Shown here piece after piece: positions 1 to 42,657 of a stretch of 42,657 bases of DNA; position 1 is the first letter of the stretch, and each line of letters begins with the position of its first letter. The stretch covers positions 1 through 42,657 of the forward strand of contig CANGGG010000019.1 of the NCBI GenBank assembly GCA_947453415.1, in the 5' to 3' direction. This DNA is from Bacteroidota bacterium (lineage in GTDB: Bacteria; Bacteroidota; Bacteroidia; UKL13-3). The position numbers were made by a program, and so were the translations under genes. Below the pieces are notes generated by a model. That model made no database searches, was not told the origin of the DNA, and saw only the letters and a list, made by a program, of their open reading frames with translations.

Positions 1-1556
1 CGGGAACTGCAACTATTGGGAATGCTTTAAATATTACAGGAGCAGTAGATGCAGTAGGTGCAATTACATCTGGCGGTAATTTAACTATTAAATCTACAAG
101 TGCTACTGTAAATGGAAGAGTTGCTGGAAGTAATATAAGTGGCAATATCAATGTGGAAAGATTTATTCCTTCTCAAACTACCAGAAGATACCGTTTTTTA
201 TCTAGTCCGGTTGCTACAACAGTAGCAGATTGGAGAGGTGAAATATTTATTACTGGTGGTGGTGTGGATGGTGAATTTAGTTCGGTTGGAACAAATAATG
301 TTAAAACTGCAAATGGCTTAGATTGGACATTGAGTGGTGCAGCATCGATGTATGGTTATACAGAAAACTTAAATTCATTAGGATTAAATACACGTTGGGA
401 GGCTATTACTAATGCTTCAACTTCATTAACTGCTGGTAAAGGTTACCGCGTATTTATAAGAGGTGATAGAAGTAATGCTGGTGTTTTAGACAATTCAGTA
501 AGTACACAAGCAGCAGTTACTATTGTTTCTTCGGGTACTGTTAATTCAGGAACAATTACTTTACCAGCAACCTATAACGGTGGCACTGCAAATGATGGTT
601 GGAATTTAGTGGGTAATCCTTATCCATCAACAATTGATTGGAATGCTGCTTCTGGTTGGACAAAAACCAATGTGAGTGGTACAATTTGGATTTATAAACC
701 AAGTACCAATTCTTATGGAAATTGGGATGGCACTACTGCTACAAATTCAGTTACTCAATACATTTCATCGGGTCAAGCATTTTTTGTAAGAACCACAGGA
801 ACTCCAACATTTACTTGTACTGAGGCGGTAAAAACTGCTACTGCTGGAGCGGGTATTTTTAAAACTACGGAAGAAAACACTTTAAGAATTAGTTTGGCAA
901 AAGATGCTACCAATAGCGATGAAACAGTAATACGTTTCATGGAAGGTAAACAAAATGAATTTAGCGACAATGATGATGTTCGTAAATTTATCAATTCAGA
1001 AGTAAACGTATCAAGTAATTTTGGATTAGACCAATATGCCGCGGTAAATTATTTAGATCCTAAAAATTTAACAAATAAAGTAGTGCCAATCAGTGCTTGG
1101 GTTGACGTAAATGGAAGTTTCAAATTAAACTTTTCAGGTGTGAATTCATTCAATGCCACTCCATATGTAATGTTAAGAGATAAGTATTTAAATAAATTGG
1201 TTGATTTAAGAACAAATGCTACTTATCAATTTGATATTACCAATGATTCAAAAAGCAAAGATGACAATCGTTTTGAAGTGATTTTCTCAGATAAATCAAG
1301 TGGATTAAATGAAAGTAATTCAATGATAAACACCACCCTTTCAGTTTACCCTAACCCAGCAACAGATGTATTGAATATTTCTCTTTCAAATGGAACAACA
1401 ATAGAAACAGTAAATATTTATAATGTATCGGGTAAGTTGGTAAATAATATTAAACTAAACGGAAACCAAATAGACATTAGCCAATTAAACAATGGGGTGT
1501 ATATGGTAGAAGTATTAACACCAAACGGAACTTTTAAAACAAAATTTGTGAAATAG
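1..1556 (+). CDS. T9SS type A cargo protein, C-terminal part (5' end outside window)
   Basis: The reading frame is open from base 3, so this is the 3' part of a longer gene; the GTG at 153 is an internal Val, not a start. The visible protein is Gly/Asn/Thr/Ser-rich. It includes a block that begins VERFIPSQTTRRYRFLSSPV, found in large secreted Bacteroidota surface proteins, and a WNLVGNPYPSTIDW motif. The last ~75 residues (from LSVYPNPATDVLNISLSN to TKFVK) form a type A sorting domain, which directs export through the outer membrane by T9SS and cleavage by a PorU-type sortase. The function of the passenger is unknown. The TAG stop at 1554-1556 is also the first three bases of a heptanucleotide array. 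Confidence 0.85.
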   Translation, partial: GTATIGNALNITGAVDAVGAITSGGNLTIKSTSATVNGRVAGSNISGNINVERFIPSQTTRRYRFLSSPVATTVADWRGEIFITGGGVDGEFSSVGTNNVKTANGLDWTLSGAASMYGYTENLNSLGLNTRWEAITNASTSLTAGKGYRVFIRGDRSNAGVLDNSVSTQAAVTIVSSGTVNSGTITLPATYNGGTANDGWNLVGNPYPSTIDWNAASGWTKTNVSGTIWIYKPSTNSYGNWDGTTATNSVTQYISSGQAFFVRTTGTPTFTCTEAVKTATAGAGIFKTTEENTLRISLAKDATNSDETVIRFMEGKQNEFSDNDDVRKFINSEVNVSSNFGLDQYAAVNYLDPKNLTNKVVPISAWVDVNGSFKLNFSGVNSFNATPYVMLRDKYLNKLVDLRTNATYQFDITNDSKSKDDNRFEVIFSDKSSGLNESNSMINTTLSVYPNPATDVLNISLSNGTTIETVNIYNVSGKLVNNIKLNGNQIDISQLNNGVYMVEVLTPNGTFKTKFVK

Positions 1557-1648
1557 ACGATAGACCATAGTCCATAGTCCATAGTCCATAGACGATGGAC
1601 GATAGAATTCAAATAAACTATGGTCTATGGTCCATCAACCATCAACTA
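1554..1648. repeat. Heptanucleotide array with hairpin, starting at a TAG stop
   Basis: From the stop codon at 1554 there are seven consecutive 7-mers to 1602, such as TAGACGA, TAGACCA and TAGTCCA. After a short interruption four more follow in the opposite sense (1618-1645; CTATGGT, CCATCAA). Bases 1560-1570 and 1618-1628 are exact reverse complements (11 bp), so the transcript could form a hairpin behind the stop. This may act as a weak terminator or mRNA 3'-end stabiliser, but there is no T-tract. Confidence 0.85.
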
Positions 1649-1656
1649 AATAAAAT

Positions 1657-1839
1657 ATGAAAAAAATAATAGCAATCGCAACAATATTAGTAAGCATCAC
1701 TTTTGCAGCAAACGCACAGCCAGGAAGTACCACTGGAGGATTTGATGATGAACCCGTAGATGTTCCTGTAGATGGTGGCATTATAATGCTAGCAGCAGCT
1801 GGTGTAGCTTATGGTTACCGTCAGTTTGGGAAGAAGTAG
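1657..1839 (+). CDS. Small exported protein with PID-CTERM-like sorting tail
   Basis: A 60-residue protein. Residues 1-20 are a Sec signal peptide ending at ANA-Q. A short acidic linker follows (FDDEPVDVPV). The C-terminus has DGG, a hydrophobic stretch (IIMLAAAGVAYGY) and a basic end (RQFGKK). This layout (motif, one transmembrane helix, basic tail) matches the PID-CTERM proposed sorting domain of small Bacteroidota proteins; here the motif reads PVDGG rather than PIDGG. The mature part between signal and tail is only ~15-20 residues. No sorting protease for it is visible in the window. Its TAG stop is the first triplet of the 1837 repeat array. Confidence 0.7.
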   Translation: MKKIIAIATILVSITFAANAQPGSTTGGFDDEPVDVPVDGGIIMLAAAGVAYGYRQFGKK

Positions 1840-2121
1840 TGAGAAATGTGCACTGAGAGATGGGAGATGGGCACTGAGAGAAGAATGATGAAGTATGAAT
1901 GATGAAAATGCACTGAGCGCTGAGCACTGGGAAGTGGGAGATGGGAGATGGGAGATGGGCACTGAGAGAAGAATGATGAAGTATGAATGATGAAAAGGCA
2001 CTGAGCGCTGGGCACTGAGAGATGGGAGATGGGAGATGGGCACTGAGAGATGAAGTATGAAGTATGAAGTATGAATGATGAAGTATGAAAGATGAAAAGG
2101 CACTGTGCACTGAGAGACGGG
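1837..2121. repeat. Long heptanucleotide array, purine-rich on + strand
   Basis: Starting at the TAG stop at 1837, almost every base to 2121 falls into consecutive 7-mers: TAGTGAG first, then combinations of CACTGAG, AGATGGG, TGATGAA and GTATGAA. Register is broken only by two 4-base insertions (AATG, AAGG) and one further AAGG. Higher-order units of about 88 and 81 bp repeat (CACTGAG block at ~1872, ~1960 and ~2041). Long open frames on the minus strand here are artefacts of this composition. Confidence 0.9.
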
Positions 2122-2137
2122 AATTTAATGTCATGGT

Positions 2138-2186
2138 GAGCTTGTCGAATCCATACACAATTGTTCGAGAGGTCTTCGGCAAGCTC
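2138..2186. repeat. Imperfect inverted repeat of the GAGCTTGTCGAA family
   Basis: GAGCTTGTCGAA at 2138-2149 pairs with TTCGGCAAGCTC at 2175-2186 with one G:U-type mismatch. The same stem sequence, perfect, occurs at 8721-8760, so this is a dispersed palindromic element. Confidence 0.7.
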
Positions 2187-2278
2187 AGACTGACAAGAAT
2201 TTACATCAATTCAAAATTGTAATCATGCAAATCCTTTAATCTTAAAATCCTGATTCTGATAAAGTACGGGAAATTAAA

Positions 2279-2468
2279 TTTAAACTCACAAGTGACGCTC
2301 GTGTTACGATGCTAAACATTTGCGATAGTTGGGTTCTCGACTCCGCTCGAACTGACTAATGAGATTTTATCTATCGTCTATGGTCCAACAACGGGTATAT
2401 TTAAACTCACAAGTGACGCTCGTGTTACGATGCTAAACACTTGCGATAGTTGGGTTCTCGACTCCGCT
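2279..2468. repeat. Direct repeat of 69 bp, two copies 121 bp apart
   Basis: 2279-2347 and 2400-2468 are identical except for one base (ACATT versus ACACT). The unit ends in TTCTCGACTCCGCT, a word also present inside the glycosyltransferase gene near 12283. In addition, 33 bp at 2343-2375 recur exactly at 2650-2682, followed both times by a heptanucleotide run. The stretch 2187-2822 holds no convincing gene. Confidence 0.85.
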
Positions 2469-2510
2469 ACCATTGACGTTTTTTTGTTAACTTATAATAA
2501 TAAAGTAATT

Positions 2511-2610
2511 AGTCATTCAGTATTTCCTCTCGAGCGATACCCTTAATATGGCAACCAACTAAGAAATATCAATATTGGTTGCCGAGGAAAGGAGTTTCCT
2601 TCTGAATGAC
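2511..2610. repeat. Nested inverted repeat of about 100 bp (MITE-like or structured RNA)
   Basis: Three nested complementary pairs are visible: 2512-2520 with 2602-2610 (GTCATTCAG/CTGAATGAC), 2523-2529 with 2584-2590 (TTTCCTC/GAGGAAA), and 2550-2558 with 2575-2583 (GGCAACCAA/TTGGTTGCC). A further small hairpin is at 2589-2601. No coding potential is seen. It could be a non-autonomous element with terminal inverted repeats or a structured transcript. Confidence 0.6.
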
Positions 2611-2674
2611 ACCATGTCATTTTATATTGAATTTTTTGAAAAAAATTATCCGCTCGAACTGACTAATGAGATTT

Positions 2675-2725
2675 TATCTATCAACTATGGTCTATGGTCT
2701 ATCAACTATGGTCTATGGTCTATTA
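2675..2725. repeat. Heptanucleotide run (CAACTAT / GGTCTAT)
   Basis: Six to seven consecutive 7-mers alternate between CAACTAT and pairs of GGTCTAT. On the minus strand they read TAGACCA and TAGTTGA, the same words that follow stop codons elsewhere. No minus-strand gene ends here, so this copy is an orphan. Confidence 0.8.
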
Positions 2726-2797
2726 TATTTTTTCATCCTTCATACTTCAATGAGAAATATTAATAATATAGTAATGGAAAATATATTATGAATTGAT

Positions 2798-2805
2798 TAT
2801 ATTTG
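2798..2805 (+). promoter_or_regulatory. -7 box upstream of the CHU_C protein gene
   Basis: TATATTTG matches the Bacteroidota -7 consensus TAnnTTTG, 17 bases before the ATG at 2823. No good -33 TTTG is seen at the usual distance. Confidence 0.45.
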
Positions 2806-2822
2806 CTCGTTAATAGCCGTTT

Positions 2823-5609
2823 ATGCAACAAAAAATAATTTTATCTTTCTTTTTACTACTTATATTTTTAAACACAAAGGCGCAAACATGTGTGGGTGGC
2901 GGAAGTTCCAATATGCCAACCAAATGTTTTGAAATAGAAAGTGTACTAGCCGATGCTTGTAGTTTGGTGGAAGGTGAGGATGAAATGATCAGGTTAAGAA
3001 TTGGTCCTAATCCCATCGCATTAAATTCAATTAATACAGTAGTTTGGCAAACAGTAAACAGTTGGTTGGGTTTTTGTAGTATAACAGGAAGTACATTAAC
3101 CAAAATAAACTCCATTAACAATAGCATTATTGCCGCAGGTAATTGTGGACGATTTATTCCCATTAGTCCGGGAGGAACTTTACCAGCTTATTCCAAAGTG
3201 CTTTTTTTAACCAGTACCGATTTTAGCGCTACCGCCCACGATTTTTCAGGATTAACTGATACCATGTATGTAATTATACAATGTGCGGGAAATACAGGTG
3301 GACATTTTACCAATTCGGGGAACGTACCAAGAACATTAATTATAAAAACAAGCACTTGTGGCGATACCGTAAATTGGAATTCAGCAAATTTAATAGGAGG
3401 GAATGGTGCTGCCATTAATTTTACTTATGCAGGTGTGCCCAGTTATGTAAATTATGGATGTACTTTACCTGTAACGCCTTTTTCCTGCGATGCGGGAACT
3501 ACCAATCCTACTTATTGTAACGGTAGTACTTTAAATTTGGCAGGAACGGTTTCAGGTAGTAATTGTTATGTATGGCGTGCTAGTAATACTGCCACCGGAA
3601 CATTTGCAGATACTACCAATTTACTCACTACTTTTACTATTAGTACAGGTTATGTGGGTGCTGTAAAATTATATTTATTTACCAAATCAAATTGTAGCGT
3701 AAAAATAGATTCAGTGATGTTTAATGCCATTGCTTCTTCAGGAGTTTTAAATGCAGGAAACGATACTTCATTGTGTAATTCCATTGCATTTCATGTAAAT
3801 GCTACGAGTACTGCTACAGGAACTTATGCCTGGACAAAATCGGGTGCAGGAACATTGAATCAAACAAATATTTTAAATCCTATTTATACACCTTCTTTGC
3901 TTGATATAGGAATAGTAAATTTAATTGTTACCCAAACTACTACTTGTGGTGTGTTAAAAGATACCGTAAAAGTTACTTATACCAGTAAAGCCAATGCTAG
4001 TTTTACGCTCAGCGATAGTAATTTTTGTTATAACAATGTTCCTTTAAATATTAACTTAAATCCTACTGTTTCGGGAGGAGTTTTTACAAGTAGCACAGGA
4101 AGTTTTACTGCCAATGTTTTTACTTTTAACGCAGCTGGAAGCTTTACTATTAAGTATAAAATAGGAACTGGAAGTTGTGCCGATTCATTGACAAAACCAA
4201 TCAATGCAAATAACCATGCAAATCCAAATTTCAGTTTAAGTGATACCATAGTTTGTAAAAATGCGCCAGTAGTTGTTTTAACGCCAACTCAAGCTGGTGG
4301 CGTATTTTCGGGAACTAGGGTTATAGCAAACAGATTTACGCCTGATACTGTTGGAATATTTGGCCTAAAATATAAAATTTCAAATGGTGCTTGCATTGAT
4401 TCTTTAAGTAAAAATATAGAAGTTAAAGCCAAGCCAGATCCTTTCTTTATATCGTCAAAATCTACCTTTTGTTTAAATGATGCCAGTACTATATTAATAC
4501 CCAGTACCAGTGGAGGAATATTTTCAGGAACCAATGTTTCGGGTGCTGTTTTTACACCCAGTACTGTTGGTGTTTTTTCTGTAAAATACATTGTATCAAA
4601 TGCATTTTGTGTAGATTCATCTAACCAAAATCTTACAGTTTTTAATAAACCAAATCCTGCATTTACATTGTCTGATACATTGGTTTGTATTGGCTCGCCA
4701 ACTATTACCTTAACACCTACACAAGTTGGAGGCGTTTTTTCTGGAACCAATGTAAGCGCACAAATCTTTTCACCCATTACCACAGGAATATTCCCTATAA
4801 AATATTTAATTTCAAATGCTAATTGTGCCGATTCAGCTTATAAAAACATAGAAGTAAAACCTAAGCCTGATGCTTCATTTACTACTACTGATTCTGTTTT
4901 TTGTGTTAATGATGCCAGGGCAATATTTACGCCAACTGAAGCTGGTGGTGTGTTTACAGGAACCAATGTGATAGGAAATCAATATAACCCTATTACAGTT
5001 GGAAGTTTTATAGTAAAACATGTTATCAATAATGGAACCTGTGCCGACAGTAGTTTTAAAACCATGTTGGTTAATCCTAAACCTACTGCCAACTTTACAT
5101 ATACTCCCGCTAATCCTTATGCTTACGACACTGTTTATTTTACTTTTACTGGTGCCAATGCAACTAAGTATTATTGGAGTTTTGGTGATTTAAAAAATTC
5201 AAGCAGTAATTTGAAAGATCCGTTATTTGAATTTATTGATGTGAATGTATATAGAACATGGTTAAAAGTAAGCAACAATGAAGGTTGTAGCGATTCAATA
5301 TATAAAGATGTATCTGTTTTAAAGAGAGAAACAATTTTTGTGCCCAATGTATTTACTCCTCAAAACACGGATGGACTTGGTTTAAACGATTATTTTACCA
5401 TTCGTTCATATGGAATAAACAATTACCATATGCAAATTTATAACCGTTGGGGAAGTCTTTTGTATGAAACCAATAATATCAATCCAGGTTGGGATGGAAC
5501 TTTTAATGGCGATAGTTGTCCTGATGGTGTTTATTTTTACATCATAGATGCCATTGGATTCAGTAAAAAAACATACCATTTGCACGGAACTGTTACCTTG
5601 TTGAGATAG
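2823..5609 (+). CDS. Secreted adhesin-like protein, PKD domain and CHU_C (T9SS type B) sorting domain
   Basis: 928 residues with an N-terminal signal peptide (residues 1-20, ending NTKAQ). Residues ~24-220 form a Cys-containing lamin-tail-like region with CFEIESVLADACS. From ~395 to ~755 there are five tandem ~71-residue Ig-like repeats. Each has LSDxxxC, a GGVFSGT-type turn, a KYxISN strand and a CxDS motif, giving two Cys per repeat. A PKD-like domain follows (~757-835, YYWSFGD). The last ~90 residues are the gliding-motility-associated CHU_C domain (FVPNVFTPQN, IYNRWGSLLYE, WDGTFNGDSCPDGVYFY), the type B T9SS signal. The likely role is surface adhesion or a structural exoprotein; the ligand is unknown. 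Its TAG stop starts the 5607 repeat array. Confidence 0.88.
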   Translation: MQQKIILSFFLLLIFLNTKAQTCVGGGSSNMPTKCFEIESVLADACSLVEGEDEMIRLRIGPNPIALNSINTVVWQTVNSWLGFCSITGSTLTKINSINNSIIAAGNCGRFIPISPGGTLPAYSKVLFLTSTDFSATAHDFSGLTDTMYVIIQCAGNTGGHFTNSGNVPRTLIIKTSTCGDTVNWNSANLIGGNGAAINFTYAGVPSYVNYGCTLPVTPFSCDAGTTNPTYCNGSTLNLAGTVSGSNCYVWRASNTATGTFADTTNLLTTFTISTGYVGAVKLYLFTKSNCSVKIDSVMFNAIASSGVLNAGNDTSLCNSIAFHVNATSTATGTYAWTKSGAGTLNQTNILNPIYTPSLLDIGIVNLIVTQTTTCGVLKDTVKVTYTSKANASFTLSDSNFCYNNVPLNINLNPTVSGGVFTSSTGSFTANVFTFNAAGSFTIKYKIGTGSCADSLTKPINANNHANPNFSLSDTIVCKNAPVVVLTPTQAGGVFSGTRVIANRFTPDTVGIFGLKYKISNGACIDSLSKNIEVKAKPDPFFISSKSTFCLNDASTILIPSTSGGIFSGTNVSGAVFTPSTVGVFSVKYIVSNAFCVDSSNQNLTVFNKPNPAFTLSDTLVCIGSPTITLTPTQVGGVFSGTNVSAQIFSPITTGIFPIKYLISNANCADSAYKNIEVKPKPDASFTTTDSVFCVNDARAIFTPTEAGGVFTGTNVIGNQYNPITVGSFIVKHVINNGTCADSSFKTMLVNPKPTANFTYTPANPYAYDTVYFTFTGANATKYYWSFGDLKNSSSNLKDPLFEFIDVNVYRTWLKVSNNEGCSDSIYKDVSVLKRETIFVPNVFTPQNTDGLGLNDYFTIRSYGINNYHMQIYNRWGSLLYETNNINPGWDGTFNGDSCPDGVYFYIIDAIGFSKKTYHLHGTVTLLR

Positions 5610-5922
5610 TTGTCAGTTGATAGTTGTTGGGAAACGGGTTACGAGATACGGGTTAGCGGGTTAGCGGGTTACGAGATATTGGTTAGCGGGTTACGAGATT
5701 CGGGTTAGCGGGTTACGAGATACGGGTTAGCGGGTTACGATTTTAAGGGATATCGGGTTACGAGATATGGGTTAACGGGTTACGAGATATTGGTTAACGG
5801 GTTTCGAGATACGGGTTAGCGGGTTACGAGATATTGGTTAACGGGTTTCGAGATACGGGTTAGCGGGTTACGAGATTTGGGTTAGCGGGTTACGAGATTC
5901 GGGTTAGCGGGTTAGCGGGTTA
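5607..5922. repeat. Compound heptanucleotide array, 22-bp higher-order unit
   Basis: Begins at the TAG stop (5607) with TAGTTGT and CAGTTGA. It then passes in the same 7-bp register into a long run of CGGGTTA, GCGGGTTA and CGAGATA. The 7+8+7 pattern gives a 22-bp unit repeated about a dozen times with variants (TTGGTTA, CGAGATT). The GGGTTA core recalls telomere repeats but this is an internal intergenic region. Confidence 0.9.
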
Positions 5923-5931
5923 ATTTTTTTT

Positions 5932-6186
5932 ATACTTCATCCTTTCCCAACTCTCATTTCTCAGTGCTCATCTCCCAATTCTCATCTCTCAGTGCTCACC
6001 TCTCTTTTTTCATTTCATCATTCATCATTTATACTTCATACTTCATCCTTTCCCAACTCTCATTTCTCAGTGCTCATCTCCCAATTCTCATCTCTCAGTG
6101 CTCACCTCTCTTTTTTCATTTCATCATTCATCATTTATACTTCATACTTTATCATTCATACTTCATAATTTATACTTCATACTTAA
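5932..6186. repeat. Pyrimidine-rich heptanucleotide array with 106-bp tandem duplication
   Basis: Built of 7-mers such as CTCAGTG, CTCATCT and ATACTTC, the reverse complements of the words in the 1837 array. 5932-6043 repeats as 6038-6149 with a period of 106 bp (15 x 7 + 1, one 8-mer per unit). The open frame across it on the + strand is low-complexity and not considered a gene. The array ends ~35 bases before the sod start. Confidence 0.9.
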
Positions 6187-6198
6187 AAATTAAAAGAA

Positions 6199-6206
6199 TA
6201 CATTTG
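6199..6206 (+). promoter_or_regulatory. -7 box upstream of sod
   Basis: TACATTTG fits TAnnTTTG and lies 14 bases before the ATG at 6221, directly after the repeat array. No -33 TTTG is apparent, so the array would occupy the upstream promoter region. Confidence 0.45.
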
Positions 6207-6220
6207 TTTTTTTTAATATC

Positions 6221-6955
6221 ATGAAAGTATCACGAAAAACCTTTGTAAAATCAGCGGCTATTTTAGCTGGCGCAACCCTATTAAATACTCAAAAAACTGA
6301 AGCACAAATAACTGCTGCTTTGGTTAATTTGGAAAACGATTTTGCTTTACCACCTCTTGGTTATAGTTACGATGCTTTAGAACCATTTATTGACAGGCAA
6401 ACCATGGAAATTCATTATTCAAAACACCATCAAGCTTATGTAAATAAACTGAATGAAGGCAAAGCTAAAATAACAAGTTGGAACTATAAAACGTTGAATG
6501 ATGTGTTGGAAAATATCAATGATATTCCAAAAGATTTGCAGGGTGCTATTCGCAATAATGCAGGCGGACATTATAATCATTCGTTGTTTTGGTCGTTGTT
6601 AAAAACAAATACATTTCCAAAAGAAAAGGCTTTGAAAATGATCAATGAAAATTTTGATAGTATGGAAAATTTCAAACAATTATTTACCAAAGCTGCCATG
6701 GGAATATTTGGAAGCGGTTGGGTTTGGTTAATTAAACAAGACGGTAAAATGAAAATTATTACTACTCCTAATCAAGACAATCCGTTAATGACAGGAATAG
6801 CAAAAGATTTAGGAACTCCAATCATTGCTTTAGATATTTGGGAACATGCCTATTATTTAAAATACCAGAACAAACGTGCCGATTATGTAACAGCTTTTTG
6901 GAGTATTTTAAATTGGGAGAAAGTGGAAGAGTTGCTATTAGCCTCTAGCCGCTAG
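6221..6955 (+). CDS. sodA: Exported manganese-type superoxide dismutase
   Basis: Converts superoxide to hydrogen peroxide and oxygen. 244 residues, about 40 more than a cytosolic SOD because of an N-terminal export signal. That signal, SRKTFVK then AAILAGATLL, looks like a Tat signal with one Arg replaced by Lys (a Sec reading is also possible). The four metal ligands are present: His65 (HYSKHH), His120 (NHSLFW), and Asp205 and His209 (DIWEH). GSGWVWL followed by NQDNPL is the Mn-type signature (Gln near the metal), although cambialistic use of Fe cannot be excluded. The final codons (ASSR and stop) lie inside a TAGCCNC heptanucleotide array, so the extreme C-terminus is repeat-derived. Confidence 0.93.
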   Translation: MKVSRKTFVKSAAILAGATLLNTQKTEAQITAALVNLENDFALPPLGYSYDALEPFIDRQTMEIHYSKHHQAYVNKLNEGKAKITSWNYKTLNDVLENINDIPKDLQGAIRNNAGGHYNHSLFWSLLKTNTFPKEKALKMINENFDSMENFKQLFTKAAMGIFGSGWVWLIKQDGKMKIITTPNQDNPLMTGIAKDLGTPIIALDIWEHAYYLKYQNKRADYVTAFWSILNWEKVEELLLASSR

Positions 6956-6966
6956 CTGCTAGCCAC
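6939..6966. repeat. Heptanucleotide array spanning the sod stop codon
   Basis: Four 7-mers: TAGCCTC, TAGCCGC, TAGCTGC and TAGCCAC. The first two are translated as the end of SOD; the third begins with the in-frame TAG stop at 6953. Confidence 0.85.
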
Positions 6967-7010
6967 TATCAAAAACTGTTTATTAATAAAGTAAAAGTAT
7001 ATATTTAAAA

Positions 7011-7673
7011 ATGATTCAAAGGCCAGAAGCCAGCAGCCAGCAGCCAGTAGCCCTTTTCCCAAGCACCTATTTACCTAATTTGGTATATGCAAAACATTTG
7101 CTTTTGGCAGATGAAATATTGCTTGAAAAGCATCAAAATTATTTGAAGCAAACGTATGCAAATCGTTGTCATATTTTGGGCGCAAATGGCGTGCAGGTTT
7201 TGAGTATTCCAACTGTTAAAATACATTTTTCAAAACAAGCTTTTGGCGAGGTGAAAATTAACTACGATGAAAGCTGGCAAAAGCAGCATTGGTTGGCGTT
7301 TCAATCGGCTTACGGAAACTCCTCATTTTGGTTTTATTACAAAGATTTTTTTGAGCCATTTTACTTCCAACAAAAGCATGAATATTTGTTTGATTTCAAT
7401 ACCGAATTATTGAAAATAATTTTAAAACTGCTGAAACAAGAAAAACCAATTTCTTACACTGAAAAATACGAATTGGAATATACTAATATTACCGATTTGC
7501 GTAATTATTTTGATGCTAAAAAACGCAATCAACAAGAAGTAATAGCAGGAGAAAATATGAAGAAATATTTACAAGTATTTACTGAAAAATATCCTTTTCA
7601 AGCTAATTTATCAGTACTGGATTTATTAATGAATCAAGGTCCGCAAAGTAAAAATTATTTATTGAATGATTAA
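7011..7673 (+). CDS. WbqC family protein
   Basis: 220 residues resembling the WbqC family (often encoded with surface-polysaccharide genes; reaction unknown). Supporting motifs are the N-terminal FPSTYLPNLVYAKHL, a W-rich middle (SWQKQHWLAFQSAYGNSSFW) and Y/F-rich strands typical of the family. The first ~13 residues (RPEASSQQPVA) are encoded by a CCAGCAG heptanucleotide array, so the native start may have been altered by repeat insertion; the ATG at 7011 is the only good start. It overlaps the next gene by 8 bases, indicating a two-gene operon with mnmH. Confidence 0.8.
   Translation: MIQRPEASSQQPVALFPSTYLPNLVYAKHLLLADEILLEKHQNYLKQTYANRCHILGANGVQVLSIPTVKIHFSKQAFGEVKINYDESWQKQHWLAFQSAYGNSSFWFYYKDFFEPFYFQQKHEYLFDFNTELLKIILKLLKQEKPISYTEKYELEYTNITDLRNYFDAKKRNQQEVIAGENMKKYLQVFTEKYPFQANLSVLDLLMNQGPQSKNYLLND
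7023..7050. repeat. Heptanucleotide array inside the 5' end of the wbqC-like gene
   Basis: CCAGAAG, then CCAGCAG twice, then CCAGTAG, all translated. The related word occurs at 27110-27144 at the end of another gene. Confidence 0.8.
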
Positions 7674-8658
7674 GCCAATTACCAGCATAGAAGAATTGTT
7701 CAAATTACAGAAAACGCTTACGTTAATAGATGTGCGCGCGCCCATAGAATTTGAACAAGGACATATTCCTAATGCCATTAATTTCCCTATTTTAAACAAT
7801 GAAGAACGCAAAGAAGTAGGTACATGCTACAAACAAAATGGACATGAAGCTGCAGTTATTTTAGGTTATAAATTAGTGGGTCCTAATTTTCATCAATTAG
7901 TAAAACAGGCTTATAAACAATTTGAAAATAAAGAAATAATCATTCATTGTTACCGTGGCGGATTGCGAAGTAGAATCATGGCAAATTTATTAAGTACAGC
8001 TGGGTTTCAAGTTCATTTGTTACAAGGTGGCTATAAAAAATACAGGCATTGGACATTAGAAAAGTTAGAAGCAGACTATCAATTTAAGGTTTTAGGTGGT
8101 TATACTGGCAGTGGAAAAACTACTATTTTAAAACAATTTGCTGCACAAAATATTCAAGTTTTAGACTTAGAAAATTTGGCAAATCACAGGGGTTCTGCCT
8201 TTGGCAATATTGGATTGCCACCGCAACCAACCAATGAACAATTTGAAAATTTACTGGCATTTGAACTGTATCAAATGAATGCTGAAATTCCAATTTGGAT
8301 TGAAGACGAAAGTTCCATGATTGGTCGATGTAAAGTGCCTACAAAAATTCATGATGCTATTCGCAATAATCAGCTTTACTTTTTGGAAATAAATATAGCC
8401 GAAAGAGTAAAAAATATAATTTCAGATTACGGGCATTTTGACAAAGAAATATTGATACAAGCTACTCAAAAACTGCATAAACGTTTGGGCGATTTACGAA
8501 CCCGAGAAGCTGTTCAATTATTAGAAGAAAATAATTTTTCCGAATGGGCAAAAGCCATGTTGATTTACTACGATAAAACCTATTTATTTGGAGTAAGCAA
8601 ACGTGATGATACGAAGGTTACGAAGGTTGATTCAATTGAAAGATTACAAAGATTGTAA
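7666..8658 (+). CDS. mnmH: tRNA 2-selenouridine synthase
   Basis: Replaces sulfur by selenium (via a geranylated intermediate in characterised homologues) at wobble 2-thiouridine of tRNAs. 330 residues in two domains. The N-terminal rhodanese domain carries the catalytic Cys95 (IIHCYRGGLRSR). The C-terminal P-loop domain has the Walker A motif GGYTGSGKT at 144-152 and the family motif NHRGSAFG. Length is normal for the family. The start overlaps the wbqC-like stop by 8 bases. No selD is in the window. The last codons lie in ACGAAGGTT/ACAAAGATT 9-mer repeats. Confidence 0.92.
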   Translation: MIKPITSIEELFKLQKTLTLIDVRAPIEFEQGHIPNAINFPILNNEERKEVGTCYKQNGHEAAVILGYKLVGPNFHQLVKQAYKQFENKEIIIHCYRGGLRSRIMANLLSTAGFQVHLLQGGYKKYRHWTLEKLEADYQFKVLGGYTGSGKTTILKQFAAQNIQVLDLENLANHRGSAFGNIGLPPQPTNEQFENLLAFELYQMNAEIPIWIEDESSMIGRCKVPTKIHDAIRNNQLYFLEINIAERVKNIISDYGHFDKEILIQATQKLHKRLGDLRTREAVQLLEENNFSEWAKAMLIYYDKTYLFGVSKRDDTKVTKVDSIERLQRL

Positions 8659-8690
8659 AGATTGAAAAATTAAGAAAAATTGAAATCTAA
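8610..8690. repeat. 9-mer-like repeats (ACGAAGGTT, ACAAAGATT) across the mnmH 3' end
   Basis: The end of mnmH and the following ~30 bases consist of related 9-mers (ACGAAGGTT twice, then ACAAAGATT and GTAAAGATT). Similar TTACAAAGATT words recur at 9506-9600 and ~28085-28110. This family is not in the 7-bp register. Confidence 0.55.
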
Positions 8691-8720
8691 TGCCAATTTA
8701 GTTTATTAATAGGAAGTCAT

Positions 8721-8760
8721 TTCGACAAGCTCAATGTCCGCGGTTGTTGAGCTTGTCGAA
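8721..8760. terminator. Perfect 14-bp hairpin downstream of mnmH
   Basis: TTCGACAAGCTCAA (8721-8734) and its exact reverse complement (8747-8760) flank a 12-base loop containing CCGCGG. It could terminate or stabilise the mnmH transcript, but there is no T-tract. It is the perfect version of the element at 2138-2186, so it is probably a dispersed repeat. Confidence 0.55.
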
Positions 8761-8875
8761 ACGAATAACCGAAAGTATAATTTAAAGTAATCAATATTGA
8801 ATTTTATTTGCCAACAAATCTTTTAATTTTGTAATCTTTACAATCATAAAAAACGGACAAATTTTCCAATGGCAA

Positions 8876-8883
8876 TACTTTTG
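8876..8883 (+). promoter_or_regulatory. -7 box upstream of grpE
   Basis: TACTTTTG fits TAnnTTTG, 53 bases before the grpE ATG. No clear -33 element and no CIRCE operator were seen. Confidence 0.4.
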
Positions 8884-8936
8884 ATAGAGTAGGTTTTTAA
8901 AATCAATTAAAAATTAGCAAATAGCACCAAATTACA

Positions 8937-9509
8937 ATGAATAACGAGCAAGAGAAAGAATTAACCAATGATTCAACTACAGAAAATTCTGGAGAAAACA
9001 TAGTTAACGAAACTGAGCAAACTGACAATGCTGTCACTAATGAAGAACAAAAGGCAGAAGAAACTCCAATTACTTTGGAGCAAGAATTAGCTGAGGCAAA
9101 AGACAAATATTTACGATTATATTCCGATTTTGAAAACTACAAACGCAGATCGGCAAAGGAAAGAATGGAGTTTATGATGACCGCCAGCAAAGAAGTTTTG
9201 GTTTCATTGATTCCTGTTTTAGACGATTTTGAACGTGCTTCAAAAGCAATGGAAAAAGCTACAGAAGTAAGTGCTGTAAAAGAAGGAATAGAATTGGTAA
9301 GTCATAAACTGAAAAATATTTTGATGCAAAAAGGTTTGAAAGAAATGGAAAGCACCAATAAAGTTTTTGACAGTGAATTCCACGAAGCCATTACCAATAT
9401 TCCTGCGCCTACCGATGATTTAAAAGGAAAAGTGGTAGATACAGTTGAAAAAGGTTATTTGTTAAACGAAAGAGTGATTCGTTTTGCAAAAGTGGTAGTT
9501 GGCGAATAA
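8937..9509 (+). CDS. grpE: Nucleotide exchange factor GrpE
   Basis: Releases ADP from DnaK in the Hsp70 cycle. 190 residues: an acidic, low-complexity N-terminal tail (to ~48), a long helix (LEQELAEAKDKYLRLYSDFENYKRR in part), then the beta domain with GLKEMES, FDSEFHEAI and a C-terminal VVDTVEKGYLLNERVIRFAKVVVGE core. Size and motifs are ordinary. dnaJ follows after ~100 bases; dnaK is not in the window. Confidence 0.95.
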   Translation: MNNEQEKELTNDSTTENSGENIVNETEQTDNAVTNEEQKAEETPITLEQELAEAKDKYLRLYSDFENYKRRSAKERMEFMMTASKEVLVSLIPVLDDFERASKAMEKATEVSAVKEGIELVSHKLKNILMQKGLKEMESTNKVFDSEFHEAITNIPAPTDDLKGKVVDTVEKGYLLNERVIRFAKVVVGE

Positions 9510-9611
9510 AAAATTACAAAATTAAAAAATTACAAAGATTTAGGAACATAAAGACTACAAAAACCTTGTAATCTTTCAATCTTTTCAACCTTGTAATTCA
9601 ATTGAAAATAG

Positions 9612-10748
9612 ATGAAAAAAAGAGATTACTACGAAGTACTTGGTTTAAGTAAAAATGCGAGTGAGGCTGATATCAAGAAAGCTTACCGACAAATGGCAAT
9701 TAAGTTTCACCCTGATAAAAATCCTGGTGATGCAAAGGCTGAAGAAAATTTTAAAGAAGCAGCTGAAGCTTATGAAATGCTAAGCGATCCTAATAAAAAA
9801 GCGCGTTACGACCAATACGGACATGCTGGAACCAGTGGCCAAGGCGGTTATGGTGGCGGAGGAATGAATATGGACGACATATTTAGCAATTTTGGCGATG
9901 TGTTTGGTAATGATGGTGGAAGTACTTTTGATTCATTTTTTGGTGGTGGAAGAGGAGGAAGAAGCAGTGGCGGTGGAAGAGGAGTTAGAGGTAGTAATAT
10001 TCGTTTAAAAGTAAAATTAACATTGCAAGAAATTGCAACTGGCGTAGAAAAGAAACTGAAATTTGGCCGATTAGTAATGGCTGAAGGTTTAAGTTTTGAA
10101 ACTTGCGGAACTTGTAAAGGTTCTGGTCAGGTGCGCAGAGTTACCAATACATTTTTAGGTCAAATGGCAACTACAAGTGCTTGTCATACTTGCCATGGAA
10201 CTGGAAGAATTATGGGCAAACGTCCTGCTGGTTCTAACGCTGATGGATTGGTAAATAAAGAAGAAGTAGTTTCGGTAAATATTCCTGCTGGTGTGGCCAA
10301 TGGCATGCAACTAAGCATGAGTGGTAAAGGAAATGCTGGCCCAATGGGCGGTCCTGCTGGCGATTTAATTATATTAATAGAAGAAACTGAAGACTTAATT
10401 TTAAAACGCGATGGTAACAACATCGTTTTTGATTTATACATTAATTTTGCAGATGTAGCTTTGGGAACGCAAGTAGAAGTGCCAACCGTAGATGGAAAAG
10501 TAAAATTGAAAATAGATGCTGGTACACAAGCTGGTAAAATACTTCGTTTGCGTGGCAAAGGATTACCAGAGTTAAATACTAATTTTAAAGGTGATCAGTT
10601 AATTCACATCAATGTTTGGACACCACAAAAGTTAAGTAATGAGGAAAAAGAAATATTAGAAAAATTACGTGAAGCCGAAAACTTTCATCCAAAGCCAAAC
10701 GCAAACGACAAAGGTTTTTTTGATAGAATGAGAGAATTTTTTAACTAG
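9612..10748 (+). CDS. dnaJ: Chaperone DnaJ with a reduced zinc domain
   Basis: Hsp40 co-chaperone that stimulates DnaK ATPase. 378 residues: J-domain 1-70 with HPD at 33-35, a Gly/Phe-rich region (~75-130), then substrate-binding domains. A standard DnaJ has four CxxCxGxG motifs; here only two are present, at C165/C168 (CGTCKGSG) and C191/C194 (CHTCHGTG). These correspond to motifs 2 and 3, which form the second zinc site. Motif 1 (expected near 148) and motif 4 (expected just after 200, where [10 protein letters not shown] stands) have no Cys. The rest ([24 protein letters not shown]-like [12 protein letters not shown]) is intact, so this is a real DnaJ lacking zinc site 1. It lies ~100 bases downstream of grpE. 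Confidence 0.93.
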
Positions 10749-10792
10749 AAATGAGCCACAGATTCACAGATTTTAGCAATGATTAATTCAGA

Positions 10793-10880
10793 ATCTTGCT
10801 TAAATAATCGGCAGCATTTTTTATATCGTAATGTGCAAGTAAATGAAGGTTTGCTTGCACATTTTTGTTTTCAAATAAAA
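10793..10880 (-). pseudogene. Fragment: duplicated 3' end of a glycosyltransferase gene
   Basis: On the minus strand it encodes ENKNVQANLHLLAHYDIKNA plus ADYLSKIL, nearly the C-terminus of the intact glycosyltransferase at 11600-12859. 10802-10874 and 11616-11688 match at 69 of 73 bases (differences confined to one 4-base block). It is either a remnant of a second, mostly deleted paralogue or a duplication associated with arrival of the toxin-antitoxin pair that lies between the copies. Confidence 0.75.
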
Positions 10881-10926
10881 AAAAATCAAATCCAAAAATT
10901 AATTTAATAGCATGAACCCAACCAAA

Positions 10927-10958
10927 TTTGCATGCATCAATAAAATTTATTAGTTTTG
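10927..10958 (+). promoter_or_regulatory. Promoter of the toxin-antitoxin pair
   Basis: TTTG (10927-10930), a 20-base spacer and TAGTTTTG (10951-10958) match the Bacteroidota -33/-7 consensus well. Transcription would begin near 10965, a few bases before the ATG at 10970. Confidence 0.7.
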
Positions 10959-10969
10959 ATAAAATTATT

Positions 10970-11206
10970 ATGATGAAAACAATAAGCATTGAATTAGATA
11001 AAAATCAATTTGTTGAAATTCTAAACAAATTGAACAAAACAGATAAACTAGCAATTTTTAACGAGTTAAAAAAGTCATTGTTTTTAACTCGATTCAATGA
11101 ACTTTTGAAATCAACTAAAAACAATCAACTTACTTTTGAGGAAATAACAAAAGAAGTGGAATTGGTTAGAAAAAACCGCTATGAAAAAGGAAAACAAATC
11201 GTGTAA
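10970..11206 (+). CDS. Putative antitoxin of a PIN-domain toxin pair
   Basis: 78 residues from the ATG at 10970 (MMKTISIELDKNQF; 10973 is equally possible). An upstream TTG frame start at 10928 is rejected because the promoter lies over it. It begins with a beta strand followed by helices, as expected for a small DNA-binding/antitoxin protein, and ends with a basic tail (RKNRYEKGKQIV). It overlaps the PIN gene by 26 bases. Identification as antitoxin rests on this position; I do not recognise the family. Confidence 0.65.
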   Translation: MMKTISIELDKNQFVEILNKLNKTDKLAIFNELKKSLFLTRFNELLKSTKNNQLTFEEITKEVELVRKNRYEKGKQIV

Positions 11207-11603
11207 AATCATAGTTGATACGAATGTTTGGATTTCATTTCTAATTGGTAAAAATTTAAAAGGATTACAAAAACATATTGATTCGTCTGATATAAAAATA
11301 ATAATTTGTGATGAACAAATTCAAGAATTAATTGAAGTTTTTAATAAGCCTAAATTAAAAAAATACTTTTCAAAAGAACAAATTTTAGAATTCTTTGAAT
11401 TATTGAATGAAGCTTCTGTAAATATAAAAATATCAACCATCACAAATTTATGTAGAGATGAAAAGGATAATTATTTGCTATCATTAGCAATAGATTCAGA
11501 TGCCGATTTTCTTTTAACCGGGGATAATGATTTGCTTGAATTGGTGAAATTAAATAACACTATTATACTTAATTTCAATGATTTTGAAAAAATAATTATT
11601 TAA
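11181..11603 (+). CDS. PIN-domain toxin (COG1569 / VapC-like)
   Basis: 140 residues with a PIN ribonuclease fold. The N-terminal IIVDTNVWISFLIG holds the first acidic residue and conserved Asn. Central EKDNYLLSLAIDSDADFLLTGD supplies further acidic metal ligands, and LLEL...IILNF follows. It fits the PIN-family toxin component group. Such proteins cleave RNA in a metal-dependent way and are neutralised by the co-transcribed antitoxin. The pair sits between the two copies of the glycosyltransferase 3' end, so it probably arrived or rearranged recently. Confidence 0.8.
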   Translation: MKKENKSCKIIVDTNVWISFLIGKNLKGLQKHIDSSDIKIIICDEQIQELIEVFNKPKLKKYFSKEQILEFFELLNEASVNIKISTITNLCRDEKDNYLLSLAIDSDADFLLTGDNDLLELVKLNNTIILNFNDFEKIII

Positions 11604-12859
11604 AACATTTTGTTCAAATAATCGGCAGCATTTTTTATATCGTAATGTGCAAGTAAACTTGGGTTTGCTTGCACATTTTTGTTTTCAATGGCTTGTAAAA
11701 CTTCTTCTATGTTGTTTGCAGCAATGCTTTTACTTTCGTTAATTAAATTAAGTAAACCGGCTTTAGCATAGGCAATAACAGGTGTTCCCACCAAAATACT
11801 TTCATGTGCTACTCGGTTCCAACCTTCATTAATTCCGGTAAGTGCTAATGTAAATTCACTCAAAGCCATTTGTGTTAAATAGTTTTCGAATTTGTCAAAG
11901 TAAACCACTTCGTATGTGGAAGTTTTTGATGCAAAATCTTTGAAGTTTGTACTGAAATAACAATAGTAACCTTGTTCTGTTAGATGCTTTGCAATTTCAA
12001 AAACATCAGCATGGTTTTTAAAACTCCATTGGCCTAAATGAATTTGTTTTTTCTTATTGTTTTTTATGTAGTGCGGATTCACAGTCATGTCGAGCGGAGT
12101 TGCTGTCATGTCGAGCGGAGTCGAGACATTATTTGCCTGTTCTCGATTCCGCTCGAACTGACTGTTTTTAAGCTCGAACTGACTATTAATGTCAAGCTCA
12201 TTTTTTGACTTGTCGAGCGGAGTTGCTGTCATGTCGAGCGGATTCACAGTCATGTCGAGCGGAGTCGAGACATTATTTGACTGTTCTCGACTCCGCTCGA
12301 ACTGACTGTTTTTAAGCTCGAACTGACTGTTTTCAAGTTCGAACTGACTGTTTTTTTGAATAAATTTTTCATAATATTCACCATCAAAAAAGTTTGGAAA
12401 ATAAAAAATAGGAATATTGTTTTTTGTTTTTTCTTTAAAATATTGCACCCAAAAAGGTGCAACTGTTACAATAGAAATATTTTTATTTTTGGTGTTTTTT
12501 AAAACAAAAAACAAAGCTTGATAATATAAATTGAGCCAAAAAGATTTCCCGTCATTTTTATCAAAATAATGTAAAACAATATAAACTTTGTTTTGGGTAA
12601 ATGCATTGCGAAGCACAGCAAATAAAGCAACTCTGGCTACTACAATATTATAATTTGCATTGGCGGTTAAGCCTAACAAAAATAGTTTTATATAAGCAAA
12701 TGGATTGGTGTAAAAACGATTTTTTCTGTCGATTTCTAACGTTACATGTTCTCCTTTTTGATTTAAAAATTGTTGCAATTGTTCCGCAAAAAAAAGCTCG
12801 TGTTTGTAGCCACCAGTTTCATATTTACCATAAGAAATATATTTAATAAACTTCTTCAA
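11600..12859 (-). CDS. Glycosyltransferase (GT-B type) with repeat-derived insertion
   Basis: 419 residues. The N-terminal domain starts GKYETGGYKHELF (the GGY loop typical of family 4-like transferases). The C-terminal domain has KQIHLGQWSFKNHADVFEIA and the donor-binding motif GWNRVAHESILVGTPVIAYA, where the Glu is expected to contact the nucleotide sugar. It probably acts in envelope glycan synthesis. Residues ~167-263 are low-complexity repeats (NSQFELK, STPLDMT, ATPLDMT) encoded by intergenic-type repeat DNA and lying between the two domains. The start appears to be TTG at 12859, since there is no upstream ATG before a stop. The last 4 bases overlap the convergent toxin gene. Activity with the insertion is uncertain. 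Confidence 0.8.
   Translation of the reverse strand: MKKFIKYISYGKYETGGYKHELFFAEQLQQFLNQKGEHVTLEIDRKNRFYTNPFAYIKLFLLGLTANANYNIVVARVALFAVLRNAFTQNKVYIVLHYFDKNDGKSFWLNLYYQALFFVLKNTKNKNISIVTVAPFWVQYFKEKTKNNIPIFYFPNFFDGEYYEKFIQKNSQFELENSQFELKNSQFERSREQSNNVSTPLDMTVNPLDMTATPLDKSKNELDINSQFELKNSQFERNREQANNVSTPLDMTATPLDMTVNPHYIKNNKKKQIHLGQWSFKNHADVFEIAKHLTEQGYYCYFSTNFKDFASKTSTYEVVYFDKFENYLTQMALSEFTLALTGINEGWNRVAHESILVGTPVIAYAKAGLLNLINESKSIAANNIEEVLQAIENKNVQANPSLLAHYDIKNAADYLNKMF
12075..12356. repeat. Intergenic repeat family inserted in frame within a coding sequence
   Basis: About 280 bp of 7-mer-based words (GTCATGT, CGAGCGG, AGTCGAG, CGAACTG, ACTGTTT) form two large related blocks. 25 bases at 12283-12307 are identical to the intergenic copy at 2333-2357. 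Three 7-mers make 21 bp, seven codons, which explains the 7-residue protein period NSQFELK. The reading frame is kept throughout. Confidence 0.88.
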
Positions 12860-12948
12860 TTCCGTGTTTGCAATTTTTAAAATTCAGCTAGCAAGTTAAT
12901 AAAATGTAAAAAATAGCAAACAAATACTTTTTTTGAGGTGGAAGCCGT

Positions 12949-12956
12949 TATATTTG
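12949..12956 (+). promoter_or_regulatory. -7 box upstream of the porU2-like gene
   Basis: TATATTTG matches TAnnTTTG, 17 bases before the ATG. A TTTG at 12932-12935 is only 13 bases away, closer than the usual ~19, so the -33 element is unclear. Confidence 0.45.
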
Positions 12957-12973
12957 TTTGATTGAATTACTGA

Positions 12974-15900
12974 ATGAAAAAAATAGTTTTCGCTTTTATA
13001 TTAATTTTTATAACGCAATTTGCTTTTGCCCAATTATTAGGCAATGAGTGGATTAGACCAAATCAAACCTATTATAAAATAAAAATATGGGAGAAAGGCG
13101 TTTATAAAATCGACTCCAATCAATTGGCGCAAATTGGAATAAATTTATCGGGCATCAACCCTAATAAATTTCAAATATTTAAAAATGGGGTGGAGCAAGC
13201 TTGTTTTGTGAAAGGTGAAAACGATGGTGAATTCAATTCCAATGATTATCTTTCATTTTATGCTACCAAAAACGATGGTGTTTTAGACGCAGAATTATAT
13301 GCTACTTTAGCTGATCAACCACACCAATTAAACAGTTTGTTTAGTGATACCGCAGTTTATTTTTTTACCATTATTCCCGCTTCTGTTTTTCAAATCGGTA
13401 AACGATTTGCATTGTTTAACGAAACGAATTATAATTTATTTACACCAGAAGAATATTATATTCATCAAATAGATACTGCGCCAATTCAAGATTATTACAG
13501 AGGTAAATTTGAAAAAGTTGGACAAGGTGAACCTTATTATTTTTCAGAATATTTAGCAGGTGAAAGTTGGGTTGGTTTAAAAATTGGTGATGTTTTTCCC
13601 TATAGAACTTACCCAATAAGCACTCCCAATTTATTTGTAAACGGCCCCAATGCAACGCTTGAAACAAAAGTTTTTGGTGTAAGTAACGATGTTTCTAAAG
13701 CAATTAATCATCATTTAAGAATTGGAGTTTCTGCTGATAATTTAAATTTTTCGAACATAAAAGATACCACTTACACGGGTTATACTGAAACCAAATATTT
13801 GATTAATTTAAACAATTCAACCATTGGAAACAATACCTATTTAAAGTTTGAAACCATAGCCGATTTAGGCGTTGGCAGCGATTTTAGTTCACTTTCTTAT
13901 TTTACTTTTAAGTATGCAAGCACTTGCAATTTAAACTTTCAAAGTCAACTTTATTTTAAACATTTGGCACAGCAAAGTGCCAATAGAATTTATTTTAAAT
14001 TTAATAATTATGGTAAAAATAATCCGCAGTTATTAGATTTAACAAATTTCAAAAAAATTAGTTGTACCAAAACAGGCAATGATTTGAATGCATTGGTTGA
14101 AAACGCTAATATAAACAGTGAATATTTTATATACGATGAAACGGATATAAGAAATATAACGAAATTGGAGTTGGTTAATATGAATTTTGCCAGTTCAAAT
14201 TTAAATACTGAATTTGTTATTATTTCGAATAAGCAATTAGAAACAGCCGCAAACGCTTATAAAAACTATCGCTCACAGCAATTCACAACAAATATTTTTT
14301 ATAGTAATAATTTGTATAATCAGTTTTTTTATGGCTATGAACATCCATTGGCGGTAAAACATTTTTTAAAATATTTGTATCAAAATCAAACGGTAAAACC
14401 AGCTTATTTATTGTTACTTGGAAGAGGTTATCAAAACAACTTAATAAGAAGTAATTATCAAAATGCATACAGCAATAACTTAGTTCCTGCCATTGGCGAA
14501 CCATCGAGTGATAATATGTTTACAGCTGGTTTAAATGCTTTGCAACCTTATGCACCGGCTATTGCTACAGGCCGAATTCCAGCTGCTACTAACGAGGAAG
14601 CACAAAACTATTTAGATAAACTAATTAGCTATGAAAAAGATACCATTTTTAATACCGATTGGCGTAAACAAATATTGCATGTTTCGGGTGGAGATATTTT
14701 TGATCAAGCAAGTTTAGCCAATCAATTAAATTTGAATAAAGCACAAATAATGAAACCCGCTTTTGGAGCTAATGTAACTACTTACAATAAAAATTCATCT
14801 GATATTGTTGAAGTTGGTTTCAAAGAAAAATTAATTGCGGAGTTAAATAAAGGAAAAAGTTTAATGACCTTTTTTGGACATGGTTCTTTGTCGGTTTTAG
14901 ATGTTGATTTTGGAAGAATTAGTGACATGCAAAATGCCAATAAATACACTTTTTTTTACTTTAATGGTTGCAATATTGGCAATGCAAACGATGCAGATCC
15001 ACAGGGAAGTGGGAACATTTATGGTAAAGATTTTATTGTTGCTCCCAATAAAGGAGCAATTGGATGGTTAGCACATTCCAACCTTACACTTTTAGGGAAT
15101 TTGAATAACCAAATGACTCGGTTTTACGCCAATTTGAGTAAAGATTTATATGGTAAAAGTATTGGTAAAATTATTCAGCAGTCAATTGCTGAATCAACTA
15201 CATCGGGCGATATATATAGTGTTTCGCACGGTAATCAATTAATTTATCAAGGTGATCCTGCTTTGAAATTAGCAAGCCCTTTTTTACCCGATTATGAAAT
15301 TACAGATGCGGATATTTTTTTAACCGATAAAAACTTAACAGCCTTAGCAGACTCCTTTGAAATAAACATTATTGTAAAAAATTCAGGTAAGGCAATACAA
15401 GATTCATTGTTAGTAAGCATTGAACATATTGTTGGATCAACTGGAAATAAATTTTATTACGATAGTTTAATTTTACCATCACCTTTTTACAAAGATACGT
15501 TAACTGTAAAACTGAAAGGCCAAGGAAAATCAATGGCAGGGAACAATACATTCAATGTTTTTGTGGACCACATAAATGCTAAATTTGAGTCGAACGAGAA
15601 CAATAATCAAGCAGTTTTTAATAAATTTATTCCTGGAAGTGGTATCAATTCATTGTATCCATTAAACTATTGTATACACAATAAAGATACTGTAGAATTA
15701 ATGGTTCAGAACAACGATTTATTTGCCAAAGACAAGGATTATATTTTTGAAATTGATAATAATATCCAGTTCAATTCTTCCTCTTCATTTTATCAAAATT
15801 CTGGAATAATTAAGGCCAACGATGTAGCAAAATGGAAAGTAAATTTAAGCAATAAAGATTCTGTGGTTTATTTTTGGCGTGCAAAATTAGTTTCAAATAA

Positions 15901-17989
15901 TCCATTGAATGATACTTGGATTGAATCATCATTTACCAAAATAAATAATAGTTCCTTTGGTTTTATGCAAAGTAATTTTGATCAAATTAATACTTCACAA
16001 ACCGATAAAGTAGTTTTTGATACTATTAAAAGACAGCTTAGTTTTATAGATAATGAATTAGTTTTAGGCATTCAAAACAGGCGTTTTAATCATAGTAATA
16101 TGGGTGTAATTGTGCCATATCAATTAAATGAAGGAGTTGGTTCTTGTGTTGGAAATACAGTAGTTGCCTTGGTTTTTGAACCATTCCAAGTTGATTTTCC
16201 ATATGAAATTCCTGGCTATCCTTTTAATTGCGCTTTTGTGCAAAATAATAAACAGAATAGGAGCAGAAGGTATTATCCCTTTGAAACAACCACACAAACT
16301 GGAAGAGATGAATTTAGAAGATTTATTGACAGCATTCCAACAGGTTATTATGTGGCTATGTTTTCGCGATATGCAAGTGGAATTCAAGATTGGGATGCAG
16401 CAACTTTAAATAGCTTAAATACATTTGGAATTTCAAAAATAAATAAAATAAAAAGCAACAATACAGCATGGGCTTTTATAAGTAAAAAAGGTGCTGAAAA
16501 TGGTTTTGCAGTGGAAGACTCTGTGAATAATGATTCATTGGCAATATTGATTGATTTGGCATTACCTAACTTAGAAGACAATAAAATTTTGGTGATTAAT
16601 AAAGCCTTAGTAACCAAGTGGTATAAAGGTAGTTTAACATCTAAGGCCCTTGGTCCGGCTAAAATTTGGAGTCAATTAAACTTTGATTTTAAGGAAAGTG
16701 ATATTTCTCCAAACAGCAAGTTTCATTTATCAGTTATTGGTGTAAAAACAACGGGAGAGGATTCTTTGATTTATAAAAATATAACTAGTTCAGGCTATGA
16801 TTTAAGTGCTATTAATGCCAATAGATTTCCTTATTTAAAGTTACAAATTAATATGGAAGATAGTGCTAAAAGAACTCCCCAACAATTTGGATTTTGGCAA
16901 TTGATTGCATCACCAATTGCAGAGGCTAAATTAGCGCCAAACATTGCTTTTAGCATTAAAAACAATCCAATTGACGAAGGCGATAGTTTGCAAATAGAAC
17001 TTGGAATTGAAAATATAAGTGCTGTGTTTTATGATTCCAGTAATTTAAATATTAAAATATTAGATGATGCAAGAATTGTAAAATACGAATCAAATATTAC
17101 GGTAAAACCTATGCTTGCTTTTAGTAATTTAAAAGTGCTAACTAAGCTTCCAACATTGGGTTTGCAAGCCAATAATCAATTACAGTTTTCATTAAACAAC
17201 AACCGTAAAATAAATGAGTTAACATATATCAATAATTATATTGCTAATAATTTTTTAGTTAAAAACGATAAAAGTAATCCTTATATTGATGTAACATTTG
17301 ATGGTGTAAAAATCATGAATGGAGACATTGTTTCAGCTACTCCAATTATCAATATAACTTCGGCAGATAACAATAAATACATTTTACAAAAAGACACTGT
17401 TTTATTCAATGTGATGATTCGAAAACCGAATAATTTTGATTATGAAAGAGTAAATTTAAATTCCAATGAAATTCAATTTATTCCCGCTACTGATCATAAC
17501 AATAAAGCATCTATTTTATACAAACCAACTCAATTAGAAGATGGAAAATATGCCATTAAAATTCAAGCTACAGATGCTGTTGGAAACAAAGCTGGAAACA
17601 ATGAATATGAAGTGGAATTTACTATAATCAATAAATCGAGCATCAGTAATTTTTATCCATATCCAAATCCCGGAACCACCAATATTCGCTTTGTGTTTAC
17701 ACTTACAGGAAGTAAAACTCCCGATGATTTATTGATTAGGATAATGACTATTTCGGGTAAAGTAGTGAGGGAAATTACCAAACAAGAATTTGGAAATATT
17801 AAATTCGGAAATAATATCAGTGAATATGCCTGGGATGGAAATGACATGTATGGCGATAGATTGGCAAATGGTGTTTATTTATACCAAGTTTTTACCCGTA
17901 TTAATCAAATGAATATTGAAAATACAAAGTCGGTAAATACGGATAAATTTTTTACAGAAGGCGTTGGTAAAATTTACTTAATGCGATAA
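12974..17989 (+). CDS. porU2: T9SS sortase of the PorU2 (long) type
   Basis: 1671 residues with signal peptide (1-20, FAFAQ). A gingipain-like C25 cysteine peptidase domain spans ~430-790. It contains AYLLLLGRGYQN, the motif PAIGEPSSDNMF, ATGRIPAATNEEAQNYLDK, the catalytic His636 (FFGHGSL) and catalytic Cys666 (YFNGCNIG). CARDB/Ig-like modules follow, and a C-terminal FlgD-like/sorting-type domain (FYPYPNPGTTNIRF, WDGNDMYGDRLANGVYLYQV). PorU proteins cleave T9SS sorting domains at the cell surface and attach cargo to an anionic lipopolysaccharide. The long form with its own C-terminal domain fits PorU2, whose exact role is not established. It could process the type A or B cargo encoded at the start of the window. 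Convergent 16-base overlap with the next gene. Confidence 0.85.
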   Translation: MKKIVFAFILIFITQFAFAQLLGNEWIRPNQTYYKIKIWEKGVYKIDSNQLAQIGINLSGINPNKFQIFKNGVEQACFVKGENDGEFNSNDYLSFYATKNDGVLDAELYATLADQPHQLNSLFSDTAVYFFTIIPASVFQIGKRFALFNETNYNLFTPEEYYIHQIDTAPIQDYYRGKFEKVGQGEPYYFSEYLAGESWVGLKIGDVFPYRTYPISTPNLFVNGPNATLETKVFGVSNDVSKAINHHLRIGVSADNLNFSNIKDTTYTGYTETKYLINLNNSTIGNNTYLKFETIADLGVGSDFSSLSYFTFKYASTCNLNFQSQLYFKHLAQQSANRIYFKFNNYGKNNPQLLDLTNFKKISCTKTGNDLNALVENANINSEYFIYDETDIRNITKLELVNMNFASSNLNTEFVIISNKQLETAANAYKNYRSQQFTTNIFYSNNLYNQFFYGYEHPLAVKHFLKYLYQNQTVKPAYLLLLGRGYQNNLIRSNYQNAYSNNLVPAIGEPSSDNMFTAGLNALQPYAPAIATGRIPAATNEEAQNYLDKLISYEKDTIFNTDWRKQILHVSGGDIFDQASLANQLNLNKAQIMKPAFGANVTTYNKNSSDIVEVGFKEKLIAELNKGKSLMTFFGHGSLSVLDVDFGRISDMQNANKYTFFYFNGCNIGNANDADPQGSGNIYGKDFIVAPNKGAIGWLAHSNLTLLGNLNNQMTRFYANLSKDLYGKSIGKIIQQSIAESTTSGDIYSVSHGNQLIYQGDPALKLASPFLPDYEITDADIFLTDKNLTALADSFEINIIVKNSGKAIQDSLLVSIEHIVGSTGNKFYYDSLILPSPFYKDTLTVKLKGQGKSMAGNNTFNVFVDHINAKFESNENNNQAVFNKFIPGSGINSLYPLNYCIHNKDTVELMVQNNDLFAKDKDYIFEIDNNIQFNSSSSFYQNSGIIKANDVAKWKVNLSNKDSVVYFWRAKLVSNNPLNDTWIESSFTKINNSSFGFMQSNFDQINTSQTDKVVFDTIKRQLSFIDNELVLGIQNRRFNHSNMGVIVPYQLNEGVGSCVGNTVVALVFEPFQVDFPYEIPGYPFNCAFVQNNKQNRSRRYYPFETTTQTGRDEFRRFIDSIPTGYYVAMFSRYASGIQDWDAATLNSLNTFGISKINKIKSNNTAWAFISKKGAENGFAVEDSVNNDSLAILIDLALPNLEDNKILVINKALVTKWYKGSLTSKALGPAKIWSQLNFDFKESDISPNSKFHLSVIGVKTTGEDSLIYKNITSSGYDLSAINANRFPYLKLQINMEDSAKRTPQQFGFWQLIASPIAEAKLAPNIAFSIKNNPIDEGDSLQIELGIENISAVFYDSSNLNIKILDDARIVKYESNITVKPMLAFSNLKVLTKLPTLGLQANNQLQFSLNNNRKINELTYINNYIANNFLVKNDKSNPYIDVTFDGVKIMNGDIVSATPIINITSADNNKYILQKDTVLFNVMIRKPNNFDYERVNLNSNEIQFIPATDHNNKASILYKPTQLEDGKYAIKIQATDAVGNKAGNNEYEVEFTIINKSSISNFYPYPNPGTTNIRFVFTLTGSKTPDDLLIRIMTISGKVVREITKQEFGNIKFGNNISEYAWDGNDMYGDRLANGVYLYQVFTRINQMNIENTKSVNTDKFFTEGVGKIYLMR

Positions 17990-18948
17990 GATTTATCGAA
18001 AACAAACAGCCAAATAATAGCAATGATACCTGCAAAAATGGTATATATAGTTTGGAATCCATGAATAATAAAAGCCAATCCTAAGGCAGTTTCTTTGTCA
18101 ATATTCATGGTGGTTAGTGCATACGCAACCGCCAAGTGATAAGCTCCAACGGCACCGCCAGGTAATGGCAACGATCGGGCTATTACACCAACAATCATAA
18201 TTTGAAAAGATTGTAAAAATGATAAACTTGCGGTTTGTTCAAAAACAAAAAACCATAAATATGTCATCAAAAAATAACTTATCCAAATGAATAATGTATG
18301 TGCTAAAAATTGAATATTTGATAGCAATACAAACATCATTTTTATATTATTTAAAAAGGTAATGAACCAGTTATTATGATGCTTGTATTTTCTGTAAAAA
18401 TATATCATAGCCAGTAACCCCAATATTCCAATGGCAACTATTACCCAAATTTTTAATCCTTTTAAAAATTTTTCAGGTTCAATCCAACTTAATATCAAAT
18501 ATTTTTTTGTTAATATTTCTATTATAAATAGTAATAATAGGAGTAATAACAAGCTAAGGGAATCTATAATTCTTTCAAAAAATATGCTTGAAATACTTTT
18601 ATGAAGCGATAATCCATTTGTTTTTTTTAGTACAGCACATTTCACCACCTCACCGCCTCTTGGAAATATAAAACTAACCAAATAACCTAATGCTACAGCT
18701 GAAAAGTTATTCATGAAATTTATTTTTTCATCAACTTTAGTTAATATTATTTGCCAACGTAGTATTCTAGCAATGTAAACCAATACTGAAACCAAAAACA
18801 CCCAGAAGGCCATCCAATAATTTCCTTTAATAAGAATGTTATAAAAGGAATTTACATCTATTTTATTAAAGCAATATTTTACCAACCAAACACTGGCAAT
18901 AATGAATAATAGGTATTGAATAACTACAAATACTTTTGATTTAAACAT
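17974..18948 (-). CDS. LPG-synthase-TM / UPF0104 flippase-like membrane protein
   Basis: 324 residues with about eight hydrophobic segments. Family hallmarks of the lysylphosphatidylglycerol synthase transmembrane domain are present: RILRWQIIL early, SFIFPRGGEVVKCAVLKK, FFERIIDSLSLLLL, and SLPLPGGAVGAYHLAVAYAL near the end. The synthase catalytic domain is absent, as in stand-alone members thought to move lipids or isoprenoid-linked intermediates. It starts 2 bases after the 905-residue protein gene stops, so the two are co-transcribed. Confidence 0.8.
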   Translation of the reverse strand: MFKSKVFVVIQYLLFIIASVWLVKYCFNKIDVNSFYNILIKGNYWMAFWVFLVSVLVYIARILRWQIILTKVDEKINFMNNFSAVALGYLVSFIFPRGGEVVKCAVLKKTNGLSLHKSISSIFFERIIDSLSLLLLLLLLFIIEILTKKYLILSWIEPEKFLKGLKIWVIVAIGILGLLAMIYFYRKYKHHNNWFITFLNNIKMMFVLLSNIQFLAHTLFIWISYFLMTYLWFFVFEQTASLSFLQSFQIMIVGVIARSLPLPGGAVGAYHLAVAYALTTMNIDKETALGLAFIIHGFQTIYTIFAGIIAIIWLFVFDKSYRIK

Positions 18949-18950
18949 AC

Positions 18951-21668
18951 TTATTTAACTTGATAAACAAATAATTTATTGTCGAAATTAGCAGTTATTA
19001 TAAAATAGTTTTCATCGTTCATTAAATGCCCAAATGTATAGTAGTAATTTGCTTTTAAAGGGAATTTATCAATGAGTTTGTTTTCTTTGTTTTCAAAATA
19101 AAGTAAACCTTGTAAACTGTCTAAATAACTAAAATGGATCATTCCATTTTTATAAATCAAATCAAATTGATAATTGAAGGTATCGCTAAAATTTTTCGAA
19201 AAGTATAAAGCTCCAATATTATTATATACAGCTGTATTTTGACCATTTTTTGTGATAAAATACAATGAATTATTTAACAAAATACTTTGAACAGGAATAG
19301 TTTTGATGTTATTAATTATATTGTCTTTAATTGGCAACTGAGTATGGTATTCCTTTACTTTAAATTGATTAGTAGAATCCATATAATAAAATCGTATACA
19401 ATTAGTATCTATTATTTCATGATTCATATATTTATAAATCATATTGCTATCAAAACTAAAATTTGAATATGTTTTTCCATTTGTTTGATAAAAATTCAGT
19501 TTACCTTTTTGATTAATGGAATAGGTAATCAATTCATTTCTGAAATTAAATGATTGTATGTTTTGAATAGGATTTGGGTAATAATTTTTAGGATTCCAAC
19601 CATTTTGTAATCGTGCTTGTATATTATAACACCAAATTTTATAGTATTTGCCTACGGCAAAAATTTGATAATTTTTATCGTTTAAGTAATCAGATACTTG
19701 AATAGGATAAGCCGTTCCTGTAGGAATCCAAATTGGATATCCTTGTAATATTTTTCCTGTTTCATCTAATAAATAAATTTGAGTATTTGTATTAAATAAA
19801 TATTGTGTTTTACCATTATTAAAAGCATCTACTTGGTTTACATTTCCAATTATTTTACCGTAAACAGGAATTTTGAACAGAATTTTACTTTCATTATTTA
19901 TCAAATAAACTTGATGTTTTAAGTCTTGAACTATTATTGCATTTTGATTGGTACTTGAATTAAACACAATTTGAGGTTTCATATTTAAAGTAGTATCAAG
20001 GTCTAATTCCCATAATAATTCAGTGTTATTATTTGCATTTATATTGAAACTTATTTGAACATTGGTTAAGTAGTTTTTGTTATTAGTTGCACTCATTTGC
20101 ATACTTATAAACCTTGTTTTTTTTATGTAACCAATATTTGATTTGTATGACTCTAAAAGCGCTGGATTTATTAACTGTTCTCCTTGAACTGCTAAATTAT
20201 TATTGTTCATAAATAGTTCCATATTTGAATTGCCTTTTAGCTCCGTTTCATGATTGATATAATCAACATTTTTACTTAATAAAAAACCATTAACCTGTTG
20301 GTTATAAAAACTATTTAAGGTAATATTATTATTACAAATCAAAAGGTAATCATTAAATACTAATGCGTAATTAGCTTGTATTCCCATGAATATATTTCCC
20401 CATGTAAAATCAAAATAATTTTGAAGGTTTATTTTATATAAATCAGGAGTTTTTAACATGAAAGTATCCACTCCAACGCTATCATTTATTGAAATAATTT
20501 TCAACTGATTAATTAAATTAGTTTTATTTTTCAATTTTATAACAAGTACCTCACAACTATCAAAACTTAATTGAGGATTGCTTAAATTTACTTGCGCTAT
20601 TTCGTTTCCAAAATTTTCGGTAATTTGTGAATATAAATTCACATTTTCTTTTGCTTTATTGATGCTGTCTCTAATATTATTTCTTATATCAATTTTATTA
20701 ACAGTATAAAATTCTTTCAAGTTTTGATAAAACATTTTTTCATCACTGAAATTAATTCCAAAGAAATAACTGGTGTTATTTGGAAGTATTTTTTTAAAAG
20801 TTTGCTCTTGCGCAGTCATATTATTAAAGCAATCAAAATACTGAAATTGAACTTCATCGGTAATACTAACACCTTTTAATTGTATGCTATTATTTGTAGT
20901 ATTTACACCAAAAGCCGACCAACTAGCCATGTTTGAAATGTTTTCAAGAGACTTCATTTTTGATAAATCAATGAATGAATTTAAAAATAGTGGTATGTTT
21001 TTATAGTTTACATATAAATTATAGTTTCCTAAACTTTTCACAAAACTTAGTTTATCCAAATTTGAAATTTTATATACATTTTCATTTTCAATATTTGATA
21101 AAGTTTCTTCAATTAACTGACCATTTGTTGAAATTGCAAAAATTTTATTTTTATATGCAATGCTAAATTTTTTTTGAGTTTTAAAATCTATAAAATCATA
21201 AATAATATTGTTTTCAAATTTGCGCTTGCTAAGCATCAATCTGTTTTTGTTTGATTCATATATCCATTTGCTAATATCTTTAATTTCAAATTTTTTCTTT
21301 GTTTCAATTAAAACCAATTCGTCTATCGATTTATTGCCAAAAGCATGAAAAGAAACAACCATGTTTTCATTATCTTTCCATTCTTTTAAATTACTTTCAA
21401 AATCAAGTAAGCTATCCAAAAATTTTAAGTTATTATTTGCTTCTCCAATGCTTTTGTTATTGGTTAATTGCTGCCAAAAAAGCTGTTGATTTAATAATTT
21501 AAATTGATGATTTATACTATTGATTTCCAGTGCTAAAACTGTATTTTGTGGCAGCACATTGATGGCATGAATTGATTTTGTATTTATTTTAGAATAATAA
21601 AAAACAACCAAAAAAACCATCGTTAATATAGCTGTTACAATAATGCCTGTTAGGAAATTTCTCTTCAT
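18951..21668 (-). CDS. Membrane-anchored protein of unknown function (DUF3352-like)
   Basis: 905 residues. A single N-terminal transmembrane anchor (residues ~6-26) is followed by a large extracytoplasmic part that starts INVLPQNTVLALEIN. The first half recalls DUF3352-type domains. From ~555 there are repeated beta-strand units (HQVYLINNESKILFKIP, TQIYLLDETGKILQGYPIW, KYYKIWCYNIQARLQNGW) suggesting a propeller. I cannot assign a function. It is transcribed with the flippase-like gene (2-base gap), which suggests a shared envelope role. Confidence 0.75.
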   Translation of the reverse strand: MKRNFLTGIIVTAILTMVFLVVFYYSKINTKSIHAINVLPQNTVLALEINSINHQFKLLNQQLFWQQLTNNKSIGEANNNLKFLDSLLDFESNLKEWKDNENMVVSFHAFGNKSIDELVLIETKKKFEIKDISKWIYESNKNRLMLSKRKFENNIIYDFIDFKTQKKFSIAYKNKIFAISTNGQLIEETLSNIENENVYKISNLDKLSFVKSLGNYNLYVNYKNIPLFLNSFIDLSKMKSLENISNMASWSAFGVNTTNNSIQLKGVSITDEVQFQYFDCFNNMTAQEQTFKKILPNNTSYFFGINFSDEKMFYQNLKEFYTVNKIDIRNNIRDSINKAKENVNLYSQITENFGNEIAQVNLSNPQLSFDSCEVLVIKLKNKTNLINQLKIISINDSVGVDTFMLKTPDLYKINLQNYFDFTWGNIFMGIQANYALVFNDYLLICNNNITLNSFYNQQVNGFLLSKNVDYINHETELKGNSNMELFMNNNNLAVQGEQLINPALLESYKSNIGYIKKTRFISMQMSATNNKNYLTNVQISFNINANNNTELLWELDLDTTLNMKPQIVFNSSTNQNAIIVQDLKHQVYLINNESKILFKIPVYGKIIGNVNQVDAFNNGKTQYLFNTNTQIYLLDETGKILQGYPIWIPTGTAYPIQVSDYLNDKNYQIFAVGKYYKIWCYNIQARLQNGWNPKNYYPNPIQNIQSFNFRNELITYSINQKGKLNFYQTNGKTYSNFSFDSNMIYKYMNHEIIDTNCIRFYYMDSTNQFKVKEYHTQLPIKDNIINNIKTIPVQSILLNNSLYFITKNGQNTAVYNNIGALYFSKNFSDTFNYQFDLIYKNGMIHFSYLDSLQGLLYFENKENKLIDKFPLKANYYYTFGHLMNDENYFIITANFDNKLFVYQVK

Positions 21669-21683
21669 AAATTATTAATTGAA

Positions 21684-21691
21684 CAAAAATA
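21684..21691 (-). promoter_or_regulatory. -7 box upstream of the 905-residue protein gene
   Basis: Read on the minus strand TATTTTTG (TAnnTTTG), 15 bases before the ATG at 21668. The -33 is weak. Confidence 0.4.
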
Positions 21692-21751
21692 ATTTGTATT
21701 TAAAATATAATTGATGTTATTTGTTCACATATTAAATAAATTAAAACCAAT

Positions 21752-22261
21752 ATGGATAAGAACAACAACATATATGTAAAAACCGGATTTGGTATTTCAG
21801 CCATATGTGTTTTTATGGGTGCTTTTGCCAGTCATGTTTTAAAAGAAATGATTGAACCTGCAGATATTGTTACATTCGATACTGGTACAAAATATATGTT
21901 TTACCATGCCATGGCAATTTCATTTATTTCATTATCACACCGAAAATTTCATCAAAACATTATAGATTTAACCATGTTTTTGTTTTTAGGTGGCATTGTT
22001 TTTTTTACAGGAAGTCTTTATTTGTTAGCTACTCGCACTATTTGGGGCGATGAAAGTTATATTTGGTTAGGTGCACTTACTCCAATTGGCGGTGTTTTAT
22101 TTATTGCAGCTTGGGTCTTATTAATTTCAAAAGGTTTTATAAAAGCAGGCGATGAAAAAAGCACTGGTTTAATTGAAAAAAAGAAACATAAGCATAGAAA
22201 ATCAAGAAGTAAAACCAGTTCATTTGAAAGTAATATTTCTGAAGCAACAATTGCCAATTAA
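21752..22261 (+). CDS. DUF423 family inner-membrane protein
   Basis: 169 residues with four hydrophobic helices. DUF423 signatures are GAFASHVLKE, TGTKYMFYHAMAISF, FFTGSLYLLA and TPIGGVLFIAAW. Members are small inner-membrane proteins without a known activity. The C-terminal ~40 residues are a Lys/Ser/His-rich cytoplasmic tail (KKKHKHRKSRSKTSS) beyond the normal domain. sixA-like gene follows 11 bases later, so they probably share a transcript. Confidence 0.85.
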   Translation: MDKNNNIYVKTGFGISAICVFMGAFASHVLKEMIEPADIVTFDTGTKYMFYHAMAISFISLSHRKFHQNIIDLTMFLFLGGIVFFTGSLYLLATRTIWGDESYIWLGALTPIGGVLFIAAWVLLISKGFIKAGDEKSTGLIEKKKHKHRKSRSKTSSFESNISEATIAN

Positions 22262-22272
22262 CCTTTATAAAA

Positions 22273-22758
22273 ATGAAGACAATCATTTTAATGCGCCACT
22301 CAAAAGCAGAACATGGCGATTTTGAAATTTCTGATTTTGATAGAAAATTAACAGAAAAAGGTAAGTTGGATGCTGATATTGCAGCAAAAACACTCATAAA
22401 AAAAGTTAAAAAGATTGATTTAATTGTTACAAGTTCGGCTAAAAGAACTTTGAAAACAGCCAAAATTATTGCTGAAAATTTTAACATTGATAAAAATAAA
22501 ATCCAGTCTATTAATGAAATTTATGAAGCAAATGCAGAGGCTTATGTTCATGTAATAAGAAGTTTAAACGATGAAAAAGTAAAAACAGTAATCATTGTTG
22601 GACATAATCCTACCATTGGTGCCATGGCTGCTATGATGAGTGGAAATGAAATTATTGAATTTAAACCAAGCTCATTTGCTGTGTTTAACTTATCCATTGA
22701 AACATGGAAAATATTTAGAATAGTAAAAGCTGAAAATGTATTAAGCCACACACCCTAA
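22273..22758 (+). CDS. SixA-like histidine phosphatase
   Basis: 161 residues of the histidine phosphatase superfamily. The phospho-acceptor is His9 in LMRHSKAEH, the RHG-type motif in its SixA form. SSAKRTLKTAKII supplies the Arg, and the second catalytic His lies in VIIVGHNPTIG. SixA in E. coli acts on phosphohistidine proteins; the substrate here is unknown. The 3' end overlaps the convergent tsaE by 4 bases. Confidence 0.88.
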   Translation: MKTIILMRHSKAEHGDFEISDFDRKLTEKGKLDADIAAKTLIKKVKKIDLIVTSSAKRTLKTAKIIAENFNIDKNKIQSINEIYEANAEAYVHVIRSLNDEKVKTVIIVGHNPTIGAMAAMMSGNEIIEFKPSSFAVFNLSIETWKIFRIVKAENVLSHTP

Positions 22759-23183
22759 CTATTAATTTCATTGATATGAATACTTCTTTTGTTTGCATTA
22801 ATTGAAATAAATAAGTTGAATGTTTTTTCATTCAATAATATTTCATCAATCATATTTGGCCATTCAATTAAACAAATATTTCCGCTATCAAAATATTCTT
22901 CAATTCCTATGTCGTATGCTTCATTGATTGATTTTATTCTGTAAAAGTCAAAATGATAAATAGTTTTGCCATTTTGGGTTTTATATTCATTCACCAACGA
23001 AAAAGTTGGACTACTAACTTCGTCAATTATACCCAGGTTTTTACAGATAGATTTTATCAAAGTGGTTTTTCCAGCACCCATTTCACCATTAAAAGTCCAT
23101 ATTTTATAATCTTTTGCTAAATCAATTATTTGAGCTGAAACCGCTGGTATATTGGCTATTTGGTAGTTTTTGAACACTGACAT
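22755..23183 (-). CDS. tsaE: tRNA threonylcarbamoyladenosine biosynthesis ATPase TsaE
   Basis: 142 residues. Walker A GEMGAGKTTLIKSIC at ~36-50, SPTFSLVNEY after it, and the conserved IYHFDFYRI and LIEWPN motifs. TsaE works with TsaB and TsaD in forming t6A37 of ANN-decoding tRNAs. Size is normal. It stands alone here, convergent with the sixA-like gene and divergent from adk. Confidence 0.93.
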   Translation of the reverse strand: MSVFKNYQIANIPAVSAQIIDLAKDYKIWTFNGEMGAGKTTLIKSICKNLGIIDEVSSPTFSLVNEYKTQNGKTIYHFDFYRIKSINEAYDIGIEEYFDSGNICLIEWPNMIDEILLNEKTFNLFISINANKRSIHINEINS

Positions 23184-23270
23184 TTAGAAATTTTTATCAT
23201 CAAAAATAAATATAATTGGTTTCATTGCTTACTTTTATTGAAATTCGCACATAATTATTTAAAACCTACT

Positions 23271-23849
23271 ATGTTAAATATTGTATTATTTGGCCCTCCG
23301 GGTGCAGGAAAAGGAACACAATCTGAGAAATTAATTGCTAAATATAATTTAGTTCACTTGTCAACAGGCGATATATTCAGAGCAAATATTAAAGGCGAAA
23401 CTGAATTGGGTAAATTAGCTCAAAGTTTTATGAATGAAGGCAAACTAGTTCCTGATGAAGTAACTATAAATATGTTAGCATCTGAATTAGAAAAAGCACC
23501 TAATGCAAAAGGTTTTATTTTTGACGGTTTTCCTCGTACACAAGCGCAAGCTGCGGCTTTAGATGCTTTATTGCAAAGCAAAAAAACTGCTATTACTTCT
23601 ATGTTAGCGTTAGAAGTAGAAGAAGAAGAATTGAAAAAACGTTTACTTCTAAGAGGAAAAGATAGCGGTAGAGCAGATGATCAAAATCCGGAAATTATTC
23701 AAAATAGAATAGACGAATACAACAACAAAACCATGCCTGTTAAGGATTTTTATGCTGCTCAAAATAAGTATAGAGGTATTAATGGATTAGGAGAAATAGA
23801 AGAAATTTTTGCATTATTATGCAATGAAATAGCCGTTTCAACTAAATAA
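23271..23849 (+). CDS. adk: Adenylate kinase
   Basis: Catalyses ATP + AMP = 2 ADP. From the ATG at 23271 it has 192 residues. The TTG at 23238 is rejected because the fold begins directly at MLNIVLFGPPGAGKGT (P-loop at 8-16). STGDIFRA and DGFPRTQAQA (AMP binding) and KRLLLRGKDSGRADD follow. The LID is the short form without zinc-binding Cys, usual in Bacteroidota. obg follows ~100 bases later. Confidence 0.95.
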   Translation: MLNIVLFGPPGAGKGTQSEKLIAKYNLVHLSTGDIFRANIKGETELGKLAQSFMNEGKLVPDEVTINMLASELEKAPNAKGFIFDGFPRTQAQAAALDALLQSKKTAITSMLALEVEEEELKKRLLLRGKDSGRADDQNPEIIQNRIDEYNNKTMPVKDFYAAQNKYRGINGLGEIEEIFALLCNEIAVSTK

Positions 23850-23850
23850 A

Positions 23851-23870
23851 TTCGAATTTCTAAATTCGAA
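23851..23870 (+). terminator. Small hairpin after adk
   Basis: TTCGAATTT and AAATTCGAA separated by two bases follow the adk stop at once. The stem is AT-rich and no T-run follows on the + strand, so termination is doubtful. Confidence 0.3.
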
Positions 23871-23946
23871 AAATAAAATCAATCTTTACAAAAAAAATAC
23901 AACTTTGTAATTTTTGTAATTTAAAAATTTTTCAATAAACAAAAAC

Positions 23947-24939
23947 ATGTCAGATTCAAATTTTGTAGATTACGTAAAAATATGTTGCCGAAGTGGCAAA
24001 GGGGGGAAGGGAGCAATGCATTTTATGCGTGATAAACATACAGCAAAAGGTGGACCTGATGGCGGTGATGGCGGACGTGGAGGAAATATTATTCTGAGAG
24101 GAAGCACCAATGCTTGGACTTTAATTCATTTAAAATACCGTAAGCACGTAATTGCGGAGCCAGGTGGAAATGGTGATGCAGGTTTAAGAAGTGGCGCACA
24201 AGGTAAAGATGAATACATAGAAGTGCCACTTGGAACTGTAGCTAAAGATGTAGAAACAAACGAAGTTTTAGCCGAAATTACTGAAGCCGGACAAGAATTT
24301 GTAATTTTAAAAGGTGGAAGAGGCGGATTGGGAAATCATCATTTTAAAAACTCGGTGAACCAAAATCCAAGATATGCCCAACCAGGTGAAGACGGTAAAG
24401 AAGAATGGAAAGTTTTAGAGTTAAAAGTTTTAGCTGATATTGGTTTAGTTGGATTTCCAAATGCGGGTAAGTCTACTTTATTGTCTGTTATTTCAGCTGC
24501 AAAACCCGAAATTGCTGATTATCCTTTTACTACTTTAGTTCCTAATTTAGGAATAGTAAAATACCATGAATACCAAAGTTTTGTGGTAGCCGATATTCCA
24601 GGAATTATTGAAGGTGCGCATGAAGGCAAAGGTTTAGGAACTCGTTTCCTTCGCCATATTGAACGAAATGCAACTTTGCTTTTTATGGTTCCTGCTACCA
24701 GTGAAGATATTAAAGGTGAGTACAAAATATTGCTCAATGAACTTAAACAATACAACAAAGAGCTAACTGATAAAAAGCGTTTGTTGGCCATTACCAAGTG
24801 CGATTTGGTAAGTCCTGAAGAATTAAAAGCAATCAAAAAATCATTGCCAAAAGTGCCAAGTATATTTATTAGTTCTGCTTCAAACTTTCATATTGACGAA
24901 CTAAAAGATAAACTTTGGAACATGATTAATGAGGATTAG
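23947..24939 (+). CDS. obgE: GTPase Obg/CgtA
   Basis: Ribosome-associated GTPase of the large subunit. 330 residues: the Gly-rich Obg fold (1-158, with [11 protein letters not shown]-type repeats and GGDGGRGG), then the G domain with G1 [11 protein letters not shown], switch motif FTTLVPN, G3 DIPGII, and G4 TKCD. There is no long C-terminal extension. The TAG stop at 24937 begins a heptanucleotide run, followed by a strong terminator. Confidence 0.95.
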
Positions 24940-24971
24940 TTGTCAGTTGATAGTTGTCGGTTGATAGGAAA
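24937..24971. repeat. Heptanucleotide run from the obgE stop codon
   Basis: Five 7-mers in register with the TAG stop: TAGTTGT, CAGTTGA, TAGTTGT, CGGTTGA and TAGGAAA. It runs directly into the terminator hairpin. Confidence 0.85.
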
Positions 24972-25000
24972 AATCCGTTACATATGTAACGGATTTTTTT
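24969..25000 (+). terminator. Rho-independent terminator after obgE
   Basis: Perfect palindrome around CCGTTACATATGTAACGG with flanking A and T runs (A5 before, T7 after). Works in principle in both directions. The clearest intrinsic terminator in the window. Confidence 0.88.
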
Positions 25001-25074
25001 GTTATTTAATTTTCAAATCAATTTTGAAAATATTAATAATAAAATTGTAATTTTGGGTTTTAATATTTTGATTT

Positions 25075-25311
25075 ATGAATGAGTTAAATATACAAAATGC
25101 AAAACTTGAATTAATTCAATGGCTTTCCACCATTGATGACTCTAGATTAATTGAGAAAATATTGGATTTACGAAAAGATGAAAGCAAAGATTGGTGGAGT
25201 TCAATTTCAGAAAATGAAAAAAAATCAATTGAACGTGGAATTGAAGATGCTGAGTTAGGTAAACTAAATTCACATTCAAAAGCAAGAATGCTGTATGAAA
25301 AATGGTTATAA
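25075..25311 (+). CDS. Putative antitoxin of a ParE-type pair
   Basis: 78 residues, helical and acidic. The N-terminus is predicted to be helix-rich (LELIQWLSTIDDSRLIEKIL). The middle (WWSSISENEKKSIERGIEDAELGK) resembles small antitoxins encoded just before RelE/ParE toxins. It overlaps the toxin gene by 17 bases. A TTG at 25045 and TATTTTG at 25064 may be a promoter. Assignment depends mostly on the neighbour. Confidence 0.7.
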   Translation: MNELNIQNAKLELIQWLSTIDDSRLIEKILDLRKDESKDWWSSISENEKKSIERGIEDAELGKLNSHSKARMLYEKWL

Positions 25312-25597
25312 TATCTTTTGGACTGATTTTGCCTTAAAAGAGTTAGAAAATACAATCGAATACATTGAGCAAAATTGGTCAGAAAAAGAAATTAAAAATC
25401 TTGCAGAAAAACTAGAGGAAACTTTAAATTTGATATCTAAAAATCCAGATATATTCCAAGTATCTGAATTTAAAAAAGATGTTAGAAGAGTTGTTGTTTT
25501 AAAATTCAATACAATATATTATAGATTAAATAATAATCAAATAGAAATTCTTTCGTTTTTCTCAAATCGTCAGGACCCAAAAAAAATAAAATTATAA
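25295..25597 (+). CDS. RelE/ParE family toxin
   Basis: 100 residues with the ParE pattern: IFWTDFALKELENTIEYIEQNW, LAEKLEETLNLISKNPDIF, VRRVVVLKFNTIYYRL and a final strand (IEILSFFSNRQDPKKI). ParE toxins inhibit DNA gyrase and RelE toxins cleave mRNA on ribosomes; the sequence here looks more ParE-like, without proof. Co-transcribed with the upstream antitoxin. Confidence 0.88.
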   Translation: MKNGYNIFWTDFALKELENTIEYIEQNWSEKEIKNLAEKLEETLNLISKNPDIFQVSEFKKDVRRVVVLKFNTIYYRLNNNQIEILSFFSNRQDPKKIKL

Positions 25598-25622
25598 AAT
25601 AAAATAATAGTAACCTGATATC

Positions 25623-27020
25623 CTAAAAAATCTTCCCCGGATTCAAAATCAAATTTGGATCAAAGGCCAGTTTGATTTGGCGCATTAGGTTCAGGTGGTT
25701 TTCGGAAAACATAATGGGCATAAACTTTTTTTGAACATAGCCAATGCCATGTTCGCCACTAATGGTTCCACCTAATTTTTTACACAATTCAAATATTTCA
25801 ACAATGCCAGGATCAATATTATTGTTCCAATATTCATCAGTCAAATCGTCTTTTAAAATGTTTACATGTAAGTTTCCATCGCCTGCATGACCGTAACAGA
25901 TTGTTCTGAATTTATATTTTTCACCAATTTCCTTTACCCCTTTAAATAACAAAGGCAATTCAGCTCTTGGAACTACGGTATCTTCTTCTTTATACGTGTT
26001 GTTATGCTTGGTGGCTTCGCCAATACTTCTGCGTAATTTCCAAAAATATTCTTTCTGTTCTGAGCTTTCAGCAAATAAAACTTCCGCACTTTCATGTGCA
26101 TAAAGTACATTGCTTATGGCTTCACATTCCATCATCATCACATCCATATTATTGCCATCTACTTCTATTAATAAATAAGCACCAACCGAATCTGGAATTT
26201 CAAAATTGATATTTAACAAAGCAGCCGAAAGTTTGAATCCATCGGGTTCTACAAACTCACAAACTGACGGATTACAGCCTGCCCTAAAAATGGCACCTAC
26301 CACTTCGCAAGCATTTTCGGGCGAGTTAAATGGTGCTAACATCAGTAAAGTTTGAGTTGGATATGGAATTAATTTTAAAACCATTTTAGTAATAATTCCC
26401 AAAGTTCCTTCACTGCCAATCATTAAATGTGTAAGGTTATAACCTGTTGAATATTTTAAGGTATTAGCACCTGTCCAAATAATTTCACCATTAACCAAAA
26501 CCACTTGAATATTTAAAACATAATCGCGGGTAGTGCCATACTTTAAAGCCCTTGGACCACCGCTGCTGTGCGCTAAGTTTCCACCCAAAAAACAACTTCC
26601 TTTACTGGCAGGATCGGGCGGATAAAACAAACCTTTTTCAATAACTGCTTGTTGAAATGCCTCATTAATTACACCTGGTTCAACCGTAGCTTGAAAATTT
26701 CTCTCATCAATATTGATAATTTTATTGAAGCGTTCCATGGCTATAATTACGCCACCATGAACTGCCAATGCACCTCCACTTAATCCAGTTCCTGCACCTC
26801 TGGGAGTAACAATAATATGTTGCTCATTGCAATATTTTAAAATAGCGGAAACTTCTAATTCATTGCTTGGTTTAATAACCACATCGGGCATAAAACTGAG
26901 GTCCTCGGTATAATCGTGGGTGTAATTTTGCTTGTCTTCATTTTGAACTAAAACAAAGTTTTTGCCAACTATACTTTCAAAAAATTGAATGTCTGTTTGA
27001 TTGATTGTTTTATATTGCAT
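25623..27020 (-). CDS. FAD-linked oxidase (GlcD / D-lactate dehydrogenase type)
   Basis: 465 residues of the GlcD group. The PCMH FAD-binding domain has PRGAGTGLSGGALAVHGGV, PPDPASKGSCFLGGNLAHSS, GGPRALKYGTTRDYVL and GSEGTLGIITKMVLKL. The C-terminal FAD-oxidase domain has CYGHAGDGNLHVNI and GGTISGEHGIGYVQKKF. It oxidises a 2-hydroxy acid such as glycolate or D-lactate; the substrate cannot be told. No GlcE/GlcF partner lies nearby. A short palindrome CCCGACATATCGGG stands upstream (27045-27058). Confidence 0.88.
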   Translation of the reverse strand: MQYKTINQTDIQFFESIVGKNFVLVQNEDKQNYTHDYTEDLSFMPDVVIKPSNELEVSAILKYCNEQHIIVTPRGAGTGLSGGALAVHGGVIIAMERFNKIINIDERNFQATVEPGVINEAFQQAVIEKGLFYPPDPASKGSCFLGGNLAHSSGGPRALKYGTTRDYVLNIQVVLVNGEIIWTGANTLKYSTGYNLTHLMIGSEGTLGIITKMVLKLIPYPTQTLLMLAPFNSPENACEVVGAIFRAGCNPSVCEFVEPDGFKLSAALLNINFEIPDSVGAYLLIEVDGNNMDVMMMECEAISNVLYAHESAEVLFAESSEQKEYFWKLRRSIGEATKHNNTYKEEDTVVPRAELPLLFKGVKEIGEKYKFRTICYGHAGDGNLHVNILKDDLTDEYWNNNIDPGIVEIFELCKKLGGTISGEHGIGYVQKKFMPIMFSENHLNLMRQIKLAFDPNLILNPGKIF

Positions 27021-27109
27021 TTATTGATTGCTATGAATTGTTGTCCCGACATATCGGGAGTTGAATTGTTAAATTGTTGTTTTATTTAGTTTCCTATTGT
27101 ATATTATCA

Positions 27110-27144
27110 TTGCCAGAGGCCAGGAGCTAGAAGCCAGAAGCCTA
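27110..27144. repeat. Heptanucleotide array starting at a minus-strand TAG stop
   Basis: Read on the minus strand from the TAG at 27144: TAGGCTT, CTGGCTT, CTAGCTC, CTGGCCT and CTGGCAA. It is the reverse-complement family of the CCAGCAG words at 7023-7050. Confidence 0.8.
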
Positions 27145-28071
27145 CTTATTTATTTGTAATATTCTAATGGGCGCTTTAGCAGGCACCAAACCTGCTTTTA
27201 AAATAATGCGTTGACCTTGGTCACCAATAATATAATTGATAAAATCATTACCCAAAGTTAAACTCGCTTGTCTGCCTATTACAAATATTTCTCTACAAAA
27301 AGGATATTGCCTAATGGCAACATTGGCCTGAATGGGTTTATAGGTTAAGGATTCATAAGTAATTTTTCTTGGAATTACTTCCACCACTTTTATTCGATTC
27401 AAAAAGCCTTTCATTTTACTATCGTCCTTATCGCTTATCCAGTTTAGGCCAATAATACCAATGGCATTTTTGTTTTTTTCTACATAATCTATCACTTCCG
27501 GATTGGTATTTACCGCAAAACAATGTTTGGCTAAATCTTTTCCATTCAATAAAGAATCTTTAAAATATTGCGTAGCACCCGAACCCGGGTTATCAAAAAC
27601 TACTTGCAATTTACCGAGTTTATTTTTACTGAAAATTTGACTCCAATCAGTAGCTGTTCCATCCATTAATTGTTTAATTTGATTGACAGTAAAAATGGTA
27701 TCAGTATTTTCCTTATTTACTATAAATGCCAAGGCATCAATGGCGATTTTTATTTGCGAAAATTTGTATTGTTCTTGGTCAATGGCTACTTGTTCAGCAG
27801 CAGTTGCCCTGCGAGGAATAATGGCTAACTTACAGCTGTCGGCAAGCATTAGGCGCATGGCCTCAGCTGGATTAGTGTAAATAAAATCTATTTTTTTTTG
27901 ATCGTTGATGGATTCAAAAACCATTTCTTCGGCTTCTATCACAGGGCGTAAACTTTCATCTACCGCTACACTAATTCTGTTGTTATCTTCTACCGCTTTT
28001 TTGGGTTCGTTGTCATTGCCACAGGCAAAAAAAACAAAGCTTGTAAAAGCTAAAATGATGCTATATTTCAT
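27142..28071 (-). CDS. PstS-like substrate-binding lipoprotein
   Basis: 309 residues with a lipoprotein signal (Cys17 in FFACGN). The periplasmic-binding fold has RISVAVDESLRPVIEAE at the start and LMLADSCKLAIIPRRATAAE. DNPGSGATQYFKDSL resembles the phosphate-binding loop of PstS (SGT/S-type), and the C-terminal GNDFINYIIGDQGQRIILKAGL is PstS-like. No pstCAB genes follow, so it may be a stand-alone phosphate sensor or scavenger. A -7 box (TAACTTTG on the minus strand, 28102-28109) lies ahead. Confidence 0.82.
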   Translation of the reverse strand: MKYSIILAFTSFVFFACGNDNEPKKAVEDNNRISVAVDESLRPVIEAEEMVFESINDQKKIDFIYTNPAEAMRLMLADSCKLAIIPRRATAAEQVAIDQEQYKFSQIKIAIDALAFIVNKENTDTIFTVNQIKQLMDGTATDWSQIFSKNKLGKLQVVFDNPGSGATQYFKDSLLNGKDLAKHCFAVNTNPEVIDYVEKNKNAIGIIGLNWISDKDDSKMKGFLNRIKVVEVIPRKITYESLTYKPIQANVAIRQYPFCREIFVIGRQASLTLGNDFINYIIGDQGQRIILKAGLVPAKAPIRILQINK

Positions 28072-28228
28072 GAGTTGATTGATTAAATGATTACAAGATT
28101 ACAAAGTTATATTATTGAATGATAAAATATAGTTGGTTTTTATTAATTTATTTCTTGAAAGTTTACTTCTTGAAACACTGTTTTTAAATTATTTCACTTA
28201 CGCCTTCTAAGATTTATATTTTATAATT

Positions 28229-28268
28229 AAAACTATCAACTGACAACTATCAACTAACAACTAAACTA
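28229..28268. repeat. TAGTTGT/TAGTTGA heptanucleotide run
   Basis: On the minus strand, TAG stop (28268-28266), TT, then five 7-mers (TAGTTGT, TAGTTGA, TAGTTGT, CAGTTGA, TAGTTTT). This is the one stop-adjacent array out of register with the stop, by two bases. Confidence 0.8.
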
Positions 28269-29618
28269 CTGTTCCATATACAAGTTAATATCGTCTATAA
28301 TTTTAAGGCTAATGGTTTCGTAAGTTTTATCGGCTAGTGTTTGTTGGCTGGCTAAACTTCGGTTCAATTCATCAAACTTATCAGTCCATTCTTTGGGTGC
28401 AATTGGCATGAAGTTTCCTGCTGGTAAACTAGGGTACAAATTGTCTTTATTACCATCAAATCGGGCGTAAACATGGACATCAAATGCTTCATCGCTAAAA
28501 ACTTCCGATGAAACAATTTGTCCGCTTTGAACCGATACCAATTGGTAAGAAACCTTGGCAGTTACTTTTCTGTATTGTTTTGTTTCTTTGTAATTTACTT
28601 TTTTAAATTTTATCACCGATTGCGCATCGCCTGTTTCATTCACTACTCGTTGGCTAAACGATTCGTATGCTGTTTCAATAGAGGTAGTTGGCTTCATTTC
28701 GTCAAAAATTACTTCATTAACATCTATCAATAAAAAATACTTAGCACCAATTAATTTACCTGCTCTACTAGCCGTTTCAGCATCAGTAATTCCAGCAATT
28801 TCAAATGTTTTTTCTTTCAATAAATTTTCTAAATTATTTCGATCTAATATTTTCAAAAAAGGGTTCTTTGAATTGCCTAATTTATCTAACAATAACTGGT
28901 AAAATGAACTGTCTTCTTGATTAGTAAATTTTTTTTTACTCACCAAAATAGCGGCAATGGGCAAACTTGCTTTTTGTAAGGATTCATTCAATAACTGCAC
29001 AGTTTGCTTATAAGTTTTGTCAAAACTAGCTACTTGGTTAAAAACTTTGTAGGCAGATTTGTAATTTTTTACCTCCATGTATTTTACACCTTGATTGTAT
29101 AAAGGTTCCACCACACTTTGAATACGTAACACAGACACCTTTTTATAACTGCTGTCAAATTCTAAAATTCTATCAAAAGCTAATTCTGCTTTATCAAATT
29201 TGTTTTCCTTTATTAGGCCAAGGCCAATGTCGTATTGTTTGCCAATAAATTCTTGCTTAGTTTCCTCGTAAAGTTGGTCGTAAAGTGTTTGCCAATTCAG
29301 GTCAATGTCAATGTTTTTTAATTGATTGAAATATTCTTTACAGTAATTATATTGCCTTAAAGCATCTTCATTATCACCCGAAACCACATGTTTGGCAAAA
29401 GCGCTGAACTTTGCGTCAAGCACCATTTGTGCACTCTTTTGTAAGCCCAATTTAGCTTTAGTGTTTTTGGGATTGATAAAAAATGCGCTATAATAATTAT
29501 CGGCAGCATCGCTGTAATTACCTTCTGTTGCTTGTTTATCGGCAATTTGAACAAACTTTAACGAGCTGTCGCAAGCCATTAGTTGAAGTAGGAACAGAAA
29601 TAATAAAAGTTTTTTCAT
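28266..29618 (-). CDS. Lipoprotein with TPR-like and CsgG-like regions
   Basis: 450 residues, lipoprotein signal with Cys16 (LLQLMACDS). Residues ~20-215 are helical TPR-like repeats (ADKQATEGNYSDAADNYYSAF, PKNTKAKLGLQKSA). The second half has LKILDRNNLENLLKEKTFE, ITDAETASRAGKLIGAKYFL and ID, which resemble the CsgG-like fold of curli-type and penicillin-binding-protein activator lipoproteins. Role unknown; probably outer-membrane associated. Confidence 0.75.
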   Translation of the reverse strand: MKKLLLFLFLLQLMACDSSLKFVQIADKQATEGNYSDAADNYYSAFFINPKNTKAKLGLQKSAQMVLDAKFSAFAKHVVSGDNEDALRQYNYCKEYFNQLKNIDIDLNWQTLYDQLYEETKQEFIGKQYDIGLGLIKENKFDKAELAFDRILEFDSSYKKVSVLRIQSVVEPLYNQGVKYMEVKNYKSAYKVFNQVASFDKTYKQTVQLLNESLQKASLPIAAILVSKKKFTNQEDSSFYQLLLDKLGNSKNPFLKILDRNNLENLLKEKTFEIAGITDAETASRAGKLIGAKYFLLIDVNEVIFDEMKPTTSIETAYESFSQRVVNETGDAQSVIKFKKVNYKETKQYRKVTAKVSYQLVSVQSGQIVSSEVFSDEAFDVHVYARFDGNKDNLYPSLPAGNFMPIAPKEWTDKFDELNRSLASQQTLADKTYETISLKIIDDINLYMEQ

Positions 29619-29632
29619 GTGTTATATTCCAC

Positions 29633-29662
29633 CAAAAATAGATTAAACATTATCATATCAAA
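29633..29662 (-). promoter_or_regulatory. Promoter of the CsgG-like lipoprotein gene
   Basis: On the minus strand, TTTG (29662-29659), an 18-base spacer, and TATTTTTG (29640-29633), 15 bases before the ATG. Confidence 0.6.
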
Positions 29663-29716
29663 AAAATACTTTTTAAATGGCTAAATAATTTGATAGAATA
29701 ATTAATTTTGAAACGG

Positions 29717-30478
29717 ATGGATAACACAAATCAAACTGGAATAAATATTAACAAATTCATTAGCGATACTGGCATGTGTTCGAGGCGAGTGGCTGAAAAA
29801 TACATTGTAGAGGAACGTGTAACTATTAATAATAATGTTGCCAAGCTTGGCAATAGGGTAAATCCTGGTGATGTGGTTAGGGTAGATGGTGAAAAGCTAA
29901 AAACTGTTGCCAACGATATTTACATTGTGTTTAACAAACCAGTTGGCATTATTTGCACTACAGAATTGAAAATAAAAAACAATATCATTCAATACATCAA
30001 TCATCCCAAACGCATGTTTCCCATTGGCCGTCTAGACAAGGAAAGTGAAGGATTGATTTTTTTGACCAACGATGGAAACATTGTAAATAAAATACTGAGA
30101 GCAGGCAATAACCACGAGAAAGAATACATAGTTACTGTTGATAAACCCATTAACGAAAAGTTTATTGAACGCATGAGCAATGGCATTCCAATGCTTGGAA
30201 CTGTTACACACAAATGCCAGGTAGAAATGCTAAGTACTTTTGTTTTCAAAATTATTTTAACCCAAGGTTTGAACCGACAAATACGCAGAATGTGTAGCTT
30301 TTGTGGTTATGAAGTGCGAAAACTAAAACGAGTAAGAATCATGAATATTGGTCTTAAAAACTTAAAGTTGGGCGAATGGCGTGATTTCACTGCACAAGAG
30401 TTAGATGGCATTCTGAAAATGGTTGCCACTTCGAGCAAAACCACAGAAAAGTTTAACGTGGACGATTATGAAGACTAA
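29717..30478 (+). CDS. rluF: 23S rRNA pseudouridine synthase RluF
   Basis: Makes pseudouridine in 23S rRNA (U2604 in E. coli). 253 residues from the ATG at 29717; the in-frame TTG at 29708 is less likely because it overlaps a -7 box (TAATTTTG, 29703-29710). If that box is used the mRNA would be almost leaderless. S4 domain at ~1-60 (KFISDTGMCSRRVAEKYI), catalytic Asp in FPIGRLDKESEGLIFLTNDG, and GLNRQIRRMC. The RluF-type HEKEYIVTVDK is present. Confidence 0.92.
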   Translation: MDNTNQTGININKFISDTGMCSRRVAEKYIVEERVTINNNVAKLGNRVNPGDVVRVDGEKLKTVANDIYIVFNKPVGIICTTELKIKNNIIQYINHPKRMFPIGRLDKESEGLIFLTNDGNIVNKILRAGNNHEKEYIVTVDKPINEKFIERMSNGIPMLGTVTHKCQVEMLSTFVFKIILTQGLNRQIRRMCSFCGYEVRKLKRVRIMNIGLKNLKLGEWRDFTAQELDGILKMVATSSKTTEKFNVDDYED

Positions 30479-30510
30479 AGAAATTTTGGATGTATGATTT
30501 TTGAATGGGG

Positions 30511-30545
30511 AGTTGGGCACTGGGAAATGAGAGATGGGATGTGAG
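30511..30545. repeat. Short heptanucleotide run after rluF
   Basis: AGTTGGG, CACTGGG, AAATGAG, AGATGGG and ATGTGAG, the same word class as 1837-2121 and in the same sense relative to the upstream gene, but ~32 bases beyond the TAA stop. The remaining intergenic DNA to 30757 holds no gene. Confidence 0.7.
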
Positions 30546-30757
30546 TATATTGCAAACACCAACAAACGTAATGCTTTAAGCATCAGTTGGTAAACTGACA
30601 CAGTCTTCTTACCTTGTAAACTAGATTGGAAATTTTAGATATTGAGTTTGATTTCTAAAATCTCAATTCTCAATTCTACACTGACAATTTTTCCAAAACT
30701 TAATTGTGATAGTGTTTAAAATTCTGCTAAAAATGGATATCTAAAATAGTTTTTTTA

Positions 30758-31414
30758 CTAATTAATTTCTTCACTTAGAACAGAAATAACATTATCTAAC
30801 GAATCTTTAATTATAAAATTATCTTTGAATCTTTTTGTTCTAATTGAAGGAATATATTCCTTTAAATCAATATAATTACTCCAAAAAATATCTTTTCTTT
30901 TTTTGACTTTGTAAGTCAAAATATCTATTATACTAGCATGTCTTTCTTCTTCTTCAGAGATTTGAATAAACCCTACTCTAAGTTTACTTCTATCTTGAAA
31001 ATACCATAATTCAGTTGGATCAAGTATCCATAAATAAATATCCATTTTTTGATTTTTACTTAAACAATATAAATTCCATGAATTATAATCACAAATAATG
31101 TTAGGAATTTTTATATTAGGCTCAAAGTCAAGCATATAAATATAAGAACAATAAAATAAATAAAATTTAAAAGAATCAGCTGAAAGATTTTTTATAGTAG
31201 TTTTTAACAAAAACCCATTATTTGAATCAGTTTGATATTTGTTGTTGCCAAAATATATTTTACCGCTTTTTGCAATTTCTAAACTCACTTCGATATTAAC
31301 CTTCGATGTATCACTTTGAGAGTTTTGTGCGATTACTTTTTGCTCAACCTGCTTAACACAAGAAACCATGATTGCAAAAGCAATAAAAAAGACGAAGATT
31401 TGTTTTGATTTCAT
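30758..31414 (-). CDS. Lipoprotein of unknown function, paralogue B
   Basis: 218 residues; lipoprotein signal MKSKQIFVFFIAFAIMVSC with Cys19. The mature part is mostly beta (VEVSLEI-type strands, FKFYLFYC, LRVGFIQIS). Its signal region is nearly identical to that of the next gene and the bodies are recognisably parallel (both have VxLEI, F...LSxDSF, FWYL/LWYF, and KKRK...YWSN/FWSNYIDL motifs). So the pair arose by tandem duplication. Function not recognised. Start overlaps the upstream paralogue's stop by 4 bases. Confidence 0.75.
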   Translation of the reverse strand: MKSKQIFVFFIAFAIMVSCVKQVEQKVIAQNSQSDTSKVNIEVSLEIAKSGKIYFGNNKYQTDSNNGFLLKTTIKNLSADSFKFYLFYCSYIYMLDFEPNIKIPNIICDYNSWNLYCLSKNQKMDIYLWILDPTELWYFQDRSKLRVGFIQISEEEERHASIIDILTYKVKKRKDIFWSNYIDLKEYIPSIRTKRFKDNFIIKDSLDNVISVLSEEIN

Positions 31415-32088
31415 TGGTAAAGTCTTTTATAAATTTTTTCCTCAAAATCATTTCTATATTCCTGATAATTGAAACTTAAGTCATATCTGTAATAATTTTG
31501 TGCTTCATTTCCTATCGAATCATAAAAGAAAATATTTTCGTTACAAAAATGATAACTTGGAATAGTAGAGTTTAAATTTACAAAATTACTCCAGTAAACT
31601 TGTTGTTTTTCTTTACTTAAAGTAATCAATTTGTTGTTAACTTTTATCCTTTTTAAACGGTAGCCAATTCTGATATTTTGTAAATTATTCAAATACCAAA
31701 ATTGATGAGGATTTCTTATAGTTGTTTGGAAAATTGCTTTTTCATTTTTTAATAAAAAACCAATTGGAAAACTAAATTCATCACTTACGATTCTTTTGTT
31801 GTAATTTTCAATTATTGGCGGATAAAAATCAAATAATTCATCAATATAAACTTGATTGAAAGATATAGTAAAACTATCATTTGATAAATTAGTGACAGTA
31901 ATTGCAACTACATAAATTGGATTGTTTTCGAAATCTTTATCTTTCTTCAAAATCTCCAACTTCACATCAAGATTATAAGTTAATGTATCTTTCTTTGTTG
32001 GAACTACAACTTTTTGCTCAATCTGCTTACCGCAAGAAACCATGATTGCAAAAGCAATAAATAAGATAAAGATTTGTTTTGATTTCAT
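31411..32088 (-). CDS. Lipoprotein of unknown function, paralogue A
   Basis: 225 residues; signal MKSKQIFILFIAFAIMVSC with Cys19. Motifs shared with its neighbour are DVKLEILKKD, LSNDSFTISF, HQFWYLNNLQNIRIGYRL and QQVYWSNFVNLNSTIPSY. Translationally coupled to the downstream paralogue (4-base overlap). No family recognised; the two could form a heteromer or reflect antigenic diversification. Confidence 0.75.
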   Translation of the reverse strand: MKSKQIFILFIAFAIMVSCGKQIEQKVVVPTKKDTLTYNLDVKLEILKKDKDFENNPIYVVAITVTNLSNDSFTISFNQVYIDELFDFYPPIIENYNKRIVSDEFSFPIGFLLKNEKAIFQTTIRNPHQFWYLNNLQNIRIGYRLKRIKVNNKLITLSKEKQQVYWSNFVNLNSTIPSYHFCNENIFFYDSIGNEAQNYYRYDLSFNYQEYRNDFEEKIYKRLYQ

Positions 32089-32137
32089 GTGGTTTGGCTT
32101 GCTAATAAACGAATATTTGATTGATTTATTACAACCC

Positions 32138-32626
32138 TTATTCCACCAACAATTGCATCAAATTTACATCAAGTACTTTATTGAATTTTACACCTACTTG
32201 TTTTAAAACGCCTACCATAAAAAAGCCAAAATGCTCATGAAGTTTAATGCTAATATCATTGCCTTCGGTAATGCGTGCCAATACCGCTTTTACACCATTT
32301 TTTATTCCTTGCTGTAAGCAATATTCCATTAAAGGTTTACTTAGTTTTTGTCCTTTAAAATTAGGGTGCAAATAAATGCTAAACTCTGCTGTTCTATCAT
32401 ATGCCGTTCGGTCGCTGTAACGAGTTAAACTTGCCCATCCCGCTATTTCATTATTTATTTCGCAAACTACCACACAGTATTTTTCATCATGGTGATTGAA
32501 CCAAATTTGCATGTCGGCAAGGGTTTTATTTTCTATGTCAAAAGTAGCTGTTGAATTTATAACAGCATCGTTATAAATAGCAGTTATTGCAGGTAAATCA
32601 TTGGTATTTGCAGCGCGTAAAATCAT
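32138..32626 (-). CDS. GNAT acetyltransferase (phosphinothricin acetyltransferase-like)
   Basis: 162 residues. ILRAANTNDLPAITAIYNDAV, STATFDIE, AGWASLTRYSDRTAYDRTAEFSIY and the acetyl-CoA loop (HPNFKGQKLSKPLMEYCL) match the Pat/Bar group. LHEHFGFFMVGVLKQVGVKF is the usual C-terminus. Acetylates an amino group of a small molecule such as methionine sulfone or phosphinothricin analogues; the natural substrate is unknown. Nine bases after mvaB. Confidence 0.87.
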   Translation of the reverse strand: MILRAANTNDLPAITAIYNDAVINSTATFDIENKTLADMQIWFNHHDEKYCVVVCEINNEIAGWASLTRYSDRTAYDRTAEFSIYLHPNFKGQKLSKPLMEYCLQQGIKNGVKAVLARITEGNDISIKLHEHFGFFMVGVLKQVGVKFNKVLDVNLMQLLVE

Positions 32627-32635
32627 ATTTGTTAT

Positions 32636-33496
32636 TTATTCAGCATGGTCAAAAACTTGATTGGCTAAAAGCAATGAATTGGTAAATTCAGTTTCATTTA
32701 AACCAGTTTCCAAATTCAAGTTGTTAAAGTAAGAAAACATATTTTCAGTAGGCATATTTCCTGTTAAATCATCAGTTGCCATTGGGCAACCACCAAAACC
32801 TTTCATGGCGCCATCAAAACGTTTGCAACCATTTTTATAAGCAGCCTCTATTTTTTCTTGCCAAGTATTTGGCGTGGTATGCAAATGCGCACCAAATTCA
32901 ATATTAGGAAAAGTTGGAATTAAATGTTTGAATAAATATGCTATCGTTTCTGGATTGGCAATGCCAATGGTATCGCTCAATGAAATAATTTTGATACCTA
33001 ATTGATCCATTTCTTTTACCCATTTTTCAACTATTTCAGTGTTCCAATCATCGCCATAAGGATTTCCAAAACCCATAGAAATATACACTACTAATTCTTT
33101 ATGATTGCTTATGCAAAGCTGTTGAATGGCTTTTACAGTTTCCAAACTTTCAGCTATGCTGCTGTTGGTATTTCGTTGCTGAAAAGTTTCACTGATTGAA
33201 AATGGAAAACCTAAATAAGTTATTTCAGGATATTGAACAGCCATTTCAGCTCCTTTTAAATTGGCAATAATGGCTAACAATTTGGTATTAGTTTGCGCTA
33301 AATTTAAACCCGCCAAAACTTCTTTGGTATCTGCCATTTGAGGAATGGCTTTTGGCGATACAAAACTTCCAAAATCTAGGGTATCAAATCCTACTTTTAA
33401 CAGCTGATTGATATAATCAATTTTGGTTTGAGTAGGAATAAAATGGTGCAAGCCTTGCATGGCATCGCGCGGACATTCAATAATTTTTATAGCCAT
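32636..33496 (-). CDS. mvaB: Hydroxymethylglutaryl-CoA lyase
   Basis: Cleaves HMG-CoA to acetyl-CoA and acetoacetate in leucine degradation. 286 residues, a DRE-TIM barrel. ECPRDAMQGLHHFIPT carries the catalytic Arg and Asp, LSDTIGIANP is conserved, GAHLHTTPN gives metal-binding His, and the active-site Cys is in GFGGCPMATDDLTGNMPTE. The usual GASGN is here DDLTGN. Between yraN (3-base gap) and the acetyltransferase (9-base gap), so in one operon. Confidence 0.9.
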   Translation of the reverse strand: MAIKIIECPRDAMQGLHHFIPTQTKIDYINQLLKVGFDTLDFGSFVSPKAIPQMADTKEVLAGLNLAQTNTKLLAIIANLKGAEMAVQYPEITYLGFPFSISETFQQRNTNSSIAESLETVKAIQQLCISNHKELVVYISMGFGNPYGDDWNTEIVEKWVKEMDQLGIKIISLSDTIGIANPETIAYLFKHLIPTFPNIEFGAHLHTTPNTWQEKIEAAYKNGCKRFDGAMKGFGGCPMATDDLTGNMPTENMFSYFNNLNLETGLNETEFTNSLLLANQVFDHAE

Positions 33497-33499
33497 AAT

Positions 33500-33868
33500 T
33501 TAATAGGTTGTATAAGGATAAAATGCATCTTCAAAATGCAAAATTTCTGTCTCTGTTTTATATTTAATAATGGCAATAATATCAAACCTGATTTCACAAG
33601 TTAATTGATTGCTTTCTTGGTATAATAAGGCCGCTTCCACCAATGTTTTTTGTTTGGCTTTACTCACTGCATTTTCAGGATTTACTAAATTACTATTCCT
33701 GGTTTTTACCTCTACTATTACCAAACAGTTTTGGTGCTTTGCAATGATATCGACTTCGGTTTTATTTTGTCTGAAATTTCGTTCTAAAATTTCAAAACCT
33801 TTATTTAACAAAAAGTCACAAGCCAATTGCTCTCCAATTTCACCTGTGACTTTATTGTTATTCTTCAT
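33500..33868 (-). CDS. yraN: YraN family (UPF0102) endonuclease-like protein
   Basis: 122 residues. GEIGEQLACDFLLNKGFEIL, NKTEVDIIAKHQNCLVIVEVKTRN (the D-ExK nuclease-like core) and AVSKAKQKTLVEAA are the family signatures. Function undetermined; the fold resembles Holliday-junction resolvases. First gene of the operon with mvaB. The fbp-derived repeat array ends just before its start. Confidence 0.9.
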   Translation of the reverse strand: MKNNNKVTGEIGEQLACDFLLNKGFEILERNFRQNKTEVDIIAKHQNCLVIVEVKTRNSNLVNPENAVSKAKQKTLVEAALLYQESNQLTCEIRFDIIAIIKYKTETEILHFEDAFYPYTTY

Positions 33869-33873
33869 TTTTT

Positions 33874-33992
33874 TTTAGTTTTTAGTACTTAGTTTTTAGT
33901 ACTTAGTACTTAGTTCTTAGTTGTTTTTATCAATTATTGTCTATGGTCCATCGTCTATAGTCCATCAACTATCAACTGACAACTATCAACTA
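33874..33992. repeat. Uninterrupted 17-unit heptanucleotide array from the fbp stop codon
   Basis: Read on the minus strand from the TAG stop at 33992, 119 bases divide into 17 exact 7-mers with no break. They change family along the way: TAGTTGA/CAGTTGA, then TGGACTA/TAGACGA, then TAATTGA and TAAAAAC, then AACTAAG/TACTAAA. It fills the entire gap between fbp and yraN (6 bases from the yraN start). Confidence 0.93.
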
Positions 33993-34991
33993 TTTATTCA
34001 TAAACTCAAGCACTTTATTCACCATGTTTTTTGATCCCATAATAATTGGAACACGTTGGTGAATTTTAGTTGGTTCAACATCTAATATGCGCATGGTACT
34101 TGTAGTTGCTAATCCTCCAGCTTGTTCCGCAATATAACTCATTGGAATTCCTTCGAACAATAAACGTAATTTACCATTTGGACTCTTTGCAGTAGGCGGA
34201 TAAATAAACACACCACCTTTTAATAAATTGCGGTGAAAATCGGCCACCATTGAACCAATATAACGAGAAGTATAAGGCCTGTCGGTAGTTTTGTCTTCTT
34301 CTTTTACCCAAGTTAAATAATCTTTTATTCCTTGTGGAAATTCAGCAGCATTACCTTCATTGATGGAATAAATTTTACCATTGTCAGGCGATTTAATATT
34401 GGCATGACTTAAGCAAAATTCACCAATACTAGGATCTAAGGTAAAAGCATTTACACCATTTCCAGTACTAAATACCAACATGGTAGATGTGCCATATAGC
34501 ACGTAACCAGCAGCTACTAATTTATTTCCAGCTTGCAATACATCGGCTTCAGTTGGTTCAGTACCCACTTCAGTTACTCTTTTGTAAATGGAGAAAATAG
34601 TTCCAATAGATACATTCACATCAATATTAGAAGAACCATCTAATGGGTCCATGCAAATTACATATTTTCCATTTTTTGAAAATGTTCCTTTTAAAGGAAT
34701 AATTCCTTCATTTTCTTCACTTGCTATAACACATACTTCACCACCTTTGCTGAATGTAGCAATGAAAGTTTCGTTACCAATAATGTCTAATTTTTTTACA
34801 TCTTCATCTTGCACATTTACACTTCCATGGTCACCTAAAATATTGGTTAAGCCAGCCTTATTTACCTCTCTACTTATAATTTTTGATGCAATTCCAATGT
34901 CGCGTAACAAGCGTGAAAGCTCTCCTTTTGCGTAAGGGAAATCTTGTTGTTTTTCTATAACAAATTGACCAAGGGTAGTAAAATTTTCCAT
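33990..34991 (-). CDS. fbp: Class 1 fructose-1,6-bisphosphatase
   Basis: Gluconeogenic hydrolysis of fructose-1,6-bisphosphate. 333 residues, normal for class 1. MDPLDGSSNIDVNVSIGTIFSIY is the metal-binding core, YVLYGTSTMLVFSTGNGV, RYIGSMVADFHRNLLKGGVF and EGIPMSYIAEQAGGLAT are typical. The N-terminal TLGQFVIEKQQDFPYAKGELS matches. Divergent from the DUF2520 gene. Its TAG stop is part of the repeat array that follows. Confidence 0.95.
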   Translation of the reverse strand: MENFTTLGQFVIEKQQDFPYAKGELSRLLRDIGIASKIISREVNKAGLTNILGDHGSVNVQDEDVKKLDIIGNETFIATFSKGGEVCVIASEENEGIIPLKGTFSKNGKYVICMDPLDGSSNIDVNVSIGTIFSIYKRVTEVGTEPTEADVLQAGNKLVAAGYVLYGTSTMLVFSTGNGVNAFTLDPSIGEFCLSHANIKSPDNGKIYSINEGNAAEFPQGIKDYLTWVKEEDKTTDRPYTSRYIGSMVADFHRNLLKGGVFIYPPTAKSPNGKLRLLFEGIPMSYIAEQAGGLATTSTMRILDVEPTKIHQRVPIIMGSKNMVNKVLEFMNK

Positions 34992-35207
34992 AAATGTGCT
35001 TTAAATTTTAGCAATGATAATACAATCTAACTAAAATGTATTTAGGTTTGATTAAAAGCAGAAATTTTAAGTATGTTATACTTTCTTTTTTATAAATATG
35101 GTCACAGAAAATTAGTTCATTGCTCTATTTGGTAAATATTGTTTATTTTTTTATTTGAAATTAGTAACTGTTATTATTTTTATATTGCTTTGAAAAAAAA
35201 ATCAATC

Positions 35208-35984
35208 ATGATAACAGTTGTAATTATAGGAAGTGGAAATATAGCTCAAGCTATAATTAAAGCTTGTCAAAACACCGATATTGATATAGTTGGTATTTAC
35301 AGTAGAAATCATGAAAAATTAGTTGAAATTGCAAAGCAAAACAACATCAATTATTTTGAAAATACCTCAGATATTCCAACTAACGCAGATTTATATTTAC
35401 TTTGTGTAAATGACGATGCGATAGAAAACGTTTCAAATAACTTAGTTGTAAATGGTGGTTTGGTGGTACATTTTTCAGGGTTAAAAAATATAAATGAAAT
35501 AGGAAAACAGGAGAATAAAGCAGTTTTTTGGCCCATTGAATCTATTCATGAAAATACTTTTACCAATTTTAAAAATACACCCATTTGTATAGAAGCAAAT
35601 TCCGATGAAAATTACAGAATTATGGAGGCATTTGCTGACAGACTTTCAAATAAAGTTTTGTATATAAACAGTGAAAAACGCCAGTATTTTCATTTAGCAG
35701 CCACCATTACCAATAATTTTAGTAATCATTTAATTGCCTTGGCAAAAAATGAATTAGACCATCAAGGATTGGATTATCAAATTTTAAAACATTTATTAAG
35801 TAATGCTTTAAATAATTCCTTTAATTTTGAACCGCAAAAAACTCAAACCGGTCCAGCTTATAGAAACGATTTGAATACCATGCAAAAACATTTGGATTTA
35901 ATTGAAAATAATCAATTAAAAACTTTGTATCAATTAATGAGTAAAAGTATATTTGAATTAAAACAGAACAGAAACAATGCGTAA
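35208..35984 (+). CDS. Rossmann-fold / DUF2520 protein
   Basis: 258 residues from the ATG at 35208; the TTG at 35139 would add a non-conserved hydrophobic stretch and is rejected. The N-terminal NAD(P)-binding motif VVIIGSGNIAQAI is followed by VIGIYSR-like IVGIYSRNHEKLV and VVHFSGL. The C-terminal helical DUF2520 domain has HLAATITNNFSNHLIALA and TGPAYRNDLNTMQKHLDL. The family resembles pyrroline-5-carboxylate and ketopantoate reductases, but no activity is established. Overlaps the next gene by 8 bases. Confidence 0.85.
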   Translation: MITVVIIGSGNIAQAIIKACQNTDIDIVGIYSRNHEKLVEIAKQNNINYFENTSDIPTNADLYLLCVNDDAIENVSNNLVVNGGLVVHFSGLKNINEIGKQENKAVFWPIESIHENTFTNFKNTPICIEANSDENYRIMEAFADRLSNKVLYINSEKRQYFHLAATITNNFSNHLIALAKNELDHQGLDYQILKHLLSNALNNSFNFEPQKTQTGPAYRNDLNTMQKHLDLIENNQLKTLYQLMSKSIFELKQNRNNA

Positions 35985-37233
35985 AATATTTTTTATATTA
36001 TTTATTCTTTTATCATGCTCAAGTTTTGCATCAAGGATTTTAGTTCCAATGGATGAAAACCAAAAAAACCATTTAAAAGCTTATGGAGTAGCTTTTTGGA
36101 TTTTACAAAAAGACATTGAAGTAGATTGGCTTTTGAACTTTAAAGCGGGAAGTTTTATGTTTGGATATGAGCAAAGTTATGAACGCGAATTAAAAATTAG
36201 AGGTGTAAGTTATGAAGTAATTAGCGAAGCTCAGGTGAGTGAAATATTATTACAAATTGCCAAACCTGATGTAAATATGGAGTTAGTGAAATTATATAAA
36301 GCTCCTAAAATAGCAGTGTATTCCCCTAAAACCAAACAACCTTGGGACGATGCAGTTACCATGGTTTTAACGTATGCAGAAATACCTTATGAAGTAGTTT
36401 TTGACGATGAGGTTTTAGGCGAAAAATTATTGAAATACGATTGGCTTCATTTGCATCACGAAGATTTTACTGGTCAATATGGTAAGTTTTATGCACAGTT
36501 TGCTAATGCCGCTTGGTATCAAGCAGAGGTTAGAGAAAATGAAGCAGTGGCGGTAAAACATGGTTTTAAAAAAGTTTCTGAACTTAAATTAGCCGTTGCT
36601 AAAAAAATAAGAGATTTTACTTTAGGCGGTGGGTTTTTATTTGCCATGTGCAGTGCTACCGATACTTACGACATTGCTTTAAGTGCCGATGGTGTTGATA
36701 TTTGTGAACAAATGTTTGATGGTGATCCTGCCGATCAAAATGCAAATAGTAAATTGGATTTTAGCCAAACCATTGCTTTCAAAGATTATAATTTAGTCAT
36801 GAATCCTTTTGAATACGAGTATTCATACATTGACGCAAGTCCTGAAACTCGTCCAATTAATGAAAATAATGATGTTTTTAATTTGTTTGATTTTTCTGCT
36901 AAATGGGATTTAGTTCCAACCATGCTTTGTCAAAATCATACATCAACTATTAAAGGTTTTATGGGACAAACTACTGCTTTTAGAAAACAATTTATTAAAA
37001 GTGAAGTGCTTATTTTAGGGGAAAACAAACAGTTAAAAGAAGCAAGATATATTCATGGTAATTTAGGCAAAGGTACTTGGACTTTTTATGGCGGTCATGA
37101 TCCTGAAGATTACCAACACATAGTAGGGGAGCCACCTACAGATTTAAACCTTCATCCTAATTCACCTGGTTATCGTTTAATATTAAACAATATTTTGTTT
37201 CCAAGTGCCAAGAAAAAGAAACTGAAAACCTAG
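35977..37233 (+). CDS. Secreted amidotransferase-fold protein of unknown function (often named asparagine synthetase B)
   Basis: 418 residues with signal peptide (1-19, SSFA). MDENQKNHLKAYGVAFW, KIAVYSPKTKQPWDDAVTMV, DWLHLHHEDFTGQYGKF and GGGFLFAMCSATDTYDIALS suggest a type 1 glutamine-amidotransferase-like fold, with Cys in FAMCSATD at the nucleophile elbow position. Homologues in Bacteroidota often carry the name asparagine synthetase B. I see none of the domains of that enzyme (no N-terminal Cys nucleophile and no ATP-pyrophosphatase motif), so the name is not used. It is translationally coupled to the DUF2520 gene. Confidence 0.75.
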   Translation: MRKIFFILFILLSCSSFASRILVPMDENQKNHLKAYGVAFWILQKDIEVDWLLNFKAGSFMFGYEQSYERELKIRGVSYEVISEAQVSEILLQIAKPDVNMELVKLYKAPKIAVYSPKTKQPWDDAVTMVLTYAEIPYEVVFDDEVLGEKLLKYDWLHLHHEDFTGQYGKFYAQFANAAWYQAEVRENEAVAVKHGFKKVSELKLAVAKKIRDFTLGGGFLFAMCSATDTYDIALSADGVDICEQMFDGDPADQNANSKLDFSQTIAFKDYNLVMNPFEYEYSYIDASPETRPINENNDVFNLFDFSAKWDLVPTMLCQNHTSTIKGFMGQTTAFRKQFIKSEVLILGENKQLKEARYIHGNLGKGTWTFYGGHDPEDYQHIVGEPPTDLNLHPNSPGYRLILNNILFPSAKKKKLKT

Positions 37234-37259
37234 TAGTTTTTATTTAAAAATAAATGTAA

Positions 37260-38372
37260 TTAATACGAAAATGCAAATACTGCATTTACATCTTTTATTT
37301 CTATGATATTTACTCCATCGCTCACTTTACAGGTAAACAATACTTTTACTTTGATGGTTTTTTTACCAGGAACCATTTCTTTGTAACTGCTCACTTCATT
37401 TACATAAAATCCTGTAAATTGTTCAATATTTCTAGAAGAATATTTTGTTCCATTAGGACTGGTATAATCAACAATTATTTTATTAAATTGTAATGTATCC
37501 CTTACAGGAACAATGCTGTAGGAGAAGTTTGCGCTGCAATCAGTGTTAGCAGCAGTTGCCAAGTTTTTACTTACTATAATTGTATCGTTGGTAGCTTTAT
37601 TAATGGCTAGTAAATCTACTTTGTAAACACCTTCGTTTGAAATAGCGGGTAGTTCGAAAAATTTTCCCTTAGGATTTGAATTGGTTTGATTTAAATACTG
37701 CCATACAAAACGATGGGTGTTTGAATCGGCATTTAGCACTTCACACCTAAATACATTGTTGCCAATATTGGTGTATTTATAATCAATGTAAGCATTCAAA
37801 TTATTTGGATTGATATAGATAGGATTTTCGATTTTTGAAGTGCAGTTTGCATCTTTAAAATTAGCCGAAAGTTTAATATTTTTCATTCCTTCACTATTAA
37901 ATACAAATTCAGGATTGGCAAATAAGTTTCCAAAACCACCACCAAAATCCCATTTGTAATCTACGTTTCCAATACCTACTGATTCGTTTTTGAAAATAAC
38001 TTTATAACCAGAAGGAGGTAATACATCTTTGTAAAAACTATACCAAGTATTTACTTTAAAAACAGAATCAACTTGCCAATTTGTGGAATTACCTATTTCA
38101 TAATTTCTGAACGTAATACTTAATTTTTCATTACATGAATTACAGTTTTTAACCAATGAACCAGTGTATTGTTTAATGTTTAAAGTGTCATATTCGTCAT
38201 TGGTTTCCATGATAAAATTGTTGTTTCCAGCTTCCATTACAAAAGCATTGTTGTTAATATTACCAGTGGCATAAAAAACCGCATTTCCAATATAGGTTTT
38301 AGGTTCTTCTTTGGTATTACAAGAAACCATAAATGCCAAACTAACTATAAGAATTTTTATTGTTAAACGCAT
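37260..38372 (-). CDS. PKD-like lipoprotein
   Basis: 370 residues, lipoprotein signal with Cys18 (AFMVSCNTK). Contains a PKD-like segment (VDYKWDFGGGFGN, FNSEGMKNIKLSANF) and other beta-rich modules. Two close Cys pairs (CNSCNEK) are seen. Function unknown. Third gene of the sigma operon, 5 bases after the barrel protein gene, so it may be a target or sensor of that signalling unit. Confidence 0.75.
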   Translation of the reverse strand: MRLTIKILIVSLAFMVSCNTKEEPKTYIGNAVFYATGNINNNAFVMEAGNNNFIMETNDEYDTLNIKQYTGSLVKNCNSCNEKLSITFRNYEIGNSTNWQVDSVFKVNTWYSFYKDVLPPSGYKVIFKNESVGIGNVDYKWDFGGGFGNLFANPEFVFNSEGMKNIKLSANFKDANCTSKIENPIYINPNNLNAYIDYKYTNIGNNVFRCEVLNADSNTHRFVWQYLNQTNSNPKGKFFELPAISNEGVYKVDLLAINKATNDTIIVSKNLATAANTDCSANFSYSIVPVRDTLQFNKIIVDYTSPNGTKYSSRNIEQFTGFYVNEVSSYKEMVPGKKTIKVKVLFTCKVSDGVNIIEIKDVNAVFAFSY

Positions 38373-38377
38373 ATTTT

Positions 38378-39580
38378 TTATTTAATAATATATTGTAAAC
38401 CCAATTTAAAACCGCTGTTATTATCTACTTTATTGTTTAATAAAACTTGGTTATTAGTGATGTCATTTAATCCAAAAACATAAGAAGCATTTACAGCCAA
38501 ATGTTTGGCAAATCTGTTTTGATAATTAAAGGTGAATTGCCAATCATTTTTATTTAAAACACTGCTATAATTATTGGTATTTTGATTCGTTTTAGAATTG
38601 TTCTCAACATTATAAATGCTCATTAAATCATTGGTTTGAACTATTTGAGCATACTGAATTCCAATGCCTAAACTATTGTTTTTATAAACAGGGTACATGG
38701 CATTTAATCCAATGATTGCATAATCAATCGATTTATTTTTTATGCTTGTAATTGCTGTAATTGAATTAAAATTGTAGTTTTTATTGGTATAGTTTCTTGC
38801 TCCTAAATCTTGATTGATGTTTTCAACATGTAAGTTTGAATTAAACGAAACTTTTCCAATGTCAAAATAGATTCTTCCTCCCACATAATATCCAAATGAA
38901 TTACTTGCAAAGGTTTTGTTAAATGTATTGGTTCCTACTTCAAAACTTGCATTTAAATAAGTTGAAAATTTACTGTTTTTATGGTAATTTTCAGGAGATT
39001 TAATAAAGTTTATATTTTTAAAATCAAAAATTGGATTTGTTAATTCACATCCTATTAATTGTAATGACTTATTTGAAATCAAATCAATTTCTTCGTTTTT
39101 TGTATTGAATATAATTGATTCATCTAAATCTGTTTTTTTGTTTTCAACAATTAAATTATTTCCATCATTCGATTCATTTTCAAAATTATTTGAATTGCTT
39201 TTTTGTGCAATTGCAGTTTTTATTTGATTGTTTTCAGTGTTAGATTCCAATAAAATTGGTGCTGAAATCACATTTGAATGGGCGTTTGATTTGTTCTCTT
39301 CTAAATGATTGGGTTGAACAATATTTTTATTTTCAATTACATTTTCAGTTTTTTGAGTGTAAACATTGGTTTTTGTATTTGACAATAAAAACCAACTCAT
39401 TAAAGTAAAAATTCCAATTGCACCTATGTAAAATGCATATTTTACCCAAGCCAATTTATTGGAATTTGCCCTATCGGCATCAATTAATGCAGCAGCTTTT
39501 TGCCAATATGCATCATGATACTCAAATTGTTGTTGAGCTAATTTTTGTTTAACTAAATTATCTATTTCTTTATCGGTCAT
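38378..39580 (-). CDS. Putative anti-sigma factor fused to an outer-membrane barrel-like domain
   Basis: 400 residues. The N-terminal ~40 residues (LVKQKLAQQQFEYHDAYWQKAAALI) are cytoplasmic and resemble the sigma-binding region of such proteins. One transmembrane helix lies at ~46-64 (YAFYIGAIGIFTLMSWFLL), an Asn/Glu-rich linker spans ~70-200, and the final ~200 residues are alternating strands with periodic aromatics (YVGGRIYFDIGKVSFNSN, FKLGLQYIIK), as in outer-membrane barrels. The 4-base overlap with the ECF sigma gene supports an anti-sigma role. How one protein would span both membranes is unclear. Confidence 0.7.
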   Translation of the reverse strand: MTDKEIDNLVKQKLAQQQFEYHDAYWQKAAALIDADRANSNKLAWVKYAFYIGAIGIFTLMSWFLLSNTKTNVYTQKTENVIENKNIVQPNHLEENKSNAHSNVISAPILLESNTENNQIKTAIAQKSNSNNFENESNDGNNLIVENKKTDLDESIIFNTKNEEIDLISNKSLQLIGCELTNPIFDFKNINFIKSPENYHKNSKFSTYLNASFEVGTNTFNKTFASNSFGYYVGGRIYFDIGKVSFNSNLHVENINQDLGARNYTNKNYNFNSITAITSIKNKSIDYAIIGLNAMYPVYKNNSLGIGIQYAQIVQTNDLMSIYNVENNSKTNQNTNNYSSVLNKNDWQFTFNYQNRFAKHLAVNASYVFGLNDITNNQVLLNNKVDNNSGFKLGLQYIIK

Positions 39581-40155
39581 GCTTGTTTTTCTCTCTCTTT
39601 TAATTGAGGAAACATATCAATCAGTTTTTTCTTTAAAATTTTTCTGGCATTGTTTAAATGCCATTTACTTGTTCCTTCGTTTATGCCTAACATTTCTCCA
39701 ATTTCTTTGTGACTGTAACCATCTACAGTAAACAAATTGAAAACCATTTTACTTGAATCAGGTAATTTTTGAATTTGAACTTGAATATCGTCAGCAGTTA
39801 ATTTTGCTTCAGCTTCGTTTAAATTAAACGAGTGATAATTCAATGCTGCTTCTTCATAATCTTTGTCTATGAATAATGCATTTCGTTTATTATTTACCCT
39901 AAATTCATCAATAATGGTATTAACTGCTATTGTTTTGATCCAAGCATCAAATGATTTGGTTTCATCAAATTTGCTTAAATTATTCAGAATTTTTAAATAC
40001 GTTTTATTTAATTGCTCTACAGAATCATCTTTACTTTTATAATATTTATGGCAAATGGGCATTAATTTGGTAAAACAATATCTATACAAAGCACTTTCGG
40101 CCTTGCGATCTTGTTTAATACATAAACTAATAAGCTGTTGTAGCTCTGAATCCAT
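39577..40155 (-). CDS. ECF RNA polymerase sigma factor
   Basis: 192 residues, sigma-70 family. Region 2 spans ~20-95 (YRYCFTKLMPICHKYY, FDAWIKTIAVNTIIDEFR) and region 4 ~125-180 (KLPDSSKMVFNLFTVDGYSHKEIGEMLGI, EGTSKWHLNNARKILKKKL). Promoter and inducing signal are unknown. Overlap of 4 bases with the putative anti-sigma gene. Confidence 0.92.
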   Translation of the reverse strand: MDSELQQLISLCIKQDRKAESALYRYCFTKLMPICHKYYKSKDDSVEQLNKTYLKILNNLSKFDETKSFDAWIKTIAVNTIIDEFRVNNKRNALFIDKDYEEAALNYHSFNLNEAEAKLTADDIQVQIQKLPDSSKMVFNLFTVDGYSHKEIGEMLGINEGTSKWHLNNARKILKKKLIDMFPQLKEREKQA

Positions 40156-40311
40156 TTAAATTTTATAAAAGTTTTTCCGTTAGGCTATTATTTAAATTGT
40201 TATTTTATACCCTAATACGACACTTTTTTAATTAGGTTGGGTATGATTATTTTTTAATAATATTGCCATTGCATAATTAATGCTAATTATTGCAAATAAA
40301 AACAACTAATA

Positions 40312-41085
40312 ATGAAAACGAAACAGGAAATTGTAAACGATTGGTTACCTAGATATACTGGAGTTGAACTCAATAAATTTGGGGAGTACATACTACTTAC
40401 TAATTTTTTTAATTATGTTGAAATTTTTGCCAACAAATTCAATGTAAATATTGACGGAACTGATAAACCCATGCAATCGGCTACAGCCAATAACATTACC
40501 ATAATTAATTTTGGAATGGGAAGCGCAATGGCAGCCACTATAATGGATTTGCTTTCAGCCATTCATCCAAAAGCAGTATTGTTTTTAGGTAAATGTGGTG
40601 GTTTAAAAAAAATAACAAAATTGGGTGATTTAATTTTACCCATTGCAGCAATAAGAGGCGATGGAACAAGTAATGATTATATAATGCCTGAAATTCCTGC
40701 TTTGCCATCATTTAGAATGCAAAAAGCGGTTTCAACAACCATAGTTAAACATGAAGTAGATTATTGGACAGGAACTGTTTACACTACCAATAGAAGAGTT
40801 TGGGAACATGACGAAGAGTTTAAAAATTATTTAAAAAAGACCAGAGCAATGGCCATTGATATGGAAACGGCTACTATTTTTGTGGTGGGTTTTGTAAATA
40901 GCATTCCAAAAGGGGCATTACTTTTAGTGAGCGACAATCCAATGACACCTGATGGGGTAAAAACTTCAAAAAGTGATACCGCTGTAACTTTAAAATATGT
41001 AAAAAAACACATTGAAATTGGAATTGATGCATTAATTGAATTAAGAGATTCAGGAGAATCAGTGAAACATTTAAAATTTGAATAA
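40312..41085 (+). CDS. amn: AMP nucleosidase
   Basis: Splits AMP to adenine and ribose 5-phosphate. 257 residues of the PNP/UDP phosphorylase fold. IINFGMGSAMAATIMDLLSA, VLFLGKCGGLKKITKLGDLILP, IRGDGTSNDY, and AIDMETATIFVVGF with VSDNPMTPDG. Short form without the long N-terminal regulatory domain of E. coli Amn, as is common in Bacteroidota. Monocistronic. Confidence 0.9.
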   Translation: MKTKQEIVNDWLPRYTGVELNKFGEYILLTNFFNYVEIFANKFNVNIDGTDKPMQSATANNITIINFGMGSAMAATIMDLLSAIHPKAVLFLGKCGGLKKITKLGDLILPIAAIRGDGTSNDYIMPEIPALPSFRMQKAVSTTIVKHEVDYWTGTVYTTNRRVWEHDEEFKNYLKKTRAMAIDMETATIFVVGFVNSIPKGALLLVSDNPMTPDGVKTSKSDTAVTLKYVKKHIEIGIDALIELRDSGESVKHLKFE

Positions 41086-41347
41086 AGTAATTTTTACTTT
41101 TCGTAAGCTTCAAATTGGTTTCTGAAATAAATACACCAACTTCTTTTATACAAGTCATTTATATTATTTAGAGAAATTAAAATTTTAAATATTTAATAAG
41201 CAAATATAAATTAGTTTATTTCTACCTTTAATTGCCTAATTACTAGTAAACACAGTAATTTCAGCAAATTATTACTTCATTTATTTAGCTTTATTGATGA
41301 AAAATAAAGTGGTGAACAATAAATTGTTATAATTATTCAAAAAACAT
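41086..41347. other. AT-rich intergenic region, no gene seen
   Basis: No convincing ORF, tRNA or repeat array. A weak 7-bp inverted repeat (AATTACT 41238-41244 with AGTAATT 41254-41260) is the only structure noticed. Confidence 0.6.
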
Positions 41348-41378
41348 TTTGCAGTTCAATTAATTACAATTATAATTG
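41348..41378 (+). promoter_or_regulatory. rpsA promoter
   Basis: TTTG (41348-41351), a 19-base spacer and TATAATTG (41371-41378) closely fit TTTG-N19-TAnnTTTG. Predicted transcription start ~41385, giving a ~27-base leader. Confidence 0.7.
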
Positions 41379-41394
41379 CGGGCTTTTTTAAGCG

Positions 41395-41403
41395 AAAGGA
41401 GAT
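41395..41403 (+). promoter_or_regulatory. Shine-Dalgarno sequence of rpsA
   Basis: AAAGGAGAT, 10 bases between AGGAG and the TTG start. Strong SD sites are rare in Bacteroidota, and this site is what decides the start of the gene. Confidence 0.65.
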
Positions 41404-41411
41404 CATATAAA

Positions 41412-42657
41412 TTGACAGAAACAACAAAAAAAACTAAAAACTTGCCAGATTTTGACTGGGAAATGGACAATGCTGGTTTTGGTGATTACAACCAAAACGA
41501 ACGTGAAGTAATGGCTGCTGCTTACGAAAAAACATTATCAGCTATTACAGAAAAAGAAATTGTAAAAGGTACCGTAGTAGGTTTTACAGAAAAAGAAGTG
41601 GTATTAAACATTGGATTTAAATCGGATGGTTTAGTAGCAAGAACAGAATTCAGAGATTTGCCAGATTTGAAAATTGGCGATGAAGTAGAAGTTTTGTTAG
41701 AAACAAAAGAAGATGCTTTAGGCCAATTAATTTTGAGTCGTAAAAAAGCAGTAAGTGAACGCGCTTGGGATAACATTATGCGTGCTCATGAAAATGACGA
41801 AATTGTTAATGGTTACGTTAAATCACGTACTAAAGGCGGTTTAGTTGTAGATGTATTAGGTATGGATACTTTCTTACCTGGTTCACAAATTGATACAAAA
41901 CCAATTAAAGATTACGATGTTTATGTGGGTCAAACAATGCCATTTAAAGTGGTAAAAATTAACAATGTTTTCAAAAACGTAGTTATTTCACATAAAGTAT
42001 TAATCGAAGAAGATATTGAAGCACAAAAATCTGATATTTTATCTAGATTAGAAAAAGGCCAAGTTTTAGAAGGTACTGTTAAGAACATGACTTCATTTGG
42101 TGTATTTATTGATTTAGGTGGTGTAGATGGTTTATTACATATTACTGATATTTCTTGGGGCCGCGTAAATCACCCTGAAGATGTATTACAATTAGATCAA
42201 AAAATTAACGTAGTAGTTGTTGATTTTGATGATGAGAAAAAACGTATTTCATTAGGCTTAAAACAATTACAACCACATCCTTGGGAAAGTTTAAATACTG
42301 AACTAGTAGTTGGTGGTAAAGTAACAGGTAAAATTGTAAACATAGCTGATTACGGTGCTTTCTTAGAAATAGCTCCAGGTGTTGAGGGTTTAATTCACGT
42401 AAGTGAAATGAGCTGGAGTCAACATTTACGTAACCCTTCTGATTTTATGAAGATTGGTGACGAAATGGAAGCTGTTATTTTAACGCTTGAAAAAGAAGAG
42501 CGTAAAATGAGCTTAGGTATTAAACAATTAAAAACTGATCCTTGGGTTGATATCGCTGCAAAATATCCAGTTGGTAGCAAACACAAAGGTATTGTTAGAA
42601 ACATGACTAACTACGGTTTATTTGTTGAATTAGAAGAAGGTGTTGATGGTTTAGTTC
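41412..42657 (+). CDS. rpsA: 30S ribosomal protein S1, N-terminal part (3' end outside window)
   Basis: Open to the window end, 415 residues seen. The probable start is TTG at 41412 after the SD site; the first ATG (41463) would remove part of NLPDFDWEMDN, a conserved N-terminal stretch. Five S1 repeats begin in order: KGTVVGFTEKEVVLNIGFKS, NGYVKSRTKGGLVVDVLGMD, EGTVKNMTSFGVFIDLGGVD, TGKIVNIADYGAFLEIAPGV, and KGIVRNMTNYGLFVELEEGV (cut). GSQIDTKPI and KKRISLGLKQLQPHPW are typical. S1 brings mRNA to the ribosome. Confidence 0.95.
   Translation, partial: MTETTKKTKNLPDFDWEMDNAGFGDYNQNEREVMAAAYEKTLSAITEKEIVKGTVVGFTEKEVVLNIGFKSDGLVARTEFRDLPDLKIGDEVEVLLETKEDALGQLILSRKKAVSERAWDNIMRAHENDEIVNGYVKSRTKGGLVVDVLGMDTFLPGSQIDTKPIKDYDVYVGQTMPFKVVKINNVFKNVVISHKVLIEEDIEAQKSDILSRLEKGQVLEGTVKNMTSFGVFIDLGGVDGLLHITDISWGRVNHPEDVLQLDQKINVVVVDFDDEKKRISLGLKQLQPHPWESLNTELVVGGKVTGKIVNIADYGAFLEIAPGVEGLIHVSEMSWSQHLRNPSDFMKIGDEMEAVILTLEKEERKMSLGIKQLKTDPWVDIAAKYPVGSKHKGIVRNMTNYGLFVELEEGVDGLV

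Follow-up and report, generated by a model that had tools for sequence, protein, structure and literature searches.

To our knowledge, heptanucleotide repeats have been catalogued for decades in cyanobacteria, xanthomonads and Beggiatoaceae without an accepted cause, and genes of the S23p four-helix-bundle family are very common and have no function that we know of. PF05635 is the family of the protein encoded in the intervening sequences (IVS) of 23S rRNA. In the 23S rRNA IVS of Coxiella, complementary ends form a terminal stem around a PF05635-type ORF, and a variable number of GACAGAT heptamers lies ahead of this ORF (PMC4990558). According to the passages of Rehm et al. (2015, PMC4692102) on the GGGAATC and GGGGA(C/T)T heptamers of Xanthomonas and Nostoc, which make no mention of S23p genes, these repeats are intergenic, lie on the coding strand near stops and the non-coding strand near starts, and occupy sites common to species with varying length and sequence; in Xanthomonas many form facing inverted pairs (70 cases in X. 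campestris). X. campestris is also the source of a solved S23p-family structure (2gsc, XCC0516). Direct repeats of TAACTGA occur in Beggiatoaceae, Cyanobacteria and five Bacteroidetes, and other heptamers share the same intergenic regions of the Bacteroidetes (MacGregor, 2015, PMC4679880). Heptamer repeats in Bacteroidota had thus been reported already, contrary to what the original prediction on the present DNA assumed.

Results

The window, that is the whole stretch of 42,657 nucleotides analysed here from a lake bacterium of the Bacteroidota, was scanned for tandem similarity at lags 2-30 with shuffled controls, a segment being counted when at least 22 of 28 positions matched; 15/21 served as the looser threshold. 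Eight segments passed at lag 7, nine at lag 14, seven at lag 21 and three at lag 28; every other lag from 2 to 30 gave at most one, and the shuffles averaged about 0.05. A 1.23-Mb sample of the same genome contained 42 segments (2,014 bp) at lag 7, where the Markov control had one; with multiples of 7 set aside, lag 8 came next, with 8 segments. In this genome sample, 63% of the lag-7 segment bases were non-coding, compared with 16% of all bases. These results agreed with the original prediction that a series of intergenic stretches divides into consecutive 7-mers, with the exception of 5634-5914 and of the weak stretch 30511-30545, which did not pass; the arrays starting at 6939, 24937 and 27110 passed the 15/21 test only. 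An assembly artefact is unlikely, because arrays recur at the same sites in independently assembled relatives and the same architecture is found on complete plasmids. Rfam searches returned no match in the window, and no rRNA match was obtained there. Plasmid searches with TAGAC words found nothing, and with TAGTTG words the only matches were plasmids of E. coli and one from Hymenobacter.

The arrays of the window are arranged as follows. A left arm of TAGACGA, TAGACCA and TAGTCCA words (1554-1606, plus strand) begins at the TAG stop of gene 153-1556 and is followed by a right arm of the reverse-complement family (CTATGGTC.., 1618-1648, minus strand), the region 1554-1648 folding as a hairpin with z about -5.7. 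The long array of TGAGAGA, TGGGAGA and TGAAGTA words at 1837-2121 (plus) has its first word at the TAG (1837-1839) that ends the small ORF 1657-1839, and a TGAGAGA/TGAAGTA-family array at 5932-6186 (minus) is inverted relative to it (inverted score 77, direct 6). Right arms at 2675-2749 (minus) are composed of CTATCAACTATGGTC words, which match the 1554 arm inverted with a score of 31, and then TTCATCCTTCATACTTCA. TAGTTGT and CAGTTGA words (5607-5633, plus) start at the TAG stop of gene 2823-5609; the orthologues G004 and G008 likewise have TAG and an array, and more distant ones have TAA and no array. The CGGGTTA/CGAGATA array at 5634-5914 (plus) is built on a higher-order 22-bp unit, CGGGTTAG+CGGGTTA+CGAGATA, that is 8+7+7. 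TAGCCTC and TAGCCGC words (6939-6968, plus) overlap the end of the superoxide dismutase gene 6221-6955, its last codons and TAG stop included, and the right arm GGCCAGAAGCCAGCAG.. (7017-7052, minus), of the same family inverted, runs into the start of the WbqC-like ORF 7011-7673; in G004 and G008 this site carries TAGAC words in both arms.

Further along the window, TAGTTGTCAGTTGATAG words (24937-24967, plus) run from the TAG stop of obg and precede an intrinsic terminator of its own (about 24968-25000). On the minus strand, TAGGCTTCTGGCTTCTAGC words (27110-27144) extend from the TAG that closes the PBP-like gene 27142-28071, where orthologues have GCAATGG words or no array, and TAGTTTAGTTGTTAGTTGATAG words (28229-28268) from that of the CsgG/TPR gene 28266-29618. 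At the FBPase site, TAGTTGA..TAGACGA..TGGACCA words (33935-33992, minus) extend from the FBPase gene 33990-34991 (minus), starting at its TAG stop, and a facing arm of TTAGTAC and TTAGTTC words (33872-33930, plus) adjoins the start of gene 33500-33868 (minus); arrays occupy this site in nine genomes of the genus, with changed words. No PF05635 gene lies in the window, whose arrays represent the ORF-less form.

The TAG within the words proved to matter, as originally suggested, in that it is the gene's own stop codon which stands in register with the array. Eight genes of the window end in an array, and every one of them has TAG as its stop codon, in phase with the words, whereas only 21% of genes use TAG genome-wide. 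After the TAG stops of 164 genes, TAG recurred 11, 14, 12 and 13 times at +7, +14, +21 and +28, compared with about 2.6 at other offsets, and no comparable peak at 7-base steps followed 604 TAA stops (binomial 5e-15 in this genome, 1e-16 in relatives). The arrays mostly follow stops rather than precede starts, and their orientation is outward (62 vs 22), TAG-type words running away from gene ends.

The arrays can be read as arms of imperfect palindromes. What is best conserved about them, and was missed by the original prediction, is that the arms face each other as mirror images. An intergenic region with a left arm tends to have a right arm as well (odds ratio 9.2, p = 6e-11), and the two belong to the same family in 11 of 22 cases (p = 0.009, orthologous sites not being independent in this test). 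Matching of left and right arms over all word classes was not significant (p = 0.19), so the inverted pairing is established for TAG-type words only; among neighbouring arrays within 6 kb, direct similarity exceeds inverted overall. Most of the ORF-less sites tested have hairpin z values of -3 to -8, their complementary ends being able to form a long stem like that of IVS. At the FBPase, SDR and L073 sites, compared in 8-9 genomes, the words change while site and register stay, as had been proposed. The SDR site displayed a coordinated word switch of both arms in 7 of 8 orthologues, and arm families switch between GCTAG, TAGAC and TAGTACT at L073 and between TAGAC, TAGTTG and GCTAG at L055. 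Among 135 indels between orthologous arrays in automatic alignments, 25 were multiples of 7 (p = 0.10, not significant); the case for register-keeping is therefore built on the phase of the stop codons and on orthologues compared by eye.

Neutral slippage is an unlikely cause of these patterns. DNA polymerase would slip preferentially by 7 bases and thereby evade short-loop mismatch repair, arrays would be tolerated between genes only, and S23p genes would insert into them or survive nearby. Heptanucleotides are said to outnumber other long simple repeats in many bacteria, with a polymerase footprint as the proposed cause (Mrazek, 2007, as cited in passages of PMC4679880 and PMC4692102), and the higher-order repeats of 14, 21, 81 and 106 bp inside arrays resemble slippage plus duplication. 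The original argument against simple slippage was itself inconclusive, since slippage, point mutation and recombination together could give register-keeping word change. However, slippage alone predicts neither the facing orientation nor arms of one family per site and their joint switching, and it does not predict a strong PF05635 association in several phyla or one dictionary at unlinked sites. Such a dictionary exists: the small set TAGTTGW, TRGACSA, TRGCYNC, TAGTWCT, GCAATRR and AAGTATG recurs over sites and species, so that the original claim of a conserved 7-bp unit irrespective of sequence is not supported.

A role in gene expression appears more improbable still. Hairpins at gene ends would insulate, terminate or stabilise transcripts, TAG words would stop translation in all frames, and selection on the stem would keep the words in step, in keeping with the strong hairpin potential, the placement exactly at stop codons and the paired arm changes. 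Yet no U-tract follows the stems at L057 and L073 in the upstream gene's direction, obg has its own normal terminator past the array, many orthologous sites are without arrays and without visible consequence, and the neighbouring genes share no function. The reading as intrinsic terminators was rejected, as inspection of a few sites by eye (L057:8185, L073:17195) revealed no GC stem with U-tract in the gene direction. Least probable is that a post-transcriptional or nucleoid protein binds the arrays and reads them in 7-nt units, as proposed for the Beggiatoaceae TAACTGA repeats (PMC4679880); at least four unrelated word families interchange at the same sites, and the arrays stand mostly after stops instead of before starts.

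The arrays were also compared with the positions of PF05635 genes. In the genus, 11 of 33 PF05635 genes had arrays on both sides. The corresponding share was 1.1% among 1,128 ORFs and 0.8% among 239 small ones, and the flanks of the PF05635 genes had an inverted score of 20.3 versus 11.3. An unselected ranking of 1,197 ORFs placed three PF05635 genes, matched to family search hits, among the top 22. Across the phylum, arms of the same locus matched better than arms of different loci (p = 2.7e-10), with lags 7 and 8 prominent, and on plasmids of cyanobacteria, Riemerella and Azospirillum an upstream lag-7 signal was found at 13 of 15 PF05635 genes but 2 of 33 control genes (p = 5e-8). PF05635 genes thus lie between inverted heptamer arms in several phyla. 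TAGTTG, TAGAC, TRGC, TAGTACT and GCAAT, the word families of ORF-less arms, were each also seen flanking an S23p gene. ORF lineage correlates with arm words mainly at orthologous sites. Those ORFs between word arms that Pfam identified are PF05635 or PF13366; GxxExxY arms have words of about 9 bases in a few records, and other records have no clear arms. PF05635 was present in 75 of 99 Bacteroidota genomes sampled, in up to 16 copies. This genome has five such genes and far more arrays, so most arrays are ORF-less. Lag-7 segments numbered 0 in 160 kb from four genomes without PF05635 and 7 in 200 kb from five PF05635-rich genomes, a small and not clean contrast, three of the five rich genomes having no lag-7 array in the 40-kb sample.

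Three cassettes of the arm+ORF+arm type substitute for one another as wholes at the metH site, differing in both ORF and arms. Neither target-site duplications nor empty sites were defined for the cassettes, and alleles common to several species may represent old polymorphism rather than movement.

Discussion

We consider it likely that the arrays are arms of a family of intergenic palindromic cassettes, whose full form encloses a small ORF, most often S23p (PF05635). As the window arrays are ORF-less, it is their shared words and sites that suggest their membership in this family. A cassette would consist of two facing arms of tandem degenerate 7-base, at times 8-base, words. Cassettes could spread and replace one another both by insertion and by recombination through the conserved genes that flank them, arms might grow and shrink by slippage of one word per step, and arm complementarity might be kept by template switching or by a stem requirement, as in the RNA of rRNA IVS. 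The S23p-like protein would be a putative stem binder that aids copying or insertion of the unit. Because all reading frames would meet a stop within its words, a cassette could abut a coding region directly; this would account for upstream genes ending at the first in-frame TAG of the array. Overall, the observation in the original prediction stood, and its interpretation did so for register, word change and TAG, though not for novelty or for a conserved unit regardless of sequence.

A tie between heptanucleotide repeats and the S23p family would give both a testable role, that of a protein which would act on stems of 7-base words. If true, an intergenic relative of rRNA intervening sequences would be added, and facing heptamer pairs in several phyla would be explained without G-quadruplexes. 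The metH and L073 sites offer natural same-site allele sets for studying element replacement. More tentatively, and with some doubt on our part, heptanucleotide arrays in many phyla might all belong to a single class of intergenic cassettes, mobile or allele-replacing, of which they would form the paired arms. These cassettes would be coupled to small ORFs (S23p with 7- and 8-base arms, possibly PDDEXK_3/GxxExxY with arms of about 9 bases), and word length would be set by the associated protein, its assembly reading or copying one word per step.

Among known systems, the Xanthomonas and Nostoc heptamers resemble the present arrays in intergenic position, outward orientation, facing pairs and shared sites with varying sequence. 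They comprise one G-rich word read as G-quadruplex DNA in the passages concerned (PMC4692102), whereas the present arrays have AT-rich words from several families, so that G-quadruplexes cannot be the general reason. The G-quadruplex reading was rejected, most words having no G runs (TAGTTGA, TAGACCA and TAGTACT lack runs of three or more G). GGG is present in CGGGTTA (5634-5914) and in some TGGGAGA words. The TAACTGA repeats are likewise intergenic heptamer arrays of scattered phylogeny, but they lie mostly directly before start codons and were explained as a regulator's site (PMC4679880), while the present arrays run mostly outward from stops in facing pairs rather than forward just before starts; TAACTGA occurs in the window as seven single copies, none in tandem. 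REP/RAYT systems are similar in layout, with intergenic palindromes and a gene-bearing form flanked by them, but here no Y1 transposase lies between the arms, which are tandem 7-mers instead of fixed short hairpins. A likely RAYT-like pair was identified by eye in the genus (L167:6410-7024). The complementary ends and the PF05635 ORF between the arms of the gene-bearing form are as in IVS, the window's own arrays being without such an ORF; IVS lie within helices of rRNA and are excised from the transcript, whereas the arrays and PF05635 genes studied here are located between protein genes, not in an rRNA gene, and most copies are ORF-less. Finally, like cyanobacterial STRRs and prokaryotic long simple sequence repeats, the arrays have a tandem 7-nt unit in mostly non-coding DNA. 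Unlike these near-identical copies of one unit, they consist of degenerate words, mixed but in register (tandem identical TAGTTGA is absent from the window), and they are further distinguished by their facing arms and stop-codon lock.

Results

The 7-base word arrays that the original prediction described in contig C19, one of 107 contigs of a 2.89-Mb genome, proved real on lag analysis of the window and of 1.23 Mb of the genome. Local self-similarity in the 42.7-kb window was found at offsets (lags) of 7, 14, 21 and 28 bases and at hardly any other; in the 1.23 Mb, 42, 27 and 13 segments were detected at lags 7, 14 and 21, respectively, and the highest count outside multiples of seven was 8, at lag 8. 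Division of every proposed stretch into heptamers held only in part: 5634-5914 is built of a 22-bp unit (8+7+7 bases), and the stretch at 30511 gave a weak signal. In addition, window positions 12066-12355 carry 21-bp repeats (TGTCGAGCGGAGTCACAGTCA) similar to GTCATTTCGAGCGAAGTCGAG, a dispersed palindrome shared by several intergenic regions across the genus.

TAG-type words at gene boundaries pointed outward in 62 cases versus inward in 22. Across 804 intergenic regions taken from this genome and its relatives (the named relatives recovered by sequence being metagenome-assembled Bacteroidetes), left and right arms, i.e., facing mirror-image word stretches, co-occurred strongly (both, one, the other, neither: 22, 39, 43, 700; odds ratio 9.2; p = 6e-11), and 11 of the 22 two-armed regions had a word family common to both arms (expected 5.5, p = 0.009; orthologous sites are non-independent). 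Pairing across all array classes, with word type ignored, was not significant (p = 0.19), so we claim pairing for TAG-type words only. Predicted RNA hairpins at arm sites had z values of -3 to -8, with a few exceptions near 0.

The arrays also reach into coding sequence. Each of the window's eight array-ended genes ends in TAG, a codon that accounts for only 21% of genome stops (142 of 685 genes). Among 164 TAG-ending genes, a further TAG followed at +7, +14, +21 and +28 in 11, 14, 12 and 13 cases, compared with ∼2.6 at other offsets (binomial p ∼5e-15), and this was replicated in genes of related genomes (7.0 vs 0.89 per offset, p ∼1e-16). Such recurrence was absent after TAA (604 genes) and TGA stops; therefore, the stop belongs to the array register. 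The final residues of a superoxide dismutase gene are encoded by array words. A WbqC-like ORF at window 7011 begins within an array, and the 5' part of an S23p ORF (L245:1455-1851, reverse) runs through array words (MARCQKLEAKK..); both start codons may be misplaced.

Orthologous sites carried different word families. At the SDR site, compared in nine genomes (protein identity 89-98%), the arms were of the TAGAC, TAGTTG or TAGTACT family depending on the genome, and both arms were of one family in 7 of 8 orthologues. The L055 site had TAGAC arms in genomes G000, G001 and G004, TAGTTG in G007 and G008, and GCTAG in G002; the L073 site had GCTAG in G000 and G003, TAGAC in G001, G004 and G009, and TAGTACT in G006, G007 and G008. 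This distribution does not track overall relatedness as judged from protein identities (close, G001, G004, G007, G008; far, G002, G003, G006, G009), so the arms behave as exchangeable alleles.

The TAGTACT alleles at L073 hold an extra ORF of the S23p family (PF05635, 23S rRNA-intervening sequence protein), which has 5 copies in this genome and 4-12 in relatives. Heptamer arrays lay on both flanks of 11 of 33 PF05635 genes, versus rates of 1.1% for other ORFs (n = 1,128) and 0.8% for size-matched ORFs (n = 239), and inverted similarity of the flanks was 20.3 versus 11.3 for comparison ORFs. When 1,197 unselected ORFs were ranked by this similarity, the top 22 held three PF05635 genes, together with ordinary terminators and a gene likely to encode a REP-type (Y1) transposase. 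The latter (L167:6410-7024, identified by eye) has a near-perfect flanking palindrome (ACCGATGCCATCGCTTAAAGCGATGGCATCGGT), so RAYT-like elements seem to be present in the genus as well. All five word families seen in ORF-less arms were also found around S23p genes of the genus. Within the genus, S23p sequences cluster in a tree according to arm family, but most clusters are also orthologous sites. In one TAGAC-armed cassette (L261, G001:C212), the S23p ORF is broken by an in-frame TAA with the arms retained, which may be an intermediate between the full and the ORF-less cassette.

The boundary of two metH-like genes (a by-eye assignment based on the translated flanks) is occupied in G000, G003 and G005 by an S23p gene of one clade, enclosed by GCTAG arms; in G001, G006 and G009 by a different S23p gene (only 30-35% identical to that clade) with TAGAC arms; and in G002, G004, G007 and G008 by a PDDEXK_3 (PF13366) ORF with CACAGAG-type arms. 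Each allele has its own ORF and its own arms; thus, ORF and arms change jointly. PDDEXK_3/GxxExxY ORFs between inverted word arms (CACAGAGG type) were seen at the metH site (L346, L347, L348), in B. finegoldii (L350), Gemmatirosa (L351) and Bernardetia (L349), with ∼9-base steps in some records, which suggests a second cargo class with a different word length; clear arms were not seen in records from Fusobacteria, Treponema and Sphingomonas.

Beyond the genus, PF05635 was present in 75 of 99 genomes of the phylum and in none of 14 well-known control genomes. At 28 S23p loci from other families, the two arms of a locus resembled each other more than they resembled arms elsewhere (14.7 vs 10.0, p = 2.7e-10); the only lags to stand out were 7 and 8. 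Among 15 plasmid S23p genes (Nostoc, Calothrix, Anabaena, Stanieria, Geminocystis, Pseudanabaena, Picosynechococcus, Trichormus, Aulosira, Riemerella, Azospirillum), 13 had a lag-7 array upstream and 10 downstream (0-3 at lags 5, 6 and 8-11), compared with an upstream array in 2 of 33 other genes on one of these plasmids (p = 5e-8). That control stretch held an additional S23p gene with near-perfect arms, repeated AATTCGC on one side and GCGAATT opposite. Some cyanobacterial-plasmid S23p genes (L314, L319, L322, L313) lie within gene clusters, flanked by cas6 and cas4 (twice), by cmr genes on both sides, or by ribonucleotide reductase subunits on both sides. E. coli plasmids (18 records, e.g., NZ_CP098233.1:24598-24632) carry TAGTTGT/CAGTTGA-like heptamer arrays, with annotation absent under the match.

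Discussion

The simplest single account of the window arrays is that they are ORF-less intergenic palindromic cassettes, the full form of which encloses an S23p-family ORF. Cassette mobility, the role of the S23p protein and the reason for the seven-base step are what we infer. Word-by-word growth may well be supplied by slippage, in line with earlier proposals (PMC4692102).

Heptamer repeats are on record for cyanobacteria, for Beggiatoaceae, with some in Bacteroidetes (PMC4679880), and for Xanthomonas and Nostoc (PMC4692102); the latter study also reports outward orientation and facing pairs of the Xanthomonas heptamers. In a literature coverage that was incomplete, we found no paper linking heptamer arrays to S23p genes outside rRNA. 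The cassette layout, arms around an S23p-family ORF, resembles that of rRNA intervening sequences, and the intervening sequence of Coxiella has three GACAGAT heptamers upstream of its S23p ORF (PMC4990558).

Follow-up and report, generated by a model that had tools for sequence, protein, structure and literature searches.

What kind of repeat lies directly in front of sod in this Bacteroidota genome, and does its length matter to the gene? The window, by which we mean the whole stretch of 42,657 nt that was analysed, contains a double array that fills most of the gap between sod and the gene upstream. The first-pass annotation had proposed that this array expanded recently and that its length could influence sod. 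The former proposal is backed by exact 106-bp and 44-bp duplications and by intergenic lengths that differ among relatives, whereas the latter gained no support. It appears probable to us that the array is a composite of dispersed heptad and octad arrays, which grew by tandem duplication of blocks (44 and 106 bp) and by copying between loci, and which forms a near-neutral spacer ahead of sod.

Architecture of the array and of the sod promoter region

The double array is real, as the periodicities of both its parts exceed those of shuffled sequence. The GGGTTA part matches itself best at a lag of 22 (identity 0.77, shuffle maximum 0.41) and the pyrimidine part at a lag of 7 (0.62, shuffle maximum 0.48), with 300 shuffles in each case. 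The G+C content of the F array is 50% as compared with 31% for the window, and its unit, earlier given as 7+8+7, parses mostly as 7+7+8, a rotation thereof. Tandem Repeats Finder reports periods of 22, 44 and 66 within 5634–5914, and a period of 106 with 99% matches at 5932–6153. At lag 106 there are 112 consecutive matches, from 5932 to 6043, so that the duplicated tract covers 5932–6149, and the copy that had been called nearly exact is in fact exact. At lag 44 an exact run of 57 nt extends over 5776–5832, and neighbouring 22- and 44-bp units of this array are near-identical. A third heptad type, of AB type, precedes both arrays and is missing from the first-pass annotation, as are the heptad arms at the 3′ end of sod (Table 1). 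A G-quadruplex in the GGGTTA part was considered and rejected, since 5607–6186 offers no set of four G3 tracts joined by loops of 1–7 nt; loops of up to 12 nt would permit five.

Table 1. Positions of sod, its neighbours and the heptad arrays in the window
Position	Strand	Feature	Basis or remark
1549..1649	.	AB-type inverted arrays, same class	elsewhere in window
1846..2099	-	C/D-type array, reverse complement of the 5928–6185 vocabulary	
2823..5609	+	Upstream gene, T9SS type B sorting domain protein, 928 aa	PF13585 CHU_C, TIGR04131
5610..5630	+	AB-type heptads TTGTCAG TTGATAG TTGTTGG (21 bases)	reverse complement of CTATCAA/CTGACAA words
5634..5921	+	F-type array GGGTTAC-GAGATAC-GGGTTAGC, 7+7+8 = 22 bp	tandem repeat search and parse
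5776..5876	+	44-bp block duplication inside F array	exact lag-44 run of 57
5928..6185	+	C/D-type array, TTCAT-nn and CTCA-nnn heptads, 76% pyrimidine	
5932..6149	+	Exact tandem duplication, 106-bp unit (15 x 7 + 1)	lag-106 matches
6199..6206	+	TACATTTG, -7-like box	fits TAnnTTTG; TACATT[T/C]G in 8/8 orthologues
6221..6955	+	sod, Fe/Mn superoxide dismutase, N-terminal leader; last codons within heptad arm	PF00081, PF02777
6945..6963	+	E-type arm CTRGC-NN, 3′ end of sod	pattern match
7022..7047	-	Inverted E-type arm, first codons of WbqC-like gene	

The box TACATTTG matches what we take to be the -7 consensus of Bacteroidota, and the array ends at 6186, 12 bases before it, as had been claimed. 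The core promoter box of sod is preserved with or without the array, all of the sod orthologues in Table 1 retaining it in either situation. A TTG, which we take to be the -33 consensus, was sought within 30 bases upstream of the box and none was found; hence a -33 element, for which the array might determine the spacing, is not recognisable. The gap before sod is 611 nt long in this genome; G005 has about 479 nt and G008 about 275 nt, both with shorter arrays that differ from the present one. In G002 and G006 it is about 64 bp, the array being absent and the upstream gene conserved. The 102 pairs of the gap comparison include duplicates, because L012 and L030 are one G005 locus and both were entered.

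A class of period-7/8 arrays with a small common word set

The sod array is a member of a class of period-7/8 arrays that recurs across the sampled genome with a small common word set. In the noncoding part of an 826-kb sample of G000, array bases amount to 1629 at lag 7, 881 at lag 8 and 1172 at lag 14, as against 0–195 at the other lags (4–6, 9–13 and 15). Called ORFs hold 773 lag-7 bases, noncoding DNA making up 12% of the sample, which is non-random in that C29 and C95 were picked because the sod-array search matched them. With 40 of the 92 first-look candidates scored, the array upstream of sod is matched at 53 or more places of its own genome, the array included. Across 108 array regions, two of them added by hand, 303 16-mers are common as compared with 24.6 (maximum 46) when heptads are permuted within arrays, an excess that is overstated because permutation at arbitrary phase breaks words. 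Within the window, the pyrimidine array had been said to use the reverse-complement vocabulary of 1837–2121. This is confirmed by nine common 14-mers, as compared with a mean of 0.025 and a maximum of 2 in shuffles, and the same-strand comparison gives none. With 7-mers, the 34 common words (shuffle mean 21, maximum 40) fall within the shuffle range. The E-type pattern has nine matches in the whole window versus 0.07 expected. In the counts of E units generally, a few are scored on both strands because CTAGC is partly palindromic.

Beyond this genome, the composite TCTCAGTGCYCAYYTC, taken from it, is present in 7/10 genomes of the genus and in 1/107 other relatives, with 21 sites in G000. Three consecutive CTRGCNN units (CTRGCNN x3) occur in 33 of 117 genomes, including 10/10 in the genus and 16/19 in genus g105; the g105 stretches analysed further were picked because this search matched them. 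The reversed control gives 0 in both genera and is nonzero in five other genomes of the class. The C pattern appears once each in some distant genomes, and words as simple as TTCATAC may in part have arisen independently. The reversed controls of the C-pattern search, among others, are not independent, since reversing a word merely rotates it into another from the same families.

Averaged over the class, arrays evolve faster than the remaining noncoding DNA. In alignments with relatives, substitutions reach 0.239 in arrays, 0.105 in other noncoding DNA and 0.075 in coding DNA, and indels per kb 24, 5.9 and 0.24, respectively, the array rates being upper estimates because alignments inside arrays are unreliable. 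These values derive from 20 alignment blocks, of which W, L141, L010 and L136 overlap. Turnover is uneven: the C/D array of one gap is identical in three species, with flanks about 97% identical. Array indels of at least 4 nt show no clear preference for multiples of 7 (7/38). Five of the 13 orthologous pairs of E arrays are length-preserved, and these vary only at R (5/16) and NN (9/22), with 0/64 changes at the four fixed core positions and 49/1771 in the flanks. This pattern is suggestive only, since a single gap supplies four of the five pairs, the remaining pair shows no change and the G000 search itself required the core. At two gaps, one of them the 3′ end of sod, the inverted array pair belongs to a different word family in relatives.

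Origin of the array and competing explanations

Under the composite origin that we favour, local growth would occur as blocks of several units (44 bp, 106 bp) are duplicated in tandem, and array content may be copied between loci by ectopic conversion or template switching, with shared words acting as seeds. Copying together with local duplication would let many loci keep a common lexicon even as the individual locus turns over. The array at sod would be no switch but a near-neutral spacer, whose limit is set by selection acting on the core promoter. No donor–recipient pair of arrays was identified. As to the agent, a genome-encoded reverse transcriptase is improbable; an origin from a retroelement or DGR was rejected, RVT_1 (PF00078) having 0 matches in G000 at E 0.001, and the family is present in 2/10 genomes of the genus. 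The Y1 transposase PF01797, which a REP/RAYT system would require, is found in 10/10 of them, with 2 to 15 matches each. G002 combines 15 Y1 matches with 0 noncoding lag-7 bases in 100 kb, yet has 80 CTRGCNN x3 matches; array richness thus depends on the measure, and no relation between it and the number of Y1 matches could be drawn. It is tempting to go further and to envisage, instead of passive microsatellites, the products of a process in which blocks of heptads are copied or rewritten from one intergenic site to another without loss of register. In close relatives the inverted pair of a given gap would swap word family on both members with its layout kept, and CTRGC-NN would have a fixed 5-nt core and a free 2-nt tail. 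We regard this proposal as doubtful.

Alternatively, the arrays might be simple slipped-strand microsatellites, in which a heptamer expands in place and words are common by chance or composition only. Heptamers are indeed the commonest long SSR class in most genomes surveyed (Mrazek 2007, as cited in PMC4679880), block duplications are present, and the CATA words of G000 (5/6 neighbours identical versus 2.8 expected) and the E words of G244 (7/34 versus 3.8) look homogenised. We nevertheless consider this explanation unlikely, since CTRGC-NN neighbours in seven genome groups are no more alike than random draws (10/126 identical versus 14.6 expected), multi-word blocks recur at unlinked loci, and one composite, TCTCAGTGCYCAYYTC, is almost confined to the genus. 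Neighbours of CTAT, TTCA and CTCA words are not near-identical either, in small counts. More improbable still would be a contingency locus in which array length sets sod transcription, as the first-pass annotation had suggested, although the array stops just short of the -7-like box and its exact duplications show that lengths change. The evidence lends this idea no support, as G002 and G006 have the same upstream gene and box without any array, widely different gap lengths coexist with an unchanged box, and the 30 bases upstream of the box contain no TTG. Moreover, the array class is thinnest in divergent, promoter-only gaps of the genome sample (13/123 arrays versus 22.7 expected, 9/132 arrays with a single neighbouring gene in the stretch being left out).

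The lowest probability goes to the arrays being structured RNAs or terminators, that is, hairpins at gene ends. Some arrays do fold strongly: 1540–1660 has a z of -4.4, the minus strand of 33853–33998 one of -5.4, and AB-type hairpins in orthologues range from -3.8 to -7.6 (8/10 orthologue sequences scored, L142 and the G008 gap after sod being left out). First and last arms of the same family are inverted in 9/30 gaps versus 3.2 expected; however, direct same-family arms are likewise in excess (9/30 versus 1.9). E-type pairs fold weakly (z -0.7, -1.2 and -1.6), and the array upstream of sod, as RNA, folds worse than 20/20 shuffles (z +2.65). Structured RNA was accordingly rejected at this site, a result that also argues against a regulatory role of array length. 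No Rfam family was found in the window at gathering scores.

Relation to known heptamer repeats

Intergenic heptamer repeats are already known as a kind; the present variant differs in its fixed core and variable tail, in CTRGC-NN neighbours that resemble each other no more than random draws would, and in the word swaps of paired arrays. The STRR heptamers of cyanobacteria, another phylum, are families of tandem heptamers as well. LSSR/STRR-like intergenic heptanucleotide repeats comprise 7-bp tandem units at many dispersed loci mainly outside genes, and both features are found here. A third feature of such repeats, near-identity of neighbouring units, varies here with the word family, being seen in CATA words and in the 22- and 44-bp units at sod but not in the CTRGC-NN units. 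Contingency loci are phase-variable SSRs in which a tandem repeat lies beside a promoter. The sod array likewise adjoins a promoter, but its length has been seen to differ between species only, and it leaves reading frames, as well as any recognisable promoter spacer, unaltered.

Direct repeats of TAACTGA lie between genes, as do those of other heptamers in Gramella, Aequorivita and Elizabethkingia, and in three of the described cases the gap of the close relative is shorter and has no obvious repeats (MacGregor 2015, PMC4679880). Units of 7 bp in intergenic gaps are common to both systems, whereas here there are several word families, a fixed core with a variable tail and mixed 7/8 units; a TAACTGA pair occurs 0 times in the window and in 0/329 fetched loci. 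The G-rich GGGNATC SSRs of Xanthomonas and Nostoc are described by Rehm 2015 (PMC4692102), which also cites heptanucleotides of Calothrix, as dispersed, intergenic and under-represented between divergent genes. The arrays reported here resemble that description in all these respects, but the window has no GGGNATC pair and the sod array no set of four G3 tracts with loops this short (1–7 nt). Borg tandem repeats, as described in PMC9879509, evolve rapidly and are often intergenic, as here, with near-perfect units, those in genes being multiples of 3; our units are degenerate, with a period of 7/8. The literature searched, mostly outside subscription journals, yielded no paper on the present word set or on matched swaps.

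To explain the predominance of heptamers among long prokaryotic repeats, slippage of the polymerase has been put forward (Mrazek 2007, cited in PMC4679880). A genus with many arrays, a common lexicon and alignable relatives is a natural experiment on this dominance. A fixed core with a variable tail, unlike neighbours and matched swaps on paired arms are not predicted by slippage alone. The sod locus also carries a caution, namely that even a conspicuous repeat adjoining a promoter does not have to take part in regulating the gene.

The sod upstream gap within the genus

The 611 bases between the stop codon of the upstream gene and the start of sod contain three blocks (see table). The first-pass annotation described a double array with 22-bp and 106-bp units here, and this description is borne out: the periodicity of both the GGGTTA and the pyrimidine-rich parts exceeds that of 300/300 dinucleotide shuffles, and the 106-bp tandem duplication is exact, with 112 successive matches from 5932 at lag 106 (lag n being the base matches at spacing n). 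Within the GGGTTA array, a run of 57 matches at lag 44, starting at 5776, marks a 44-bp duplication. The distance of 12 bases that the annotation gave from array end to the sod -7 box is also that to TACATTTG, which fits the Bacteroidota -7 box TAnnTTTG, and sequence comparison agreed with its statement that the array at 1837-2121 uses the C/D vocabulary in reverse complement. The array content of this 107-contig draft is probably an underestimate, since assembly from short reads can shorten repeats and some arrays are found at, or close to, the ends of contigs (C95, C104); the true copy number of the 106-bp duplication could exceed that assembled.

Features of the sod upstream gap and word families of the arrays (family names are labels of convenience)
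Feature	Position	Words or units	Remark
Upstream gene, T9SS type B protein	2823-5609		stop codon bounds gap
AB-type words	5610-5630		first block
GGGTTA array	5634-5921	22-bp units GGGTTAC-GAGATAC-GGGTTAGC	second block
Pyrimidine-rich heptad array	5928-6185		third block
sod, Fe/Mn superoxide dismutase	6221-6955		start bounds gap
AB family		CTAT-SRW, CTAACAA	
C family		TTCAT-nn	
D family		CTCA-nnn	
E family		CTRGC-NN	
F family		GGGTTA/GAGATA	

A sod gene with its leader was found in eight of the ten genus genomes, this one (G000) included; the two genomes without it are 65% and 88% complete. In G002 and G006 the upstream gene is the same and lies about 64 bases from sod (91 and 136 by a second estimate, looser because its anchors were trimmed); their gap has no array, no arms being recognised there. 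G005 and G008 also share the upstream gene, and the arrays in their gaps (estimated at 479 and 275 bases) have a different make-up, combining TTGATAG words, a short GGGTTA-like stretch and a TTTCGAGCGAAGTCGAGAA palindrome, followed by C/D words; G005 has E words in addition. A different gene precedes sod in G001, G003 and G009, where no array was seen by eye. As the array is absent from some relatives and TACATT[T/C]G is retained in 8/8 orthologues, the array was gained or lost inside the genus while the box remained in place. Among named records the closest is CAIUQQ010000114.1, a MAG contig of an uncultured Bacteroidetes whose sod is 91% identical.

A dispersed class of heptad arrays

The sod array has 53 matches within its own genome, itself included. 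A sample of 825,990 bases was scored, comprising the window and 40 stretches, of which two had been chosen for their matches. Its noncoding array bases peak at lag 7 (1629), followed by lag 14, a harmonic of 7 (1172), and lag 8 (881); lags 5, 11 and 13 have none, lag 6 has 4, and no other lag exceeds the 195 of lag 12. At a looser cut-off the sample holds 132 noncoding arrays, whose words sort into few families, AB, C, D, E, F and AT-rich octads. Octad arrays, the equivalents of the heptad arrays at period 8, reach 334 bp (GTTGATTT, AGAGATTT; L127:15386-15444, L149:1562-1895, L141:9406-9541). Two short array-rich contigs, C104 (L198) and C95 (L196), end in or beside arrays, and within C104 a combination of arrays with other dispersed repeats is present at least twice.

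The D composite TCTCAGTGCYCAYYTC occurs in 7/10 genus genomes versus 1/107 other relatives. CTRGCNN x3 was found in 33 of 117 genomes (genus 10/10; g105, a second genus of the family, 16/19; rest of the family 4/35; rest of the class 3/53), and its reversed control gave 0 in both genera and was nonzero in five genomes of the class. TTCATAM x3 (20/117 genomes, eight within the genus) and CTATSRW x3 (15/198 across the phylum) establish only the wide distribution of heptamer arrays, since their reversed controls, being rotations of related words and matching other heptamers elsewhere, also hit many genomes. In G006 an approximately 83-bp minisatellite (L207, C16:26500-30800) has a tandem unit composed of D, C and E words.

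These arrays belong to the broad kind of intergenic heptamer repeats. MacGregor 2015 (PMC4679880) reports direct repeats of heptamers between genes of Gramella, Aequorivita and Elizabethkingia, which in some cases are lacking in relatives, and cites Mrazek 2007 for heptamers being the commonest class in the majority of genomes, an abundance that polymerase contact may explain. The words differ, however: no TAACTGA pair (MacGregor 2015) occurs in the window or 329 loci, and no GGGNATC pair (Rehm 2015, PMC4692102) in the window. Within the literature text accessible to search, we found no description of fixed-core/variable-tail words, of 7/8 unit mixing or of inverted arm pairs whose word family has changed.

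Other recurring sequences were noted in the window. A gene for a 60-aa peptide with a PID-CTERM sorting domain (1657-1839) looks like a member of a multi-copy family, as four relatives together have nine or more separate matches to its DNA. Two other dispersed repeats, TGTCGAGCGGAGTCACAGTCA units and GTTCTCGACTCCGCTCGAACTGACTAA-type sequence (12066-12355 and 2122-2350), recur at many sites in relatives or elsewhere in the genome, and a 50-70 bp repeat (8695-8767) at many unlinked sites in G004, G005, G007 and G008.

Turnover, unit likeness and paired arms

In 20 partly overlapping blocks aligned with G004, G005, G007 and G008, substitutions amount to 495/2069 array columns, 1816/17258 other noncoding and 7159/96127 coding columns, and indels per kb to 24, 5.9 and 0.24, respectively; the array rates are upper estimates, as alignment inside arrays is uncertain. 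Turnover is uneven: at L141:14047-14308 a C/D array is identical in three species and the adjoining E array differs.

Slippage alone should make neighbouring units alike. Yet only 10/126 neighbouring E units from seven genome groups are identical, versus 14.6 expected from independent draws, and CTAT (6/20 versus 5.1), TTCA (9/27 versus 7.8) and CTCA (1/10 versus 2.8) words in G000 follow the E pattern. CATA words differ (5/6 versus 2.8), and G244 runs opposite to the E trend (7/34 versus 3.8), probably owing to a single homogeneous CTAGCAA array. Array regions at different loci share 303 16-mers, versus 24.6 after heptad permutation, a ratio inflated because permutation breaks words as well.

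Recognised array arms were compared at 30 gaps with at least two each, a comparison of few loci in draft genomes. First and last arm are of the same family and inverted in nine gaps, versus 3.2 with shuffled partners (0.15% of 2000 shuffles reach nine), and of the same family and direct in another nine, versus 1.9; family matching thus holds in both orientations, some direct pairs probably being two ends of a single long array. All four E/E pairs are in CTRGC...GCYAG order. AB pairs fold into hairpins, with z between -3.8 and -7.6 and, in a longer stretch of G005, -2.7; E pairs fold weakly (z -1.2, -1.6 and -0.7).

Two orthologous gaps have an E/E pair in G000 versus AB/AB in relatives: L140:2395-2494 (G007 by regular expression; G004 with one arm scored and the other visible in alignment and fold) and the gap after sod, 6955-7011 (G005; G008 with one arm scored and the other visible by eye), where G002, a more distant relative, carries an E arm. 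L142:8187-8301 is E/E in G000 versus a single TTTTGAA-type array in G007, and L141:15096-15219 is AB throughout with different words (ACG-ATAG in G000, TTG-ATAG in G004 and G007). Arms occur in at least one of the two species in 35 orthologous rows (duplicates counted): families are shared in 14 and unshared in six, and arms are confined to G000 in 12 and to the other species in three. At 6935-7060 heptad arms continue into genes: the final sod codons (LLLASSR) and the opening codons of a WbqC-like protein (RPEASSQQPVA) are array-encoded, and G005 and G008 have orthologous arms of a different family.

Mechanism and role of the sod array

The best reading is that local block duplication, as seen directly at sod, would act together with copying of blocks between arrays, to which shared composites and the genus-wide lexicon point. 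Y1 transposases are present in 10/10 genus genomes; a PF00078 reverse transcriptase was not found in the G000 assembly. The sod array would therefore most likely be a tolerated spacer that stays out of the core promoter. The lower number of arrays in divergent gaps (13/123 versus 22.7 expected, one-sided P 0.013) points in the same direction as this tolerated-spacer role. The G-quadruplex heptamers described in Rehm 2015 (PMC4692102) are likewise under-represented between divergent genes.
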